Shown piece by piece: positions 1-64,000 of a stretch of 64,000 bases of DNA. Made by a program: the position numbers and the translations under genes. Under the pieces are notes generated by a model that saw nothing but the letters and a program-made list of their open reading frames with translations, had not been told where the DNA came from and made no database searches. The stretch comes from Bugula neritina. Its lineage: Eukaryota > Bryozoa > Gymnolaemata > Cheilostomatida > Bugulidae. The DNA lies in the NCBI GenBank assembly GCA_964035545.1, contig OZ037768.1, positions 1,601,501-1,665,500 of the forward strand, written 5' to 3'. Numbering within the stretch: position 1 is the first letter of the stretch; each line of letters opens with the position of its first letter.

Positions 1-397
1 GTGCTCCATTATTATTATTTCAATGGGGAGTCTTTCTAATCTTCTTAATATCAAGAATATTTGAACACTTTGCTTCTGAAATTAGTTCATTTACATTGCT
101 TGACCTCAGTTCTGCTATGAAAGCATCTTCACATACTAATTTAGCAGTAGTTTTGGCAAATTTGATAAAATGAGTTTTTGGCTGGAAAAATTATTTCTGT
201 CATGTGAAACTTCCTATTTTTGAAAGCTTTGCTCAATTCAAATTGGCCAAATTAATATGCAAAGCAATTCAGAATTCCAAGCAGCAGAGAAGTTGTCTTT
301 ATAAAGAAAGACAATATTTAAATTGATTTTTAATAAATAATCACCTTAGCGAAACTTTGAGGGTAACACATTTATTATATAGTTTATTTTTATTCAG

Positions 398-2184
398 CTA
401 TGAAAGAAGTAGCCATGGTGAAACATTGGGAGGTTTGTTTAGCTGAAAACAGAAAGAAGTGGAAAGAGTTGGCTGGTGTTGAAGGTTAGTAATGGAAACC
501 AAGTAAATGAGTTACTATTGTCATTCTGTATATTATTTAAATACACTGCTTTTTATTGGTTGGTATTTAAGAACACTGCTTTTTATTGGTTGAAAGACAC
601 TGTAATTTATTGGTTCATATTGTTTATATGTTGGCTTATACTAACTGTTATGATTTCTGCTTGCACGGCATTGAGGGATAGCGTAGATCTGATCACTTAT
701 TGGTTCATTGTGTGACTAATTTCAGATGATCCACCTGAAAAATCAGATGATAGAAACAATAATGCTAATAGTACTAACAGTAGATCTACGAACCGAGGTC
801 AGTATATAACAACATGCAATATTATCAAGTATACTGCACATAACCTTTATCATTTTTGAGATGCTCTCTGGCCTGAAAGATAGCAAAGGTAGTTAATGGA
901 AATATTGCGTAATCATCGTGAAAAACAATGTTTACTTTTCAAATGGTTGAGCAGTATTTTTTGCACCTTACATCACACAATCTGATTTTATAGATACGCT
1001 AAATTAGGTAAGATGCCTTATCTATCTTCTAGATTATTGAAATACCTCACCTATAGTTGTACAACTTGCAAAGTAGTTAATTTGTTTTCTCCAACCCTAC
1101 CCCAATCATGATATACTTTAGTTTTGTTTTTATGCAAGTATAGTTGCACATAAATTTTGTTCCCACTTGGGCACTTCTTATTCTCTTAGAAGTGCAGCAG
1201 ATAATATCTTTTCTATTTTATTGTTATTCAGTGGAAGTGTAATGTAAGTATTTATAATAGTGATATGCAGTGTCATTGTGAACCTAACATTACTTACTTT
1301 GCTATTACAGAGTCCATTTGTATTTATTTTGTTGTATTGCTACAGTAGGGCCTAGATAGTCCATATATCAGTGTTATATAACGCTTAGCTTGCCAATGCC
1401 ATCTAGTAACACTCTTTAAGTTGATACTAGAAGTCCAATGTCTTGTATTATACTCTATATACTTTATCTATGGTGCTATATTTTTAATGAAATGTACACA
1501 TAGTAAAAGAAATGACACAGTTGAAATCTTTGCACTGTTATAGTCAAATAAGTTAATGCCTAGTCATGTCTACACATCCCTAAACCTCTACACTGTGCGA
1601 TATTCTAGCTGAACAGCACAAAGTTTTGTAATAAAAACAAGATCAAACTTAACCTCTCCTCATACAAACTTGTAAGTTTTCTGTGGCAGTCATATTTATA
1701 AAGAAACTCCACCTGCCTATAGCCATATAATTCCTCCATCATCTTTATAGGGGCTATGAACCTAGTTCCCAAACTATGCAAGCGACATAGTCTGGGGGCT
1801 TGCCTGTCGTCACATGTGCTATTTAATATAGTCGTTCTCCCTGACATCAACAGTAGTTACACAATGGGGGGTTATCTTTTGCCCCCCTTATCAAAGTTAT
1901 ATTCCCAGCTGCTGTATCTTTGCTGCCTATTAGTCATCTCAATGGATATCCCTTTCATCCTTATTTCATGGTTATAAACCAAAATCTTATGATGGGAATT
2001 TCGGCTTGAAGTTAGAAGTTCTAACAAAATTTTGTGGTTTGTTGCAGCCATTTCAAGATCAACTTCAACAACAGGGTTGAAGTTGGATACAAGAGAGCTA
2101 AACTCCCAGCTTCCCAGATCTTTGTCAAAACAGACGTCCACCACAGGAATTAGTAGCCTCAGTTCTAAACCTTTTTTCACTTGA
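398..2184 (+). CDS. 3' end of an unrecognised protein-coding gene (last three exons)
   Basis: Three exons join in phase: 398-484, 726-797 and 2048-2184. Acceptors are TTATTCAG, AATTTCAG and TTGTTGCAG; donors are GTTAGT and GTCAGT. Both joins have phase 1 and the frame stays open to a TGA at 2182-2184. The first exon reads a basic, Trp-containing stretch (KHWEVCLAENRKKWKELAG). The remainder is a low-complexity Asn/Ser/Thr tail ending in SSKPFFT. The tail looks like a disordered C-terminus. The first exon begins inside a codon, so the gene continues left of the window. I do not recognise the family. The canonical splice sites and kept frame make a real gene likely; the function is unknown. Confidence 0.6.
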
Positions 2185-2659
2185 TGAAGAGAATTCTCAG
2201 CTTTCTAATGAATTAAACCGAATTGATGGGAAGATTGCACTATTCCAATGCTACTTTTCACACCAGATATATTAAATACTCCTGTATATTTTTGTGCAAA
2301 TTTTAGAATTGGTTGAGAATTTTTTTATGAAATAGATTTGCTGTGGCAACATTTGGGACATAACTGTAAGATGGTTGGTCACATGACTTATTATTACCAT
2401 TTACCAAACAAATGTTTATAGTGCATCAGTGTATTGTGTTATTTGATAGGCTGCAAACACTCCAATATAGTGACCTGCCTGTAGTATAACCTACTTTTTG
2501 GTTATTGAAGCCAGTATCATATTACGGACGGTATCCTATATTATACCAAAGTTTCAATATTCAAATATCTGTAAGATTTGCTGTATATGTAGTAGTCGGC
2601 ACTCTAATTCTTATCTATTTTAATCATAATATTATATACAATTTTGTATAAATGTTGTA

Positions 2660-2665
2660 AATAAA
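2660..2665 (+). terminator. Poly(A) signal AATAAA of the left-edge gene
   Basis: An AATAAA lies 476 bases after the TGA at 2184 and is followed by a T-rich stretch. It is the first canonical signal after the stop. Confidence 0.45.
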
Positions 2666-4272
2666 AACTTTATTTGTATAGAAAAATATAACTGAATTGG
2701 AGTTGTAACTCTAAAGTAAGATAAGTAAAGTATCTCTTGAAGAATATGGGTAATAGTTATGGCAACAATCTAGTAGTGTGGGTATACTAAGTTCAAAATG
2801 TACAGCAACTAATGTATATTATGATTAACTACAAGATGCTACTTTTTGAAATTTATTAAATTTCACGCTTAATGGTAAATCATACTTTATTATAATATAT
2901 CGAATATACAGTATATAATATTGAGAGTTAGGATAGAGAAATACTGAGATTAGGGTTAGAAAAGTATTGCATATTATAACATGCTAGATGTAGTATGTAG
3001 TCTCGCACACTGACTGTCATTTCTGAGTTGAGAGTGTAATCTGTAGTGTACTGATGTAGAGTTTGTCAGGGGGAGGGGTGTAGACAATAGGAATGCCATA
3101 AATAGGGGTGTATCCATACGTTTCAGCTAACGCTTCCTGTAACGCCAAAGTCATCGACAGTTTTCGAACCTTGAATAACAAAATTCAACACCATAAAATT
3201 CTCAATGGCAGCCATCATTCATATTATATTTTCTAGTCATCTATATTTATATAACATCTATAGCAACATGATTGCCAATATAATATATTTATATGCGTGT
3301 GTATCTATTGTATAAACTTCCTATACACATATCTATATTTATCTATACACTTATAACATATTTATATCTACCTGTACATATCTGTATGTTTACATCTATT
3401 TATATTATGCCTGTATCTTCATTATTATAAAATGAGGATTTTGGAGCTGAAGTTTTAAAGATAGAAAATATGAAGTATTAAAAAGTGTGTATAAATAACT
3501 AGAATATATAGTTCTACAATGACCGTAATAAGGAGAGTCAGCAGAGTCAAATAGGCCAGTTGCAAATGGCCGACACATAATATTGCAAATGGCTGACGCG
3601 TAACGTTACAATTGACTGATATATAAAGATTAAACAGCACATAATTTTAAAACCACAACTAACATATTATAAAAGAAGAAGGCTTTCCTTTCTTTATAGA
3701 AGGATTTTAGTAACTTGTGTTTAATAATTTGTATAAATCTGTCCTGATACAGTTTTAACTCTATATTACCCTCAGATCTGCTCAGCATTTATGAGGTGGA
3801 AGGCCGAAGTTTTAATAACAATATGTCAAATTAAAAGTAGGCATCTCATGGACTTACATCATTTACACCTTGGAGTAAAGTCAAATTATAGTAAGTTTAG
3901 CAGCTTAAAATAATGTTCTGTTTTCACACTGATCTGAGGTTTAGAAATTGGCAGGATTTACCCCTATGCCAAATCTTGAGACACAACTTAGTTATAAGAA
4001 ATAAGGCTAAACTGCCAAATTTTCATATAATAGAGCAAGTTGAAAATCATGACACACATACAACAACTTTTATGATTAGTATTTAGTATTTGCTAGCGTC
4101 ACAGTGTTTTATATTTTGTTGCCTACATGCGACCTATATATATTCATTATTTAGTCCAAACCGTTTTGCTGCTAATTTAACACCAACAAGCTCTCAACAC
4201 CTCGAAGAACGACCATAATATGCTGTGCTGCTGATACATATGGTAGATATAAGTTAATTTAGTAAATACCTC
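2666..4272. other. AT-rich spacer without a recognisable gene
   Basis: I see no exon with supported splice sites on either strand. Short TATA/TATTT-rich runs occur around 3240-3420. The open frames here are short and low in complexity. Confidence 0.5.
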
Positions 4273-4497
4273 TTTGTTAGTGCTATATTTCCTGGATCTG
4301 TTGATATTAGCATCGGTCCTGCCATGTAAGGTGGAAACTGGGTTATTTTGAGCTGCAGAATACCTTCTAGTAAATTGATTATTGCTAGTCAGTTCACTTG
4401 AGGGATTGGACATGAACGGCACCGGCTCGCTTCGTCTTCTTGCTCCAGAATATGGTAATGGAGCATCAACTGAATACCTCCTTGAGTGCTTCTCCAT
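4273..4497 (-). CDS. Candidate exon rich in Arg-Arg-x-Ser motifs, gene unknown
   Basis: Reading right to left, an ATG at 4497 opens a frame with four basophilic-kinase-like motifs (RRYS, RRRSEP, RRYSA, SRKYS) and a Pro/Ser/Asn-rich linker. A plausible donor, AAAGAG|GTATTTAC, ends it at 4273 in phase 0. If it is not spliced there, the frame runs on to a stop at 4177 through a hydrophobic tail that looks like intron read-through. I could not find a convincing partner exon between 2700 and 4270, and the base composition is less AT-rich than the flanks. It could be a first exon, an internal exon (acceptor TAGTAGCAG just upstream) or chance. The repeated R-R-x-S spacing is the main argument for coding. 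Confidence 0.3.
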
Positions 4498-5838
4498 GAA
4501 GAGCTGATGCTGCTACTAGATGCTGCCAGCTCTAACACAGTCTCGTAGTAAAATGATTTAATATTATGTCATACTATAGCCTTCGGTTCTTCACTGATAA
4601 GCATTTATGATACATTTTAATTGATTTATTACATAACATGTGTCAAATATCATACAACCTTTTATCAAGAGACAAATAGAAACCTTTATGTAAATGTTAA
4701 CAAGTATGTACAAACTTTTCTATCAGCATATAAAGTAGAGCTATTATATCATAGTAATAGCCTATGGCTAGTCATAAAACAGAATACTAGTTGAGATAAC
4801 AGTCTGTAAACACATTACTAGGCTGGTCAATGACTCCTTCCCACTGACTTTAGACTCCAGAGAACAAAGATATAACTAACTTTATAACTTAGTGTCTCCA
4901 TCTTCAGTCATTTTATAGTCCATTGAAAAACGTATAAAAATCTCAACAAATATATAAAGAATATGCTTAAAGAAGCAGGAACAAGACATCTACACAATAA
5001 TGCACCTTTACTATTATATACATATATGACAAGTTAATGGAGACATCATGTGACTGGACGAGAGCCATCAGCTGACGAGATGTCTATAATCCACTTTCTC
5101 CAGCGTCACCAGACTATAAGTTGGTTAAGGGGACAACTTCTACTCTGTCTTTATACAATTCTCATATTGCACAGCTATATATCAGTATATTATACAGCTA
5201 TATATCAGTATATTGCACAGCTATATATCAGCATATTATACAGTTATATATCAGTATATTATACAGTTATATATCAGTATATTATACAGTTATATAGTAA
5301 TATATTACATATGTCATACTATAGCAGTATATTACAGAGTTACATCACATTATAGCAATATATTACTAAGAGTTGCCGAAACATGTAATGTAACTGTTTT
5401 AATTCAATCAACATTTTATCTGCAATTCACAATGAATATTTTTCATTTATATCAAACTCGGAGCTTTTCTGAAATAAGTTTTGCTAAGCAATTGAAAGTA
5501 ACGTCAACTTTAACGTAACCATGACTTGACATTGTCACATGTCACATTGTAATCTATAAAGATCTTAGCCAAAGGGCAAGTGTTAGTATAATTGACTGTA
5601 ACGTGAGAAGACTGCAACCTGGTTGTAGTGATAATACAGGCTACAAGTCTAACAAGCTACTACAATGTGAAGATGAGTAGTTTGAAAACCTCGTAGGTTG
5701 TGGGATATTCTGCTGAGATGGGTGTGATGCCGATTATAAAGCAGTGGAGTGCTCAGAGTTCTACTCAATGCAGTGCTTACAGCAAATAAATGTAGTCTAA
5801 GCCTTCACTTCTTAGTACTTTTGAAATAATAGTAGTAT
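4498..5838. other. Spacer and likely 3' UTR side of MED18
   Basis: No other exon is supported. The part next to 5838 should be the MED18 3' UTR (minus strand). Possible minus-strand poly(A) signals are a weak ATTAAA (5398-5403 on the complement) and an AATAAA at 4625-4630. The array at 5168-5330 lies here. Confidence 0.4.
5168..5330. repeat. Minisatellite, about 23-bp unit (CAGCTATATATCAGTATATT type)
   Basis: About seven copies alternate TATACAG and TTGCACAG starts, each followed by TTATATATCAGTATAT. The open frames across it only encode a Tyr/Ile repeat and are not genes. Confidence 0.85.
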
Positions 5839-7999
5839 TCAAATACTAACAGAAAAGAAAAAGACACAAAATTGTAATGTAAAATAAAAACACTTTCTAT
5901 GCGTAGAGGTCATTTGAAAAGGATACGGCTTCAGTTGCTCTGCAAAGTTCTTGATGTCTTGTTCAACATTCTCCTATAAAGTATAGAAACATAGACAAGT
6001 AAATATAAGAGATCAAAGTGTTACCTCAACATGCTTCACACCTGTGCATCTTCTGACTTAGTAATTCTAACCAACATAGTATTTTATACACTACAGAAAT
6101 ATTATACTCTGCGTGTGAAGACAAAATTGTCCAAAAAGCTACTAGTTAACCTTACATAATGCATGCATAGAGCACTTGCCTATCTTATAAAATTTACTTT
6201 GTCTGTTACACACTTTTTATACACTTATACCATTCACTATAACCAGTTAATATAAAGTTTCATACACCACTGAGCTCTACACCACAATACTTACAGAAGA
6301 CACTGAGTTCTACACCACAATACTTATAGAAGACACTGAGCTCTACACCACAATACTTACAGAACACACTGAGCTCTACACCACAATGCTTACATAAGAC
6401 ACTGAGCTCTACACCACGATAGTTGCAGACGACACTGAGCTCTACACCACAATACTTACAGCTACAGAAGTCAGAACACTGAGCTCTACAAGATGAGAAG
6501 CCGACACTTGCTCCAGGTTATTGTCTTGAGTATTGCCAGGTTGTATCAACTTGAATATAGTAGATATGGTGACCTTCATTTTACCTCTTTTGTACAGGAA
6601 ACCCCGGGCCACAAACTCGTAGTCAAATCTAACAAGTAGAAGTAAAAGATACTGGCATATATGAACAATGAATAAAAATGAGTGAGATGTAAGAACACCT
6701 GAGCAATGACAAAGGAATGACGATATGGAATTTGTTAAATGCAAGTTTTAAATTAAAAGGGGAAAAGTCTAAAAAGCACATCTAGCATCGCAAGGATTTG
6801 TGTAACTCAGTTATCATGAAATTATGAATATTCATACTCAATAGAGAAATCAATAAGTATCAATGAAGTACCATTCACAGGTTACTACACTTCCTTTACA
6901 ATCAATACACTAAGCACTTTAAGTGAACATTAATTCAAAATTAGAGACAAAACTATAACTTAATGCGCTTCTATCAACTATAATACTGATAAATCAAAGG
7001 TTAACATTACCAGCATGATTATGAAAAGTTTGTGTACAAAACTGCAAAATATATGACTTGTATTTTCTCACATCAACTGCAGCAAACACGCTGAAGCCCA
7101 TGTAATACCAAAGGTAAATATTAGGCAGATGTTAGAAACAAACCGGAAGCCCATATCTGCCAGAAACTTGGTGATATTATCAGAGACGGCGGCTTCTATG
7201 TAAGATCTGACGGGGATGTCTGGGGTCTTGTTCATGTCATTACCTACGTACCTGACGTGCCTGCAACATAGTTTAGTATTTTACTTACCCACACATAATA
7301 CCCACACATAATATCCACACATTGTACCCACATATAATACCCACACATTGTACCCACGCATTGTAAATAACATAAACATGAAAATGATAACAAAATGTCA
7401 ATCTGACATATAATTATACAATGAGAACTTGACACACACAATAAGAGCTCGTACCATGGCCTGTCATTATGGTGCAAGGCATGACGGACATTTAGCTTGA
7501 ATGACTGGTCCACACCACCTAAAACATTATCAATATATTTAAAGCCGAAACATAATGATGGAGACGTTATTCATGTCATGTTTTATTAAAATTAATGCAA
7601 GCAAGCATTTTCACTTTTTTGAATTATAATTGTGTTGATATAAGATACCAACACAATTAGTGACATGTAATGGAGTACATACACTATAAGATATCAACAT
7701 AATCAGTGACGTGTAATGGAGTACATATGTATTAGTGACGTGTAATGGAGCACATACGTACTAGTGACGTGTAATGGAGTACATACGTACTAGTGACGTG
7801 TAATGGAGTACATACGTAAAGTGTAAACCATTTCGTGGTCATCAAATTGTTCAGAGCCGGTCTCTGAGTTGTCACAGAGCCCTTGTAATCGATGCTTTAG
7901 CGCTTCTCGGTGCTGATTGAGAACGCTACCTTGTAGAAGCCATTCATGTGATGGAATGAGCTGATTATTGGCAGCTGTCTTCCAGAAGTCTTGCATCAT
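5839..7999 (-). CDS. MED18: Mediator complex subunit 18
   Basis: Subunit of the Mediator head module, which links activators to RNA polymerase II in the nucleus. Five minus exons join in phase: 7999-7816, 7518-7455, 7260-7144, 6628-6460 and 5973-5839. The protein is 222 aa, close to the roughly 208 aa of vertebrate MED18. Family blocks appear in the expected order: EWLLQGSVL and LQGLCDN near residues 20-45, DHEMVYTLR, a PWH-RYVGND block at exon 2/3, FLADMGFRFDYEFVARG, KMKVTISTIFKL-PGN, SHLVELSVL, then IKNFAEQLKP. Homology is clear up to EQLKP. After it the frame reads a Phe-rich tail of about 29 residues to a TGA at 5839-5841, where relatives have a short LEKID-type end. That tail may be real, or a further 3' exon may be missed. 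Introns 1 and 4 begin with minisatellites that repeat the splice donor. It is divergent from the SKA2-like gene. Confidence 0.9.
6262..6459 (-). repeat. Donor-anchored minisatellite, 33-bp unit, MED18 intron 4
   Basis: Six units fill the start of intron 4 directly after exon 4. Each unit (minus strand) carries TGTAGAGCTCAGTGT followed by a donor-like GTAAGTATTGTGG. The same bases TGTAGAGCTCAGTGT occur inside exon 4, where they encode VELSV, so the unit appears to be a copy of the exon 4-intron 4 junction. Three of the intronic units keep an exact GTAAGTATTG. Confidence 0.85.
7268..7366 (-). repeat. Short minisatellite near the 3' end of MED18 intron 2
   Basis: A 14-16-bp unit, TGTGGGTA(T/C)(A/T)AT on the minus strand, is repeated about seven times. 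It ends some 10-20 bases before the acceptor of exon 3 at 7261. Confidence 0.7.
7662..7815 (-). repeat. Donor-anchored minisatellite, 29-bp unit, MED18 intron 1
   Basis: On the minus strand exon 1 ends CTTTAC and is followed at once by GTATGTACTCCATTACACG. This 29-bp motif recurs about five times, and most copies begin with AC|GTATGT, so each carries a copy of the 5' splice site. Confidence 0.85.
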
Positions 8000-9219
8000 A
8001 TCTGAATTTCTGGAGAATATAAACCGCTGGCTAAAACAACCAACACTAGCTAAAAGTCCTGTTGACTTGAGCGTCTACTCTCTTGACTAGTTTGAATTGA
8101 GTTGATGTTTAACCAGTGACTTGAAAACTGTATGTCAAACTCAATGTGAATGTGTAACTGTATTTGAAATTTAACTTTAGTCTTCAAGTTCAAGTTTTAA
8201 GTTTAGGCATCAAAATCTGAAAATCAATTAATTATTTCAACAGTAAAAGAAAGTATAACTAATTCATTGTTGGTGATAAACTGCACGTTATTGATATTGT
8301 ATAAAAACTAAAATCAAAACTCATAAATCATTAAACAAGATAATATTAACATTGAATTTAATGGTGAAAAGCACAAGTTTACTTTTTGTAATTGTTTCAA
8401 ACTTTTAGTTAGACTTAGTTCTAACCTCCGATAATCATGCGTTGTCGGTATGTATTAGCTCATAATATTAACTTATCGTAGAATAAAAACTATTCTAGTG
8501 AGGACAGCAATTTGCTTATAAGTCCACCAAAACACATTGTCATTCGATTGAACTATCGAATGGTTCCACTTATATTTCTTTAAAGTAAATGAATGAACTT
8601 CCTAACCTGTGAACAAGTATTCAAATCGAAGTCACAGTGAACATTTGTAAAATAACGTATAGTTATATACAATTGTATTTTAAATAAACTAAAATTGAGT
8701 ATTTATTTTAGTTTAAGTTGTTAAAATTGTTAACTGAATCAGTAATGAAATGATCAATCGCAATGATTATCATTACTAATACTAATAGTAATAGTAATAC
8801 TAATACTAATAGTCAATAAAATTGAAATAAAAATTAAAATATACTTGCACTTGCTAAGCCTAAGGTTAAGTAAAACTAAAACTAAATGTAATAGTAATAC
8901 TTATACTAATACTATTACTGTAATACTAATAGTAATAGAGCTTTAAGGTTATTTAAGTTACTTATACTTATACTTATAGTAATAGTTTAGTAATACTAAT
9001 ACTAATAGTCTATTAGTATTAGTATTATGATTAATCTTAATCTATTAGTCTAATAGATTAAGATTAACCATAATACTAAAAGTAATAAACTATTAGTATT
9101 ACTAAACTATTACCATAAGTAACTTGCTGTGCAATGGTATTAATGGATAATATTTTATTAAGGGAACCACATATTTTTTTGCAGCCAACACATTTAAAGT
9201 AAATAAAAAACCCGACAAA
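8000..9219. other. Divergent spacer between MED18 and the SKA2-like gene, with TAATAC-type repeats and two palindromes
   Basis: This must hold both promoters, but I see no recognisable core-promoter motif. From about 8760 to 9115 it is made of interspersed ACTAATACTAATAG runs. Two strong inverted repeats sit at 8991-9027 (18-bp arms, 1-base centre) and 9032-9066 (16-bp arms, 3-base loop). No coding exon is seen. Confidence 0.5.
8991..9066. repeat. Two adjacent AT-rich palindromes
   Basis: The first is TAATACTAATACTAATAG facing its exact reverse complement over one base. The second is TAATCTTAATCTATTA facing its complement over GTC. Both could extrude as hairpins in the shared upstream region of two divergent genes. 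Confidence 0.75.
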
Positions 9220-11428
9220 ATGGCCGTGAGTGATTTGGATAGTCAAAGTATGGTAAAAGCTGTGGTGGATCTTGAAGGCATGGTAAGATTATCCAACCAG
9301 TTTTCTAGTTTACTTATGTTATTGCCAAGGTAACCCTGATTTTGTTCATCTCTCAACAGTCCATCTATCAACAGTTCATCTCTCAACAGTTTATTTCTCA
9401 ACAATTCATCTCTCAACAGTTCATCTCTCAACAGTTTATTTCTCAACAGCTCAACTGTGACCTGTTCTCAACTTCTCACTAAGTAAATTATGTTGATAAC
9501 TATTTCTCTAATCATCATTAATTGTCCATTAATTTGTAGTTTGTATCCACCGATAAGAATCTATCAGGCCTGGAGAAGAAAATAGATATTCAGTATTCAC
9601 ACATATTCAATGATGATGACTCTATAAAAGATAACCTGGTAATTTCAAACTAGTACATTTCTTTTGAAATATTCACTTGTAAAACTAAAAACCTAATGAT
9701 GTGTTATATATGTTGGAGTTATTTTCTTTTGTTCAAGTTTTTGAAGGCAATACAACTTCTAATGTGGTGTATGAGGATTTTCCCTTTGAGTTATAGTAAT
9801 ACTATATTACTTGATCATACAAAGAAATGTTCTGTAGTGATGTAGCATTATGCTGTAATGTAATTTATTTCAGAGAAATCCAGTGAAAGTGTTCAAGAGA
9901 TTAAATGAAGTTAAGGAGGAATTTAGTAAAATTAAAGAAGACGTCTTGGAAATACAAAAGATGCAAGCAGAGGCTTTGAATAATGTGAAAGTAGAACTCG
10001 AAAAGATGGTGACATCTTTATCAGCGTTAGACAATAAAGTATTACACAGTGAGGTGTGTACAGTTGCGTAGTATTACACAGTGAGGTGTGTACAGTTGTG
10101 TAGTATTATATAGTGAGGTGTGTACAGTTGTGTAGTGTTACACAGTGAGGTGTGTACAGTTGTGTTGTATTACACAGTGAGGTGTGTACAGTTGTGTAGT
10201 ATTACACAGTGAGGTGTGTACAGTTGCGTAGTATTACACAGTGAGGTGTGTACAGTTGTGTAGTATTACACAGTGAGGTGTGTATAGTTGTGTAGTATTA
10301 CACAGTGAGGTGTGTACAGTTGTGTAGTATTACACAGTGAGGTGTGTACAGTTGTGTAGTGTTACACAGTGAGGTGTGTACAATTGTGTTGTATTACACA
10401 GTGAGGTGTGTACAGTTGTGTTGTGTTACACAGTGAGGTGTGTACAGTTGTGTAGTATTACACAGTGAGGTGTGTACAGTTGTGTAGTATTACACAGTGA
10501 GGTGCTACATGCATATGTGCAGTATGTTTATAGTCACCTCAAGGTAATGTCTCTGTTTTACTTCATTTATAAATAGTTATGTAAATTACACCGCTGCTCC
10601 CGAAGGAGCGCTGCCTATAGTCAGCTGAGTGTTTGATTGACATATAAGTAAACACTGCTAACTATTTCTACACACTGCCCTGGTGTGGCTATATTTAGTA
10701 CAAAAGTGGAATATGTTGGCTTTCTCCTCCATGCCAAGTTGAGGATGTAGTGCTATGTGTAGTGTTGAATTACATTTAATTCTGTAGTTATATTAACTTT
10801 GTATGTTATACAACGTAAAACAATATTATGTTATAAGAATATTAAATTGTTTGATATATATATTTATTTTAAATTCCACCATCTATGTCTATTATTGTAT
10901 TAATTCTCCTGTTTAATATCTATGCATGTAATATATTGTATACGTGTAGTATATTGTATACGTGTAATATATTGTATACGTGTAGTAAATTGTATACGTG
11001 TAATATATTGTATGCATGTAGTATATTGTATACGTGTAATATATTGTATACGTGTAATATATTGTATACATGTAGTAAATTGTATACGTGTAATATATTG
11101 TATACGTGTAATATATTGTATATGTGTAATATATTGTATACATGTAATATATTGTATACATGTAATATATTGTATACGTGTAATATATTGTATACGTGTA
11201 ATATATTGTATACGTGTAATATATTGTATACGTGTAATATATTGTATACGTGTAATATATTCTATGCATGTTGTGTCGTAGGACTCAGTTAGCACTGAAG
11301 AAACTCATTTGTTGAAGTTATTAGATTTTATGGCTGCCAAAACAAGTAATCAAGCAGAGTTATCTGCTCATGGTGATGCCTCAACCTCTACAAACTCTAC
11401 CCAAGACACACCAACCTCTACAAACTGA
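9220..11428 (+). CDS. SKA2: SKA2-like spindle and kinetochore-associated subunit
   Basis: SKA2 with SKA1 and SKA3 forms the coiled-coil Ska complex that couples kinetochores to spindle microtubules. Four exons join in phase 0: 9220-9282, 9540-9638, 9874-10053 and 11282-11428, giving 162 aa. Residues about 15-40 read VVDLEGMFVSTDKNLSGLEKK, followed by a second helix with IQYSHIF. Then comes the family hallmark NPVKVFKRLNEVKEEFSKIK, which matches SKA2 NPV-LL--L--VK--Y in position and spacing. A further heptad stretch runs to about residue 110, and the tail is Ser/Thr/Asn-rich. The length exceeds vertebrate SKA2 (about 120 aa) because of this tail. The assignment rests on the NPV block and coiled-coil layout and is less certain than for MED18. 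Exon 3 ends at the first copy of a 32-bp array that repeats its donor. Confidence 0.7.
9345..9455 (+). repeat. 15-bp minisatellite in SKA2-like intron 1
   Basis: About seven copies of TCTCAACAGTTCATC vary by one or two bases. The copies contain CAACAG, an acceptor-like trinucleotide, but the array lies 85 bases before the true acceptor at 9539. Confidence 0.8.
10038..10505 (+). repeat. Donor-anchored minisatellite, 32-bp unit, exon 3/intron 3 of the SKA2-like gene
   Basis: Fifteen copies run with almost no divergence. The first copy straddles the junction: the exon bases GTATTACACAGTGAG, then the donor GTGTGTACAG. Every later copy repeats those exon bases and the donor inside the intron. Confidence 0.95.
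10919..11265 (+). repeat. 18-bp minisatellite close to the acceptor of SKA2-like exon 4
   Basis: About 19 copies of TGTAATATATTGTATACG run up to about 16 bases before the AG at 11280-11281. Because 18 is a multiple of three, long open frames appear on both strands; they are repeat artefacts. Confidence 0.95.
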
Positions 11429-11785
11429 CTCAGACTCGGACAGTGTAAACAGTGCATATTAGTCATGTAAATAGTGCCTGCAGGGATGTTGGTGTTTTCC
11501 GATACCTGTATTATACTGCTCTTGTGGCAGGTTTAATGTCTTACAGCACTGTTCATCCAGCAATATGTAAAAAGAATATTTTATATTCGTCTAGTAATTT
11601 GAAGCTTTTTATTCCTTTAGTAATATAAAGGAGAATCTTTCACTATAAAAGATAGGCGTGTTTTCTTATGGAGGAATTATTTATCCTCTATTTTGCAATT
11701 CGCTAAGTGAATGAGTACTGTACTTGTTTAAACTTCTCCACCTAAATTTACTTATTTTTATAATTTATATTGTGCAATTTTTTCA

Positions 11786-11813
11786 AATAAACACACTGTC
11801 CTGCCAAAATAAA
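11786..11813 (+). terminator. Poly(A) signals (two AATAAA) of the SKA2-like gene
   Basis: AATAAA occurs at 11786-11791 and again at 11808-11813, about 360-385 bases after the stop at 11428. These are the first canonical signals downstream. Confidence 0.6.
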
Positions 11814-12673
11814 CTTCAATGCTTTTCTACGTCACTTTGGACAAAGCTACCCCTCTTTCCCCGCAGTAAGAGTTGAGCTCTGTCCAACATGTCTCCTTTC
11901 ACGTGGCTGAATTTTATTCCAAGAAAGATTTGTGCACTGAAATGTAACTCCCCAGTGATATTTGTTTATATAATGTATATCTATAAGTTTAGCCTGATTT
12001 CCTATTACTAAGTTCTCATTATTGGTAAGGGTGTATGCTGATCTTTCCCATCCTACACATTCAACTATCAATAATATATAGCAGGTTATCTAAACAATTG
12101 CATATAGTATAAATAGTAGCATGCTATATTTGCTACTGTTCATGCATGCCCGTTTGACCCCTCATTTTTCTAGAGCGTTTATAAATGGTTTATGGCAAAA
12201 CAGACATTTCATACCTCTTTGGGGTCCAAAAGTTGAGTTATTTGTTAATCATAATGTTGAAATATGATTGCAAATGTTTAAATATAGTGCATTGTTTTGT
12301 TCCACATACTGTTTTTTATGAAATCATAATAAGTTTGATACGTAAAGCAACTGTTCAGCTAATCTAAACAAGATAGTCATTTGGATGTATACAAGTATTC
12401 TAACAATCAGCACTAATAAAAGATAACATCTATTCCACAGAAATAAAACTATCAACTTCTACCTACATCTATGGTACTGTATGCCTATCACTAAACTTTC
12501 AATTTCACAATGTTTATACAGCTACAAATTTTAGTATACAAAGAAAGTGGACCGTATTTTGCTTCAATCTCCTTATAATATTTCCCAACTATAAGTTATA
12601 TTTTTATGATATTAAGTCTTGAAATACTTTTAGGTAACTGTGACAAAATAGTGCCTTCAATTTTTCCTAGAAA
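11814..12673. other. Spacer between convergent SKA2-like and ankyrin genes
   Basis: No exon or repeat is evident. The short open frames have no supported splice sites or recognisable content. The right part should be the 3' UTR of the ankyrin gene. Confidence 0.45.
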
Positions 12674-15600
12674 CTATTTATGTTTTAAAGTTGGGGAAGA
12701 GAAACTCTGTTTACTGGGAGGTATATTTTCTCCAGTGTCTGTGGTAATTTCTATGAGAGGTAAAATATTGGAATTGGCTAATTTGCTTTTCTTCTCAGCT
12801 TTAGAGAGTTGCCCTTCCGGTGCAGTAGCTGAGGGAGATAATGTTTTTAAGGTCGAAGTCTCGGAACTGCCTAGTAGCCTTGGTATTGCTGGGGTACTGA
12901 CGCACATTACTATACTATCTATGGCCAAACGCTCTTTTGCCGAAGGTTTGCTGTGCATAAGGTCCTTGATCTTCTGCAGCGGACTCGTACAGCTGTTGGA
13001 TTTCAAGTTACTCACGTCAGAAGCACTCTTGGTAATGTTCTTGTCGATATTGCGAATTGTTCGTGCAGACTTTGGAAATGATTTACACTTTTTTAGTGTC
13101 TTAATACAACTTTGACTGCCACACAGCTTTGCCCACTGCAAGGCGTTCATGTTTCTGGTGTAGTCGGTGAGCTCGGTGTTGGCATCTGAAACAAATACAA
13201 GCAGCATGTTATGACTCATCAAGCAGCGTGTTATGACTCATCAGGCAGCATGTTATGATTCCAATATATATTATTTGCAGAAAATTTTAAATCATCTATT
13301 TGTTTTCATCACATGAAATAGGAAAATAATGCTAACTAATAGAAAGTTCATTGACACCACTAATAATTCAATAACAATTAATCATACACACAGAGTTCCT
13401 CTCCATTAGCATACTGCATAAACTTATTACTGTCAACTTGATTTATTGAAAAGTAATAAACACAGTACTGCAGATTAAATGCAAACTACTTAAGATGAGG
13501 CTAAAAGTATGTCTGGGCCAACCCTGTCAAATCTCTACCTTTAAGCAACAGATTAAACTGAATATGCTACGTCGCAACCTTCTAGTACACATTGACTTTG
13601 ATTGTGCCAACAGCTAAGTGTTGCAAGCTCAAATTCTTGCAGAACAATCTGCTTTAGTTTCCCTAATTAGTGAAATCATAAAAATACTCATCACTTTACT
13701 GTCTCAGTGTTCCCCTTACCCTTCAGGAGACATATTGCTGTGTCATGTGACATATTGCTGTGTCATGTGACATATTGCTGTGTCATGTGACATGTTTCTG
13801 TGTCATGTGACATGTTGCTGTGTCATGTGAAATATTGCTAATACACAGGTATACAGTCTACAGGTATACAGTATACAGGTACACAGTCTACAGGTATACA
13901 GTCTACAGGTATACATGTAAGACCTGAATGATTAGCACCAGGGAGTGACATGTTTTCAGCCAAATGTAATTGGAAAATACTCATTAGTATTCCGTATGAC
14001 CTATTGAGTACGTTACAGCAATAAACAGCATGCTGGGTAACAATTGCTAGAAACTACAGTGCAATCATTAGAGAGTCAATTTGTGAGCATGAAGTTGTGT
14101 GCACTTGTACAGATTAACTACAATATGTCAAACTAGCCTAACCAACGAGTATTAGAGATATTTAAAATGTACGTAACAAACGTCACATACATAAACAGAA
14201 GCTCCAACATATTTTTCACTATGAGCGCGATTATAGTGAATGTGTCATGATTTAAGTTAGTATTTGTATGCCCTTGATATTAGGAAAACCAAACCTGCAC
14301 AATATGCCCAACACAATAATGTGCTACTGAGCATTGAACTATAAGGAAGTTTTAGCTCATTGCACATTACATACTGATGATTAAAGGAATTCAGTGGAAA
14401 TGCTGGTTTTACAACTTTTGAATATTACAGCTTGTACATGTATAATATATTATTGTAATATTTCATAGAATAAAGACTTGCTAAAACTAAGCTGGTGATG
14501 AAAAGCTTTTGATTAAGCTGCAGACTGTGTCTCTCACCATATGCTGGACACATGGTTTGGGGGGCTTTAAAGTAGCACAACATAAATGACCTTGCTATGG
14601 TTAGAACCCATGACCTAGGAAAAAGTGTGTGTTATACAACGCCAATTCTCTAACCCCTAGACTGAATGCTCTCTGCTATAATAGTATAATATATCGTAAA
14701 ATACTAGATAACATTCTATTACAGAAAACACAATTGACTATTTGATTTAATAAGATCACTACCAGAATGAGCATTAACAATTTTTTATCAATTTCCACAA
14801 AAGTGGGACATACTTAGTATGTTATGTTAGACAGAGTCATCATTTCTCCTTAAGCAGCTTCTGAAGTACAAATAACATTATATAACAGTGTTAACTTCCC
14901 AGACATGATGGTAACCTTAATTTATATTTATATTACAGCAGGCTTACAGAAACCTTATAACCTAAGACTAATTTATGCAGATATACTAGTCGGTATATTT
15001 TCACACAAAAACAGACAACAAACTAGTGTGCAAATATAAGTTTTAATTAATCATAACATTTGTCAGGTGACAGTGTGAAGATCAGCTGAACAATGAAAGC
15101 TGCGAGTAGTTTACTAGCCTGTGTGCTTTAAATAAAGCTTCAGCGGCTGAAAACTAACTTGCAGTTTACGTAACTTAACAGGTCCTAGTGCTAACTTTAC
15201 AGACTTAAATTCAATAGAAAGTAATTGATTGACTTTGTTTACATTGTGTAAGTCAACTCCCATCCTCCCTGATCTAATTTATCTGATCCGATTACAAAAG
15301 CCAACAGTAGACCAGGTCAACTAACTCAGCTCCTAGCTGTCACATGACCACATGGAAATGGTGCCAACTATATACAATGGTAACACGGCCTCTCCAGTAA
15401 AGTTGTACAAAGCAAACCAGCTTGTACCAATTCTTATAGCAGATGTCTCTGGACTGAGTTAACCTGTAGTTCTTATCACCCTTTTCATCTCAAATTGAGG
15501 GTGTAATGTAGGGTGTCCCACACTGAGACTGCATAAAATCATCAACTGAAATTCAATTTCCACCCATCTCCAACAATTTTGTTCAGTTTTTTTAAATAGA

Positions 15601-18600
15601 AAAACAATCTTCAAAGTCTGTACAGAATAATTCGAGTGATGATTGAATTTATGAACTTGAAAATGGATGAAAGAGTAAGAAATGCAGTTAGGTGAAAGGA
15701 GTGGATGCAGAAAAGCCTTATAAAAGGAGTGTATACAGACCTGCCTTGAGTAAAAGCTCCACACAGGAATGATGATCATGTATTGCTGCCTTGATAAGAG
15801 CTGTGAAGCCATTCTTGTTGGTTTGGTCTATATTGCTGCCGTATTCTAGAAGCTTCTTAGTAACTTGATGGTGACCTGTAACCAGAAGGGTAAGCATGTC
15901 TAGCAACGCTGACTGAAAGAGGGATAATGTTCATTTACGTGTAAACATTATATATTATTTATTAATATATTAAATATAAAATACTTCTACATAAGATTAT
16001 TCCAAAAATTTCATATTTAAAATATTTAATGGTGATATAATATCATGCAGCTTCTAGATATTCATACAACTGCTATTATATGTCGTTGGGGTGAGGAAGA
16101 CTCATATTGACATAAGTAGAGAGGTTGTAAAAACATCACTAAGAAAAGTAAATAAAAATATAGCCTCATTCCAAATAGCTAAATCCACCATTTCCTGCCT
16201 AGTGGCATTGTTGCAAGCTTTTTTTGAAGTGGTCAGGTCAATAACTAACACACGCTGCCAGTTGTCTGCTGCCGGCATCCTAGACTACCCCTCCCTGCAA
16301 CCAGTTCTACTACCACATCATTGCACTAGATCCAGGGTCCTTTACTTGGTCCATAATGCCTCTTACTATTACTATGCTATAGCACATGCAAGTAATAGTA
16401 CAAGGTAATGAAAAAACAATTATAATTATTTCATCTATTTAAAACTGCTTTAGCTTCAAAGGTCAAACGAAAGTCAAACAAGTGAAGGATGTGAAAGTCA
16501 ACTGACCAACTTGTACAAGATCTAGGGATAGAAATAATGAAAACATTCTCATCCATTTCCCCAGACTTTTGGCAAATTTTTCAGCCAACAAAAATAACTC
16601 AAATATTCCTCAAAATATTTATCTAACTTGCACACCGTTACACTTCAATCTGGGTGACTTTCCTCACAATGTCAAGCTATGTTTGACGTTAGACCAACGA
16701 CAGAGGTGGATGTAGCATTTCAAAAGGGAAGTATGAAAAATAAGTTATGCTGCTGCTAGAATGTCATCCCAAACCCCAAACCAAAATTCATATAACTATT
16801 AAATAACTCGGGCTATTGAAATTGTTTCATCACTACCCTTGAATGTAAAAGCACTGATAAATCTATGACAAGAACACATGTATGTAATTTGAAATTATCT
16901 TTCTTCCAACCTGCATTGGTGTAACAAAACTGCTTAATTTTGCTCTGAGTGTTTCATTACACATGAAAGAAAAACAAAATTCTATAATAATCAAATCCCG
17001 AGGCCGTTCCATAAAAATTAAGAAACATACATTGATTGATTGATTGATTGATTGCATATCACAGACATGACAACCCATTGTCATGCCTGTGATATGCAAT
17101 AAATACTGGCTGTAATATAAGTAGGCATGAACAAAAATGAAAGAAAAGAAACATACACATGCTGAGCGTTTGCTTAATCAGTCTAAGATGGCAGCAAAGT
17201 TGCAATATGGTCGACGTTTTCTGCCTTTACTAAAATTGAAGAAGTCAAAAATATTAGTCACACAAGCTCGCCCACCAAAGATGAGCCCACCTACCAAGGA
17301 TAAGCCCCGCCACCAAGTATAAGCCCACCCACCAAGGAAAAGCCCACCCACCAAGGAAAAGCCCACCCACCAAGGAAAAGCCCACCTACTAAAAATAAGC
17401 CTGCTTACAAAGGATAAGCCCCCCCCCCCTACCAAGTATAAGCCCACCCACCAAGGAAAAGCCCGCCTACTAAGGACATGACCACCTACCTAATGACACA
17501 GCATAGATAAGGGGAGTGTTCCCTTCGGAGTCAGCCAAGTTCACATCTGGAACGTCTGTAGCCAACAACAACTCAACCATGTTGGCATCACCCATAGCGG
17601 CAGCAAAACTTATGCAAGTCTAAAATTAAGAACATAACAGTCAAGCGGATTACTGTCTATTATTACCACGCTTTGTTTGAAATCAATTGCTGATGAGCAT
17701 ACATAGACTGTGAGAAATACTAGCTATATAATTATATTGCTGGGATATTAAATGATTATATAATGTACGGTAAATCTTATATTATATGACAATTGAAATA
17801 AATAGAACATGTTGAAATATCCAACAGAAACAGAAAATTGAATCATTGCGTGTCTTCAGAGTAAAATATTTTTCTAATAATTATATCATAGTAGCAGTAG
17901 TAGTAGTAGCAGTAGTAGTAGTAGCAGCAGCAGTGGCGGTAGTGGTGGTAGCGGTAGTGGTAGTAGTGGTAGTAGTAGTAGTGGTAGGAGTGGTAGGAGT
18001 GGTAGTAGTAGTAGTAGTAGCAGTAGCATTAGCAGTAGCAGTAGCAGTAGCAGTAGCAGTAGCAGTAACAGTAGCAGTAGCAGCAGCAGAAGTAATAGTA
18101 GTAGAGTAGTAGTAGTATTAGTAGTAGTAGAGTGGTAGTAGTAGTACTAGTAGTAGTGCAGTGATAGTGCTACTAATGGTAATAGTACTGGTAACCTAGT
18201 AGTTACCAGAACATACATACATACATATATAGGTAATATAGCCTATAGGCCTATAATATTGCTTAAGTGTACTTATACAACAGGCAGGTTAAATCTATAA
18301 TGTATATATGCCACTTGTGTTGATATTGATATATATTTAATGCAATGGTTTTTGTATATTTGAAGTAGAAAATTTATTAGCAAGCATTGATTTACATTAT
18401 AACACTAATGCTATCTGGAATGGTAGAATATACCTGATATTTACAACATGGACCTTATTTTGAGCATGTGCATGGCACTTGTTCATGACATAGCACACAC
18501 TGTTTGCCAGGGGGCGGGGTGGGGGAGGTTTGAACAACTTTACAGGATCTGGTGCTTCTTTGAAAACTTTTTTTATGCAAATGTTATTTTAAATTAAAAA

Positions 18601-20502
18601 AGTTATAGCCTGATCATTGCCCTTTAGCAAAATAGACCGACTAAAATGCCCTAAAACAAGTTAGACCGACTATTGCACTTCAAATTTTAGACAATACTAA
18701 TCGAGCAACTATAAAACCATTTCAAAATTTGAAACAAATAGCTTCTTCATAGAATTAATCGGCGTTGTTGAAAATAGTCTTTTTAACTATTCTAAATCTG
18801 GGAGTGCCCGCTTTAGATATTGCTCAAGTATAATTTCTAAAAATTAGAAAACAACTATAGACCTACACATTATTATATTATAAAGTAAATTAGGTGCAAA
18901 TTAACCCAAAGCCTTGAGTTTGATGGTTTCACTTATCTTCTATGTAAGCTGTCCCAGGTTAAAGGTCAAAATTAACTCAACAACGGAGGAAATGAAAATC
19001 AGCTGGTAATTCATTATGTCATACACATTCACGGGCTTTCCATGTACCGATCTCAGATCGATCTCGCTGAGATCGATCTGAGACATGTGCTCAGATCGAT
19101 CGTTTTTCCATGAGAGTGTCAGATCGATCTCTCGGAGTTGCCTCCTCTTAGGTAAAGACTACTTTAATAGCATAATTTTTTCACCCACCTAAGTGATAAA
19201 AGCTACTGCTGTTGAAAAACAAAATTTGCATAGTCTAAAATTTACCGTCAGCTATAAACTCTACGCAGTAAAGCTTTTAGTATGAAGTAATTTGGCCAAT
19301 TTAAGATAATTAATTTTAATATTTTAGCTTGAAAGCTTATATAAAATTAATAGCTGTTGTGCAGCTTATTCATAAACTTACGGGACTAATAAGCTTAAAA
19401 TTACGCAGCAAATAACTAATGACAGTGCGTTATACTAGTCATTTAAATTCAATTTAAATACTCTCACTTTTTGTATCTTCTACCGTCCATAATTTTACAT
19501 AATTAAGTTTTCCTAATAATTTTACTGAAAGTCAAAGTTTTGCCACTTGAAAAGGTGGCTATCTTAATTATTAAGTACTTTGCTTAGTAATTAACAATAA
19601 GTTATCATTTTTATTAGCAGACAACATTTTAGCGAGCAGTCATTTTTCTACTTCTCGGATCGATCTTTCGTCTTTCCATGGTCTTATTGCCTTGAGATCG
19701 ATCTGAGTTCGAGCTCTACAGACCGACCAGCTCAGAACGACTGAGATCGATCTTTGACGTCTTTCCATGGATCGATCTGCCTAAGATCGATCTGAGATCG
19801 GTACATGGAAAGCCGGTGATTCAGTGCCATGCTAAGAGACTGAATGGGTTGATAAGTTATTCAACTGGTGTCAATTAATATGTATCACCATTATTCTACC
19901 ACGATAATATTAAAGTATTGTTCAATAGTGTAATAATTATATCTTGCATAATGACATTTCATTACAGCCTTTTAGGAAAACTTTAAACATGTTAGGGATA
20001 AATCTTGTAAAATAAAGTATGATTACGTCAGCTAGAATGCCTGAACCATAGCCACATGAAAAGCAAATAGGATAATGGTTAACCACACGATTATTCCTTG
20101 TCTAACTTTTCGAAACTGCAGGGTTTTTCTTCCAATACGTTTAGTAAGCCAAGTTATCACCATTATTAAGTAAGAGAATAAAATTTCGTGCTGGGATATG
20201 AATTAACCCTCGGGGTCAACTGGGGTCACAGCACCAACAGAGCTTAGCTAAATACGTACACGGGTTCAAAGCTGCTGGGGTGAGTTTGAGTACAGATGAA
20301 AAAACATTAAATAACAAGTGCAACTATCATTATTTTATAAATTATCTACCCTTACCCTATCATTCTTATCAGAGATGTTTAGAGCTTCCAAGGCAACTTT
20401 GTTTTGCTGCAGTAATTTAGCAAGGTGGACGCTGTTCCCAGTTCGTACCAAAGTCAGCAGGTTGCTGAATGACTTGACTGCTTCCTCATCCATCCGGGTC
20501 AT
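12674..20502 (-). CDS. Ankyrin-repeat protein, ANKRD33/ANKRD33B-like
   Basis: Four minus exons join in phase: 20502-20356, 17619-17490, 15875-15741 and 13185-12674, giving 307 aa. The ATG at 20500-20502 has an in-frame TAA upstream. The N-terminal helix pair (KSFSNLLTLVRTGNSVHLAKLL) leads into ankyrin repeats: ISFAAAMGDANMVELLLA, then EGNTPLIYAVSLGHHQVTKKLL (completed across the exon 2/3 join), then NGFTALIKAAIHDHHSCVELLL. A degenerate last repeat reads MNALQWAKLCGSQSCIKTLKK. From about residue 175 the chain is polar and likely disordered. The wording GFTALIKAAI--H--CVELLLKA followed by ALQWAK matches the ANKRD33 family, whose mammalian members act in photoreceptor transcription; function here is not implied. 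The repeat at exon 3/4 is one residue shorter than consensus, so donor GTCTGT at 15740 is the least sure junction. Confidence 0.75.
13725..13920. repeat. Two adjacent minisatellites in ankyrin-gene intron 3
   Basis: About five copies of a 20-bp unit (CATATTGCTGTGTCATGTGA) are followed by five copies of a 15-16-bp unit (ACAGGTATACAGTCT). Neither touches a splice site. Confidence 0.85.
14590..14680 (-). mobile_element. tRNA-derived SINE-like fragment
   Basis: On the minus strand an A-box-like GTCTAGGGGTTAGAGAATT is followed about 50 bases later by a B-box-like GGGTTCTAACC, with a T-arm stem ATGG/CCAT. The spacing and wording resemble tRNA-Glu-type polymerase III promoters (GTCTAGTGGTTAG and GGGTTCGAxxCC). 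The acceptor stem does not pair well and the B box is mutated (TCTAA for TCGAx), so a SINE head or tRNA pseudogene is more likely than a working tRNA. It lies in intron 3 of the ankyrin gene. Confidence 0.5.
17051..17100. repeat. Hairpin with 23-bp arms and 4-base loop
   Basis: ATTGCATATCACAGACATG opens the left arm and CATGCCTGTGATATGCAAT closes the right arm, with a single mismatch and the loop CCCA. A (TGAT)n run directly precedes it. Confidence 0.8.
17283..17489 (-). repeat. Donor-anchored minisatellite, about 20-bp unit, ankyrin-gene intron 2
   Basis: On the minus strand exon 2 ends CATTAG and the intron starts GTAGGTGGTCATGTCCTTAG. Units of the form (G)TAGGTGGGCTTTTCCTTG then repeat about ten times. 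Several keep TAGTAGGTGGG or TTGGTAGG, copying the donor. Confidence 0.75.
17880..18165. repeat. Imperfect (AGT/AGC)n trinucleotide array
   Basis: About 280 bases of AGT, AGC and GGT triplets. The poly-Val/Ala open frame on the plus strand is an artefact of the three-base period. Confidence 0.95.
19030..19818. mobile_element. 789-bp MITE with GATCGATC-rich ends
   Basis: The ends form inverted repeats of about 35 bp with one mismatch, starting CAC(G/C)GGCTTTCCATG and continuing into TCAGATCGATCT. The 3-bp sequence ATT flanks both ends (19027-19029 and 19819-19821) as a likely target duplication. About 100-170 bases at each end are packed with GATCGATCT motifs in both orientations and further TTTCCATG copies; the middle is plain AT-rich DNA without coding capacity. 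It lies in intron 1 of the ankyrin gene. I cannot assign the superfamily. Confidence 0.85.
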
Positions 20503-23500
20503 TCTATAGTGCGGAAGGCAGATGAGAGAAGAGCTGTTTAGACAGCTTCTTATTCCCCAACGTTTTCACTAGTACTATAGTCTGTAGAAGTTGTCTGTCC
20601 GTGAAATAAAGCAATCAAATTTTAAACCGGCTAAACCAAACGTTCCTAAAAAGGGTGATTGAGTAAGTGACAAGTAGTGAGTGACTAGGTGAGTGAAACA
20701 ACACTGAATAACGCATGAGTAAAGAGTGACTTGTGAATTAGTAGTGAGTCATAAGGGAGTTAGATAACAATAAACTAGTAGTGATATTCAAAGTGACTAC
20801 AGACCAGAGTTAATTTGATAAAATGTTTTTGCTTTTGACTGATCAAATATATAACACTGTTGTTATTGGTGAATATATTGATATTGCTTCACAATAATTA
20901 AACTATAACCCAATGATACAAAAATTGCATAGCATAATGACAGTTGATGCGCATAACCTGGTACTTAGTAAGGGATCTATGCCAACTACAGGTAAAATAA
21001 TATAATTACTATTGAGTCTGGTAACACCAACTTTTACCTGCTGAAGATTAAGCACCTAAATTATTACAAGGATCAATACAAACTGCTAAAAGCAACAAAT
21101 TGGCAATATGAAGAATTTTGCACTGGCAATCCACCCCATAACAAAGATCACTAAGTACTAATAGTGCACATAATGTACTTCCTATCTATACTATATCACC
21201 CGTGAAACAACAAGTATCTTTATGGTTAGACTGACAACAGTTTACACTTGAGTCAAAACCATATTCCCACTTCCTGTGACTGAGCCGCAGTGTTTTTATC
21301 TTTAAGGATGCCAATGATATCAACAGCTCAATGGTGAGAGTGGGATTACAAAGCAATGGTAATTTAATCTTGGCTTTTAGCTAAAAGTTTCCAAGGCATT
21401 GTTTATTCTCATTGGATACTTAGAAGAGAGTTGAAGCCAAAATCGATGCTTTGCTGAAACTAATACTGGCAGAGTATTGTGCAGTCTAGACTAGCCTGTG
21501 CTTAGTCCAATTATTATCCCACTGCTATAATACACAACTCTGACATAACAAGCGTCAAACCGTAGTCTAAGACTCCAAGACAGATGTTTAATGATTTTAG
21601 TCAGCAATAAGTCTTAAAAGTTGGAGATAAATCACCAGTTAAAGCCACTAATCTTTCTGTAAACTGCTGTATTCTGGGAAGGGGGTGTTTCACTACGCAA
21701 CAGTAAAAGGCAGCTGATACGTAACATAGCATAGGAACCACTACTAAACTGTGACTTTCCTAACGTCATCATGTCACAAGTCACAAGTATAATGTCTATG
21801 ATATACATACTACAGAGAAATACATAAGCCATCTACACAAGCATGAAATATACTACATAAATGTATAATGCAAATATTATCATAAAATATACCACATTTT
21901 ACACAAACTGTATGGCTAATTATTGCCTAAAGGCCTAATTGCCTATTGTATAATGTGTACAACTGTATTAATGTAATAATATTACACTGCAGAGCAATAT
22001 TGCTCTTGACATATGATATGGTTATTACATATAATGATATGTTTACTACGTTATATTTATACATGCTTGTACCTACTACAATGGTTATACATGTTATATA
22101 TTTACACATAGCAGTAACTTACAGTTTCCTATATACTTACACATAGCAGTAATTTATAGCTTTCTATATACTTACACATAGCAGTAACTTACAGTTTCCT
22201 ATATACTTACACATAGCAGTAACTTAGAGCTTCCTATATACTTACACATAGCAGTAACTTACAGTTTTCTATATATTTACACATAGCAGTAACTTACAGT
22301 ATTATATACACATATAAACAACTTGTTTATCGTCAGTTGTTAGTTTTCTCACAGTATGAAATGATGACCATCAGTATTCAAAGGCCACAACTATGTAGAA
22401 TGTAACTGAATTTCTACAGCACAACAGTTCAGTTATGGTAACGTCTTCTATTGGGTTATATGACAGAATATTACTACTCCAGGACCCTAAGCTACCTCTA
22501 GGTATATACTAGCATAATGTTTACATACTATATCTATATACCAGCACTGGCTGTTTATAAGGTATATCTTCATAGGGAAACTTTGAACGGCAATATGTTT
22601 GGTATGTAAATAGAAAAGGGACCGGTATCATAATATTATATAAAGATAACACAGGTTATTGCTTGTATAGTAGATAACAACTCTCCTGTAAACCTATAAC
22701 ACAATTATGGTGTGTGAACATAATGCTAATGGTGTAATAATATAATCCTAATGGCATAATAGTATATATTATAGTGTATGTAATATAATATAAAGATAAA
22801 GTGATGTAAATATATTATAGGTAATATGGTTTAATGGTATAAGAATAATAGTATATCAATATTAATACAGATATGATTATTATTAATCTATAGATGTAAT
22901 TTTATAACATTAACATAAATATAACACAATCATAATGGTACAATGATATACTTATATAGTGATAGTAATGGTAGAATAATGATAGCCGTAATGCTCACCT
23001 AATAAGCTGCTAGAGTACGACACTATTTAGTTTTGATATCCACAGGGTTGTCTTTAGAATAAGAATTAATAAGAGAAAGAAATCAATTCAGTTTCTTGCC
23101 TCAATCAATGTAGAGCTTATATAACTACAATTGATAGAGAAATTATATGGAGAGCTACATCTACCTTCTATAATTACCTGCAATAATCACATAGGACGCC
23201 GGGTCAGGAATAATAGTGGTAGATTAGAGTCGTTTATACTACCGAAGAAACAACCTTTAGTGACTTAACTAACTGCTCAGTCATTAAAATTCTGAAACAA
23301 TGTGTCAATTGAAGCTGGAAGTTATGTTAAAGGCAAACGGTCAGCCAATTATATTCAAGAACAAACGCGCCATCAGTTCAATCTAAGCAGTACAGAGCTT
23401 GTATTGCACGTGTAGAGAGAAAAGTGGAACGATAACCCTTAAACCTTTACCGAATAATGCAACTCGATAACGCAGTAATTGCAGTAACTTATCTTAATAT

Positions 23501-24711
23501 TCATATGTATTTCATAATTGTGAAGCAAAATTTAATGATGTAATATATTATGGGCATGTGCAACAGTTTCGTTACACATTCACCATTAACTTGACAGCTA
23601 AAAGACATTATTGTCCTATGTTTAGTTGCGATGAATGGTACTAGCGTAATATATAGAATGCACATCAATGACGCAAACATGTATTATTAGTAATTTGTTG
23701 TTCAAATATAGTATAATGACAAAGTATTGGACTTTTACCATAAACACAGACTATAGCATGGCATGTTTATTACATAAATTAACTTTATTACTTATAATTT
23801 GTGAAACTGCCATTGGCTAGGGCATGAAAAAGTGCCAATAAATAATATAGTATGTTAATATATAATATAGTATGCCAATGTATAATGGAGTATAGTGTTG
23901 TAAAATAGCTGTTCAAGAGTTTAACACCTCTTATAGTGCAGCCATTATAAGGTTTAATTAGAACTATTAGCTGATAGATGAATGGGATGTTCTGTAACCT
24001 TGACCTTGAAGATGATGATATATAAATATAGTGGGAACAGGGAGTGGGCCACACCCCCATCTTATAAGCAGAATAAGGTGTGGATTAAGACATTACATTC
24101 ATATACACTATTATTTGGTCTAGAGTCTAGATTCTAGAGAAATAATTATATAACCTAGTAATGAAAATATAATCCTGCTACCTGAACAGGACAGGTGACA
24201 GGTGATAGGTGAGAATAGTAATGACAATATAATAGTATCATATTTATATTTATTTTTGTTTTCGTACCGGAATAGTATTATTATAGTTTTGAGTTGCGTT
24301 ATAGACTTGTAATGATAAAGTAAAGTCATAACCAATTATATGGAGAACAGAAACTATACGATGGCTTGGTCTGACACAACAGTACTGTGAACACAGTACT
24401 GCAGTTAACTCTCAACTTCCACCACGTCTGGCACCCAGGAGAGAAAAAATCCCGACAACATTTGGAGCAATTGAGCCAAATGCTACACATGATCCCTAAG
24501 CTGCTACTGACTCACACTGGCCTGTGTTAACTCAAGATATAACAGGCAGATGCTGTGTGTGACCCAACATCAACTGGAGATATCATGAGTTTCTGTAGAT
24601 GATGCAACTTAACAATTTATTGCCGGAGTAAGGGGGGGGGGGAAATGACACTGAGGCAAGCACCCCCTTCAGCTTTTGGCTTCTTAAAGATCCACAGACT
24701 TTACAGTGCTT
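20503..24711. other. Gene-poor spacer upstream of the ankyrin gene
   Basis: No exon with support is visible on either strand. AT-rich DNA with TATA-type runs dominates, and the 35-bp array at 22085-22300 is the only ordered feature. The promoter of the ankyrin gene should be at the left end. Confidence 0.45.
22085..22300. repeat. 35-bp minisatellite
   Basis: About six copies of ACTTACACATAGCAGTAACT followed by TACAGTTTCCTATAT, with minor variation. Not linked to any exon. Confidence 0.9.
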
Positions 24712-24916
24712 ATGATGAAACTCCTGCAGGAAGAAGAGCACCAATCAAAACTTGCAAAAACATTTGATAAAATCACCAAAAGCTGCCGCAGTAAGTTGCT
24801 AACATCTGTATACGCAACCTAATTAGTATAATACCATTGCAGCTCTCTACCGTGAACCTTTGGAGATGCTAGTGGGAACACTGGATATTGACCAACATGA
24901 AAAACACAGCATGTAA
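24712..24916 (+). CDS. Possible two-exon 3' end of an unknown small gene
   Basis: An open stretch starting with ATG-ATG at 24712 encodes a charged helix (KLLQEEEHQSKLAKTFDKI). It ends at 24790 on a perfect donor, A|GTAAGT. A 52-bp intron closes at ACCATTGCAG, and exon 24843-24916 continues in phase (TLYREPLEMLVGTLDIDQHE...) to a TAA. Both splice sites are canonical and the base composition is less AT-rich than the flanks. An in-frame TAA at 24685-24687 blocks the frame upstream, so either translation starts at 24712 or an acceptor lies between (TTTACAG at 24706 is possible). The stretch 24400-24500 also looks gene-like but could not be joined. I do not recognise the protein. Confidence 0.35.
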
Positions 24917-26617
24917 CAAAGCAAATTGTACATTTTAAACCATATAAAAGCCACTCCTACAGCTTATGTTTCTGATTTATATGGTGATTATATACATCTA
25001 ATTCACAGGTATTACGTGCTGTGTGCTTTATATAATTCTGCTATATATATATTAAAGAGTTGATCAATAATGGGATGCAAGTTGCAACAACTAGTCTATG
25101 AAATCATAGAAATTCACCCTATTTTCAAGACTATATTATATTTGTGCTCGGCCGTTACAAGATTAAATTTGTGACCACAGACAGAATATTATACAACTTT
25201 TATTGTTGTGAGATGATAACTTCAAAGATCAGACCTAGTTCGTCTGAACGGAACTTGCGCATTTGGCGCTAAACTTTATATAATCTCGTGTCATCATTGT
25301 GCATGTAGTTTGCATCACACAAAGTGAAGGCAACATTTCAGTTCTCTAATTATGTTATACTCAATCGTTCTAATTATTGATTGTGATAATTTAAAATTGT
25401 CTTTTTGGTATTATTATTAACAGTTAAAATGTTGATATTGTAGCACTTGAAGTTGAATAAATCAAATTTCAATGATTATAAATTAAATTTAATATTGTTT
25501 TAATTTAAAATTTAATTTTAATTTGTTTAACTTTATGTTAACTTAATTTTTAATCACTATGATTATCATTATGAGTTTATCATTATGATTACGTACCCAG
25601 TCTAATTACCAAGTCTATAGTGTAGACTAACGTAGTATTAGTATTACTTTTACTATTACTGTATTAATATTATAATTACTGTTAGTCTTAGACTTACAGT
25701 TACAGTCAGTCTGAGTCACTTGGTGACTTAGAGTTAGTACTACTACTACTAGTACTAGTACTACTAATAGTAATACTACTATTATATTACATTTACCCTT
25801 AGACTTTAGTACAAGTATTAACCTATTGTCTATTAGTGTTATGATTAGTATTAGTATTTCCCAGTATAACTATAACTATAAGTATTATCATTGAAAAAGT
25901 ATGATGATGATTAGCTACTGCTATTAGTATTAGTATTGCTAATAGTGATATTATGAGGTTAGGCTTTGTGGTTATCATTGTGATTATGATAATCTGCTTT
26001 TATCTGAACATGAGTACTGGTGAAGGCCAAAAGCTGGCTTGCTCCTCACTTTCCCACTTCACAATATCAGTGTAGCTGTATAAGCAAAAGTTAGAATTAG
26101 AATAACTATAAAAAGCTACTGCTAAATAAAACTATTACTAGTATCCTGTAACTTTAACTGGTGAAATAAAACACATTTATAGAGTTGGCTAATAATAATA
26201 TTCATTCTAGTCTGCCTTTGATTAACGATTCCTTATATATTTAGTTTTGTTAACAATTTATTTTTATTTTGATGTTGGTGTACTTTGTATTATTCAAATT
26301 ATTAATTATTCAAATTACAAGCATTTATGGTTTATTGATAAGCAATGTTTTGATATTTATTTCTAGGTTAATAATCTTGGCTCTATATTTCATATTTTAT
26401 TTCAAGTAGTGTTATACATATTGTATAAACAGATGGATTAGTATACTGTATAATAAATTCGTTATGTTATTTCAATCTGCTGGGAAATAATATTGTTTGC
26501 TATGAAATATGACAATGAATAATTTTCTAAAAGTAGTCAGTAGTTCATAGTGTAGATTTTAACATTTTAATCATGAAATAATTGTACTATCTTCATATAT
26601 TTATAGTTTAGGCGACT
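24917..26617. other. AT-rich spacer upstream of ADCK5
   Basis: An AATAAA at 25456-25461 could serve the candidate gene to the left. From 25560 to 25950 the DNA is a degenerate mixture of TACTAC, TAATAC and ATTATCATTATGATTA runs, similar in style to 8760-9110 and 37110-37560. No exon is supported. Confidence 0.45.
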
Positions 26618-29600
26618 ATGTGGAATAAACTCCGGGCACACAGTTTGTTCAAAGCTGCATCAACAACTAGCTTATACCGAAGAAATATAAACACTAAGAT
26701 TAGTAAACTTATTAGAAGTCGGGGCTTAGTTGCCCCACTCGTACTGTTTACTGCTGGAGCTGGCACCTATTACTATCAAGATGAGCCCACGAGGAGGCAA
26801 CTTCGAGTAACTTTGCAAGGAGTGAATCGGCTTGTAAGGTTAGCGTGAATATTTTCTACATCATTTATAATAGTTATCAGCTTAATCATTTATCAACATT
26901 GTATTTTTTCATTTTATTTTTGCATAGTCATAGCTATATATTCTTTACTCTTTATTTGAAGCCGTATTATAGATCATAGTTACTACATAGATTAAGTCAC
27001 ATGTGATGAAGTATGAGTTTGAATTACCTGCGTTTCAGATCGGTCATAACTGGGGCTATAGTGACTTTAGATTATAAAATATCTCTGCATGATGTGACAG
27101 ATGAAAGTGTAGGCTATACTGAGAGACTGAATGCCGTACATAAAAGAGCTGCCGAGAGAATTCTCTGGTGCTGCCTCAAGAATGGAGGTCTCTACATCAA
27201 GTTTGGTCAAGGATTAGTCATAATGAATCACATTCTTCCCCGTCCATATCTGGAAACTCTAGTCGTGTTGCAGGATAAAGTACTGACTAGGGGCCCCCAT
27301 GAGGTGAGCCTGGCTAACTTTTATACAGCTCTAGGAATTGGAGTTTACAATTTTATTTTGTGTTATTGTCCAAAATATAGCAAATATATTGCGCAAGCAT
27401 CTGTGAAAATCTCAACTATCTTTACATTGTCGTGTGAGATTAGGCTGACTGGGGTTTTATGTTGAACTTTACCTTAAACAAATTTGATGAAATGTAAATA
27501 CTCATTCAGATGCCTTGCTTGTTGCCATCAGTAATTTTTGTAGAGTTGAATTCTAGCCTCTCAAATAAGAGCTCATAATTCCTATTTTTGTCACTGCTGC
27601 TTTACTAGCTTCAATTTTCTTTAAACCTGACTTGTCTTGAAGTGCCTCAACCCGGTTTACAGCTCTCGAGTTTGTCTTGATTTGTTCAGGTGGAGACTTT
27701 GTTTAAAGAAGAGTTTGGTAAGCTGCCCAGCGAGGTATTTCGTGAGTTTGACGAGGAACCGATAGCCGCTGCCAGCTTAGCTCAGGTTCACAAGGCCGTT
27801 ACTCACACTGGTGACGAAGTAGCTGTTAAGGTCTGTATGTTTATTAACCACGATTTTATAGGACTAAGTCCAAGCATACTGTAAGATATTATCAGATTGT
27901 GTTCTGTCAATTCAACAGTTGAATATTTGAATACAACAATCGGTCATGTTGGCTTCTATTCGTGGGAAGCACTTATACAATTACTCTCACAACGTTATTT
28001 TTTAAAACTTTCAATTTTCTTTAACTTTGTAATGCAAGGCTTTATGCATAATAAATCTAGTTTTTTATAATATAAAATACTATTTGATGAACGCAACATT
28101 TATATTTTAATAATGTGTGAGTAATTAGTGTTAGACTCCATTTGAATAGGGCAGATAACTCTATGATACCAAAATGTGTTGGAATCCCTACACTAAGCTT
28201 GTTGTTGGTTGCAGGTTCAGTATATAGATTTACAAGACAGATTTCTGGGAGATATGTTCACAATGAGAATATTAGCCATACTTCTTGGAAAGGTTTATCC
28301 AAAGTTAGACTTTGCAGATATATTGAAGGTAATAAATGTCCCTCTTACATATTGTGTACTTACACTCATATTAAACGTACATTTCACCACTGTTACACTT
28401 ACACCCCTGTTACATGTACACTACACTCCTGTTACACTCCTATTCTAGTGCTGTGTAATTTAGCCAAGTTCTTCGATTTGAATTGTAGGAACTAAAGGGT
28501 AACATGGCAAGAGAGTTGGACTTTGTAGCTGAGGCTACTAATGCAGAGAAGTGTGCCCAGGATCTCTCTCACCTGCCTTATGTATACGTACCCAAGGTGC
28601 ACTGGAACTTGACCACCAAGGTACGTGTGGTACATACACAGCACACTAGTCTATATACAGTATATATAGTATATGTACAACAACACTGCTTAAGGTGCAG
28701 TAAATACTGTTGCCATGGAAATATTTGTAATATTTAAACAGCTTTACCAAAGTTGAGGTGTAGAATGTTGGTTGAGGAGTCAATAGATAATACCTAGAGT
28801 TGTCTACTCATATGGGATGTGCTGGTATATATCTGCATAGGCTACTGTCAAGACCTGATATTGTCAAGGATATTGCATTGCTTGTGATATGAGTGATGAT
28901 AACCTCTCAACCGATGTTTTTCTAGAAAATTCTCACCACTGAATTTATACATGGAGTGAAAATATCAAATAAACAAGCATTGGCAGAAGCTGGACTGTCC
29001 CTACGTGACGTAAGTGCATTCACTATTTAGTAGTTGTGTCCCCACTGTACGTAAGTATAATTCACTGATTATAAGTTGTGTCCTCACTGTATGTAAGTAG
29101 TTCACTGATTAGTAGTTGTGTCCCCACTGTACGTAAGTAGTTCACTAATTAGTAGTTGTGTGCCCACTATACGTAATGGTATTCTCCGATTAGTAATTGT
29201 ATTCTCGCTGAATGTGTTACTTCTGTGTTTCAGATAGACAATAAACTAGTCAGATGCTTTGCTGATCAGATCTTTCACTCGGGGCACGTGCATGCGGACC
29301 CTCACCCTGGCAACTGTAAGTATAAAGGCTACGTGGTGGGTTGCTCTTGGTTAATTTACATGTATTTTGAACATGTATCCAAACAATTGTGTCAATGTTC
29401 GGATTTTTCTAAATCCTGAAAATTATTTGCTGAGGAGAATTATTGTCAAATTGAAAACTTAGTTGTACTTTACCACATCTGTTCCTGGTAAACTCCGAGA
29501 AAACTCAGTAACTCTGTAGTGGATTGTTGTAAAGTGAAATCTCAGACATGTTGGTTCTTGAAAAGCGGGCTGTATTGAAGATGTTGTATTTTTACCTCTA

Positions 29601-31489
29601 TAGTAAATGTGTGCAAATCAGTGAAGTGCTTGACTTTACGTTTGTGATTTTAGTATACGTGAGAAAAGATAAGCAGGGAAAGGCTGAGTTAGTGCTGTTG
29701 GACCATGGACTATATGAATATATGGAAGCCACTGAAAGGATAGCCTTAGCCAACATGTTTAAAGCCATCGTACTTAAGGATGAGGAGGCAATGCGTCTGC
29801 ATGCGCACACAATGAATGTAGACGGTGCGTGTAGAACTGGAACTTGGTTTAATAATGTGCTGAAATAATAGATTTGTGTGGTAGTTTGTTGTCTGTGAAT
29901 TAACAGGTTTAGTTGTTTTGTCAAGAAAAATCGTGATGTTTCTTGAGTCATCAGCATTTAATTACTTACTGTTACATCATCATAATATAGTTTGTCTTAG
30001 CGTCGGTGACTAGACTGATTTTGTGTACTGTTTGATACACTTCCTGTTCCTGTTGGACATGAGTATGTCAAAGATGAACTGCTCAACTCTGTTCTAGTTT
30101 CGCCAGAAATGTTCCCAAATATTTGACTCCACGAGTGGCAATGAGATGGAGATGCTAACCTTAGGATGTAACGCTGTGTTGTAGAATGGCATCTGTTGGC
30201 TTGTTGCCTCACTCAGAAATATGTGGCCACCAAATCTAACCCGCCGCCTGATTGGAGGAAGATTAAAAATAAATCTGATTGGAAGAAGCTCTCCGAACAG
30301 GAAAAGAAGGAGATTCGGGATTATTTTGAAGATTTACATTCGAGGATGTTGGACGTTATGAAGCAGATGCCAAAACCTCTCATGCTGATTATGAGGTGCT
30401 GACACTTACTATTATTATCATGTAAGGCTAGTGTTGATTGGTGGAATTCTCTTTGAGTGTTTCACACATGGCAGCACCAATTCGCAACTTTTTAAAGATT
30501 TTCACCAGTTAGATTGTTCGGTGTACTGTAGTAGTGTGTACTGTAGTAGTGTGTACTGTAGTGGTGTGTACTGTAGTAGTATACTGTAGTAGTATACTGT
30601 AGTAGTGTGTACTGTAGTGGTGTGTACTGTAGTAGTGTGTACTGTAGTAGTATACTGTGGTAGTGTGGTACTGTAGTAGTGTGTACTGTAAATGCTGTAG
30701 GAATCTGAACACCATACGATCTATACACCGTGACCATGGCAACCTCGTCAACAGATACATTATCATGGCCCGCAGGTTGGTTTACTGTTACTTCTCTTAC
30801 TGCAGCATTATTACATACAGACTGTAGTTTGGGCTGTTACCTGCCTGGGACTAGACTGTATTTATGTGTGTCTTTATTAGATGTCTAAACGTCATTGAAG
30901 TAGATAAGTTTGTGGAAGTGTGCAATAGTTTTGGTGTACAGTTACCCTGAACTACACAATGACCCTTGTTATGTGCTGGATTACTAAATAGCTGTTAGTA
31001 CATCATAGTAGAATATTCTATCATACTCCTATAACATTGTTAATCTTTTCTACCGTACCATTGTTTCCAGTGCTGTGGAAGGGGCAGAGAAATCCACACG
31101 GCAGGGACACGGGTTGCTGTCAATAGCCAAAAGTTACAAAGAAAGGTTCATGTTTGAATACCATCTAAAGTGAGCGTCACACTTGTTAAATGTTGCATTT
31201 GTACAACTGATAAGAATTTGGTTTTTCTTGTTATAATGTATACCAAGTCATTAGTAACTCGATGTTGAAAAAGACTGCATCTTCCCTCAAAGTCATTTCA
31301 TTTATTTATCCTCTCCAATGATTCTAAATAACCCAATATTTGATAATTTGTGATTTTTTTTCCACCATTATTTGGTTTAGATTGGACTCTATACGTTCCT
31401 GGCTACTTGTGAAAGCTTTGACGGTGCTGGTGTGGCTTGGCAGAGTGCCCGATTTTGAAGCGACACTCAATAGAAACTCACCTCAGTAA
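26618..31489 (+). CDS. ADCK5: ADCK5, UbiB/ADCK-family atypical kinase
   Basis: Mitochondrial-type UbiB protein-kinase-like protein; relatives support coenzyme Q and lipid homeostasis. Twelve exons keep frame: 26618-26838, 27039-27303, 27690-27830, 28215-28328, 28489-28620, 28926-29009, 29234-29315, 29654-29824, 30185-30395, 30701-30775, 31071-31169 and 31381-31489, giving 567 aa (human ADCK5 is about 580). A basic N-terminus and hydrophobic segment ([17 protein letters not shown]) fit mitochondrial import. UbiB signatures are intact: KxGQ (K128-Q131), the Ala-rich loop AAAS (188-191), VAVK (Lys209), ExD (256-258), HADPHPGN (catalytic Asp341, Asn346) and DHG (363-365) in place of DFG. Wording such as [12 protein letters not shown] and LLDHGLY fits ADCK5 rather than ADCK1 or ADCK2. 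The TAA lies inside CAGTAAGT, a perfect donor context. Intron 6 begins with a donor-repeating array. Confidence 0.92.
29010..29215 (+). repeat. Donor-anchored minisatellite, 40-42-bp unit, ADCK5 intron 6
   Basis: Exon 6 ends CCTACGTGAC and intron 6 starts GTAAGTGCATTCACT. Units starting (T)AC|GTAAGT recur at 29051, 29093 and 29133, with a decayed GTAATG at 29173. The four exact GTAAGT copies are spaced 40-42 bases apart. Confidence 0.9.
30518..30690 (+). repeat. GTACTGTAGTAGTGT minisatellite before ADCK5 exon 10
   Basis: About twelve copies of a 12-15-bp unit ending in TACTGTAG. The real acceptor of exon 10 is GTACTGTAAATGCTGTAG at 30700, so the units resemble the 3' splice site that follows them. 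Confidence 0.8.
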
Positions 31490-32728
31490 GTGGTTAAGAC
31501 ATCAAATTCGCCTAAGTTTATATGAAAATTTTTTGAAGTGTTTTGAAATTGTTTAAGTGACTTTTCAAAAGTCTGGGCTCAGGATTCAAAGTGATTATAC
31601 GTATAGCAGGTCGTTTTGACTTGTCAAGTAAAAGGCAACCTTTTTCGGCTGATGGTAAATATCGGGGAGGGGGTGGGGTGGATGGTGGAGTCGTACCAAG
31701 AGCTGTCAATCATTACTTTTCTAAGTCGCTGGCGGAAGTCCAACAGTCTAACTCTGATGCAGATTTACTTCAATAGCTGTTGGTATTTAGTGTACATAAA
31801 ACATATTGTGAGGACAATTCCTAAAAGCTCTTGGTTTATACTGCCCAATTTCTGCAGGCAATGAGTGCTTGGCAGGTTCTGTTAGTTCATATAAGTATAA
31901 AATTCTGTTGTTTGTAGGGACATCGAGCTGAAAACATTGAACTAATATTAGATATAAAGTCAAATTCACTTCAGATATACCACTCAGGGACATTAATTAG
32001 GCAAATTCCTGGCGACACATTTGGTTGGCTGAATACTTTAGATATGGGAGGTACCAGAGTATATTGATTGGAGATTATAGTTGAGTGAAATCAATGAATT
32101 GTTGACTCCCACAGAGATATTATATATTAAATTAAAGAGCTCTGTATCATTGCATCTCCGCTGTTGATGACACAGTATCAAGTGACATGTTCTGTACAAC
32201 TGAACATTAAAAAATTAATTAGTATTTATAATTTAATAACTCAGACATGATTTCTTATATAAATTGTTAACAAATAATAGATTTTTATGTAATGATTACT
32301 TTTATATTGAAGTTTATTTTCAAAATATTTGATAAGATTTACATGTAATTTATTTCTTATTATTTTGAACTGTTTACTTTACAATACTTCAATACTGTGA
32401 TAGTCTAGTTACTTTTTTGATTTAATAAAAAAAATGCTAAATTTTAGATATTTCATTTTTTTTAATAAAAGACATGAAAATTAAAAATTTGATAAAATTA
32501 GTAACTTTTTGATGCTTAATAAACAGGAGAGGATTTGGTTACGAAACGTAGCTCTCTAAAAAAAGAAATTGAGATCAAAATTAATAAAAAACAAGCTGCA
32601 ATAGTTGTTGAAAATGACCAAAACTACATCAATGTGGACACCAAAAATTCATTAAATTTGCAACAAATTTACCTTTGCACAAAATCTCCGTTGCATAGCA
32701 CCAACACAAAATGTATGGCGCATACAAC
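31490..32728. other. Spacer between convergent ADCK5 and EDC3
   Basis: No exon is supported. AATAAA signals for the plus strand lie at 32424-32429 and again near 32464; a minus-strand AATAAA for EDC3 lies at 32348-32353 (TTTATT on plus). The two 3' UTRs may therefore overlap by tens of bases. Confidence 0.4.
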
Positions 32729-34029
32729 TTAGTCATCATGCAATGGAATACAGAACTTATTGCCAAAAGGGGACTGATACTTTATACCAACAACGGAAAA
32801 AAGTTTTTTAGGAAGGCCAATATCACAGAGGTATGTCTGGCCAGCAGAAGTTGGGAGGGGTAGGGGAAGCCCGATGTGCACCGACCACTTGGTATTTACA
32901 GAACACCCGCTAAGTGGAGGATCTAAAATATACAAGTTTCTATTAGACATAGTAACTAGTAACTAACTGTAACTAGTAACTAACTGTAACTAGTATCTAA
33001 CTGTAACTAGTAACTAACTGTAACTAGTAACTCACTGTAACTAGTAACTCACTGTAACGAGTAACTAACCATATGTAATTCAATAAAATCAACTAGCCGA
33101 AGACTAAACAGGCAAGTGAGGTGATAAAACACATTTTGGCTGCCAGTAAAAGCTTACCTATAGCCAACACGTGAGCCCGGGTTGCATCGCACCAGCTAGA
33201 CAAGGATCTATACCAATTGTTCCTAGAATAATGGGGCCCAGTGGAACTGTCCAAGCAGTTGATTATTAGGTCAACCGCTCCCGAAGGAAGATCTAAGAAG
33301 TTGTGTATACATGAAATAGGATGCAGTACATGTGGACTAGACTGATAGTATATTGCATATTAAAATATTAACTATATTATCCTTTATAACTAAGTAATTT
33401 ATTCGACTATTCCTTCAAGGTGACAACAGAGAGCAGTATGTAGTGTCAGAGTATCAGGAATCCCCCTGCACTACAAAGTGTGACTGTACTGTGTAGTGAA
33501 TATACACACCTTCAACCCTATCAATCCGCTTATTTCCACACAAATCATATAGACTGAGCTCTCGGGAGATGTGAGGGGATAGAGGTGTACTTGAGGGGGG
33601 AGTGAAGACAACGGTCCTTATATTGTGGTTGGCCAAGTGTCTGGCACAGTTTATCCCGTAAGTGCCTTGCATGTGGTGGCCACAGAACAGAACTATTGTA
33701 GGATACTGATGATTGTTCTGTGGGTTGAGTCTGCAATGAAAGTCATACATGTACAGAGAGTAAAGTGGGTGTTACACATGATATGTGACAATTTATTGCA
33801 TATGTAGTATAGTATATACAGCTAGAACATACTACACTCTGCATGTATACATGTGTTAATAGTAGAGGTATTAATAGTAAACGTAGTAGTGGTAGTAGTA
33901 TTAGTAGTAGTGGTAGTAGTAATAGTAGTAGTAGTAGTATTAGTATTAATAGTAAAAGTAGTAGTGGTAGTAGTAGTAGTAGTATAAGTAGTAGTAGTAA
34001 TAGTAATAGTAGTAGTAGTAGACTAGTAA

Positions 34030-34085
<56 letters not shown>

Positions 34086-36156
34086 ATAGTAGTAGTAGTA
34101 GTATTAGTATTAGTAGTAGTAGCAGTAGTAATATTTACCTGCTACTCCCTCCAATGAGCTGGAAAACCATGTCACTTGTATTCCTGCCAACCATGTTTAT
34201 TCTAGTTTGTTCTGTGTACCCAGCAATAGCAGCCTTAGCAAACAACTTATCTCTCATCTCACAAGATATGCAGGGGACAACCAAACCTTCACCTTTAATA
34301 GGTAATAATTGGAAGTGAAGCAGAACTCATATGCATTTGCTGATTGGCTGGCAAGACTACAGGGTATAGGAAAGTGGCTGGGGCACAGTTGGGAAGAAGT
34401 TTGATGAAAATAATCCAAAAATAGTAATAAATAAAAATCATTTTTATATTCTAATTACAAAAAGCCACATATTATATGATCGACATTTAGTTTACATAAT
34501 GTGAAACAAATTAGTCTGCCTTAAGACTCTTACATCTTCAATTTAAACAATCTGCATCCACCCTGGCAGACTGACAGTTGTCTCTTGTGTACAACTACTA
34601 ATAAGAAGGGTACTGGTAAAGATACAGGTGTATAAGGTACAAGTAAGGTACAGGTGTATAAGGTACAAGTAAGGTACAGGTGTATAAGGTACAAGTAAGG
34701 TACAGGTGTATAAGGTACAAGTAAGGTACAGGTGTATAAGGTACAAGTAAGGTACAGGTGTATAAGGTACAAGTAAGGTACAGGTGTATAAGGTACAAGT
34801 AAGGACAGGTACTGCCTACCAGTGGTGTAGGATACTTTTTCTGCTGATTCATTGTCATTTGCCAATTCGATTTGTCTGACAGGTTTAGATTTGATGACCA
34901 TCTCAGTGTGTTTGTATTTATCGGGTTTCTTAGGAGTGGCGCGGTGTCGGCGGCCATTTTCAATCTCATCATATACCTGAATACAGCAGTCACAATATTG
35001 TACAACAAATACAGTCGATATATTTATTACAGATAAATTACACAGAACCAACCTGCTGCTTGTTAAACATGGCCAAGTTCTTCTGGAAATCAAAGTCGCC
35101 CATACACGATTCAACGGACACATCAAAGCAGTCTGTTTGTCCAGCCTGCTGTCTGTATTTAGGAGTTCTTCGAGATTGATCAAATCGCTTAGGCGAGTTA
35201 TGACCGTCATAGTTGGTATTGGTCAGGTCTACTGAGGTGACTGTGACAGAGAGAAGATAAATCCTACAGAGCTTGAATGTTGGGAATATCGTATGAACAA
35301 TTGAATTTATATATTTGCTTAAATATGATTGTAGGAGATAATTTCACATTCAATCACCAAAAGATCTAAAATCTATTTTAAATTATTGCACATAACTCTG
35401 ACAAGTTTATTATATATTGACATTATAAATGAAAATGTGGAAGTTTGCCAGAGTAGGTTGTAACTAGAATTATCACAAAAGAGAAAAGAAGTTTACATAC
35501 ATGAGTTTGATCTTCTTCTAGAAGGGTGCTTTTGTTCGCCATTTGAGTTTACTTTTACAGCTGTGTTGGCCCGCACGACGCGAACTGGCTTTTTGTTTTC
35601 TTTTTTATGAGATGATTTCTCCTTTTCATCACTCGTATCGGAAGATTGAATTTCCGCAAACTTTTGAATAGGAGGTGTAGTTTCAATAAACTTCAGATCT
35701 TTTATTTGAGCTGACCTATATAACAGACATTAGATATAAGATTGCAGACAGACTACCTAGCAAAACCAAAAACTGGCTTTACAACTTTAGAGTGAATTAA
35801 CCAATCAGATATTTAAAGAATTTTACATACAACTTAATTCAAATTTCCACTTTAAAATAACTGAACATGTCTAACAGCTAGAAAAATCAAATACATCGTG
35901 TTTATCAATTCTCATTGACTTGAGAAAACTTTAGAACATTGTACATAAATTGGGAAATATCTATTATTGACATTTGTGTATTTATATGCTATACTCACAG
36001 TATAGACAAAGAGTTTTGTTCACAAGGCTGTCCATTTCTAATGATGTTTCTGAGAGTTACAGTTGAAGTAGCTGAGTCAACATCGGCCACCAAACCTTGA
36101 TAAACACTTTGATCATAGCACTCTATACTAACTGCTCTGTCTACCCACTCACACAT
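32729..36156 (-). CDS. EDC3: Enhancer of mRNA-decapping protein 3
   Basis: Scaffold of cytoplasmic P-bodies that binds DCP2 and DDX6 and promotes 5' decapping. Eight minus exons join in phase: 36156-35999, 35715-35501, 35240-35053, 34976-34820, 34292-34139, 33730-33510, 33292-33158 and 32922-32729, giving 473 aa (human 508). Domains in order: an N-terminal divergent LSm domain (EWVDRAVSIECYDQSVYQGLVADVDSA... to SILSAQIKDLKFIE), a basic Ser/Lys linker (RRRSNSFTS), the FDF motif (DFDFQKNLAMFNKQQVYDEI, about residues 170-190), and a C-terminal YjeF_N dimerisation domain with GLVVPCIS, YPTIVLFCGHHMQG-YGINCARHL, VDLIINCLD, VLAIDPP, LPLPLP-SAGQTYLCDIGLP and SPFGNKFCIPLH. Every block matches animal EDC3 in order. 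It is convergent with ADCK5. Introns 4, 5 and 7 hold tandem repeats next to splice sites. Confidence 0.95.
32945..33068. repeat. 17-18-bp minisatellite next to the EDC3 intron 7 acceptor
   Basis: Seven copies of AACTAACTGTAACTAGT lie 22 bases upstream (in transcript sense) of the acceptor at 32923-32924. Confidence 0.9.
33850..34130. repeat. (AGT)n trinucleotide array in EDC3 intron 5
   Basis: About 280 bases of nearly pure AGT. It comes to within about eight bases of the donor of EDC3 exon 5 (GTAAATATTAC on minus, at 34138). Confidence 0.95.
34620..34806. repeat. 26-bp minisatellite at the start of EDC3 intron 4
   Basis: Seven copies of ACAGGTGTATAAGGTACAAG followed by TAAGGT (plus strand). 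On the transcript strand the array begins about 14 bases after the exon 4 donor GTAGGCAG. The units do not repeat the donor itself. Confidence 0.9.
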
Positions 36157-39100
36157 GCTTACTAGTATCTTAGCTCAGACTCTACAAACATATTTTAATA
36201 ATCTAGTGAGTGTAGCGCATGAGTGAATAAATGAGTGAGTGAGTGAGCCAGTAAGTTAATGAGAGAGTAAGTGAGCTAGTTGGGGAGTGCAGTAAGTGAG
36301 TTATCGAGTGGGTGAGTGAGAAAATTCAAAATATAAGTTAGTAAACAAAACCTTTAGTTTCAACTAAGCAAAAATTTTAAAAGCTAGAGCAATTAATCTA
36401 CAAAGTTTACTATTCCGAGGACAATCTTTAAAGGTAAGTAGTTCAATAATAACATATGCACAGCTCATATAGTGCTAATATTAAATTACTGAAGGCTTTT
36501 GAAACTTGCAAATCAAAAGTTGAGAGTCTAGTAATCATTAGTGTAAAATTTTATTGACAGCAAACAAGACCAAAATTCAATTAAATCTTGAAAACTTATT
36601 TTAAACTAATTCAAAACTCATTTAAATTAAAAATACGCTTAATTTTATCCAGCTTTAATGTAGTAAAAGCAAGTTTTATATTTTAGCATTTTTTCTTTTT
36701 TTTTACTACTTCTATTTCTAAATTAATGCTACACATTTCAATAGCCGAAGTTAGTCTCAGTCTGACTTAATCTGATGTAATGAATAGCAAATTGCTAAAC
36801 TAGTTGAAACGGCCGACAACCATTCAGTTTCACAAAGTAAAAAAGTAAGTGGCAATCATGATGAGTTTCAATAATCAGTATGGCATCATCTGCAAGACTG
36901 CAAAGACCTCACTTTGAGTAAATTGAAAGTGACAATCACAATGGGCAATTATTATTTCGACAAATACAATATCATTATTATAAAAAATTATAAATATTTA
37001 AATAATGACATTCAATTTCATATTAATAAATGATATTTAAAAAGAATTATTATTAAAATAAATGCTACATTGAAATCAATAATATTATTGTTAATTATGA
37101 TATTAAACTTAATATAAATATTATCATTATGTTCATTCATCATTTTACGGTTTAAAAATAATGTTTTGTGTACGAAACGACAGGAACCCATGGCCATACT
37201 AATACAAATACCAAGTCTAAACTGTAATTTAATCGACTAAATCTAATACTAATAGTAACACTCATACTAAGACTAAGAGACAATAACTATAACTATAAGC
37301 ATACTCGCCTTTTAAATAATAAATAGTCGACTAGTTAATTATTAATAGTTGACTTATGACTACACTAACAGTAAGTCCAACTTCTAAATCTACAAGTTAG
37401 AGTAAGAGCTCCGCTAATACTAATAGTAATAGTAATGGTGAAACTGAAATACTTTAACTTTATCATTATGATTATTTTCTCAAAGTGATAAGACTAAGAG
37501 CACAAGGATTGAAATTCAAATAGTAATACGGTTATAAGTAATAACTTATAAGTAAACATAACTATGAACTGTTGGTGCTATATTTATAGTTATTCACTTA
37601 GTTATTCGCTTTGAGCTATACTTGATCTTTTTCATATTGTTATTCACTGTAAGTGTATTATTTGAGTTACTCATCGAAGTATAATTTACTATGAGTATGT
37701 AGTCCCGAAAGCTTGCAAAAACTGGTTGAAGCAGCACCGAGTTGGTGGTCACTGAGTTTAGGTATTGATGTGTCTACGAATAAGTTACCCTAGATTTGTG
37801 CTGCTTTTAGCAATATTCTAATTTTGTACAAATTAGCCTTGGATTCTGCATGCAGTTTGCCGCTTCGAAGTTTTCAATAATTTTTATGGGAAATCACAGT
37901 CTGGTTATAAAAACAAGTATCTACTGCTATGTGTATCAAAAGTACAAACAGTGAAATGAAATATTATTATATATACAGTATGTAGGGTTTTCGTTCAATG
38001 GTTACAAATCAAAGTTGACGTCAATGGCGCTTTTGACTTTCACTATGTTATATTGGGATATGCAGTTTGGAGTTATTGCATCTCACCGAATAATGTAATT
38101 GGGTTGTAGCCTTCGGTTCAGCTTGAGGTCTGTAGATTGGTACTGGTTGCTTTGCTTGCGAGGTAACTCCAGCACCTGCTGTCAATTTGGGGGGGGGGGG
38201 GGTGAAGTTGAGACTTCGGGTTGGGGTATTTGTCTGTGGGTGCTCCCACTGAGCTGGAAAAGATGATATTATTGAGTTCATTAGGTGCTTCGCCGTCGAT
38301 GATCTGGGCCAGCACTCACTAATAAACGCTAACACTTTCTATTCTATTCAAACTTTATATTATTCTCTTTTTTCCACAATCTTTAATCACTCAATCTTCT
38401 CACTTTCTCTCATACACACTCTGTTTTATTTCTCCAACACTCACACAAGCTACACCCACGTTATATTATGTATGTTGATGCATATATTACAGAGTTGTGC
38501 ATTCCCTATACACACACACACGCAAGAGTAAAAGAAGACAACTACAACTAACTTACAAATTTAGATACAACAACTATGGAGACTTCATTACGCTGGTTGT
38601 CTGTGCCACTCTTTTATATATAAGTATAAAGGGAACGTTGGGTGCTTTTGTTATATTATTTGACTTTTTCATTTTAAATGTATAATTTTTTCAGTTTTGC
38701 TTATTGGTATGGCATCGCGAGCAAGCACACACTCACACGTATGAAAGCAACAATAAAGTGCATTAATCGGTAATTAAAATTTGGTTGTAGCAGTGCTGAC
38801 AGTGACAAGTACATTGGAAAGCTATTTTGTTTAAATTATATGTTTATTAGATGACTACATTGATATATTTTGCTCCACATTTAAAAGGTTAAAAGCTGTA
38901 CTACTTGTTGAATATAAAGTAAATTTGATAAAACTATAAGGCTTTATGTTTTTAAGAATTAAATAAAGCTCACTAACCATGATGCAAAAATCATCGATAA
39001 AACCTGTTTGTTAACTAAAAAATAACGAAAAGTAAAGAAAATGTAGTAAAATTAGAAAAATATTTAATTATTCAATTTTATTTGTTAAAAATTATTAGTT

Positions 39101-39236
39101 TTTAGCAAAAAAATACATTAGCGCAGCTATAATTTTATAAAATATGCTAAAATGCAGTGTATCCTAAATAAAGTAAAATGACCTGTTTATATTCAGGGTA
39201 CTTGACCCATTATCGCGGAAGAAGGCCTTTGGTTGC
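36157..39236. other. Spacer between EDC3 and the elongase gene
   Basis: No supported exon. The region 37110-37560 is another block of degenerate TAATAC/TTATCATTATGATTA repeats. A G14 homopolymer at 38189-38202 lies in a Pro-rich minus open frame (38048-38335) that I could not link to a gene. The 3' UTR of the elongase occupies the right part; a possible minus AATAAA is at 39077-39082. Confidence 0.4.
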
Positions 39237-40073
39237 TTATTGAGCTTTTCCCTGCTGTTTCTTTTTCTCTGTTAAAGATACAGCAGCCTGTGATGGCAGG
39301 TTGATGTAACTATCATAGAAAAACTTCGCAAATAAAACAAAGTAACTAAAATACATTACGAATGAATAGCCAATGTTTCTTATGGAAACTTCACAGTAAC
39401 GGCCTTGTTTTTTCACCGAGTAGACATAGAAGTTTATTAAGCAGCCTATCACCATTTGGATAAGTTGAAACAGTGTGATAGACATTCGAATTTTATTGGG
39501 AACCCGAATCTTCATGGCTCGAAGTGTGTAGTAGGAGTACATAATCGCATGAGCAGCAAAATTCAGACAAATAAACCAGCGGCCATAGGATATTTTATTG
39601 GGGAAGCTGTACCAAGTGTAAAGAAGAGCAGTGATATGGTGATACCAATGCAGAAATATAAGAGGCTTTTTTCTCAGCACAATGAACATCGTGTCTCCCA
39701 GTTCTATAATTTTTGACAATGTGAACAGTCCTGCCCAAAACTGAGTGGCCGGGTGCTCCATGTAACTAGCAACACACGAGGAGTGGTACAGCCCTTCGTA
39801 GCGAAGAACATGAATGATTTCTGGCCACATTCTAACTGTGCCAATCACACTAAACAACGCCAGCATGCCGCTCCACAAGGTGAGTGCCGAACTAAGATCG
39901 TACTTCTCTTTTCTTTGCATTATCCATTGAGCTCCAAATATGACGACTACATATACCAGAGACGACCACACGGAGAACATGTAGTGGTTCTTGACAAACT
40001 GCAGTAGAGTTCCATTGTCTAACTTTTCAAACTCAAATGCAGTCATATTGAATGGTTCTACAGTGCCTGCCAT
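39237..40073 (-). CDS. ELOVL6: Very-long-chain fatty acid elongase, ELOVL3/6 type
   Basis: Endoplasmic-reticulum 3-ketoacyl-CoA synthase that condenses malonyl-CoA with a fatty acyl-CoA, the first step of chain elongation. A single open frame encodes 278 aa, the usual ELO length, with about seven membrane segments. Family motifs are present: KIIELGDTMFIVLRKK (KxxExxDT), the catalytic histidine box HWYHH near residue 142, then HAIMYSYY, and a late QMVIGCLINF segment. HWYHH-TALLYTWYSF and VLRKKPLIFLHW point to the ELOVL3/ELOVL6 branch (saturated C12-C16 substrates). The C-terminus is Lys/Gln-rich (EKKKQQGKAQ) but lacks an exact KKxx signal. The bases just before the ATG read CTTGCAG|GGGATACAAC on minus, so a 5' UTR intron is likely even though the coding region has none. 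Confidence 0.9.
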   Translation of the reverse strand: MAGTVEPFNMTAFEFEKLDNGTLLQFVKNHYMFSVWSSLVYVVVIFGAQWIMQRKEKYDLSSALTLWSGMLALFSVIGTVRMWPEIIHVLRYEGLYHSSCVASYMEHPATQFWAGLFTLSKIIELGDTMFIVLRKKPLIFLHWYHHITALLYTWYSFPNKISYGRWFICLNFAAHAIMYSYYTLRAMKIRVPNKIRMSITLFQLIQMVIGCLINFYVYSVKKQGRYCEVSIRNIGYSFVMYFSYFVLFAKFFYDSYINLPSQAAVSLTEKKKQQGKAQ

Positions 40074-41061
40074 GTTGTATCCCCTGCAAGGAGCAAAGCA
40101 TTTCTAATAGCCTAACAGTGCAGAAACAGACTATTCAAGGACCAGATTATTAGTATAAGCACTAATCAGTAATAGACAGCATGTAATGTAACTTCTGAGG
40201 AGAGCACAGACTCAGCAGCCCACAACTCAAGAGTCTCTAATAGAAACGGCAAAGTAAACAGGTCTAACTTCAAGAGGATATGCAATAAAGAATATAATTG
40301 AAACTTTTCTAATTAAACTAACTTTTACTAAACACCAGTAGCTAACAGCTGTTAAAATAAAAATACGTCAGATTCAGTTACACTTACTTGCCTATATTAT
40401 AATTTTTCAGCTAGATGTTAATATACTCATACTGACTGCTGCTCATAAATGCAGGTAAAAACTGAAACTTGGCTAATCAAATTTTCAACATGAACAGAAA
40501 AGATTTAGATTATATTTATCAAAACCTCAAATTTGTTCATTTAGTTAGTAATAATGATAATGATAATACTTGGTTGACATTGGAGTCGAGGTGACAACTC
40601 TACTAATAGGTTCCCGTTTAGTACTTCCCAAAAAACATATAAATTCATCACAAGTTGAAATAATGTTTTCACAAGCTTCTACAGTCTAAATGTCTTGAGT
40701 GAAGTGTTTAGACTCAAGACTTTACTCTTTAGAGTTAAGTGAAGAGTCAAGACCAAGAAGATAAAGATCTAACCACAAAAACAAACATCAAAGCTGTAAC
40801 TTAAACTATAAGTATAACCTAATAGTAATTCATTGATTCACAATAAATATTACCTCACTCACCACAAAGGCAAAGTATAATGATAATCCCGCTTGCCAGG
40901 CTTCGGCTAACACCATATGATATGCCTGTGGGGCAATAGAATACTGAATAAATTTTCTATTGATGTTCATGTTGATGATAACAACTTAGCCCTCATAGTC
41001 ATACCTAAGGGCTAAGGCTAAGCCTAATGAACTGGAAAATATTTTTGGTTCAGTGCCCATA
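40074..41061. other. Upstream side of the elongase gene
   Basis: Likely intron behind a 5' UTR exon, given the acceptor directly before the ATG. A short repeat of AAGACTCAAGACTTTACTC-type words lies near 40690-40760. No coding sequence is seen. Confidence 0.35.
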
Positions 41062-41977
41062 CACTGCGTTTCCATACACTGCGTTTCCATTATCGCATTA
41101 TGCGAATGGATTTGCTCATTCGCCCTATGGAAACAGTTGCATCGAAGCAAAACCGCAGCCGGAAATTACACCGAACGGCTCCTTCGATGAAAATTTTCCT
41201 TCGCATTATGCGCATCATGGAAATGGTTCCTTCGGTTAAATCGAATGAAACCTTTTGTGTCGGAGGCAGAGATCAGCACTTGTGGCGGCTAGTTACATAG
41301 TTACGCGATGTAAACAATAATTATAAGTTACAACCTACGCTAAAGTGTACTATGACTTTTAAAAATTTAAATTTTTTTATTTATCCTAGCTGCTATTATT
41401 TAGAATAATTACTAATCATCTTAAATTTTGTAAAACTTTTCTGCAAGCCAAAGCTTTCTTGAGCTAAAAATAAGTTGACAGCTATTTTCATTTTGAAAAT
41501 TTAAATTACTTTTAAGCTTTAGTTTATCGATCAAGAAATACTTTATCATTATGCTTTCATTGGTTTATGTTTTTTTTATTTCAAATAAACTGACTCAAAG
41601 TTTGTGTATTTAATTGATTTAATCTATCAAAAATGGGGACAGAATTAAAAAATTGTCGTTGTGCATGAACTCAAACTCAAAGTTGGCCATATTAATTATA
41701 ATTTTAGTTCAGCCGTCACAGTTGCAAAGAGAAGATAACTTCGTACGGATTGCATAGGAACGTGTGGTTTTTCCTTCGATGTAATCCGTACGGGCATCCG
41801 TACGCATTCATTCGCCTTCATGGAAACGCAGTGATTATCGCATTATGCGAATGGATTTTTTCATTCGGCTAATGGAAACAGTTATATCGAATGAAACCGC
41901 AACTATAAGTTAATGCAAACCACAAATAATCCGTACGGGAATTCGTTCGCATTATGCGCAGTCATGGAAACGCAGTG
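41062..41977. mobile_element. Tandem or nested MITE pair with CACTGCGTTTCCATG ends
   Basis: CACTGCGTTTCCAT occurs at 41062 and 41077. Its reverse complement CATGGAAACGCAGTG ends at 41833 and again at 41977. Inside, the phrase TATCGCATTATGCGAATGGA starts both at 41091 and just after 41833, and GCATTATGCGCA(T/G) precedes the right ends. The layout fits one full element (about 41077-41833) followed by a partial second copy (41834-41977). TATGGAAACAG and TCCGTACGG(G/A) words recur throughout. There is no coding capacity. The termini resemble those of the 789-bp MITE at 19030. Confidence 0.75.
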
Positions 41978-42163
41978 ATTTACTGACCTTCTATGGTGCC
42001 ATACCAACGGTGTAACGTTATTATATTTAAATACCGTGTTGCAGTAGACAAACGCAAGCTTGTAGTCACTGAACTGGAAATAATAACTTTTTCCAGTTCA
42101 TTGCTTGTAGTAGTTAAAAGTCATTCTGCATGTATCAAATAATAGTACTATGATTATCTAGTA

Positions 42164-43258
42164 CAGTGGTTCCCAATTTTTTTTCATACTATTCACCCCC
42201 CCTTTCATAAATGCTGACTATTAATTTCCTCCCTTTCGAAAAGTGAATAAAATGTATGACTGACATAATGTTGATATAATTATGATACAATGCAATATAT
42301 TTTGTTATATCATATTTGCATATAAAATAATTATCATAATAGTTATATCATTGTTGTTATTGTTATGTTATAAAGCACAGAGCTTCATTGCTGAATTGTG
42401 AGCCAACTCAGTGAAATCCTTCTGTAATTTCTGAAATCTTTGAGGGTTGCAATGGGTCACATGTCAAGTTAAGAATCTAGCTCTTTCTTTTTGTGAGGTA
42501 GCTCAGAGAAATACCATTAAAACTCCATTAAGAGTTCAAAGAGATGCTCAGAAGCTTTTTTGAAAAATGATCTGGAACAGGTGGTGTCCGGTAAAAATGG
42601 CACAGGTAAAAATGGCACAGGTAATAATGGCACAAATAAAAAATTAGGTAAAAATTGCATATTTTCAATACTAGGATTAAAGATTTGAGTTGAGAGTTAG
42701 GAGTTCAGGATTGAGGGTTTGGGTTTTGGGAAAATTCAACACCAGTGTGCCATTTTTACCTAAAATCGGAACATGCTTTTCTCCTATAAGAGTTCATTGA
42801 GTGTGGGGAAAGACACCATGTTGTTGATAGAAACACCACCACTATAGTGCAACTTTAAAAACATTGATGCTGCTATGAAAAGCAATGAGATGATGACTGT
42901 GCTTCTGTATTTTTAGGTTAGAAATATTTAGTGCAGCAAATATATTCATTAGGTAAGTAGTACACAGCTCATCGAGATTGACTTACATGGCTGCTAAAAG
43001 TTGGCCTGTTTGTTTTTGCAAATTTTTCGACCTCCATTTGAAGTAGCACAGAGAGCAGTTAGAGTAGAAACCAACTAAGATTGCAGAATATGGTCTGGTT
43101 AAATAGATGAACTAAGATGAAGGTTTATAGATATACATGGAACTTGCAGGAGCTCAAAAAGCCCTCAACAAACTGCGTAAATTTTTCAAAATTCAAATTC
43201 CCCCTAAAATGTCCATATTCCCCCTAGGGAGGAATTCCCCCCAGGCTGGGAACCACTG
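42164..43258. mobile_element. Non-autonomous hAT transposon, 1095 bp
   Basis: The left end CAGTGGTTCCCA and the right end TGGGAACCACTG are exact 12-bp terminal inverted repeats of hAT type. Both flanks carry the same 8-bp duplication ATCTAGTA (42156-42163 and 43259-43266), the length expected for hAT. No transposase frame is open; the C-rich subterminal blocks (ATTCACCCCCCC on the left, TTCCCCCT on the right) are typical of decayed copies. A smaller inverted pair (GGTAAAAATGGCAC at about 42591 and GTGCCATTTTTACC at about 42747) suggests an insertion inside it. Confidence 0.92.
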
Positions 43259-43490
43259 ATCTAGTAGAAAGGTATATTTTTGAGTTCGTTGGAACCAAAG
43301 GGTCAATAGATCACGCTGGTGGAAACATGTTATTGGGTAACTAGTGACAGTCTAACTTCTAAGCCCTAAGGCCTAAGCGGCATATCAACCAAGAGTAAGG
43401 CACCAACAACTCCAACTACTATGATAAAAAGCAGTTTTCTGAAGTTGTCTTCTTAGTATAAAATAAAGTTATTTCAAATAACGCATTACA

Positions 43491-43500
43491 CACTTCCGGT
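43491..43500. promoter_or_regulatory. ETS-type core promoter site upstream of SFSWAP
   Basis: CACTTCCGGT, reverse complement ACCGGAAGTG, is a full ETS/GABP-type site 148 bases before the SFSWAP ATG. Such sites are common in housekeeping and bidirectional promoters. The elongase gene runs the other way, but 3.4 kb distant and beyond two transposons. Confidence 0.45.
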
Positions 43501-43647
43501 TTTCGTAACGACTTTCAATTATCTATGCACTATTTGTTGTAATTTAACAAAATGAAAATTTATGTATAACTTTTACTTGTAATTAGAATTTACTACCTTC
43601 ACGCTTGTTTTAGCACAATAAGCCTCTTCTCTTAAATATTTTCGGCA

Positions 43648-46600
43648 ATGGCTTTTTTACTTCATCCTAATAATACTGCAAGTGACAGAGACTCTCCAGC
43701 TGCTGTTGAAGGACATCAAAATGAAAATTTGCTCGTATTTGGCTACCACTGCAAACTATTTCGAGATGATGATAAAGCATTAGAAATTGATGCCGGAGCA
43801 CACTTGATACCATGGATGGGAGATGAGAGCCTGAAGATTGACAGGTCGGTGGAAAGTTGATCTGATGCGCTCCCATTAGCATAATCATAATGATTATGTA
43901 TCAGATTCAGTCTCAGATAAACTCATAATCATGTTTATTTTAGTTGTCTTCACTTTCAGTCTGCGTCTTTACCGTGACGTTGAAGATGTCAAACTCAAAC
44001 TGAAATTTAAATTCTAATTGAAATATTATTAAAGTAAAGGTCGCGAAAACTGACAAGTCAATATGGACAGTAACTCAAAAGCTGTCAGATTTATAAGATA
44101 CTCACTCAGTCACTCTCATTCTGGTTCGTGAACCAAAGATGACGGTCACAGTGACTCTCAGAACATTGTTGATTCTGTCAAAGTTATAAGCTCATCATTT
44201 GATAGTTACTGAGTACTTCAACTTCTAGTATTGGCTAAAATACACTAGTTATATGTGTGACACCTAGCTCACCAAACTCTGAAGATGACATTTTGATTTG
44301 AATGTAAATGATAAGCTGAAAATGGGATCAAATTTTAAAGCCAGGTCTAATGGCAGACGCCGAGCTTATATATAACTGAGATAACATCTAGTAAAAAACC
44401 TATTCATTTGAAATACAATTATGCTTATTTCCCCACAAATTTTATTTACAGCAGTTCAAATTGTAATTCAATTTTTGAACATTGGTAACAAGATCTTTTT
44501 TCTTTGGGCATCAGTTTATCACCAGTAAGAGAGTAAATTAAGAATTTTTTGTCATACTAAATATCTTTTTAGCTGTAAGTTGAATTCTATATCAGAATTT
44601 TTTGAAAATTTATTTCCGTTTGAAAGAAGAAGGTGAGCAAAGTAACTGTGCAACGGCACGGTGCATAGGTTGTCAAAGGAGCCCTTACTAATCTCTTTCA
44701 ATTAGTTTACTACCATCAGGTCCGATTGCAATTGATGAGTGCTGCCACAATATCTCATCTATTAAAGAATATTGTGGGTTTCTTGCCCACGCTAGCAATC
44801 TTTACCGGCTCTGTCCGGTTTGCTGCACAGATTGGAGTTGGCTTGGTGGACGGCTGAACACGTAAAATGGGTAATGTAAAGATTGATTACGTACAGTGAG
44901 GCAGCTTTCAGTTGTCTGACATACTTATATTTGTCTATTACTCATTTGTCTGGTTATGAATCATTTTTAGTTATAGTTCCTGCACTCTTGCTGTTCCTAA
45001 CTATACAGGTTATACTGTTTGAACTGTAAAATAACTTATAAATATGTATTATTAATCTGCTTGTACTTTGCATACAATAACTGGGGTGTGTTTGGTTGTG
45101 CAGGTATGATGGGCGTGGTCACTTGTTTGACCTTGAACCTTACGACGCTGACAACGTACGAGATAGTGAGCTGAGTAGTGAGGAGATACGAATTGAAAGA
45201 CTGTGTGAGGAAGAGCGCTACTTGGAGCTGCACACAGATCTGGCAGAGAAGGCTATCCAGGAAGGTACGTCGTGTCACAGTATTTTATAACTCTGTCTCT
45301 TGTAGTTACTGGAGTGTCCCTTGTTCAGTTGCCTGCATCTACGTGGTCTCTTCCACTCTTTCTTTAAATCCCTTTCTTCTCCCCCCCCCCCATCCCCTCT
45401 ATTCCCTTCCCCCCTTTCTCTCTCAATAGCTCTCGCTCCTTTCTTTTCCTCCCCCCTTTCTCTCCCTCTCTTTCTCTCTCTATATATATATATCTCTCTC
45501 TTTCTCTCCTGCTGATGCAAATAGTTGATTTACAATCCACCTGAAAGTATTTTCAAAGTTGATTTGGATGAGAAATGAGCTAGTGAGTAGATAGTAGATG
45601 CATCTTCTTAGTGATCACATATATCTAAGAAGGCATACAGCTGGTTTATGTTGTTTCAGAGGAAGAGATTAAAAGACTGAACATGGAGTTGGCAGAGTCT
45701 GGAGGTTATCAAGCCGTAGGTTTCAGCTACGACCAGCCCAGCGCTACAGCAACTAGCGATGAACCGAGCGGTGAGTGAGAGATGCCTACAGCTCATCTCT
45801 ACGTTTCTGTCTGTTAATTCTGACATGTGAAATGTTTGTAAAGTATTTTCGTCTTTTAAATAATTTGTGAAAACTTTTACTAATTGATTCAAAGCGTTGG
45901 GTTTTACCATGAGTCACGTCGTGTGCCTGTCATGTGACTGACATGTTTGTTTTGTGAATTCACCAGGAAACACAACCCCTAAAGAGGAAGAAGATGAGGA
46001 CTTGGAGTTTATCCCCCCTGCAGAGTTGTGTTTACCTGCAGCCATGACATACGTAAGTGTATTGTAACAGTGTGTTGGTATTCATGTCACTCAGTCAGGA
46101 GTTGTCTGTTCTTCTTGTCTGTAATAAACTGGAAGAGGTTTAATTTTATGTATAAATCAAATAGAACTGCTTTTAACAGCAAGCATGGTAGATGGACTGT
46201 GAGAATGAGTTATTTAACAGTTCTGGGAGTATAATAGGCGTGACCTTATTATATGATACCACCATGTGTAAGAATATATAAGATTCATAGCAAATCTAAT
46301 ATGCAGCAGTTTGTGGTTTAGATCCTGTTTTAAAGGCATTAGAAACTTGTTTGAAAGTATTAGATGAGTTCTGTTATGACGCCTCTGTACAGTAAAAGCT
46401 GCAAACTTGAGCTAAGAATTGTCAGCAGATTAATATTCGGGTATCAGTTGCCTGTCTACCTTGTGTTACCTTGTGTCATGTATTGGGAGTTTTCCTCTCC
46501 ACTCAATGGAATCGCAGCGTATATCTTCTGTATCTCTTCCCTTAGCCCAAGGGCACTAAACTCAATTCTCTGATTGAGAAGACGGCCAAGTTTGTCAGCT

Positions 46601-49600
46601 CCCATGGCGGTCAAATGGAGATCATGATTAAGACGAAACAGTCCAACAATCCGCAGTTCCAGTTTCTCAACTTTGAGCACCATCTCAACCCGTACTACAA
46701 GCACCAGGTGAGTTTTCTATCTTCTAATAACCAGAGCAAACAGTGGACAGCTACTCTTGCTGTAAAGATGCTAAGCTGTCAGTTCAAGGGGTGTATTATG
46801 GTCAGGGGGTTAATTACTATAGAGATATATTATATTACTATAGAGTTATATTATGTTACTATAGAATTATATTATATTACTATATAGAATTATATTATAT
46901 TACTATAGAGATATATTATGTTACTATAGAGATATATAATGTTACTATATAGATATATTATGCTACTATGTAGATATATTATGTTACTATGTAGATATAT
47001 TATGTTACTATAGAGATATATTATGTTTGTTTTCCATTTCAGGTGTACATGATAAAGAATGGCAGATATAACCCTGACATACACAACAAACCCCCTCCTC
47101 CACCCTCTAATACAAGTAGGTTACCTGACTCCTTACTAGACAAGTAGGTTACCTGACTCCTTACTAGACAAGTAGGTTACCTGACTCCTTACTAGACAAG
47201 TAGGTTACCTGACTCTTTACTAGACAAGTAGGTTACCTGACTCTTTACCAGACAAGTAGGTTACCTGACTCCTTACTAGACAAGTAGGTTACCTGACTCC
47301 TTACTAGACAAGTAGGTTACCTGACTCTTTACTAGACAAGTCTGCTAAATGTCTAGCTAGGTGTTCTTATTCGGTATTCTTAGCAAAAGCTGAAGGCCTA
47401 CATGTTTTGATACTAGATACGTGTATAAGGAGTTACCTTCTCTTTGTCATTTTGCTTCAATTAGTTTGTGAGATAACAAAAGTAAATATATACTCAGAGC
47501 CATAGCCTAAGTTTCCTTCTTGCTCTCTATAGTCGGGTGGTTGATCTACTACTCGGGGTTACATGTTTATCTTACTCATGGAGTAGAGTGGATGAGTAAC
47601 GGAGCTTGTTGTACTCTGCAGTGGATTCTAGTAATGACAGCGAGGATGAAGGGGACTCCAGTGGATACCTCCACCCGAGTCTACTCGCTGCCAAGACAGC
47701 GCCGTCTACCCACCAATCAGAGCTCACCTCCTTGCCTCACGTCCAGTACACGCAGTCTCAGCTGGAGAACACCTCCTACGGCAGACTGCTGAAGAAGATC
47801 TCCATCAACCAGCCTCTGATGTCTAACAGTCCTCAGCGTATCAGCACACCGACCTTCAGGTGACCTTCCTTCACCCTCTACTCGTATACATGTATACACT
47901 GTCATAGTACTACCCTGTAGTATAGTGTTACACTACAGTTTAGTAACGCAGTATTACACTGTAACGTAGTTCTCTTGATTATTGCAACGGGGCATTTAAT
48001 CGCTGACCAATTAGGAAATATTGTTGTGAATTATTTTACTCAGCAGCTGCATGACTGATGAATTATAACAGGGGTGGCTCTCTCCAGGGGGTTATTCTGT
48101 CATGGCCAACCCCAGTGTTGACTAGTCCTATGAGTAGTGTGGTTACCAGTTACTAGCACTAGTCAATGTACTGTGAATGGTACTATTACCTAGTTATAGT
48201 TATTAGAATAAGGTAACTGGAAATCAAACTCGTACTATGGGAAGATAACTCTCATAGCTTTCAGTCATAATTATTCTCTGAATTGGAGTGTATTCCACAG
48301 TACACGATGTATTCCACAGTACAAGATGTATTCCACAGTACACAATGTATTCTACAGTACACGTTGTATTACACAGTACACGATGTATTCCACAGTACAC
48401 GATGTATTCCACAGTACACAATGTATTCTACAGTACACGTTGTATTACACAGTACACGATGTATTCCACAGTACACGATGTATTCCACAGTACACGATGT
48501 ATTCCACAGTACACGATGTATTACATTCATACTCTTTTCAGTACACATTGATTATTTCTCCTTGTTATTTTCTGCAATAATTCTGCATGTCACATTTTCA
48601 CTGAGTTCTCATCTGCTTTGGTGTTTGGATGTATACGGATCTCTTCAACACAGCTGGTCATGTGATGCGTACGTTCACAATCTCATACCTGGCCGCATCA
48701 CATGACTCATCCTTTCACATCGTCCTCCGCAATGAATCAACCTGACTTCGCTCTGATCATTTATTTCTCATTTGTAACCGAAATAAATTATATTTGGTAA
48801 TCTGCCTACAAATAAATTTAAATAGCTGAATATTTCAACTTGAAACGTTTGCTTCCTGTCTGTTAGTCAGCTGGTGATACTGACATGTTTGGTGTTGAGT
48901 TATCTACCGGATTACGTGTAGAAGAGGGTGCTGCAGTTATATATCAGATGTGTGCATTCATAGCAGTGACTTGCCAACTCGTTCACATATCTGAGGGAAT
49001 GATGCGCGTCACTCGAAGAAGACTCGTATTGATTTATTGCACGTCGTAGTGGCAGTGTGCCATCACATCGTGTTTGAAGATTACTCCATTTACCAGGTTA
49101 CCAGGCAATCAATTTGGATTAATTTTGTTTTTCTCTTCATTTGACAAACGATTTGTAGTTGTTAAATTTGGGTGTTTTAAGCCAGGTGACATAATTTTTA
49201 TGTCATTTTAAATTAATTTTAGATTTAATTGGCGATGGCAATCGCATTAACCCCCACTTCTCTACAGTCTTTATTCCAACTGTTTTTCCTAAGAAAAATA
49301 TCTCAGATTTTTCCGTCCAACCCAGTTATAAGGATTCCTTGTCTGTTATTTATTGAAATTTGTATTTCACGAAGTAATTTCCTCTGTTTCTCTAGTGACA
49401 CGGATAGCAATAGTCAGCCCGTTGCCAGTGAAGGGGCCGTATCAGCCGCCACCCACCAATATGCTCACACAGGGGAGGCCACTGAGGCTAACGGCTACTC
49501 GTACAGCGCAGATGCTGCCGCCTACTACTCTAACTATTATAATACCTACGATGTGGAGCCAGCCTCTAGCAGGTAAAGTTACCTGCACACTGTCTACCTG

Positions 49601-52600
49601 CCGTTTGTTTGTCCTTCATTTCTCTGATATACTGATATACTCCAGTCTATGATGTGCTGAACTGTACCACTTTGCGGCATATTGTAGCACTGTGTGATAT
49701 TGTGTGACATACTGTAGCACTGTGTGACATACTGCAGCACTGTGTGATATTGTGTGACATACTGTAGCACTGTGTGACATACTATAGTACTGTGTGACAT
49801 ATTGTCTGACATACTGTAGACCCCCGTCTCCCCCTGCTGACGTAAAGCCGCTGATAGACCGGCTAATCAGCTACGTCAAGAAGGACGGTGAAGCGTTTGA
49901 GAAGCAAGTTCTGTCACGTAAAGACGACAGGTTTTCCTTCCTTCAGCCCGGCAGTGATTACTATGATTATTATGTGTGGAGAAAGCATGTGGAGCTGGTA
50001 GGTGAACTCTCCTTGCACGTGCTCAGTGAACCTTCTTGTCCCATGATTACATGTTTACTTTCACAGTTACTCTAATGATACGTACACGCTGTCATTAGAG
50101 CTGCAGGTCATGCTGCATAGCCGTGTTCGGTCAGCATTTGCCCTACTTAATACCAGGAATATTCCAGGGCAGCTATTTGACACCTTTCTAGATGCTAAGA
50201 GTTTAGTGTGTGAACATTTGGTTTAGTCTCGGTTTCATACCCAGTCTTGTATCGACAGGGGCTAGTAGAAGACAACTCCAAATCAAAAGGAGTGAGTTTC
50301 AGCATAAAGCAGAAGGAGCCCGAGGCGAGCTCAATCAGCGCGAGCCGAGTGGCTCTGCCGGTGGACCCCGAGAGTGATGACGAGGAGGGCAGCAGCACTG
50401 CAGGTGACCCTCGCTGACGTAGATATTCAACCTCACTCTCAGCATTAGGCGTGCTAGATGACATCATCTATATATTATATATATATGTATATCTGTATGT
50501 TGTTGCATTCCAAGTGTGTATTTGTAACTTTAGATGGAAGCCATCCAAGTCACAGCGCGCATACGAGTAACAGTGCTGCAGTAACCGTCTCTCAGTCTAA
50601 CACCAGCGGCAGGGTGGAGGAGAGACCTCCCCTCTCCGAGGAGTCTGTGCAGAAGAAGATAGGTGAGAGACATGACTAGTGTGTTACGTGTGCTATATAC
50701 ATGTGTGTGTTATATTTCCTTTGAGGATCAGTATTGTGTGGCCACACATACTCCAGTTACCCCCCGCCAAGTGTATCATCTTGAAAACTCGTGTTGTTTC
50801 AGCCGAGCAGAAACTGAGAGACAAGCTTGCTGCCGCTGCCAGAGAAAAGATGACGCAGGTGACGCAGAACACCAAGGACAAGTCTCTGCAGGCCGAGCGC
50901 AAGCGCAAGGCCGCCATGTTTGTTACGATGTTGAAGTCGAAACAGAAGAGCTCTGCTGGCGCTCCGACTGCACCCACCTCCGGTAAGTTATCTGTGTCAT
51001 GTGACGGGTAAGTAGTACGTGTCATGTGACAGGTAAGTAGTACGTGTCATGTGACAGGTAAGTAGTACGTGTCATGTGACAGGTAAGTAGTATGTGTCAT
51101 GTGACGGGTACGTTATCTGTGTCATGTGACAGGTAAGTAGTACGTGTCATGTGACAGGTAAGTAGTATGTGTCATGTGACAGGTCTGGTTGGAAGGTAAG
51201 CAGGTGTGCCTATCATTCTGTTGATGGATCAGTTTCCTTGAACTACTGAATATCACCGACTCTCTAGTCTCACCGTCATGTCATTAACTGTGTGTCTGTC
51301 TGTGTGGCGCAGGGCAAGAGTTACCTCCTCCCGACCCTCAAAGACTCTCCTCCCGAGGCAACTCCTCCCACTCTCAGCGACGTGACCACCACTCTGACGT
51401 GTCGTACCGTCTCCATGACAACCAGCACCACAGTCACAGCAGGTCGATGTCAAGGTCACCTCCATCCGCCTACTCTGTTAAAGTTAACAGGTAAGTAATG
51501 CTGTTAAAGTGACTAGGTAAGTGATGCTGTTAAAGTGACTAGGTAAGTGATGCTGTTAAAGTGACTAGGTAAGTAATGCTGTTAAAGTGACTAGGTAAGT
51601 GATGCTGTTAAAGTGACTAGGTAAGTGGTGCTGTTAAAGTGAATAGGTAAGTAATGCTGTTAAAGTGAATAGGTAAGTGATGCTGTTATAATAAATAGGT
51701 AAGTGATGCTGTTAAAGCGAATAGGTAAGTGATGCTGTTATGTTGAAGTTCACAGCTTGCTTATGTCGTGTGATCTCATGAATCCTTCACGCCCAAACAT
51801 TCAGCTCTTTTTGTTGCTTTTTTATATTGTTTTCTATACTTGCATTATTTGAAAGTTATTTTGTGTCTGCACAAGTTTCACTTTATGAAGAGGGGGGAGG
51901 CTGTGTTAACGTTTGATATAGCAGGTGTAGAGAGTCGTATGATAGTCGCATGATGGCCAATTTGCAGTGCACTCTGGTGACACTGGTGAGTGAGTGGACT
52001 GTGAAAAGGTTTCAGTGCATGACTGCCTGCATCAAGTTCAGTTTGACCAAAGTTAATTGTTGTGTGAGCGGTGTGCGCGAGTTTAAGGCTATGCCAGTGC
52101 AAGCCTCTTCATGCTGGTCCTCATGCAATGATTAATGAAGTCATTAGAATTTAATGGTTTAGTGACTTTTATGGTGCGTATTAATTACTTTGTGTCCTCA
52201 CGTTATGTAATTACTGGTGTGTGTCTACCAATGAGTACTGTGTGCTTATTCTAGGAGCAGGGAGTCTCATTCACGCTCCAGCAGACACAATGACTCATAC
52301 TCTAGCAGCGGCAGCAGGCACAATGACTCATACTCTAGCAGCGGCAGCAGACACTCTGGTAGGAGGCGGGCAGACGATAGAAGTCATCATAGTAGGAGAC
52401 GTCGGTCGCCCTCCCCTACACATTCATCTAAAGCCAAGTCTAAGCACCGAGTTTCACAGTCTACTGATAGTGTGAATAGAGAGTAAGTGTTGGGGTGTTA
52501 CCATGGTAACATCCAATGCAGTGTCAGCGGCTTATAGTTTGCAATTCGTATATTTACATTTGCTATTCTTCCGCATGTCATAATTTTAAAGACACAATTG

Positions 52601-53133
52601 TTCTATTGTCACAGGTTGGCGCCAGGTTTAGGGACGTCTCTCAACCCTCCCATACCAGAGGCCTATGCAAGAGAAGCAGCCGAGGCTGCCATATCTCCAC
52701 CTCAGGCTGACGATAGTCGAGTAGGTATTGCCTGATGCAAGTGAACTCGATTTTAATCTTGTTTTTAATTAAAGTCTCAGTTTGTGCTGCGCTGTGTCGA
52801 TATAGTAATTGTTTTTGAAGATTTAGTAAAATGATATATTGCTATATATTGGAGTATGAAAATCAATGAAATTTCATTAAATTTATGAAACTAATACGCA
52901 TTTGGACATTACTTATATCTACTTCTAGTGTCATCCACTCTTGTCATCGTCATTGTCATGTCTAGTCTTTTCTTTAACTCCACTTTCAACAGATGATCAC
53001 GTATCCATGTTATGTAATATCTCTATTGACATCAATATGTTATGTTTTGTCATAGGAGTTTATGCTGAAAGTAAGAAAGATGCTGAAGGAAAACCGACAT
53101 GCCGTATATAAAGAGGACATGTTTGGAAATTGA
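43648..53133 (+). CDS. SFSWAP: SFSWAP (suppressor-of-white-apricot) splicing regulator
   Basis: Nuclear SR-like splicing regulator; the fly homologue represses splicing of its own first introns. Sixteen coding exons keep frame: 43648-43844, 45104-45264, 45660-45770, 45967-46052, 46546-46707, 47043-47115, 47622-47859, 49396-49572, 49820-49997, 50259-50403, 50534-50662, 50803-50982, 51313-51490, 52255-52482, 52615-52720 and 53056-53133, giving 808 aa. Domains in order: DRY_EERY ([43 protein letters not shown]; residues 25-115), SURP1 (residues 186-239, ending [11 protein letters not shown]), an acidic [20 protein letters not shown] block, a Tyr-rich stretch, SURP2 (403-461, [19 protein letters not shown] to YDYYVWRKH), a coiled-coil [11 protein letters not shown]...[12 protein letters not shown], a short RS region with two identical 11-residue repeats, and the tail FMLKVRKML. 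Introns 6, 12 and 13 start with donor-repeating arrays. Confidence 0.95.
46800..47035 (+). repeat. 21-bp AT-rich minisatellite in SFSWAP intron 5
   Basis: About eleven copies of TTACTATAGAGATATATTATG, ending about ten bases before the acceptor of exon 6 (TTCCATTTCAG at 47042). Confidence 0.9.
47112..47345 (+). repeat. Donor-anchored minisatellite, 28-bp unit, SFSWAP intron 6
   Basis: Exon 6 ends AATACAA and the intron starts GTAGGTTACCTGACTCC. Eight copies of the 28-bp unit follow without a break, each with AGACAA|GTAGGTTACC, so the donor and preceding ACAA are repeated eight times. Confidence 0.95.
48285..48530 (+). repeat. 19-bp minisatellite in SFSWAP intron 7
   Basis: About 13 copies of ATTCCACAGTACACGATGT, some with ATTACACAG. 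They contain CACAG but lie about 870 bases from the next acceptor. Confidence 0.9.
49650..49819 (+). repeat. Acceptor-anchored minisatellite, SFSWAP intron 8
   Basis: Units of TGTGTGACATACTGTAGCAC (about 20 bases, some extended by GATATTG) run up to the acceptor of exon 9, which itself reads GACATACTGTAG at 49819. At least five units carry a copy of this 3' splice site (ACTGTAG, ACTGCAG or ACTATAG). Confidence 0.85.
50983..51187 (+). repeat. Donor-anchored minisatellite, 25-bp unit, SFSWAP intron 12
   Basis: Exon 12 ends ACCTCCG and the intron starts GTAAGTTATCTGTGTCATG. Eight 25-bp units follow, seven with an exact GGTAAGT; one has decayed to GGTACGT. Confidence 0.95.
51476..51748 (+). repeat. 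Donor-anchored minisatellite, 26-bp unit, SFSWAP exon 13/intron 13
   Basis: Exon 13 ends CTGTTAAAGTTAACAG and is followed by GTAAGTAATG. The next nine units read CTGTTAAAGTGACTAG|GTAAG with small changes, so the final 16 exon bases and the donor have been copied together. There are ten GTAAGT in a row, every 26 bases. Confidence 0.95.
52280..52354 (+). repeat. In-frame 33-bp duplication in the RS region of SFSWAP
   Basis: Two 33-bp copies, identical except for one base, encode [11 protein letters not shown] twice, and the start of a third follows. Being a multiple of three, the duplication keeps frame and lengthens the Ser-rich RS segment. Confidence 0.9.
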
Positions 53134-53329
53134 ATTTTGTTATAAATTTATGAACCATGTAAAATACTTTTTAATGTAAATAGTAATTATATGTAAATAC
53201 TCCGGAATCAATGTTTATTTGTGATTTTATATCGAAGGTGCAACTTATTATGTACAAGATTATTTTGTATTATAAATTGGGTTATAAAACCACTGCCATA
53301 ATTTGAAATTTTGCAGTGCAACTGCTTTT

Positions 53330-53344
53330 AATAAATTCAATAAA
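53330..53344 (+). terminator. Poly(A) signals of SFSWAP
   Basis: AATAAA at 53330-53335 and again at 53339-53344, about 200 bases after the TGA at 53133. Confidence 0.7.
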
Positions 53345-54911
53345 ATTTCATCAATACAGCCACAGTTAGTATGAGCTACTCTTCGGTGAGCTGTGCTTGT
53401 CTTATGACACTTGCCAGCTCTGGTAGTGCTTTATTCCTTAGTCTCTCATAGTTTAAAAGTTCGAAAATTGCATATCACTTCAACATTTAATGTAGAGTGA
53501 GATATTTGGATAATTTGTATTTGCTACACCAGAATGTAAATTTTATATTAAAGTCACTGAAACCAAGTACCAGAACATTTAAAAGTGATCCAATGTTTAT
53601 AATCAACACTTTTATTGTATGGATATTTTTGGGTGCTATTAACTTCGAAATCTGCTTAAAGTAACATAAATGCATCCCACAAATTAAACGAAGCAAGCCT
53701 CTTCATAATATTTATCTCACGTGAATTTCTGTTCCTTATGACCGTGCCTATAAACTGTAAATTGCTCCAACTCCTTGCTATTAATTCTAAATCTATACAT
53801 TTTTGTAACCCACTGCTCTCGAAATAATATGGTTTAATGAAAAATGGGGTTTGAAGCTTTGCCATTCTGCTTGAGATCAACTTAATCCAGCACTTGGTGT
53901 GTATGTCACATCATGCTTTGACACCTCCTAAACTTGTCAATTACTGCTGAATGACAGTTATTCATTTCGTGGGATCTGAATCATAAGCCCTAAAGATGGT
54001 TTGGTACCAGATAATTGTGTTAATTAACATCGACTCCATCCCCAAGCAGGATCTTGCTAAGACATTATAATTTGGCTGTTCTCGAACAAGTTGAGTCAAA
54101 GCAAATATCTGCTGGTAAGTATAGCATTTAATTTTAACAGTTTTGTTTTGAAAATAGTTAAATTTTACATATATAGTATATTCTATATACTAATACATGT
54201 GTTGATATATTATGATATACAACTTAATGTTATTTAGCCATTACTTGGACAACTTTTTTATTTTGAAGCTTTTAGTAATAATACCAAATATTAATGTTGA
54301 AAGTTTCAAATTTGCTTTAGTTAGAAAAAAAGACTTGAAGCTAAAATAAGAAATTTTTAGTGAGTTTATTTGATAACAACATTTTATTTTGTATAAACAT
54401 TAGAAAATTTGTAAAAGTTAATGTATCTATTTGAGATAGTGAACTATATACATAAGCAATTGTTAAAGCTTCGTTTAGTTAATTATTATATTTCAGCTAC
54501 CTATGTAATTAGTTAACCAAAGCTCATGGCTGCTGTTTATTATCTAGCTATATGCAAAGATGTTGCGATTCCTAGCTGCTTGTATTAAAAATTACCTCTT
54601 TTGTAGTGAGCAGCTTTACATTGAATAAAAAACATCATTGTCTCTCCACCTAACTTTCATATCTACAGTATACACTAACCTATTTCTAGCAAACAACTTA
54701 ACAAAGGCTGTTAAATGAGGTTTGTGTGATACTAAGTAGTCTGTTTTAAAAGTACAATATAATAGCTGAGGGCTTAAAAATGACAATGTTTCTCTTACAA
54801 ATATACTGTTCAAATGTTCAAATGCTTTTTAAGTCAAGTTGAAAAAGTTTGCATACAATTTTTTCGCGGAAAATGAATAAATAATATATATGTAGTTAAA
54901 ATTTATTGAAA

Positions 54912-55037
54912 CGCAAAAATAAATATGGTCAATGTAATTTTCATGAAACGCTTCAACAAACCCTTATATATAAAATATAACATATTTTATATATAAGGGT
55001 TTGTTGAAGCGTTTCATTGACCATATTTATTTTTGCG
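54912..55037. mobile_element. Fold-back element with 56-bp arms
   Basis: The arms match exactly from CGCAAAAATAAATATGGTCA to ACCCTTATATATAAAATAT around a 3-base centre (AAC). The only difference is an 11-base insertion (TAATTTTCATG) in the left arm. It looks like a young hairpin-type MITE or a recent inverted duplication. Confidence 0.8.
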
Positions 55038-56894
55038 ATATTATCTTAAACTGCCACTTCTAAACAACATTATTCTAAGTTTACTGCTGTGAAATTTTTA
55101 CTTTACTATACAAAGCAAAATGCTATTTGCAACTATTTCATATAGCACCTGAAGTTTATAACAGGCGAAATGAGAATATTAAAAGTATAATGGCTTGGAG
55201 AGAGTATAAACTATATAATACAGACATTAGAGATAATTCACTATAAAGTTCATTAGAATGCAGCTCGTAGTACAAGTTGTGACTTGTAATTGAGATTCTG
55301 ACGTCAATAAGGGGCACAACCTGCAGTGCTCATCTGAAATTGCTAATATTATTATTGTGATGCAAGACTTGATGAACTGCTACATGCAACCATACAGATA
55401 CTATCTTAGCCTTTACAGCTCACATAGTGCACTTAGCTAATCATTAACTCTAGCAACATTCCGTAGGTGTTTCACCTCTATTATCTATAAACTATGAATC
55501 CAAAATCTGTATGTCATAACCTGAGAGATGGACTATATTTTAATATTCAATATTATATCATTTTAATGACTTTTTTCCTACGTTATTATTTTAATGCATA
55601 GTTATATGAAGATCCACATTAAAATAATGCAAACAAGTGGCACTGCATTGAAAAAAACTTGGTGGGAGAAATGACTCTAGTTGATTATTATTAGCTTCAT
55701 CAGTGTCAACACAATGTATCTGATTGCATATGTACTACTTGCATATTAGCCTACATACTTTATATTGAGATATTTTACATTCCATATGCAGAATGAGGCT
55801 AATGTAAATCTTTCACTCCCAGGCTACACAATGTACAGCATTGTGTACAGCATGCTGCTATGCTATTGTTAAGCTTTTGTAGTATATTGGAGTTAATTTC
55901 TAACTTCAACTCTCTCCTCGGCCATGGGTCTAACTCAGGTACAGTGTACTAGAAGCTATGTTTTTGCAAAATTATAAAATTTTAAGTTTGCAAATGCTGG
56001 GTTATTGTTGTTATATTATATTTGACAGCAACTTTTGTACTGATAGTGATACTCGTTATGATAGTGATATTGATGGTGATACTAATAGTTAAGATTGGGT
56101 TTTACTTTTAGTGGTCACTAGGCGAAAGAGACAACGATAAACTGTAGCAAACCCTGCTAAGGCATTTTTATGCTAAAATTATAAAATCCAAGCTCAATTT
56201 AAGCAAAATAGGTTTAACAATAATTGGGTTTAAATAAAGGACTCACATATGGCTGATGTATTTTTCTGAGAGTGTGTAGTGTAATAACTGATGTAGCAGG
56301 GAACATTCTGTTGTATAGTTGGCCTTATGTACTATGAGGGAGGCGGGGAGCTAGAACTAAGAGGCACCCTGTTTGACTATTATTCATAGGCTATACAGCA
56401 TAGCTAGTTGAGATAGTTTATTAAGGCATGTAACTCGGAATATACGTTGGGTAGTATAGTTGTTATGCACTCTATCATAATTAGAAAGGCTGCTACAAGT
56501 GCACGAAGCAGGTGCCCCACAGTGCGAACATCATAACTGCTGAGTAGATTACAAGGAGACAGCGTTGCCTGGGTTAGCAAAATATCATTGAGCTAGTAGT
56601 TATTACTTATTTAATAGATAATAATATAATTGTATTACATAGATCATAGGAAATTGCTGTTCATTGGCTAGCAGAATATTCTCTCTCCTTAACTATATCA
56701 TCGACTAAGTTTTGTTTACTAAAGGTCAAATAAAGATGATTTGAAGAGGCTATTTGTACACCAATACAAATAGAGCCTAGTTACAAATAAGCTAGCTTAT
56801 CTCTACCGATTGTGTTCGATACGTAATGCAACTGAATTTTACTCCGTTGTGTGACTAATCTCCACAACTGCTGGAACATACTACCTACAACAAG

Positions 56895-56995
56895 GTGAGT
56901 GCTATGTCACATGACAACCTAAGTGTGCTGAGTCACATGACAACCTAAGTGTGCTGAGTCACATGACAATGCAAGTGTGCTGTGTCATATAGTCG
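56895..56995 (+). repeat. 26-bp minisatellite starting at a donor-like GTGAGT
   Basis: CCTACAACAAG|GTGAGTGCTATG is followed by three units of (AA)GTGTGCTGAGTCACATGACA. The layout copies the donor-anchored arrays of the coding genes, so 56894 may be the end of a non-coding exon of the PDE8-like gene. Confidence 0.5.
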
Positions 56996-58892
56996 TGACA
57001 TGCGTGTCGAGTTTATACACAAAGTGTAGATGGTTTACCTTATTACAACTCACTCTTATAGCTTACATCAAAATAAGAAGATAGTGGAATACCAGCACTA
57101 GTAGTTAATATGCAACTCAAATTTGATTAGACTGCTTTTTAGAATTGTAGGGAGAATAGAAGTAAATAAACAGTGTTTTCAACAACATTGGGGACGAGAA
57201 TCACGTTTGGTTATCATTCTTTACTTTTTTGGTATTCATGCACGTAGTTATTCGAATGTCTCAGTTATGGTAAGAATTTCCATCTCGAGAGAAAGTTTCA
57301 CACTTTCCAAATGTTGAGGAGTTGCAAGCAGTTATTAGTTTATACACTGTTTGGATCTTAAGCTTAGATTAGCTTAGAACACGCAGGGTTTATTAGCGCT
57401 ATGTTACAATTACACATTATATACATTAAAATTGCAATCAAATTGCAAAACTCAATTACAACAATCAATATTATGCTGATTAACACTGGGGCTGTGGTTC
57501 TTCATAGCAACTGTGATTTCAGAGTTGACTCGACAGCATAAGCTGCATGTCACAGCAGCTATTGACAAAACGGGGCTCTAGCGTGGCTGCACATATATAT
57601 ATGCTTGGCTGTACATATACGTATATGCAGAGTAATTTATAGAGGTTAGTTTCTAAAGGTTATATGTCTTGTGGGTACATCTAACCAACTGTCTTTGACA
57701 CTTGAAGGGCTCACTGGGCACCTCTCAGTTAATTATCATCATTTGAATAGTAAACAACATAGGATTTCAGTTGGTATCTACTAGCAACACCACCTACTAC
57801 TAACCTCGCAGAAATAGCACTAATTGAGGTAGAAATTTATGTAATTGTAACAGGCTCGCAGTATAAAAGGTATGCTATTAAAATATTTGGTTTCATTGAG
57901 AATCTCCTACTAACAGCTGTATTTTATAACATATAGTAAATATTAAGTTAATAAAAACAGCTGATGGAGAGTCAATTAAGAATGGGAAGTGTGTTGAGGA
58001 TGGGAAGGGCTTTAAGTCAGCATATAGTTTGCTGTTTTAATTGGGTAATTGCAGTTGTTGCTTTAATCTAGATATAAAATTATTATAATATAATTTTTTG
58101 AACTTTCAAACATAAAATTGGTAAAACCATATCTTCTAAGTTAGTTGAAGTGTAATGCTAATTATATAGCATATTAGTGGTAATGTAAGGCTGTAGAGAT
58201 TTTTAGCTATTTGCAAATTTTTAATTAATGAACATTTATAAATTATCATAATAACTTTTAAATGAATCTCAAATAGTTTTTAGTATTGATTTTATATTTA
58301 ACACTTGCTTATTCAGATGTTATATGAAGAGAGCATACATTATATAATTTTGAATGATAATTCAACCATTTTAATTCAATTCTTGTGGATAGTCCAAAAG
58401 CAGAACTATGTCAACTCATTCTGTATTAAACTGGACTAAAAACATGAGATTGTAAAGTTTATTGTTTATGGATAATTACAGTCTAAGGTGCAACATGAAA
58501 TACCCATAATGCAGTTACAGCTGCTAGATTGAAAAAAATCGTAATTTTAGTAGAATTTCGAAAACTACTTTTTCTAAACACCTGATTACCTTTGAATAGA
58601 GGCCGCACAGGTGTATAGTATATTGTCTAATTCATAAAGTTTCAAATTTTTCAAACCTAAACTGGAAAACAATTTGCAAAGTTTGGAGTGAAAGTATTTG
58701 ACAGTCAGTTTTCAAAGCTCTGCTATTGATGAAGAGTGCAGCTACTCTTTGAAATAGCGACTCACAGCTATATAAGTTGTGTGACCTTGTGCTGACTTTG
58801 TGCTGACCCTGTGCTGACTTTGTGCTGACACTTTGCAGCAGTAAGTCATCTGTTCACCTGGAGTCAGCAGATTCAGCAGATGGTGTGACAGC

Positions 58893-59033
58893 ATGGGCTG
58901 TGCCCCCAGCGCTGTCAACGTCAGCCGAAAGCCAGCATCAAAAGTGGTGGCACCAGAAGAACTGCAGACAAAAGGAGAAGGTGACCAGTCAGAAGGTGGC
59001 AGGGAGCCTTCGGATCTCCAACTTATCAGCAAG
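58893..59033 (+). CDS. PDE8: First coding exon of a PDE8-type cAMP phosphodiesterase
   Basis: The ATG opens MGCAPSAVNVSRKPASK, and the frame runs to LQLISK with a donor AAG|GTGGGTT in phase 0 (47 codons). Vertebrate PDE8A and PDE8B both start MGCAPSIH, a rare N-terminus carrying Gly2 for N-myristoylation and Cys3 for palmitoylation, which tethers the enzyme to membranes. The rest of the exon is Lys/Glu/Ser-rich, as in PDE8 N-termini. The REC-like, PAS and catalytic domains must lie beyond 64000. The assignment rests on this N-terminal signature only; another MGC-type acylated protein is possible. Confidence 0.6.
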
Positions 59034-62000
59034 GTGGGTTAATCATTGCAACCTTGATTAAACTTGACTCGCTAAAATAAGCCTTTTAAAACCCCCAAGT
59101 AGTTGAATGAGATTATTGCTTACTTTAAAAAGAAAAGTCACACCTTTCACACTAAAAGAGTGATGAAGCAAATATATGACTCTTGCTGTCCCATGTACGT
59201 CTGCCATCTACAGCTTGTTCTCATACGCTCAAATCCTTCTAGAAGTTTCTTCAGACTTCCTATGGTTGTTAAAATCTGCAGGTCTCAATACACTAATTAA
59301 CTTGTACAGATTTTTTGTTACGTCAATAATTAAGTTGTTTTCTAAAATTTTCCTAATGCAAAGATTCTCATACATATTTCAACTTCATGCAGATGAGCTC
59401 TTCCTCTATCAACTGTTTTGTGAGCAGCGTGTGTGCGTATAGATGTAACCGTGGATAGACTATATTCTCTCTGAGAGAACTAAGTTTTTATTTTGTAAAC
59501 TCTGTTTATCATTTGGCTGTAGAGTTGAGTCTGTTCAGTTTACACTCCCAGTTAAATCAATCAACATTGAAAATTCACGTTCGATTTTAGTTATTGAAAT
59601 CCGAGTAGAATTGCAAGTAACTAAACTTGTGTATTTCTAGTTTACAGACTGAAATACACTCTCAAACTCCAATTTAATTCATTCTTGCATCAGGCTAAAA
59701 ATTTAGACTAAATGCTGGGATTATATAGAAACCTAGACTAAGTCCTATAGGGTTACAAATATCAAACAAGATTTTGATTGTAAAAGCTCAAATATTAAAT
59801 AATATCAGTTTGACCAGGTATTGAATGGCAAGACTAATGGGTCATGCTAATTTGTCTTTTGGCATTTGGTTCTTCTTGGGATAAACATCCGGTATCTTCT
59901 GGAAGTTAAAAAGCTGTAACCTGTGCCTTTTCAATATTCATTACACTCAAATTAAAATCATCTAAGATTGAAAACTAAGTCATAGGTTAATATTATTTAC
60001 TTATTATGATAAAATACTGGAAAAACTAGCAGCAGCCTTTACATAAATTGTTACCAGAAGTTCCCCTCCCCAACAATCTTTTAGCTAATTGGGATGACCT
60101 GCTTTGAGACATCAAATGCTGCGGTATTTATCAAAGGATATTTGCAACCATGAAATGACAATAGAATAAAAAATATACGCAATTCAGAAAACTTCCAACA
60201 AAACTGTAAAGTTGAATTTTGTTAAAACTCATCCATGTTCTGACGAAAAGAATCAGATGACATCTGATACTAGTGAAGGAATGTAGATTGTAATTAGCAG
60301 GGTCATCGTGAACAACACACTAGCTTAAACCCAAGATCACATCTACTTTGTTTGCTAAAATAGTATAAACATATAACTGCATTTATAGAGTTATAAACAT
60401 TATTGTAGGATAATTTAGCTTTTGGCACAAACTCCTATCTGCTAAGATAAACCTTTTTATCTTCTATTTATACTTTAGTACTTAAAATTTAAACAAAATA
60501 AAATTAAAATGTGAAAATTATTCTAGTTTACTTCTGTCCAAGGTCAGATAAAGTTAGAGCATAAAGTGTGCATGGTTTATTTTAACATTTCTAGTAAAAT
60601 ATCTGTTTCATTCATTAAGAATGTCTCAAATTATTTAACAAAACTAACAAAAATAATAATAGCTAGCTAGTAGTATTTACACAAAATTATTATAATAACA
60701 TTAATAAATTGCTTCAACAGTCTTACATACTCAATCAAAGAGCCAACAAGAGAGCTGCCTGATTAACCTCTTTGCAAATAGAAGCAGCCTATGAAGTAGT
60801 TTAAAGTTTACCAAGACATAATTTTAAACCTACAATGTTGTTGATCAGTAGAAGCTAATTGACAAGATAACTTGATTAATTTCTTGTGTCACCAACCTCC
60901 ATATCAATTGATGGCATTGCGTTATCATAATATAAGTAATTCAATAAAACAATAGCAGTTGATGGCCCAGGCAGCTCAGCTTGGTTGTGTGATGTCATGT
61001 AGATATACCAATGAAGGTATTAAAATCGCACCTGGTCTTTGCCAGCCTGTCTCTGATCTGGTTTTGCTTTGCATTTTGGTGCTACATTCTGAATGAGTCA
61101 TTTGATAAAATAGCCTTTTCCTATTTCGTTTGTGTAGGTTGTATAGCTTGAAGGATAGTTTTTGAATAAACAATTATGTCATCCAGGCAAGTAAATTGCA
61201 CATTAAAGATCTTAGCTTTAAACACATTCGTTAAGCCACCGCCTCTCCACTTTATTATTACAATTTTTATGTTTAAGAACCTAGTCTACAGTTCAATTGA
61301 GCCATAAGTTCTTTAAGTAAAGGAACCTTGCTTTCAACCTTAAGGTTATAGTTGGTTAAATTGAATTGCAGCTTTTTTTTAGATAATTTGCTTCATTGTT
61401 TACTAATTATGAGTCATATTGCAGTTGATGGGTTTTTTATAAAAATATTGTCACACATTTCTGGAGAGATTGCGTTTCAATAATGTGTAACAGATACAGC
61501 AACAGCTGTCTGCCCTATCCCGAGACAGCTAGGAATATTCTGTGAGGCTGCATGTGTGGTCCAGTAATGAAGACAAATATATATAATGCAATAATAATGG
61601 GTAGAAAATGATGTGGGATGGTTGCAGTTATTATAACACATATTTTATGGTGGTTTTGTTCCAACCTGGGCTGGAGTTATCCGTGGTAAAGTCATCTATC
61701 TGAAATACACTTTCAAATATTTAATTGAATAAAAATAAAAGATACTTATTAAAATGTAATTTAAAAATGAGTTTATTAATTAATTGGCTATAACTGATAT
61801 TATTTTTAGGAGTTATCTCTTTGCAACAAATCTTGCCTTAATTATGCTATTAAAAAGCTAGAGTATATTATAATATGAGGAATTAACTTTCTTCAAGGGA
61901 TGAGGTAGATTCTAATCTCTTTCTGATGTTGTTACTCTATTTCTGGCTCACGTGACATTCTTTTATGTAGTATTGGATACAATACACAAATCGAGCTCAC

Positions 62001-62790
62001 TGAAGGTTTGTGTTACTACGACACACATCATTAGATAGCTACAATACCTGTGTACTTTCAAGTCTGTTGTTTTCGCCTGTCTACTAAAGAAATATGTGTG
62101 TTATTTGTCCGCTTTCTCTGAATGTGATGATGTAATTAGTAAACTCAGTTTCCTGTGGTTCATAATTAAACGAGAATTACTGAAAACCTTGAAATGAAGT
62201 TGTAAAAATTGACCCGAGATAACATCAGTACGCTTGTTGTATTTGGCTGCGCGCCATAGGTGGTTATCTGTTATCTAATAGCGCAGTGAATGTAGTAGCA
62301 TATAAAGCACAAGTACGTAGCTAGATGTATGCTTTAAGATCAGACATCTTGACTACCTATTGTGCTATCTTCATAGTAACACTGCAAGTTATCAATACAT
62401 CACAACTCTTTTAGCCTATGCCGTAATTGCAGTCTTTTATTCACTATTGATACACGTGCACAATACATGTGGATGCAGGCGCTGCTAGTAGTAGTGTTCA
62501 ACTGGATATTTTCGTTAGCCCCTTGTGCTTTTCCTTGGTGCTGGAAAACTTATACGTCTGCATAGTATCCTCATCCCTACGTTGCTATAAATCAAGCAGT
62601 TTTGATTTGGATTACATTGGAATCAACACAACCCAAAGTGTGACAGTTTCTGCAGTTTTAAGGCAGCTCTTTTCTCCTCCTCTTTACTTGTTCACTGCTG
62701 TCAATGGAGTAGCAGTATAAAGACTGCAATGCAAACACCTGGTTTGTACGATCATTAATTGAAGTTGACTCATTACGCGAGTTCACCTGA
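59034..62790 (+). other. Large intron of the PDE8-like gene
   Basis: No further exon with supported splice sites and PDE8-like content was found. The DNA is AT-rich and free of obvious repeats. Confidence 0.4.
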
Positions 62791-62886
62791 ATGATTTTCA
62801 CTCAAGGTATGAATTCTTTGATGATGGGCACCTCATCATCACAGAACAGACGGAACTCTGACTCTCCAGAGCTTATTAACTGTCAG
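62791..62886 (+). CDS. Candidate alternative first coding exon of the PDE8-like gene
   Basis: An ATG directly after an in-frame TGA opens MIFTQGMNSLMMGTSSSQ..., contains RRNSDSPE (a possible basophilic kinase site) and ends TGTCAG|GTGAGA in phase 0 after 32 codons. The preceding exon at 58893-59033 also ends in phase 0, so both could splice to the same next exon. This form would lack the MGC acylation signal. It is not proven to belong to the same gene; it could be the start of a different gene. Confidence 0.4.
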
Positions 62887-64000
62887 GTGAGACTCCAACC
62901 AACCATGTCAGGCCTGTCTCTCTGTGGCCCTTTTTGTACCCAAGTTGCTCATAATAGCTCTCTAGATTATGTAATTCAAGCTCTCTCATTTTGTTCATTA
63001 GTCCTAGTTTTTGCTAGTTTGCACTGAAATCTCTTTAATTTTATGCTACATTTATGAGTTAGGTTTGCAGAGCCAATCACTGAAACTACTAATGGGGTTA
63101 TTTTTTGAAGCTGTTAACATTACACATCTACTCCTGTTGCATAGGTTTTTAGTTGTGTCTAACCACTTTTTGTGTAAAGCTCCAAAGCTTTTGGAGGTAA
63201 AATGATGGATTTTAGTACTTGGTTTTGGTACTTAAACTTGGTACTTGGTTTGCATACTGAAGTAGATAAAGGAGGTGAGAAAGGGAGATAAGCTGTCAAA
63301 AGTGGCAACCTGCACCTAACTCCTTTGGGAATCCCTTTTCCTTCTTAGGTACAAAATTATTTAAATTCCTGTATGGGATGTAGGCACTATTTCCTTCCCT
63401 ATTTTGAAACTAGAACTTGGGCTTTGGAAATGCCTATAATTTTACCCTAACTTGAATTTCGATCTGTTTTATTTGGTGAACTGTCATCAGCTGGGTAGGT
63501 ATAGGAGAACTTGGCTAATCTTTTAGATACGTTGTCATCTAATATCAAATAATTTATAGCTTAAACCAATTGGTGTATTCAGCGCAGTGCTTCATTGGCC
63601 TTGACTACCACCAAGTGCCTAGTTGAAACTTCGCCAAAAAGTTGCAGTGAAGTGATATCTCAGAACCAGCTTCCTCCCGCCCAGTTGCTGGCTCCTAAAC
63701 AAGGGGTGACTTGAGTGGTTATTTTGGCTTCTCCTTGCACAATCACTAGCTGCAACTCTAACGCTCTCCATGGGCTTTCTTAACCTCCTTTATCATATGT
63801 ACAGATTATAGCTTATATTATCAAGCTTTGTCCTTTATCACTTAAGGTTATGATTCATTGATATTATTACTGAAGCTATAAGTATTCATTTCTTAGGTTT
63901 AATTACTTTACGATCACTAAGTTATCAAAGTGGGGTTAGTAAATCTAGTGTACATAGTAACAACATGCAACTGATTTACAGTAGCCATCTAACAAGACAA
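62887..64000 (+). other. Intron or spacer to the right edge
   Basis: No exon is supported. CTTGGTACTTGGTTT words near 63215-63250 form a weak repeat. Confidence 0.4.

Follow-up and report, generated by a model that had tools for sequence, protein, structure and literature searches.

Minisatellites anchored on exon-intron junctions have been described in lancelets, where so-called 'mirage' minisatellites occur in the genes for Adh3, globins, troponin C and PGBD5 and reportedly leave normal splicing undisturbed (PMC3087553, PMC3902484). Both boundaries are described as duplicated (PMC3087553), and the repeat units measure 150-160 bp in the globins and 10-72 bp in Adh3. A related arrangement is known from human F7: intron 7 contains highly similar 37-bp repeats, the first of which carries the authentic donor, and the sole 5' splice site used is the most upstream one, a choice ascribed to oriented scanning (PMC6627357). 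Tandem genomic duplication is also reported as a form of intron gain in potato RdRp (PMC4974935) and, in the shape of tandem repeats, as a source of changes in human genes (PMC2812944). Among the titles and abstract openings of open-licence papers, no report of junction minisatellites in a bryozoan was found.

The DNA analyzed here is a 64-kb stretch (the window; 1,601,501-1,665,500 of contig C4), and its host is not a chordate like the lancelet but a bryozoan. A first-pass annotation of the window held that tandem arrays begin at the exon-intron boundary in eight introns, and this proved accurate, as all eight named arrays are listed by Tandem Repeats Finder (TRF) with starts that span −16 to +13 relative to the first intron base. 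Array starts were measured against donors that had been curated by hand from the translated flanks. Seven of the eight junctions are supported at the protein level, and that of the ankyrin-type gene is tentative. An ELOVL6 reading frame also lies in the window; its identity is 87 percent with Bugula neritina and 66 percent with Watersipora subatra, which makes the host a bugulid.

Two of the arrays are in MED18. The array in intron 4 (6268..6490, minus strand) has a 33-bp unit repeated 5.9 times and starts at −2 relative to the donor at 6459, where the exon ends in HLVELSVLTSVA and the intron opens with GTAAGT. The 5' part of its unit copies the exon tail, and a gapped alignment pairs 20 bases along 31 bases of exon. 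In intron 1 (7705..7818, minus strand; donor at 7815, TTTAC/GTATGT) a 29-bp unit is repeated 3.9 times from −3, and the copy of the exon tail is weaker. The predicted protein has a Med18 Pfam match, and PDB chains of MED18 align across the intron 1 junction and stop three residues before that of intron 4; the exon 3' of intron 4 is presumably MED18 as well. In intron 3 of SKA2 (10038..10504, plus strand; donor at 10054) a 32-bp unit is repeated 14.6 times from −16, and the 16 exon bases in the unit are identical to the exon tail at all 16 positions, while the SKA2 Pfam match extends only about seven residues beyond the junction.

The array in intron 6 of ADCK5, an ABC1 kinase (28996..29200, plus strand; donor at 29010), has a 40-41-bp unit and is given two starts by TRF, −2 for an 82-bp row and −14 for a 40-bp row. 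About 14 bases of the exon tail are copied in its unit, with gaps and mismatches, and the ABC1 Pfam match (ADCK5) lies on either side of the junction. Intron 2 of the ankyrin-type gene (17264..17489, minus strand) holds an array of 19/57-bp units that begins at +13, inside the intron, and has no clear exon copy in its unit; its donor at 17489 is placed tentatively, from the reading frame alone. The array that the first-pass annotation had in mind is most likely 17264-17476. A second array in this gene, at 13198-13258, was rejected for that role as it is on the acceptor side.

Three further junctions are in SFSWAP, all on the plus strand. In intron 6 (47112..47341) a 28-bp unit is repeated 8.2 times from −4 relative to the donor at 47116 (AATACAA/GTAGGT), and the exon-tail copy is weaker. 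In intron 12 (50983..51184; donor at 50983) a 25-bp unit with the consensus ACAGGTAAGT is repeated 7.6 times and has no clear exon copy; TRF places the start at +11, although the 16 bp that begin one base upstream of the donor reappear farther along the array with a single mismatch. In intron 13 (51475..51740; donor at 51491) a 26-bp unit is repeated 10.2 times from −16 and includes 16 exon bp, 14 of which are identical. The predicted protein has DRY_EERY and Surp Pfam matches, and at introns 6, 12 and 13 it is continuous, with no insertion of array length, when compared with two homologs, one of them from Watersipora subatra; the homolog P0122 reads SPPTAYTVKVNR across the intron 13 junction. 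The exon before intron 6 (47043-47115) was missed by the gene finder and recovered through the homolog alignment, and the first donor of intron 12 was missed as well. Such junctions can hence be misplaced by gene predictors, SFSWAP intron 12 being an example.

Exon-tail bases lie inside the repeat unit at six of the eight junctions, and at three of these, SKA2 intron 3, SFSWAP intron 13 and MED18 intron 4, they do so clearly in alignments. The bryozoan arrays thus share with the lancelet mirages a repeat that spans the boundary, copies exon bases and carries splice signals in its units. In the clear cases the exon bases indicate that the array was seeded by a duplication across the junction and did not drift up to it from within the intron. 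Copying of the exon tail was also seen outside the window, in the sampled stretch L018 and, by eye, in L019 at 4346 (16/20). That the unit sequences differ between genes, as had been claimed, was borne out: among 66 pairs of 12 units the best score was 21, below the shuffled maximum of 24, and the 66 pairs gave no sequence common to copies in different genes, as would be seen with an introner or other mobile repeat. Five of the 66 pairs do score higher than 18.8, the 99th percentile of the shuffled set, and we ascribe this to common donor-like words that they seem to contain.

We consider it probable that these are junction-seeded minisatellites whose position follows chiefly from splicing tolerance, any mutational preference for donors being modest at most. 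A short tandem duplication would happen to straddle the boundary, so that some 5-30 bp from the end of the exon are copied along with the donor and the start of the intron; the duplicated segment would then expand by slippage or unequal exchange. From the continuity of the proteins, splicing would stay with the 5'-most donor, such that the mRNA is unchanged and the intron is longer. Purifying selection would keep the exon copy intact and so pin the array's left edge to the junction, while duplications that span an acceptor would be removed or be rarer because the start of the exon would then hang on a later AG. Since a donor duplication would be tolerated and the exon edge would be under selection, position would be determined mainly by tolerance, and both a donor polarity and copied exon tails are predicted.

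The excess of donor starts was assessed against two null models. In the first, arrays are placed uniformly within the intron; in the second, which is permissive, a unit is allowed to start in the exon, by no more than one repeat length (35 bp at most). A donor start was counted from −35 to +13, a range that was set after the window had been viewed and whose upper limit is the ankyrin case. For the 16 curated window introns, 15 of which were chosen for holding arrays and the other being MED18 intron 3, 8 of 21 arrays start at a donor, with 1.51 expected under the intron-confined null (P 5e-5) or 3.68 under the permissive null (P 0.009). The window was picked for its striking appearance, and a separate sample therefore weighs more. 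This consisted of 25 other 10-kb stretches from contigs C1-C8. Of these, 20 have round coordinates and an uneven spread, C1 being represented only within its first 5 Mb, and the remaining 5 come from a grid. Gene models in the sample were made ab initio by a predictor trained on window and sample. They give 37 arrays in 118 introns, and 7 of the 37 begin at a predicted donor, none of them beyond +11, compared with 1.34 (P 0.0002) or 3.28 (P 0.03) expected under the intron-confined and permissive null, respectively. The excess of donor starts over random placement claimed for the window (8 versus 1.5 or 3.7) thus recurs in the sample (7 versus 1.3 or 3.3), and position, proposed as the property common to the arrays, shows its excess outside the window too.

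The seven sample cases differ in their support. Two anoctamin junctions in L019 (4346 and 8366) are verified on both sides, the L012 case has a TRPM-like Pfam match only downstream of the junction, and the L018 case has a VASP-like match elsewhere in the protein and below the cut-off (23.1 versus 25.8 bits). A Pfam search of the predicted proteins gave no homology support for the L017, L020 and L025 cases. Because the gene finder might be drawn to repeated donors, a relocation control was run in which 89 non-overlapping sample arrays were re-planted at random non-coding places and a second version of the predictor was re-run 100 times, under a null that excluded starts inside exons. This gave a mean of 0.83 donor starts and a maximum of 4 in the 100 runs, compared with 6 observed by the same procedure; a listing made under slightly different criteria names L009, L012, L017, L018 and, twice, L019. 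For acceptor ends 0 were observed against a mean of 0.56.

These results bear on the simplest alternative, in which arrays start near donors by coincidence as they fill short introns. Some introns are indeed nearly filled, such as ADCK5 intron 6 (a 193-bp array in 224 bp) and one in L019 (a 389-bp array in 446 bp), but uniform placement in the actual introns gives only 1.5 and 1.3 donor starts where 8 and 7 were found, the relocation control likewise disfavors it, and the exon bases copied in the units are left unexplained. We regard coincidence as quite improbable.

The first-pass annotation had further concluded that junctions are hot spots of tandem duplication. A mutational hot spot, in which R-loops, the donor sequence or a nucleosome edge at the junction promotes tandem duplication, would account for the 15 donor starts found in window and sample together, and the 7.0 expected under the permissive null is well below this number. 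The expectation for these 15 rises, however, from 2.9 to 7.0 when the intron-confined null is replaced by the permissive one, which weakens the claim, and with the striking window set aside the sample gives 7 versus 3.3 (P 0.03), three of its models being unsupported. A roughly two-fold excess over the permissive null remains, part of which is window ascertainment, and tolerance alone may not suffice.

The motif GGTGAGT-N7-GGTGAGT also speaks for a mutational preference, since it occurs 40 times in the 215.8-Mb, 295-contig assembly and only 11 times when read backwards. The 40 occurrences fall into 16 places, all of which were inspected, and at three of these the motif adjoins an exon end with homology to the last residues (galactokinase; an INO80B-like exon, E 0.0005; and an FAD oxidoreductase just under the Pfam cut-off). 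A coding score above 6 is not distinctive, being reached at 6 of 16 tandem sites, 6 of 25 single motifs and 6 of 24 reversed ones when scored at the motif itself (7 of 24 when a distance of up to 160 bp is allowed), so only the three homology-backed sites were counted, and these as support for junction-seeded arrays. Tandem motifs at coding ends (6/16) are accordingly not clearly above single (6/25) or reversed (7/24) ones, which counts against a hot spot. Of the other places, L046 looked like an exon by eye and was rejected with a coding score of only 1.4, and no exon was seen at the L001 site. By eye, the L004 array is intronic, next to an ankyrin-type exon on the opposite strand, and it was also rejected as a junction case. 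A hot spot is not needed for most cases, as donor duplications would do no harm so long as splicing keeps to the 5'-most donor, and as the main cause we think it unlikely.

The placement of the arrays is also polar. In window and sample, 15 arrays start at a donor and 3 end at an acceptor (one-sided binomial 0.004), and when the same range is applied to acceptors, none of the 37 sample arrays ends there. Three arrays of the window illustrate the contrast: one in the ankyrin-type gene (13198..13258, minus strand) ends 12 bp short of an acceptor, one in a later intron of ADCK5, labeled intron 9 (30520..30690, plus strand), ends 10 bp short, and one in SFSWAP intron 8 (49661..49819, plus strand) ends exactly at the acceptor and does not enter the exon. 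Five arrays extend into the upstream exon by over 3 bp, and none of the 58 intronic arrays (21 in the window and 37 in the sample) does so into the downstream exon. The arrays at 3' boundaries known from the lancelet, whose mirages include acceptors, therefore have no counterpart among these 58. Counting against tolerance, both boundaries are duplicated in the lancelet, so acceptors can tolerate duplication (PMC3087553). A test of exon-versus-intron similarity at 117 donors and 115 acceptors likewise counts against it, as it gave no polarity, with 4 matches each at a score of at least 22, although the acceptor matches look like simple repeats or are away from the junction.

The arrays had also been said to repeat the donor in each unit, producing rows of decoy donors. 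As sequences such rows are present. Scored in seven window arrays, ankyrin being left out, the GT is kept in 42 of 46 later copies (2/3 in MED18 intron 1, 3/5 in MED18 intron 4, 13/13 in SKA2, 1/2 in ADCK5, and 7/7, 7/7 and 9/9 in SFSWAP introns 6, 12 and 13), and it is only the word 'each' that fails, as some copies have decayed. Reading beyond the first donor meets an in-frame stop after 1-29 bp at all seven junctions, and only the 33-bp unit among the seven is a multiple of three; use of a later donor would thus shift the frame or run into an in-frame stop at these seven junctions. No array-coded residues are present in homologs across the first donor in SFSWAP, MED18 intron 1 or the anoctamin junctions in L019 (4346 and 8366). 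Most simply read, splicing would choose the 5'-most donor and pass over the other donors, as is reported for human F7 intron 7 (PMC6627357).

Alternatively, the extra donors might be a selected reservoir of U1-binding sites that aid exon definition or protect the transcript, such that donor arrays are kept. In eleven arrays the donor 9-mers of later copies are mismatched less often than the remainder of the unit (22/837 versus 99/2033, or 21/729 versus 86/1701 when two out-of-register L019 rows are removed), which would fit a reservoir, but this count treats homogenized copies as independent and the trend reverses in MED18 intron 4 (5/45 versus 4/120) and ADCK5 (7/18 versus 9/64). Moreover, the poor donor GTTACA in L025 is kept equally well. 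Selection for a reservoir therefore seems to us improbable.

Least probable of all is that the arrays are the signature of introns recently born out of exon sequence through AGGT tandem duplication, which had also been suggested for these junctions. Tandem duplication touches splice signals here as in the known cases of intron gain, and several units do contain AG/GT and exon-derived bases, yet the matching donor and acceptor junctions are absent. Across the 16 curated introns, no donor junction resembles its own acceptor junction more than it does those of other introns; donor-acceptor likeness is at chance in 16/16 (smallest P 0.13), and in none of the 16 does a duplicated segment bound the intron at both splice sites. 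The arrays also end 33-777 bp before the acceptor at the seven supported junctions. The suggestion of new introns is not supported, and we give it very little credence.

The bryozoan arrays are therefore a known kind of repeat, and what is new is the phylum, the recurrence across unrelated genes and the donor polarity. The 'mirages', described from individual lancelet genes, become a recurring trait of a distantly related animal, and in contrast to human F7, a single gene, the 64-kb window alone contains several such genes and the sample adds further cases. For the question of how the spliceosome picks one donor among close copies spaced a few dozen bases apart, they offer numerous natural experiments, and the polarity between donors and acceptors could, given RNA and population data, separate mutation bias from splicing tolerance. 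A bolder extension, which we hold to be doubtful, is that introns of this bryozoan lineage lengthen chiefly on the 5' side, through recurrent duplication of the junction, and that thousands of them open with rows of usable donors under a strict first-donor rule. If this were true, the 2 verified to 7 predicted cases per 250 kb would correspond to roughly 1,700 to 6,000 introns in 216 Mb, and the genome would test the first-donor rule repeatedly.

Additional arrays were found that halt before the acceptor. One lies in SKA2 intron 3 (window 10927-11265, + strand), an intron that also bears an array starting at its donor, and ends 16 bp short of the acceptor, while another, in SFSWAP intron 5 (window 46814-47027, + strand), ends 15 bp short, as if array growth in these two introns were limited by the tract preceding the AG. 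In SFSWAP, minisatellite growth is also seen within coding sequence, besides the three junction arrays of the same gene, in the form of a 33-bp in-frame repeat (window 52279-52354, + strand) that encodes an 11-residue unit within the RS-rich exon.

Tandem arrays resembling donors are found off junctions too, such as the 14-bp array of GGTGAGT units at about 1460-1690 of L004, a stretch outside the window, where, judged by eye, it lies antisense in an intron adjoining an ankyrin-type exon. Among other such stretches, L012, L015, L027, and L032 contain Gypsy-like retroelement frames, also judged by eye, on their predicted proteins: L012 has segments resembling reverse transcriptase and integrase, and each of the other three has a gag-like beginning.

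Many protein-kinase frames on smaller contigs of the assembly (C11, C15, C29, C58, C188, and others) carry several in-frame TAA or TAG codons each and seldom TGA. This is the pattern of a ciliate nuclear code, and the assembly seems to contain DNA of an associated ciliate.
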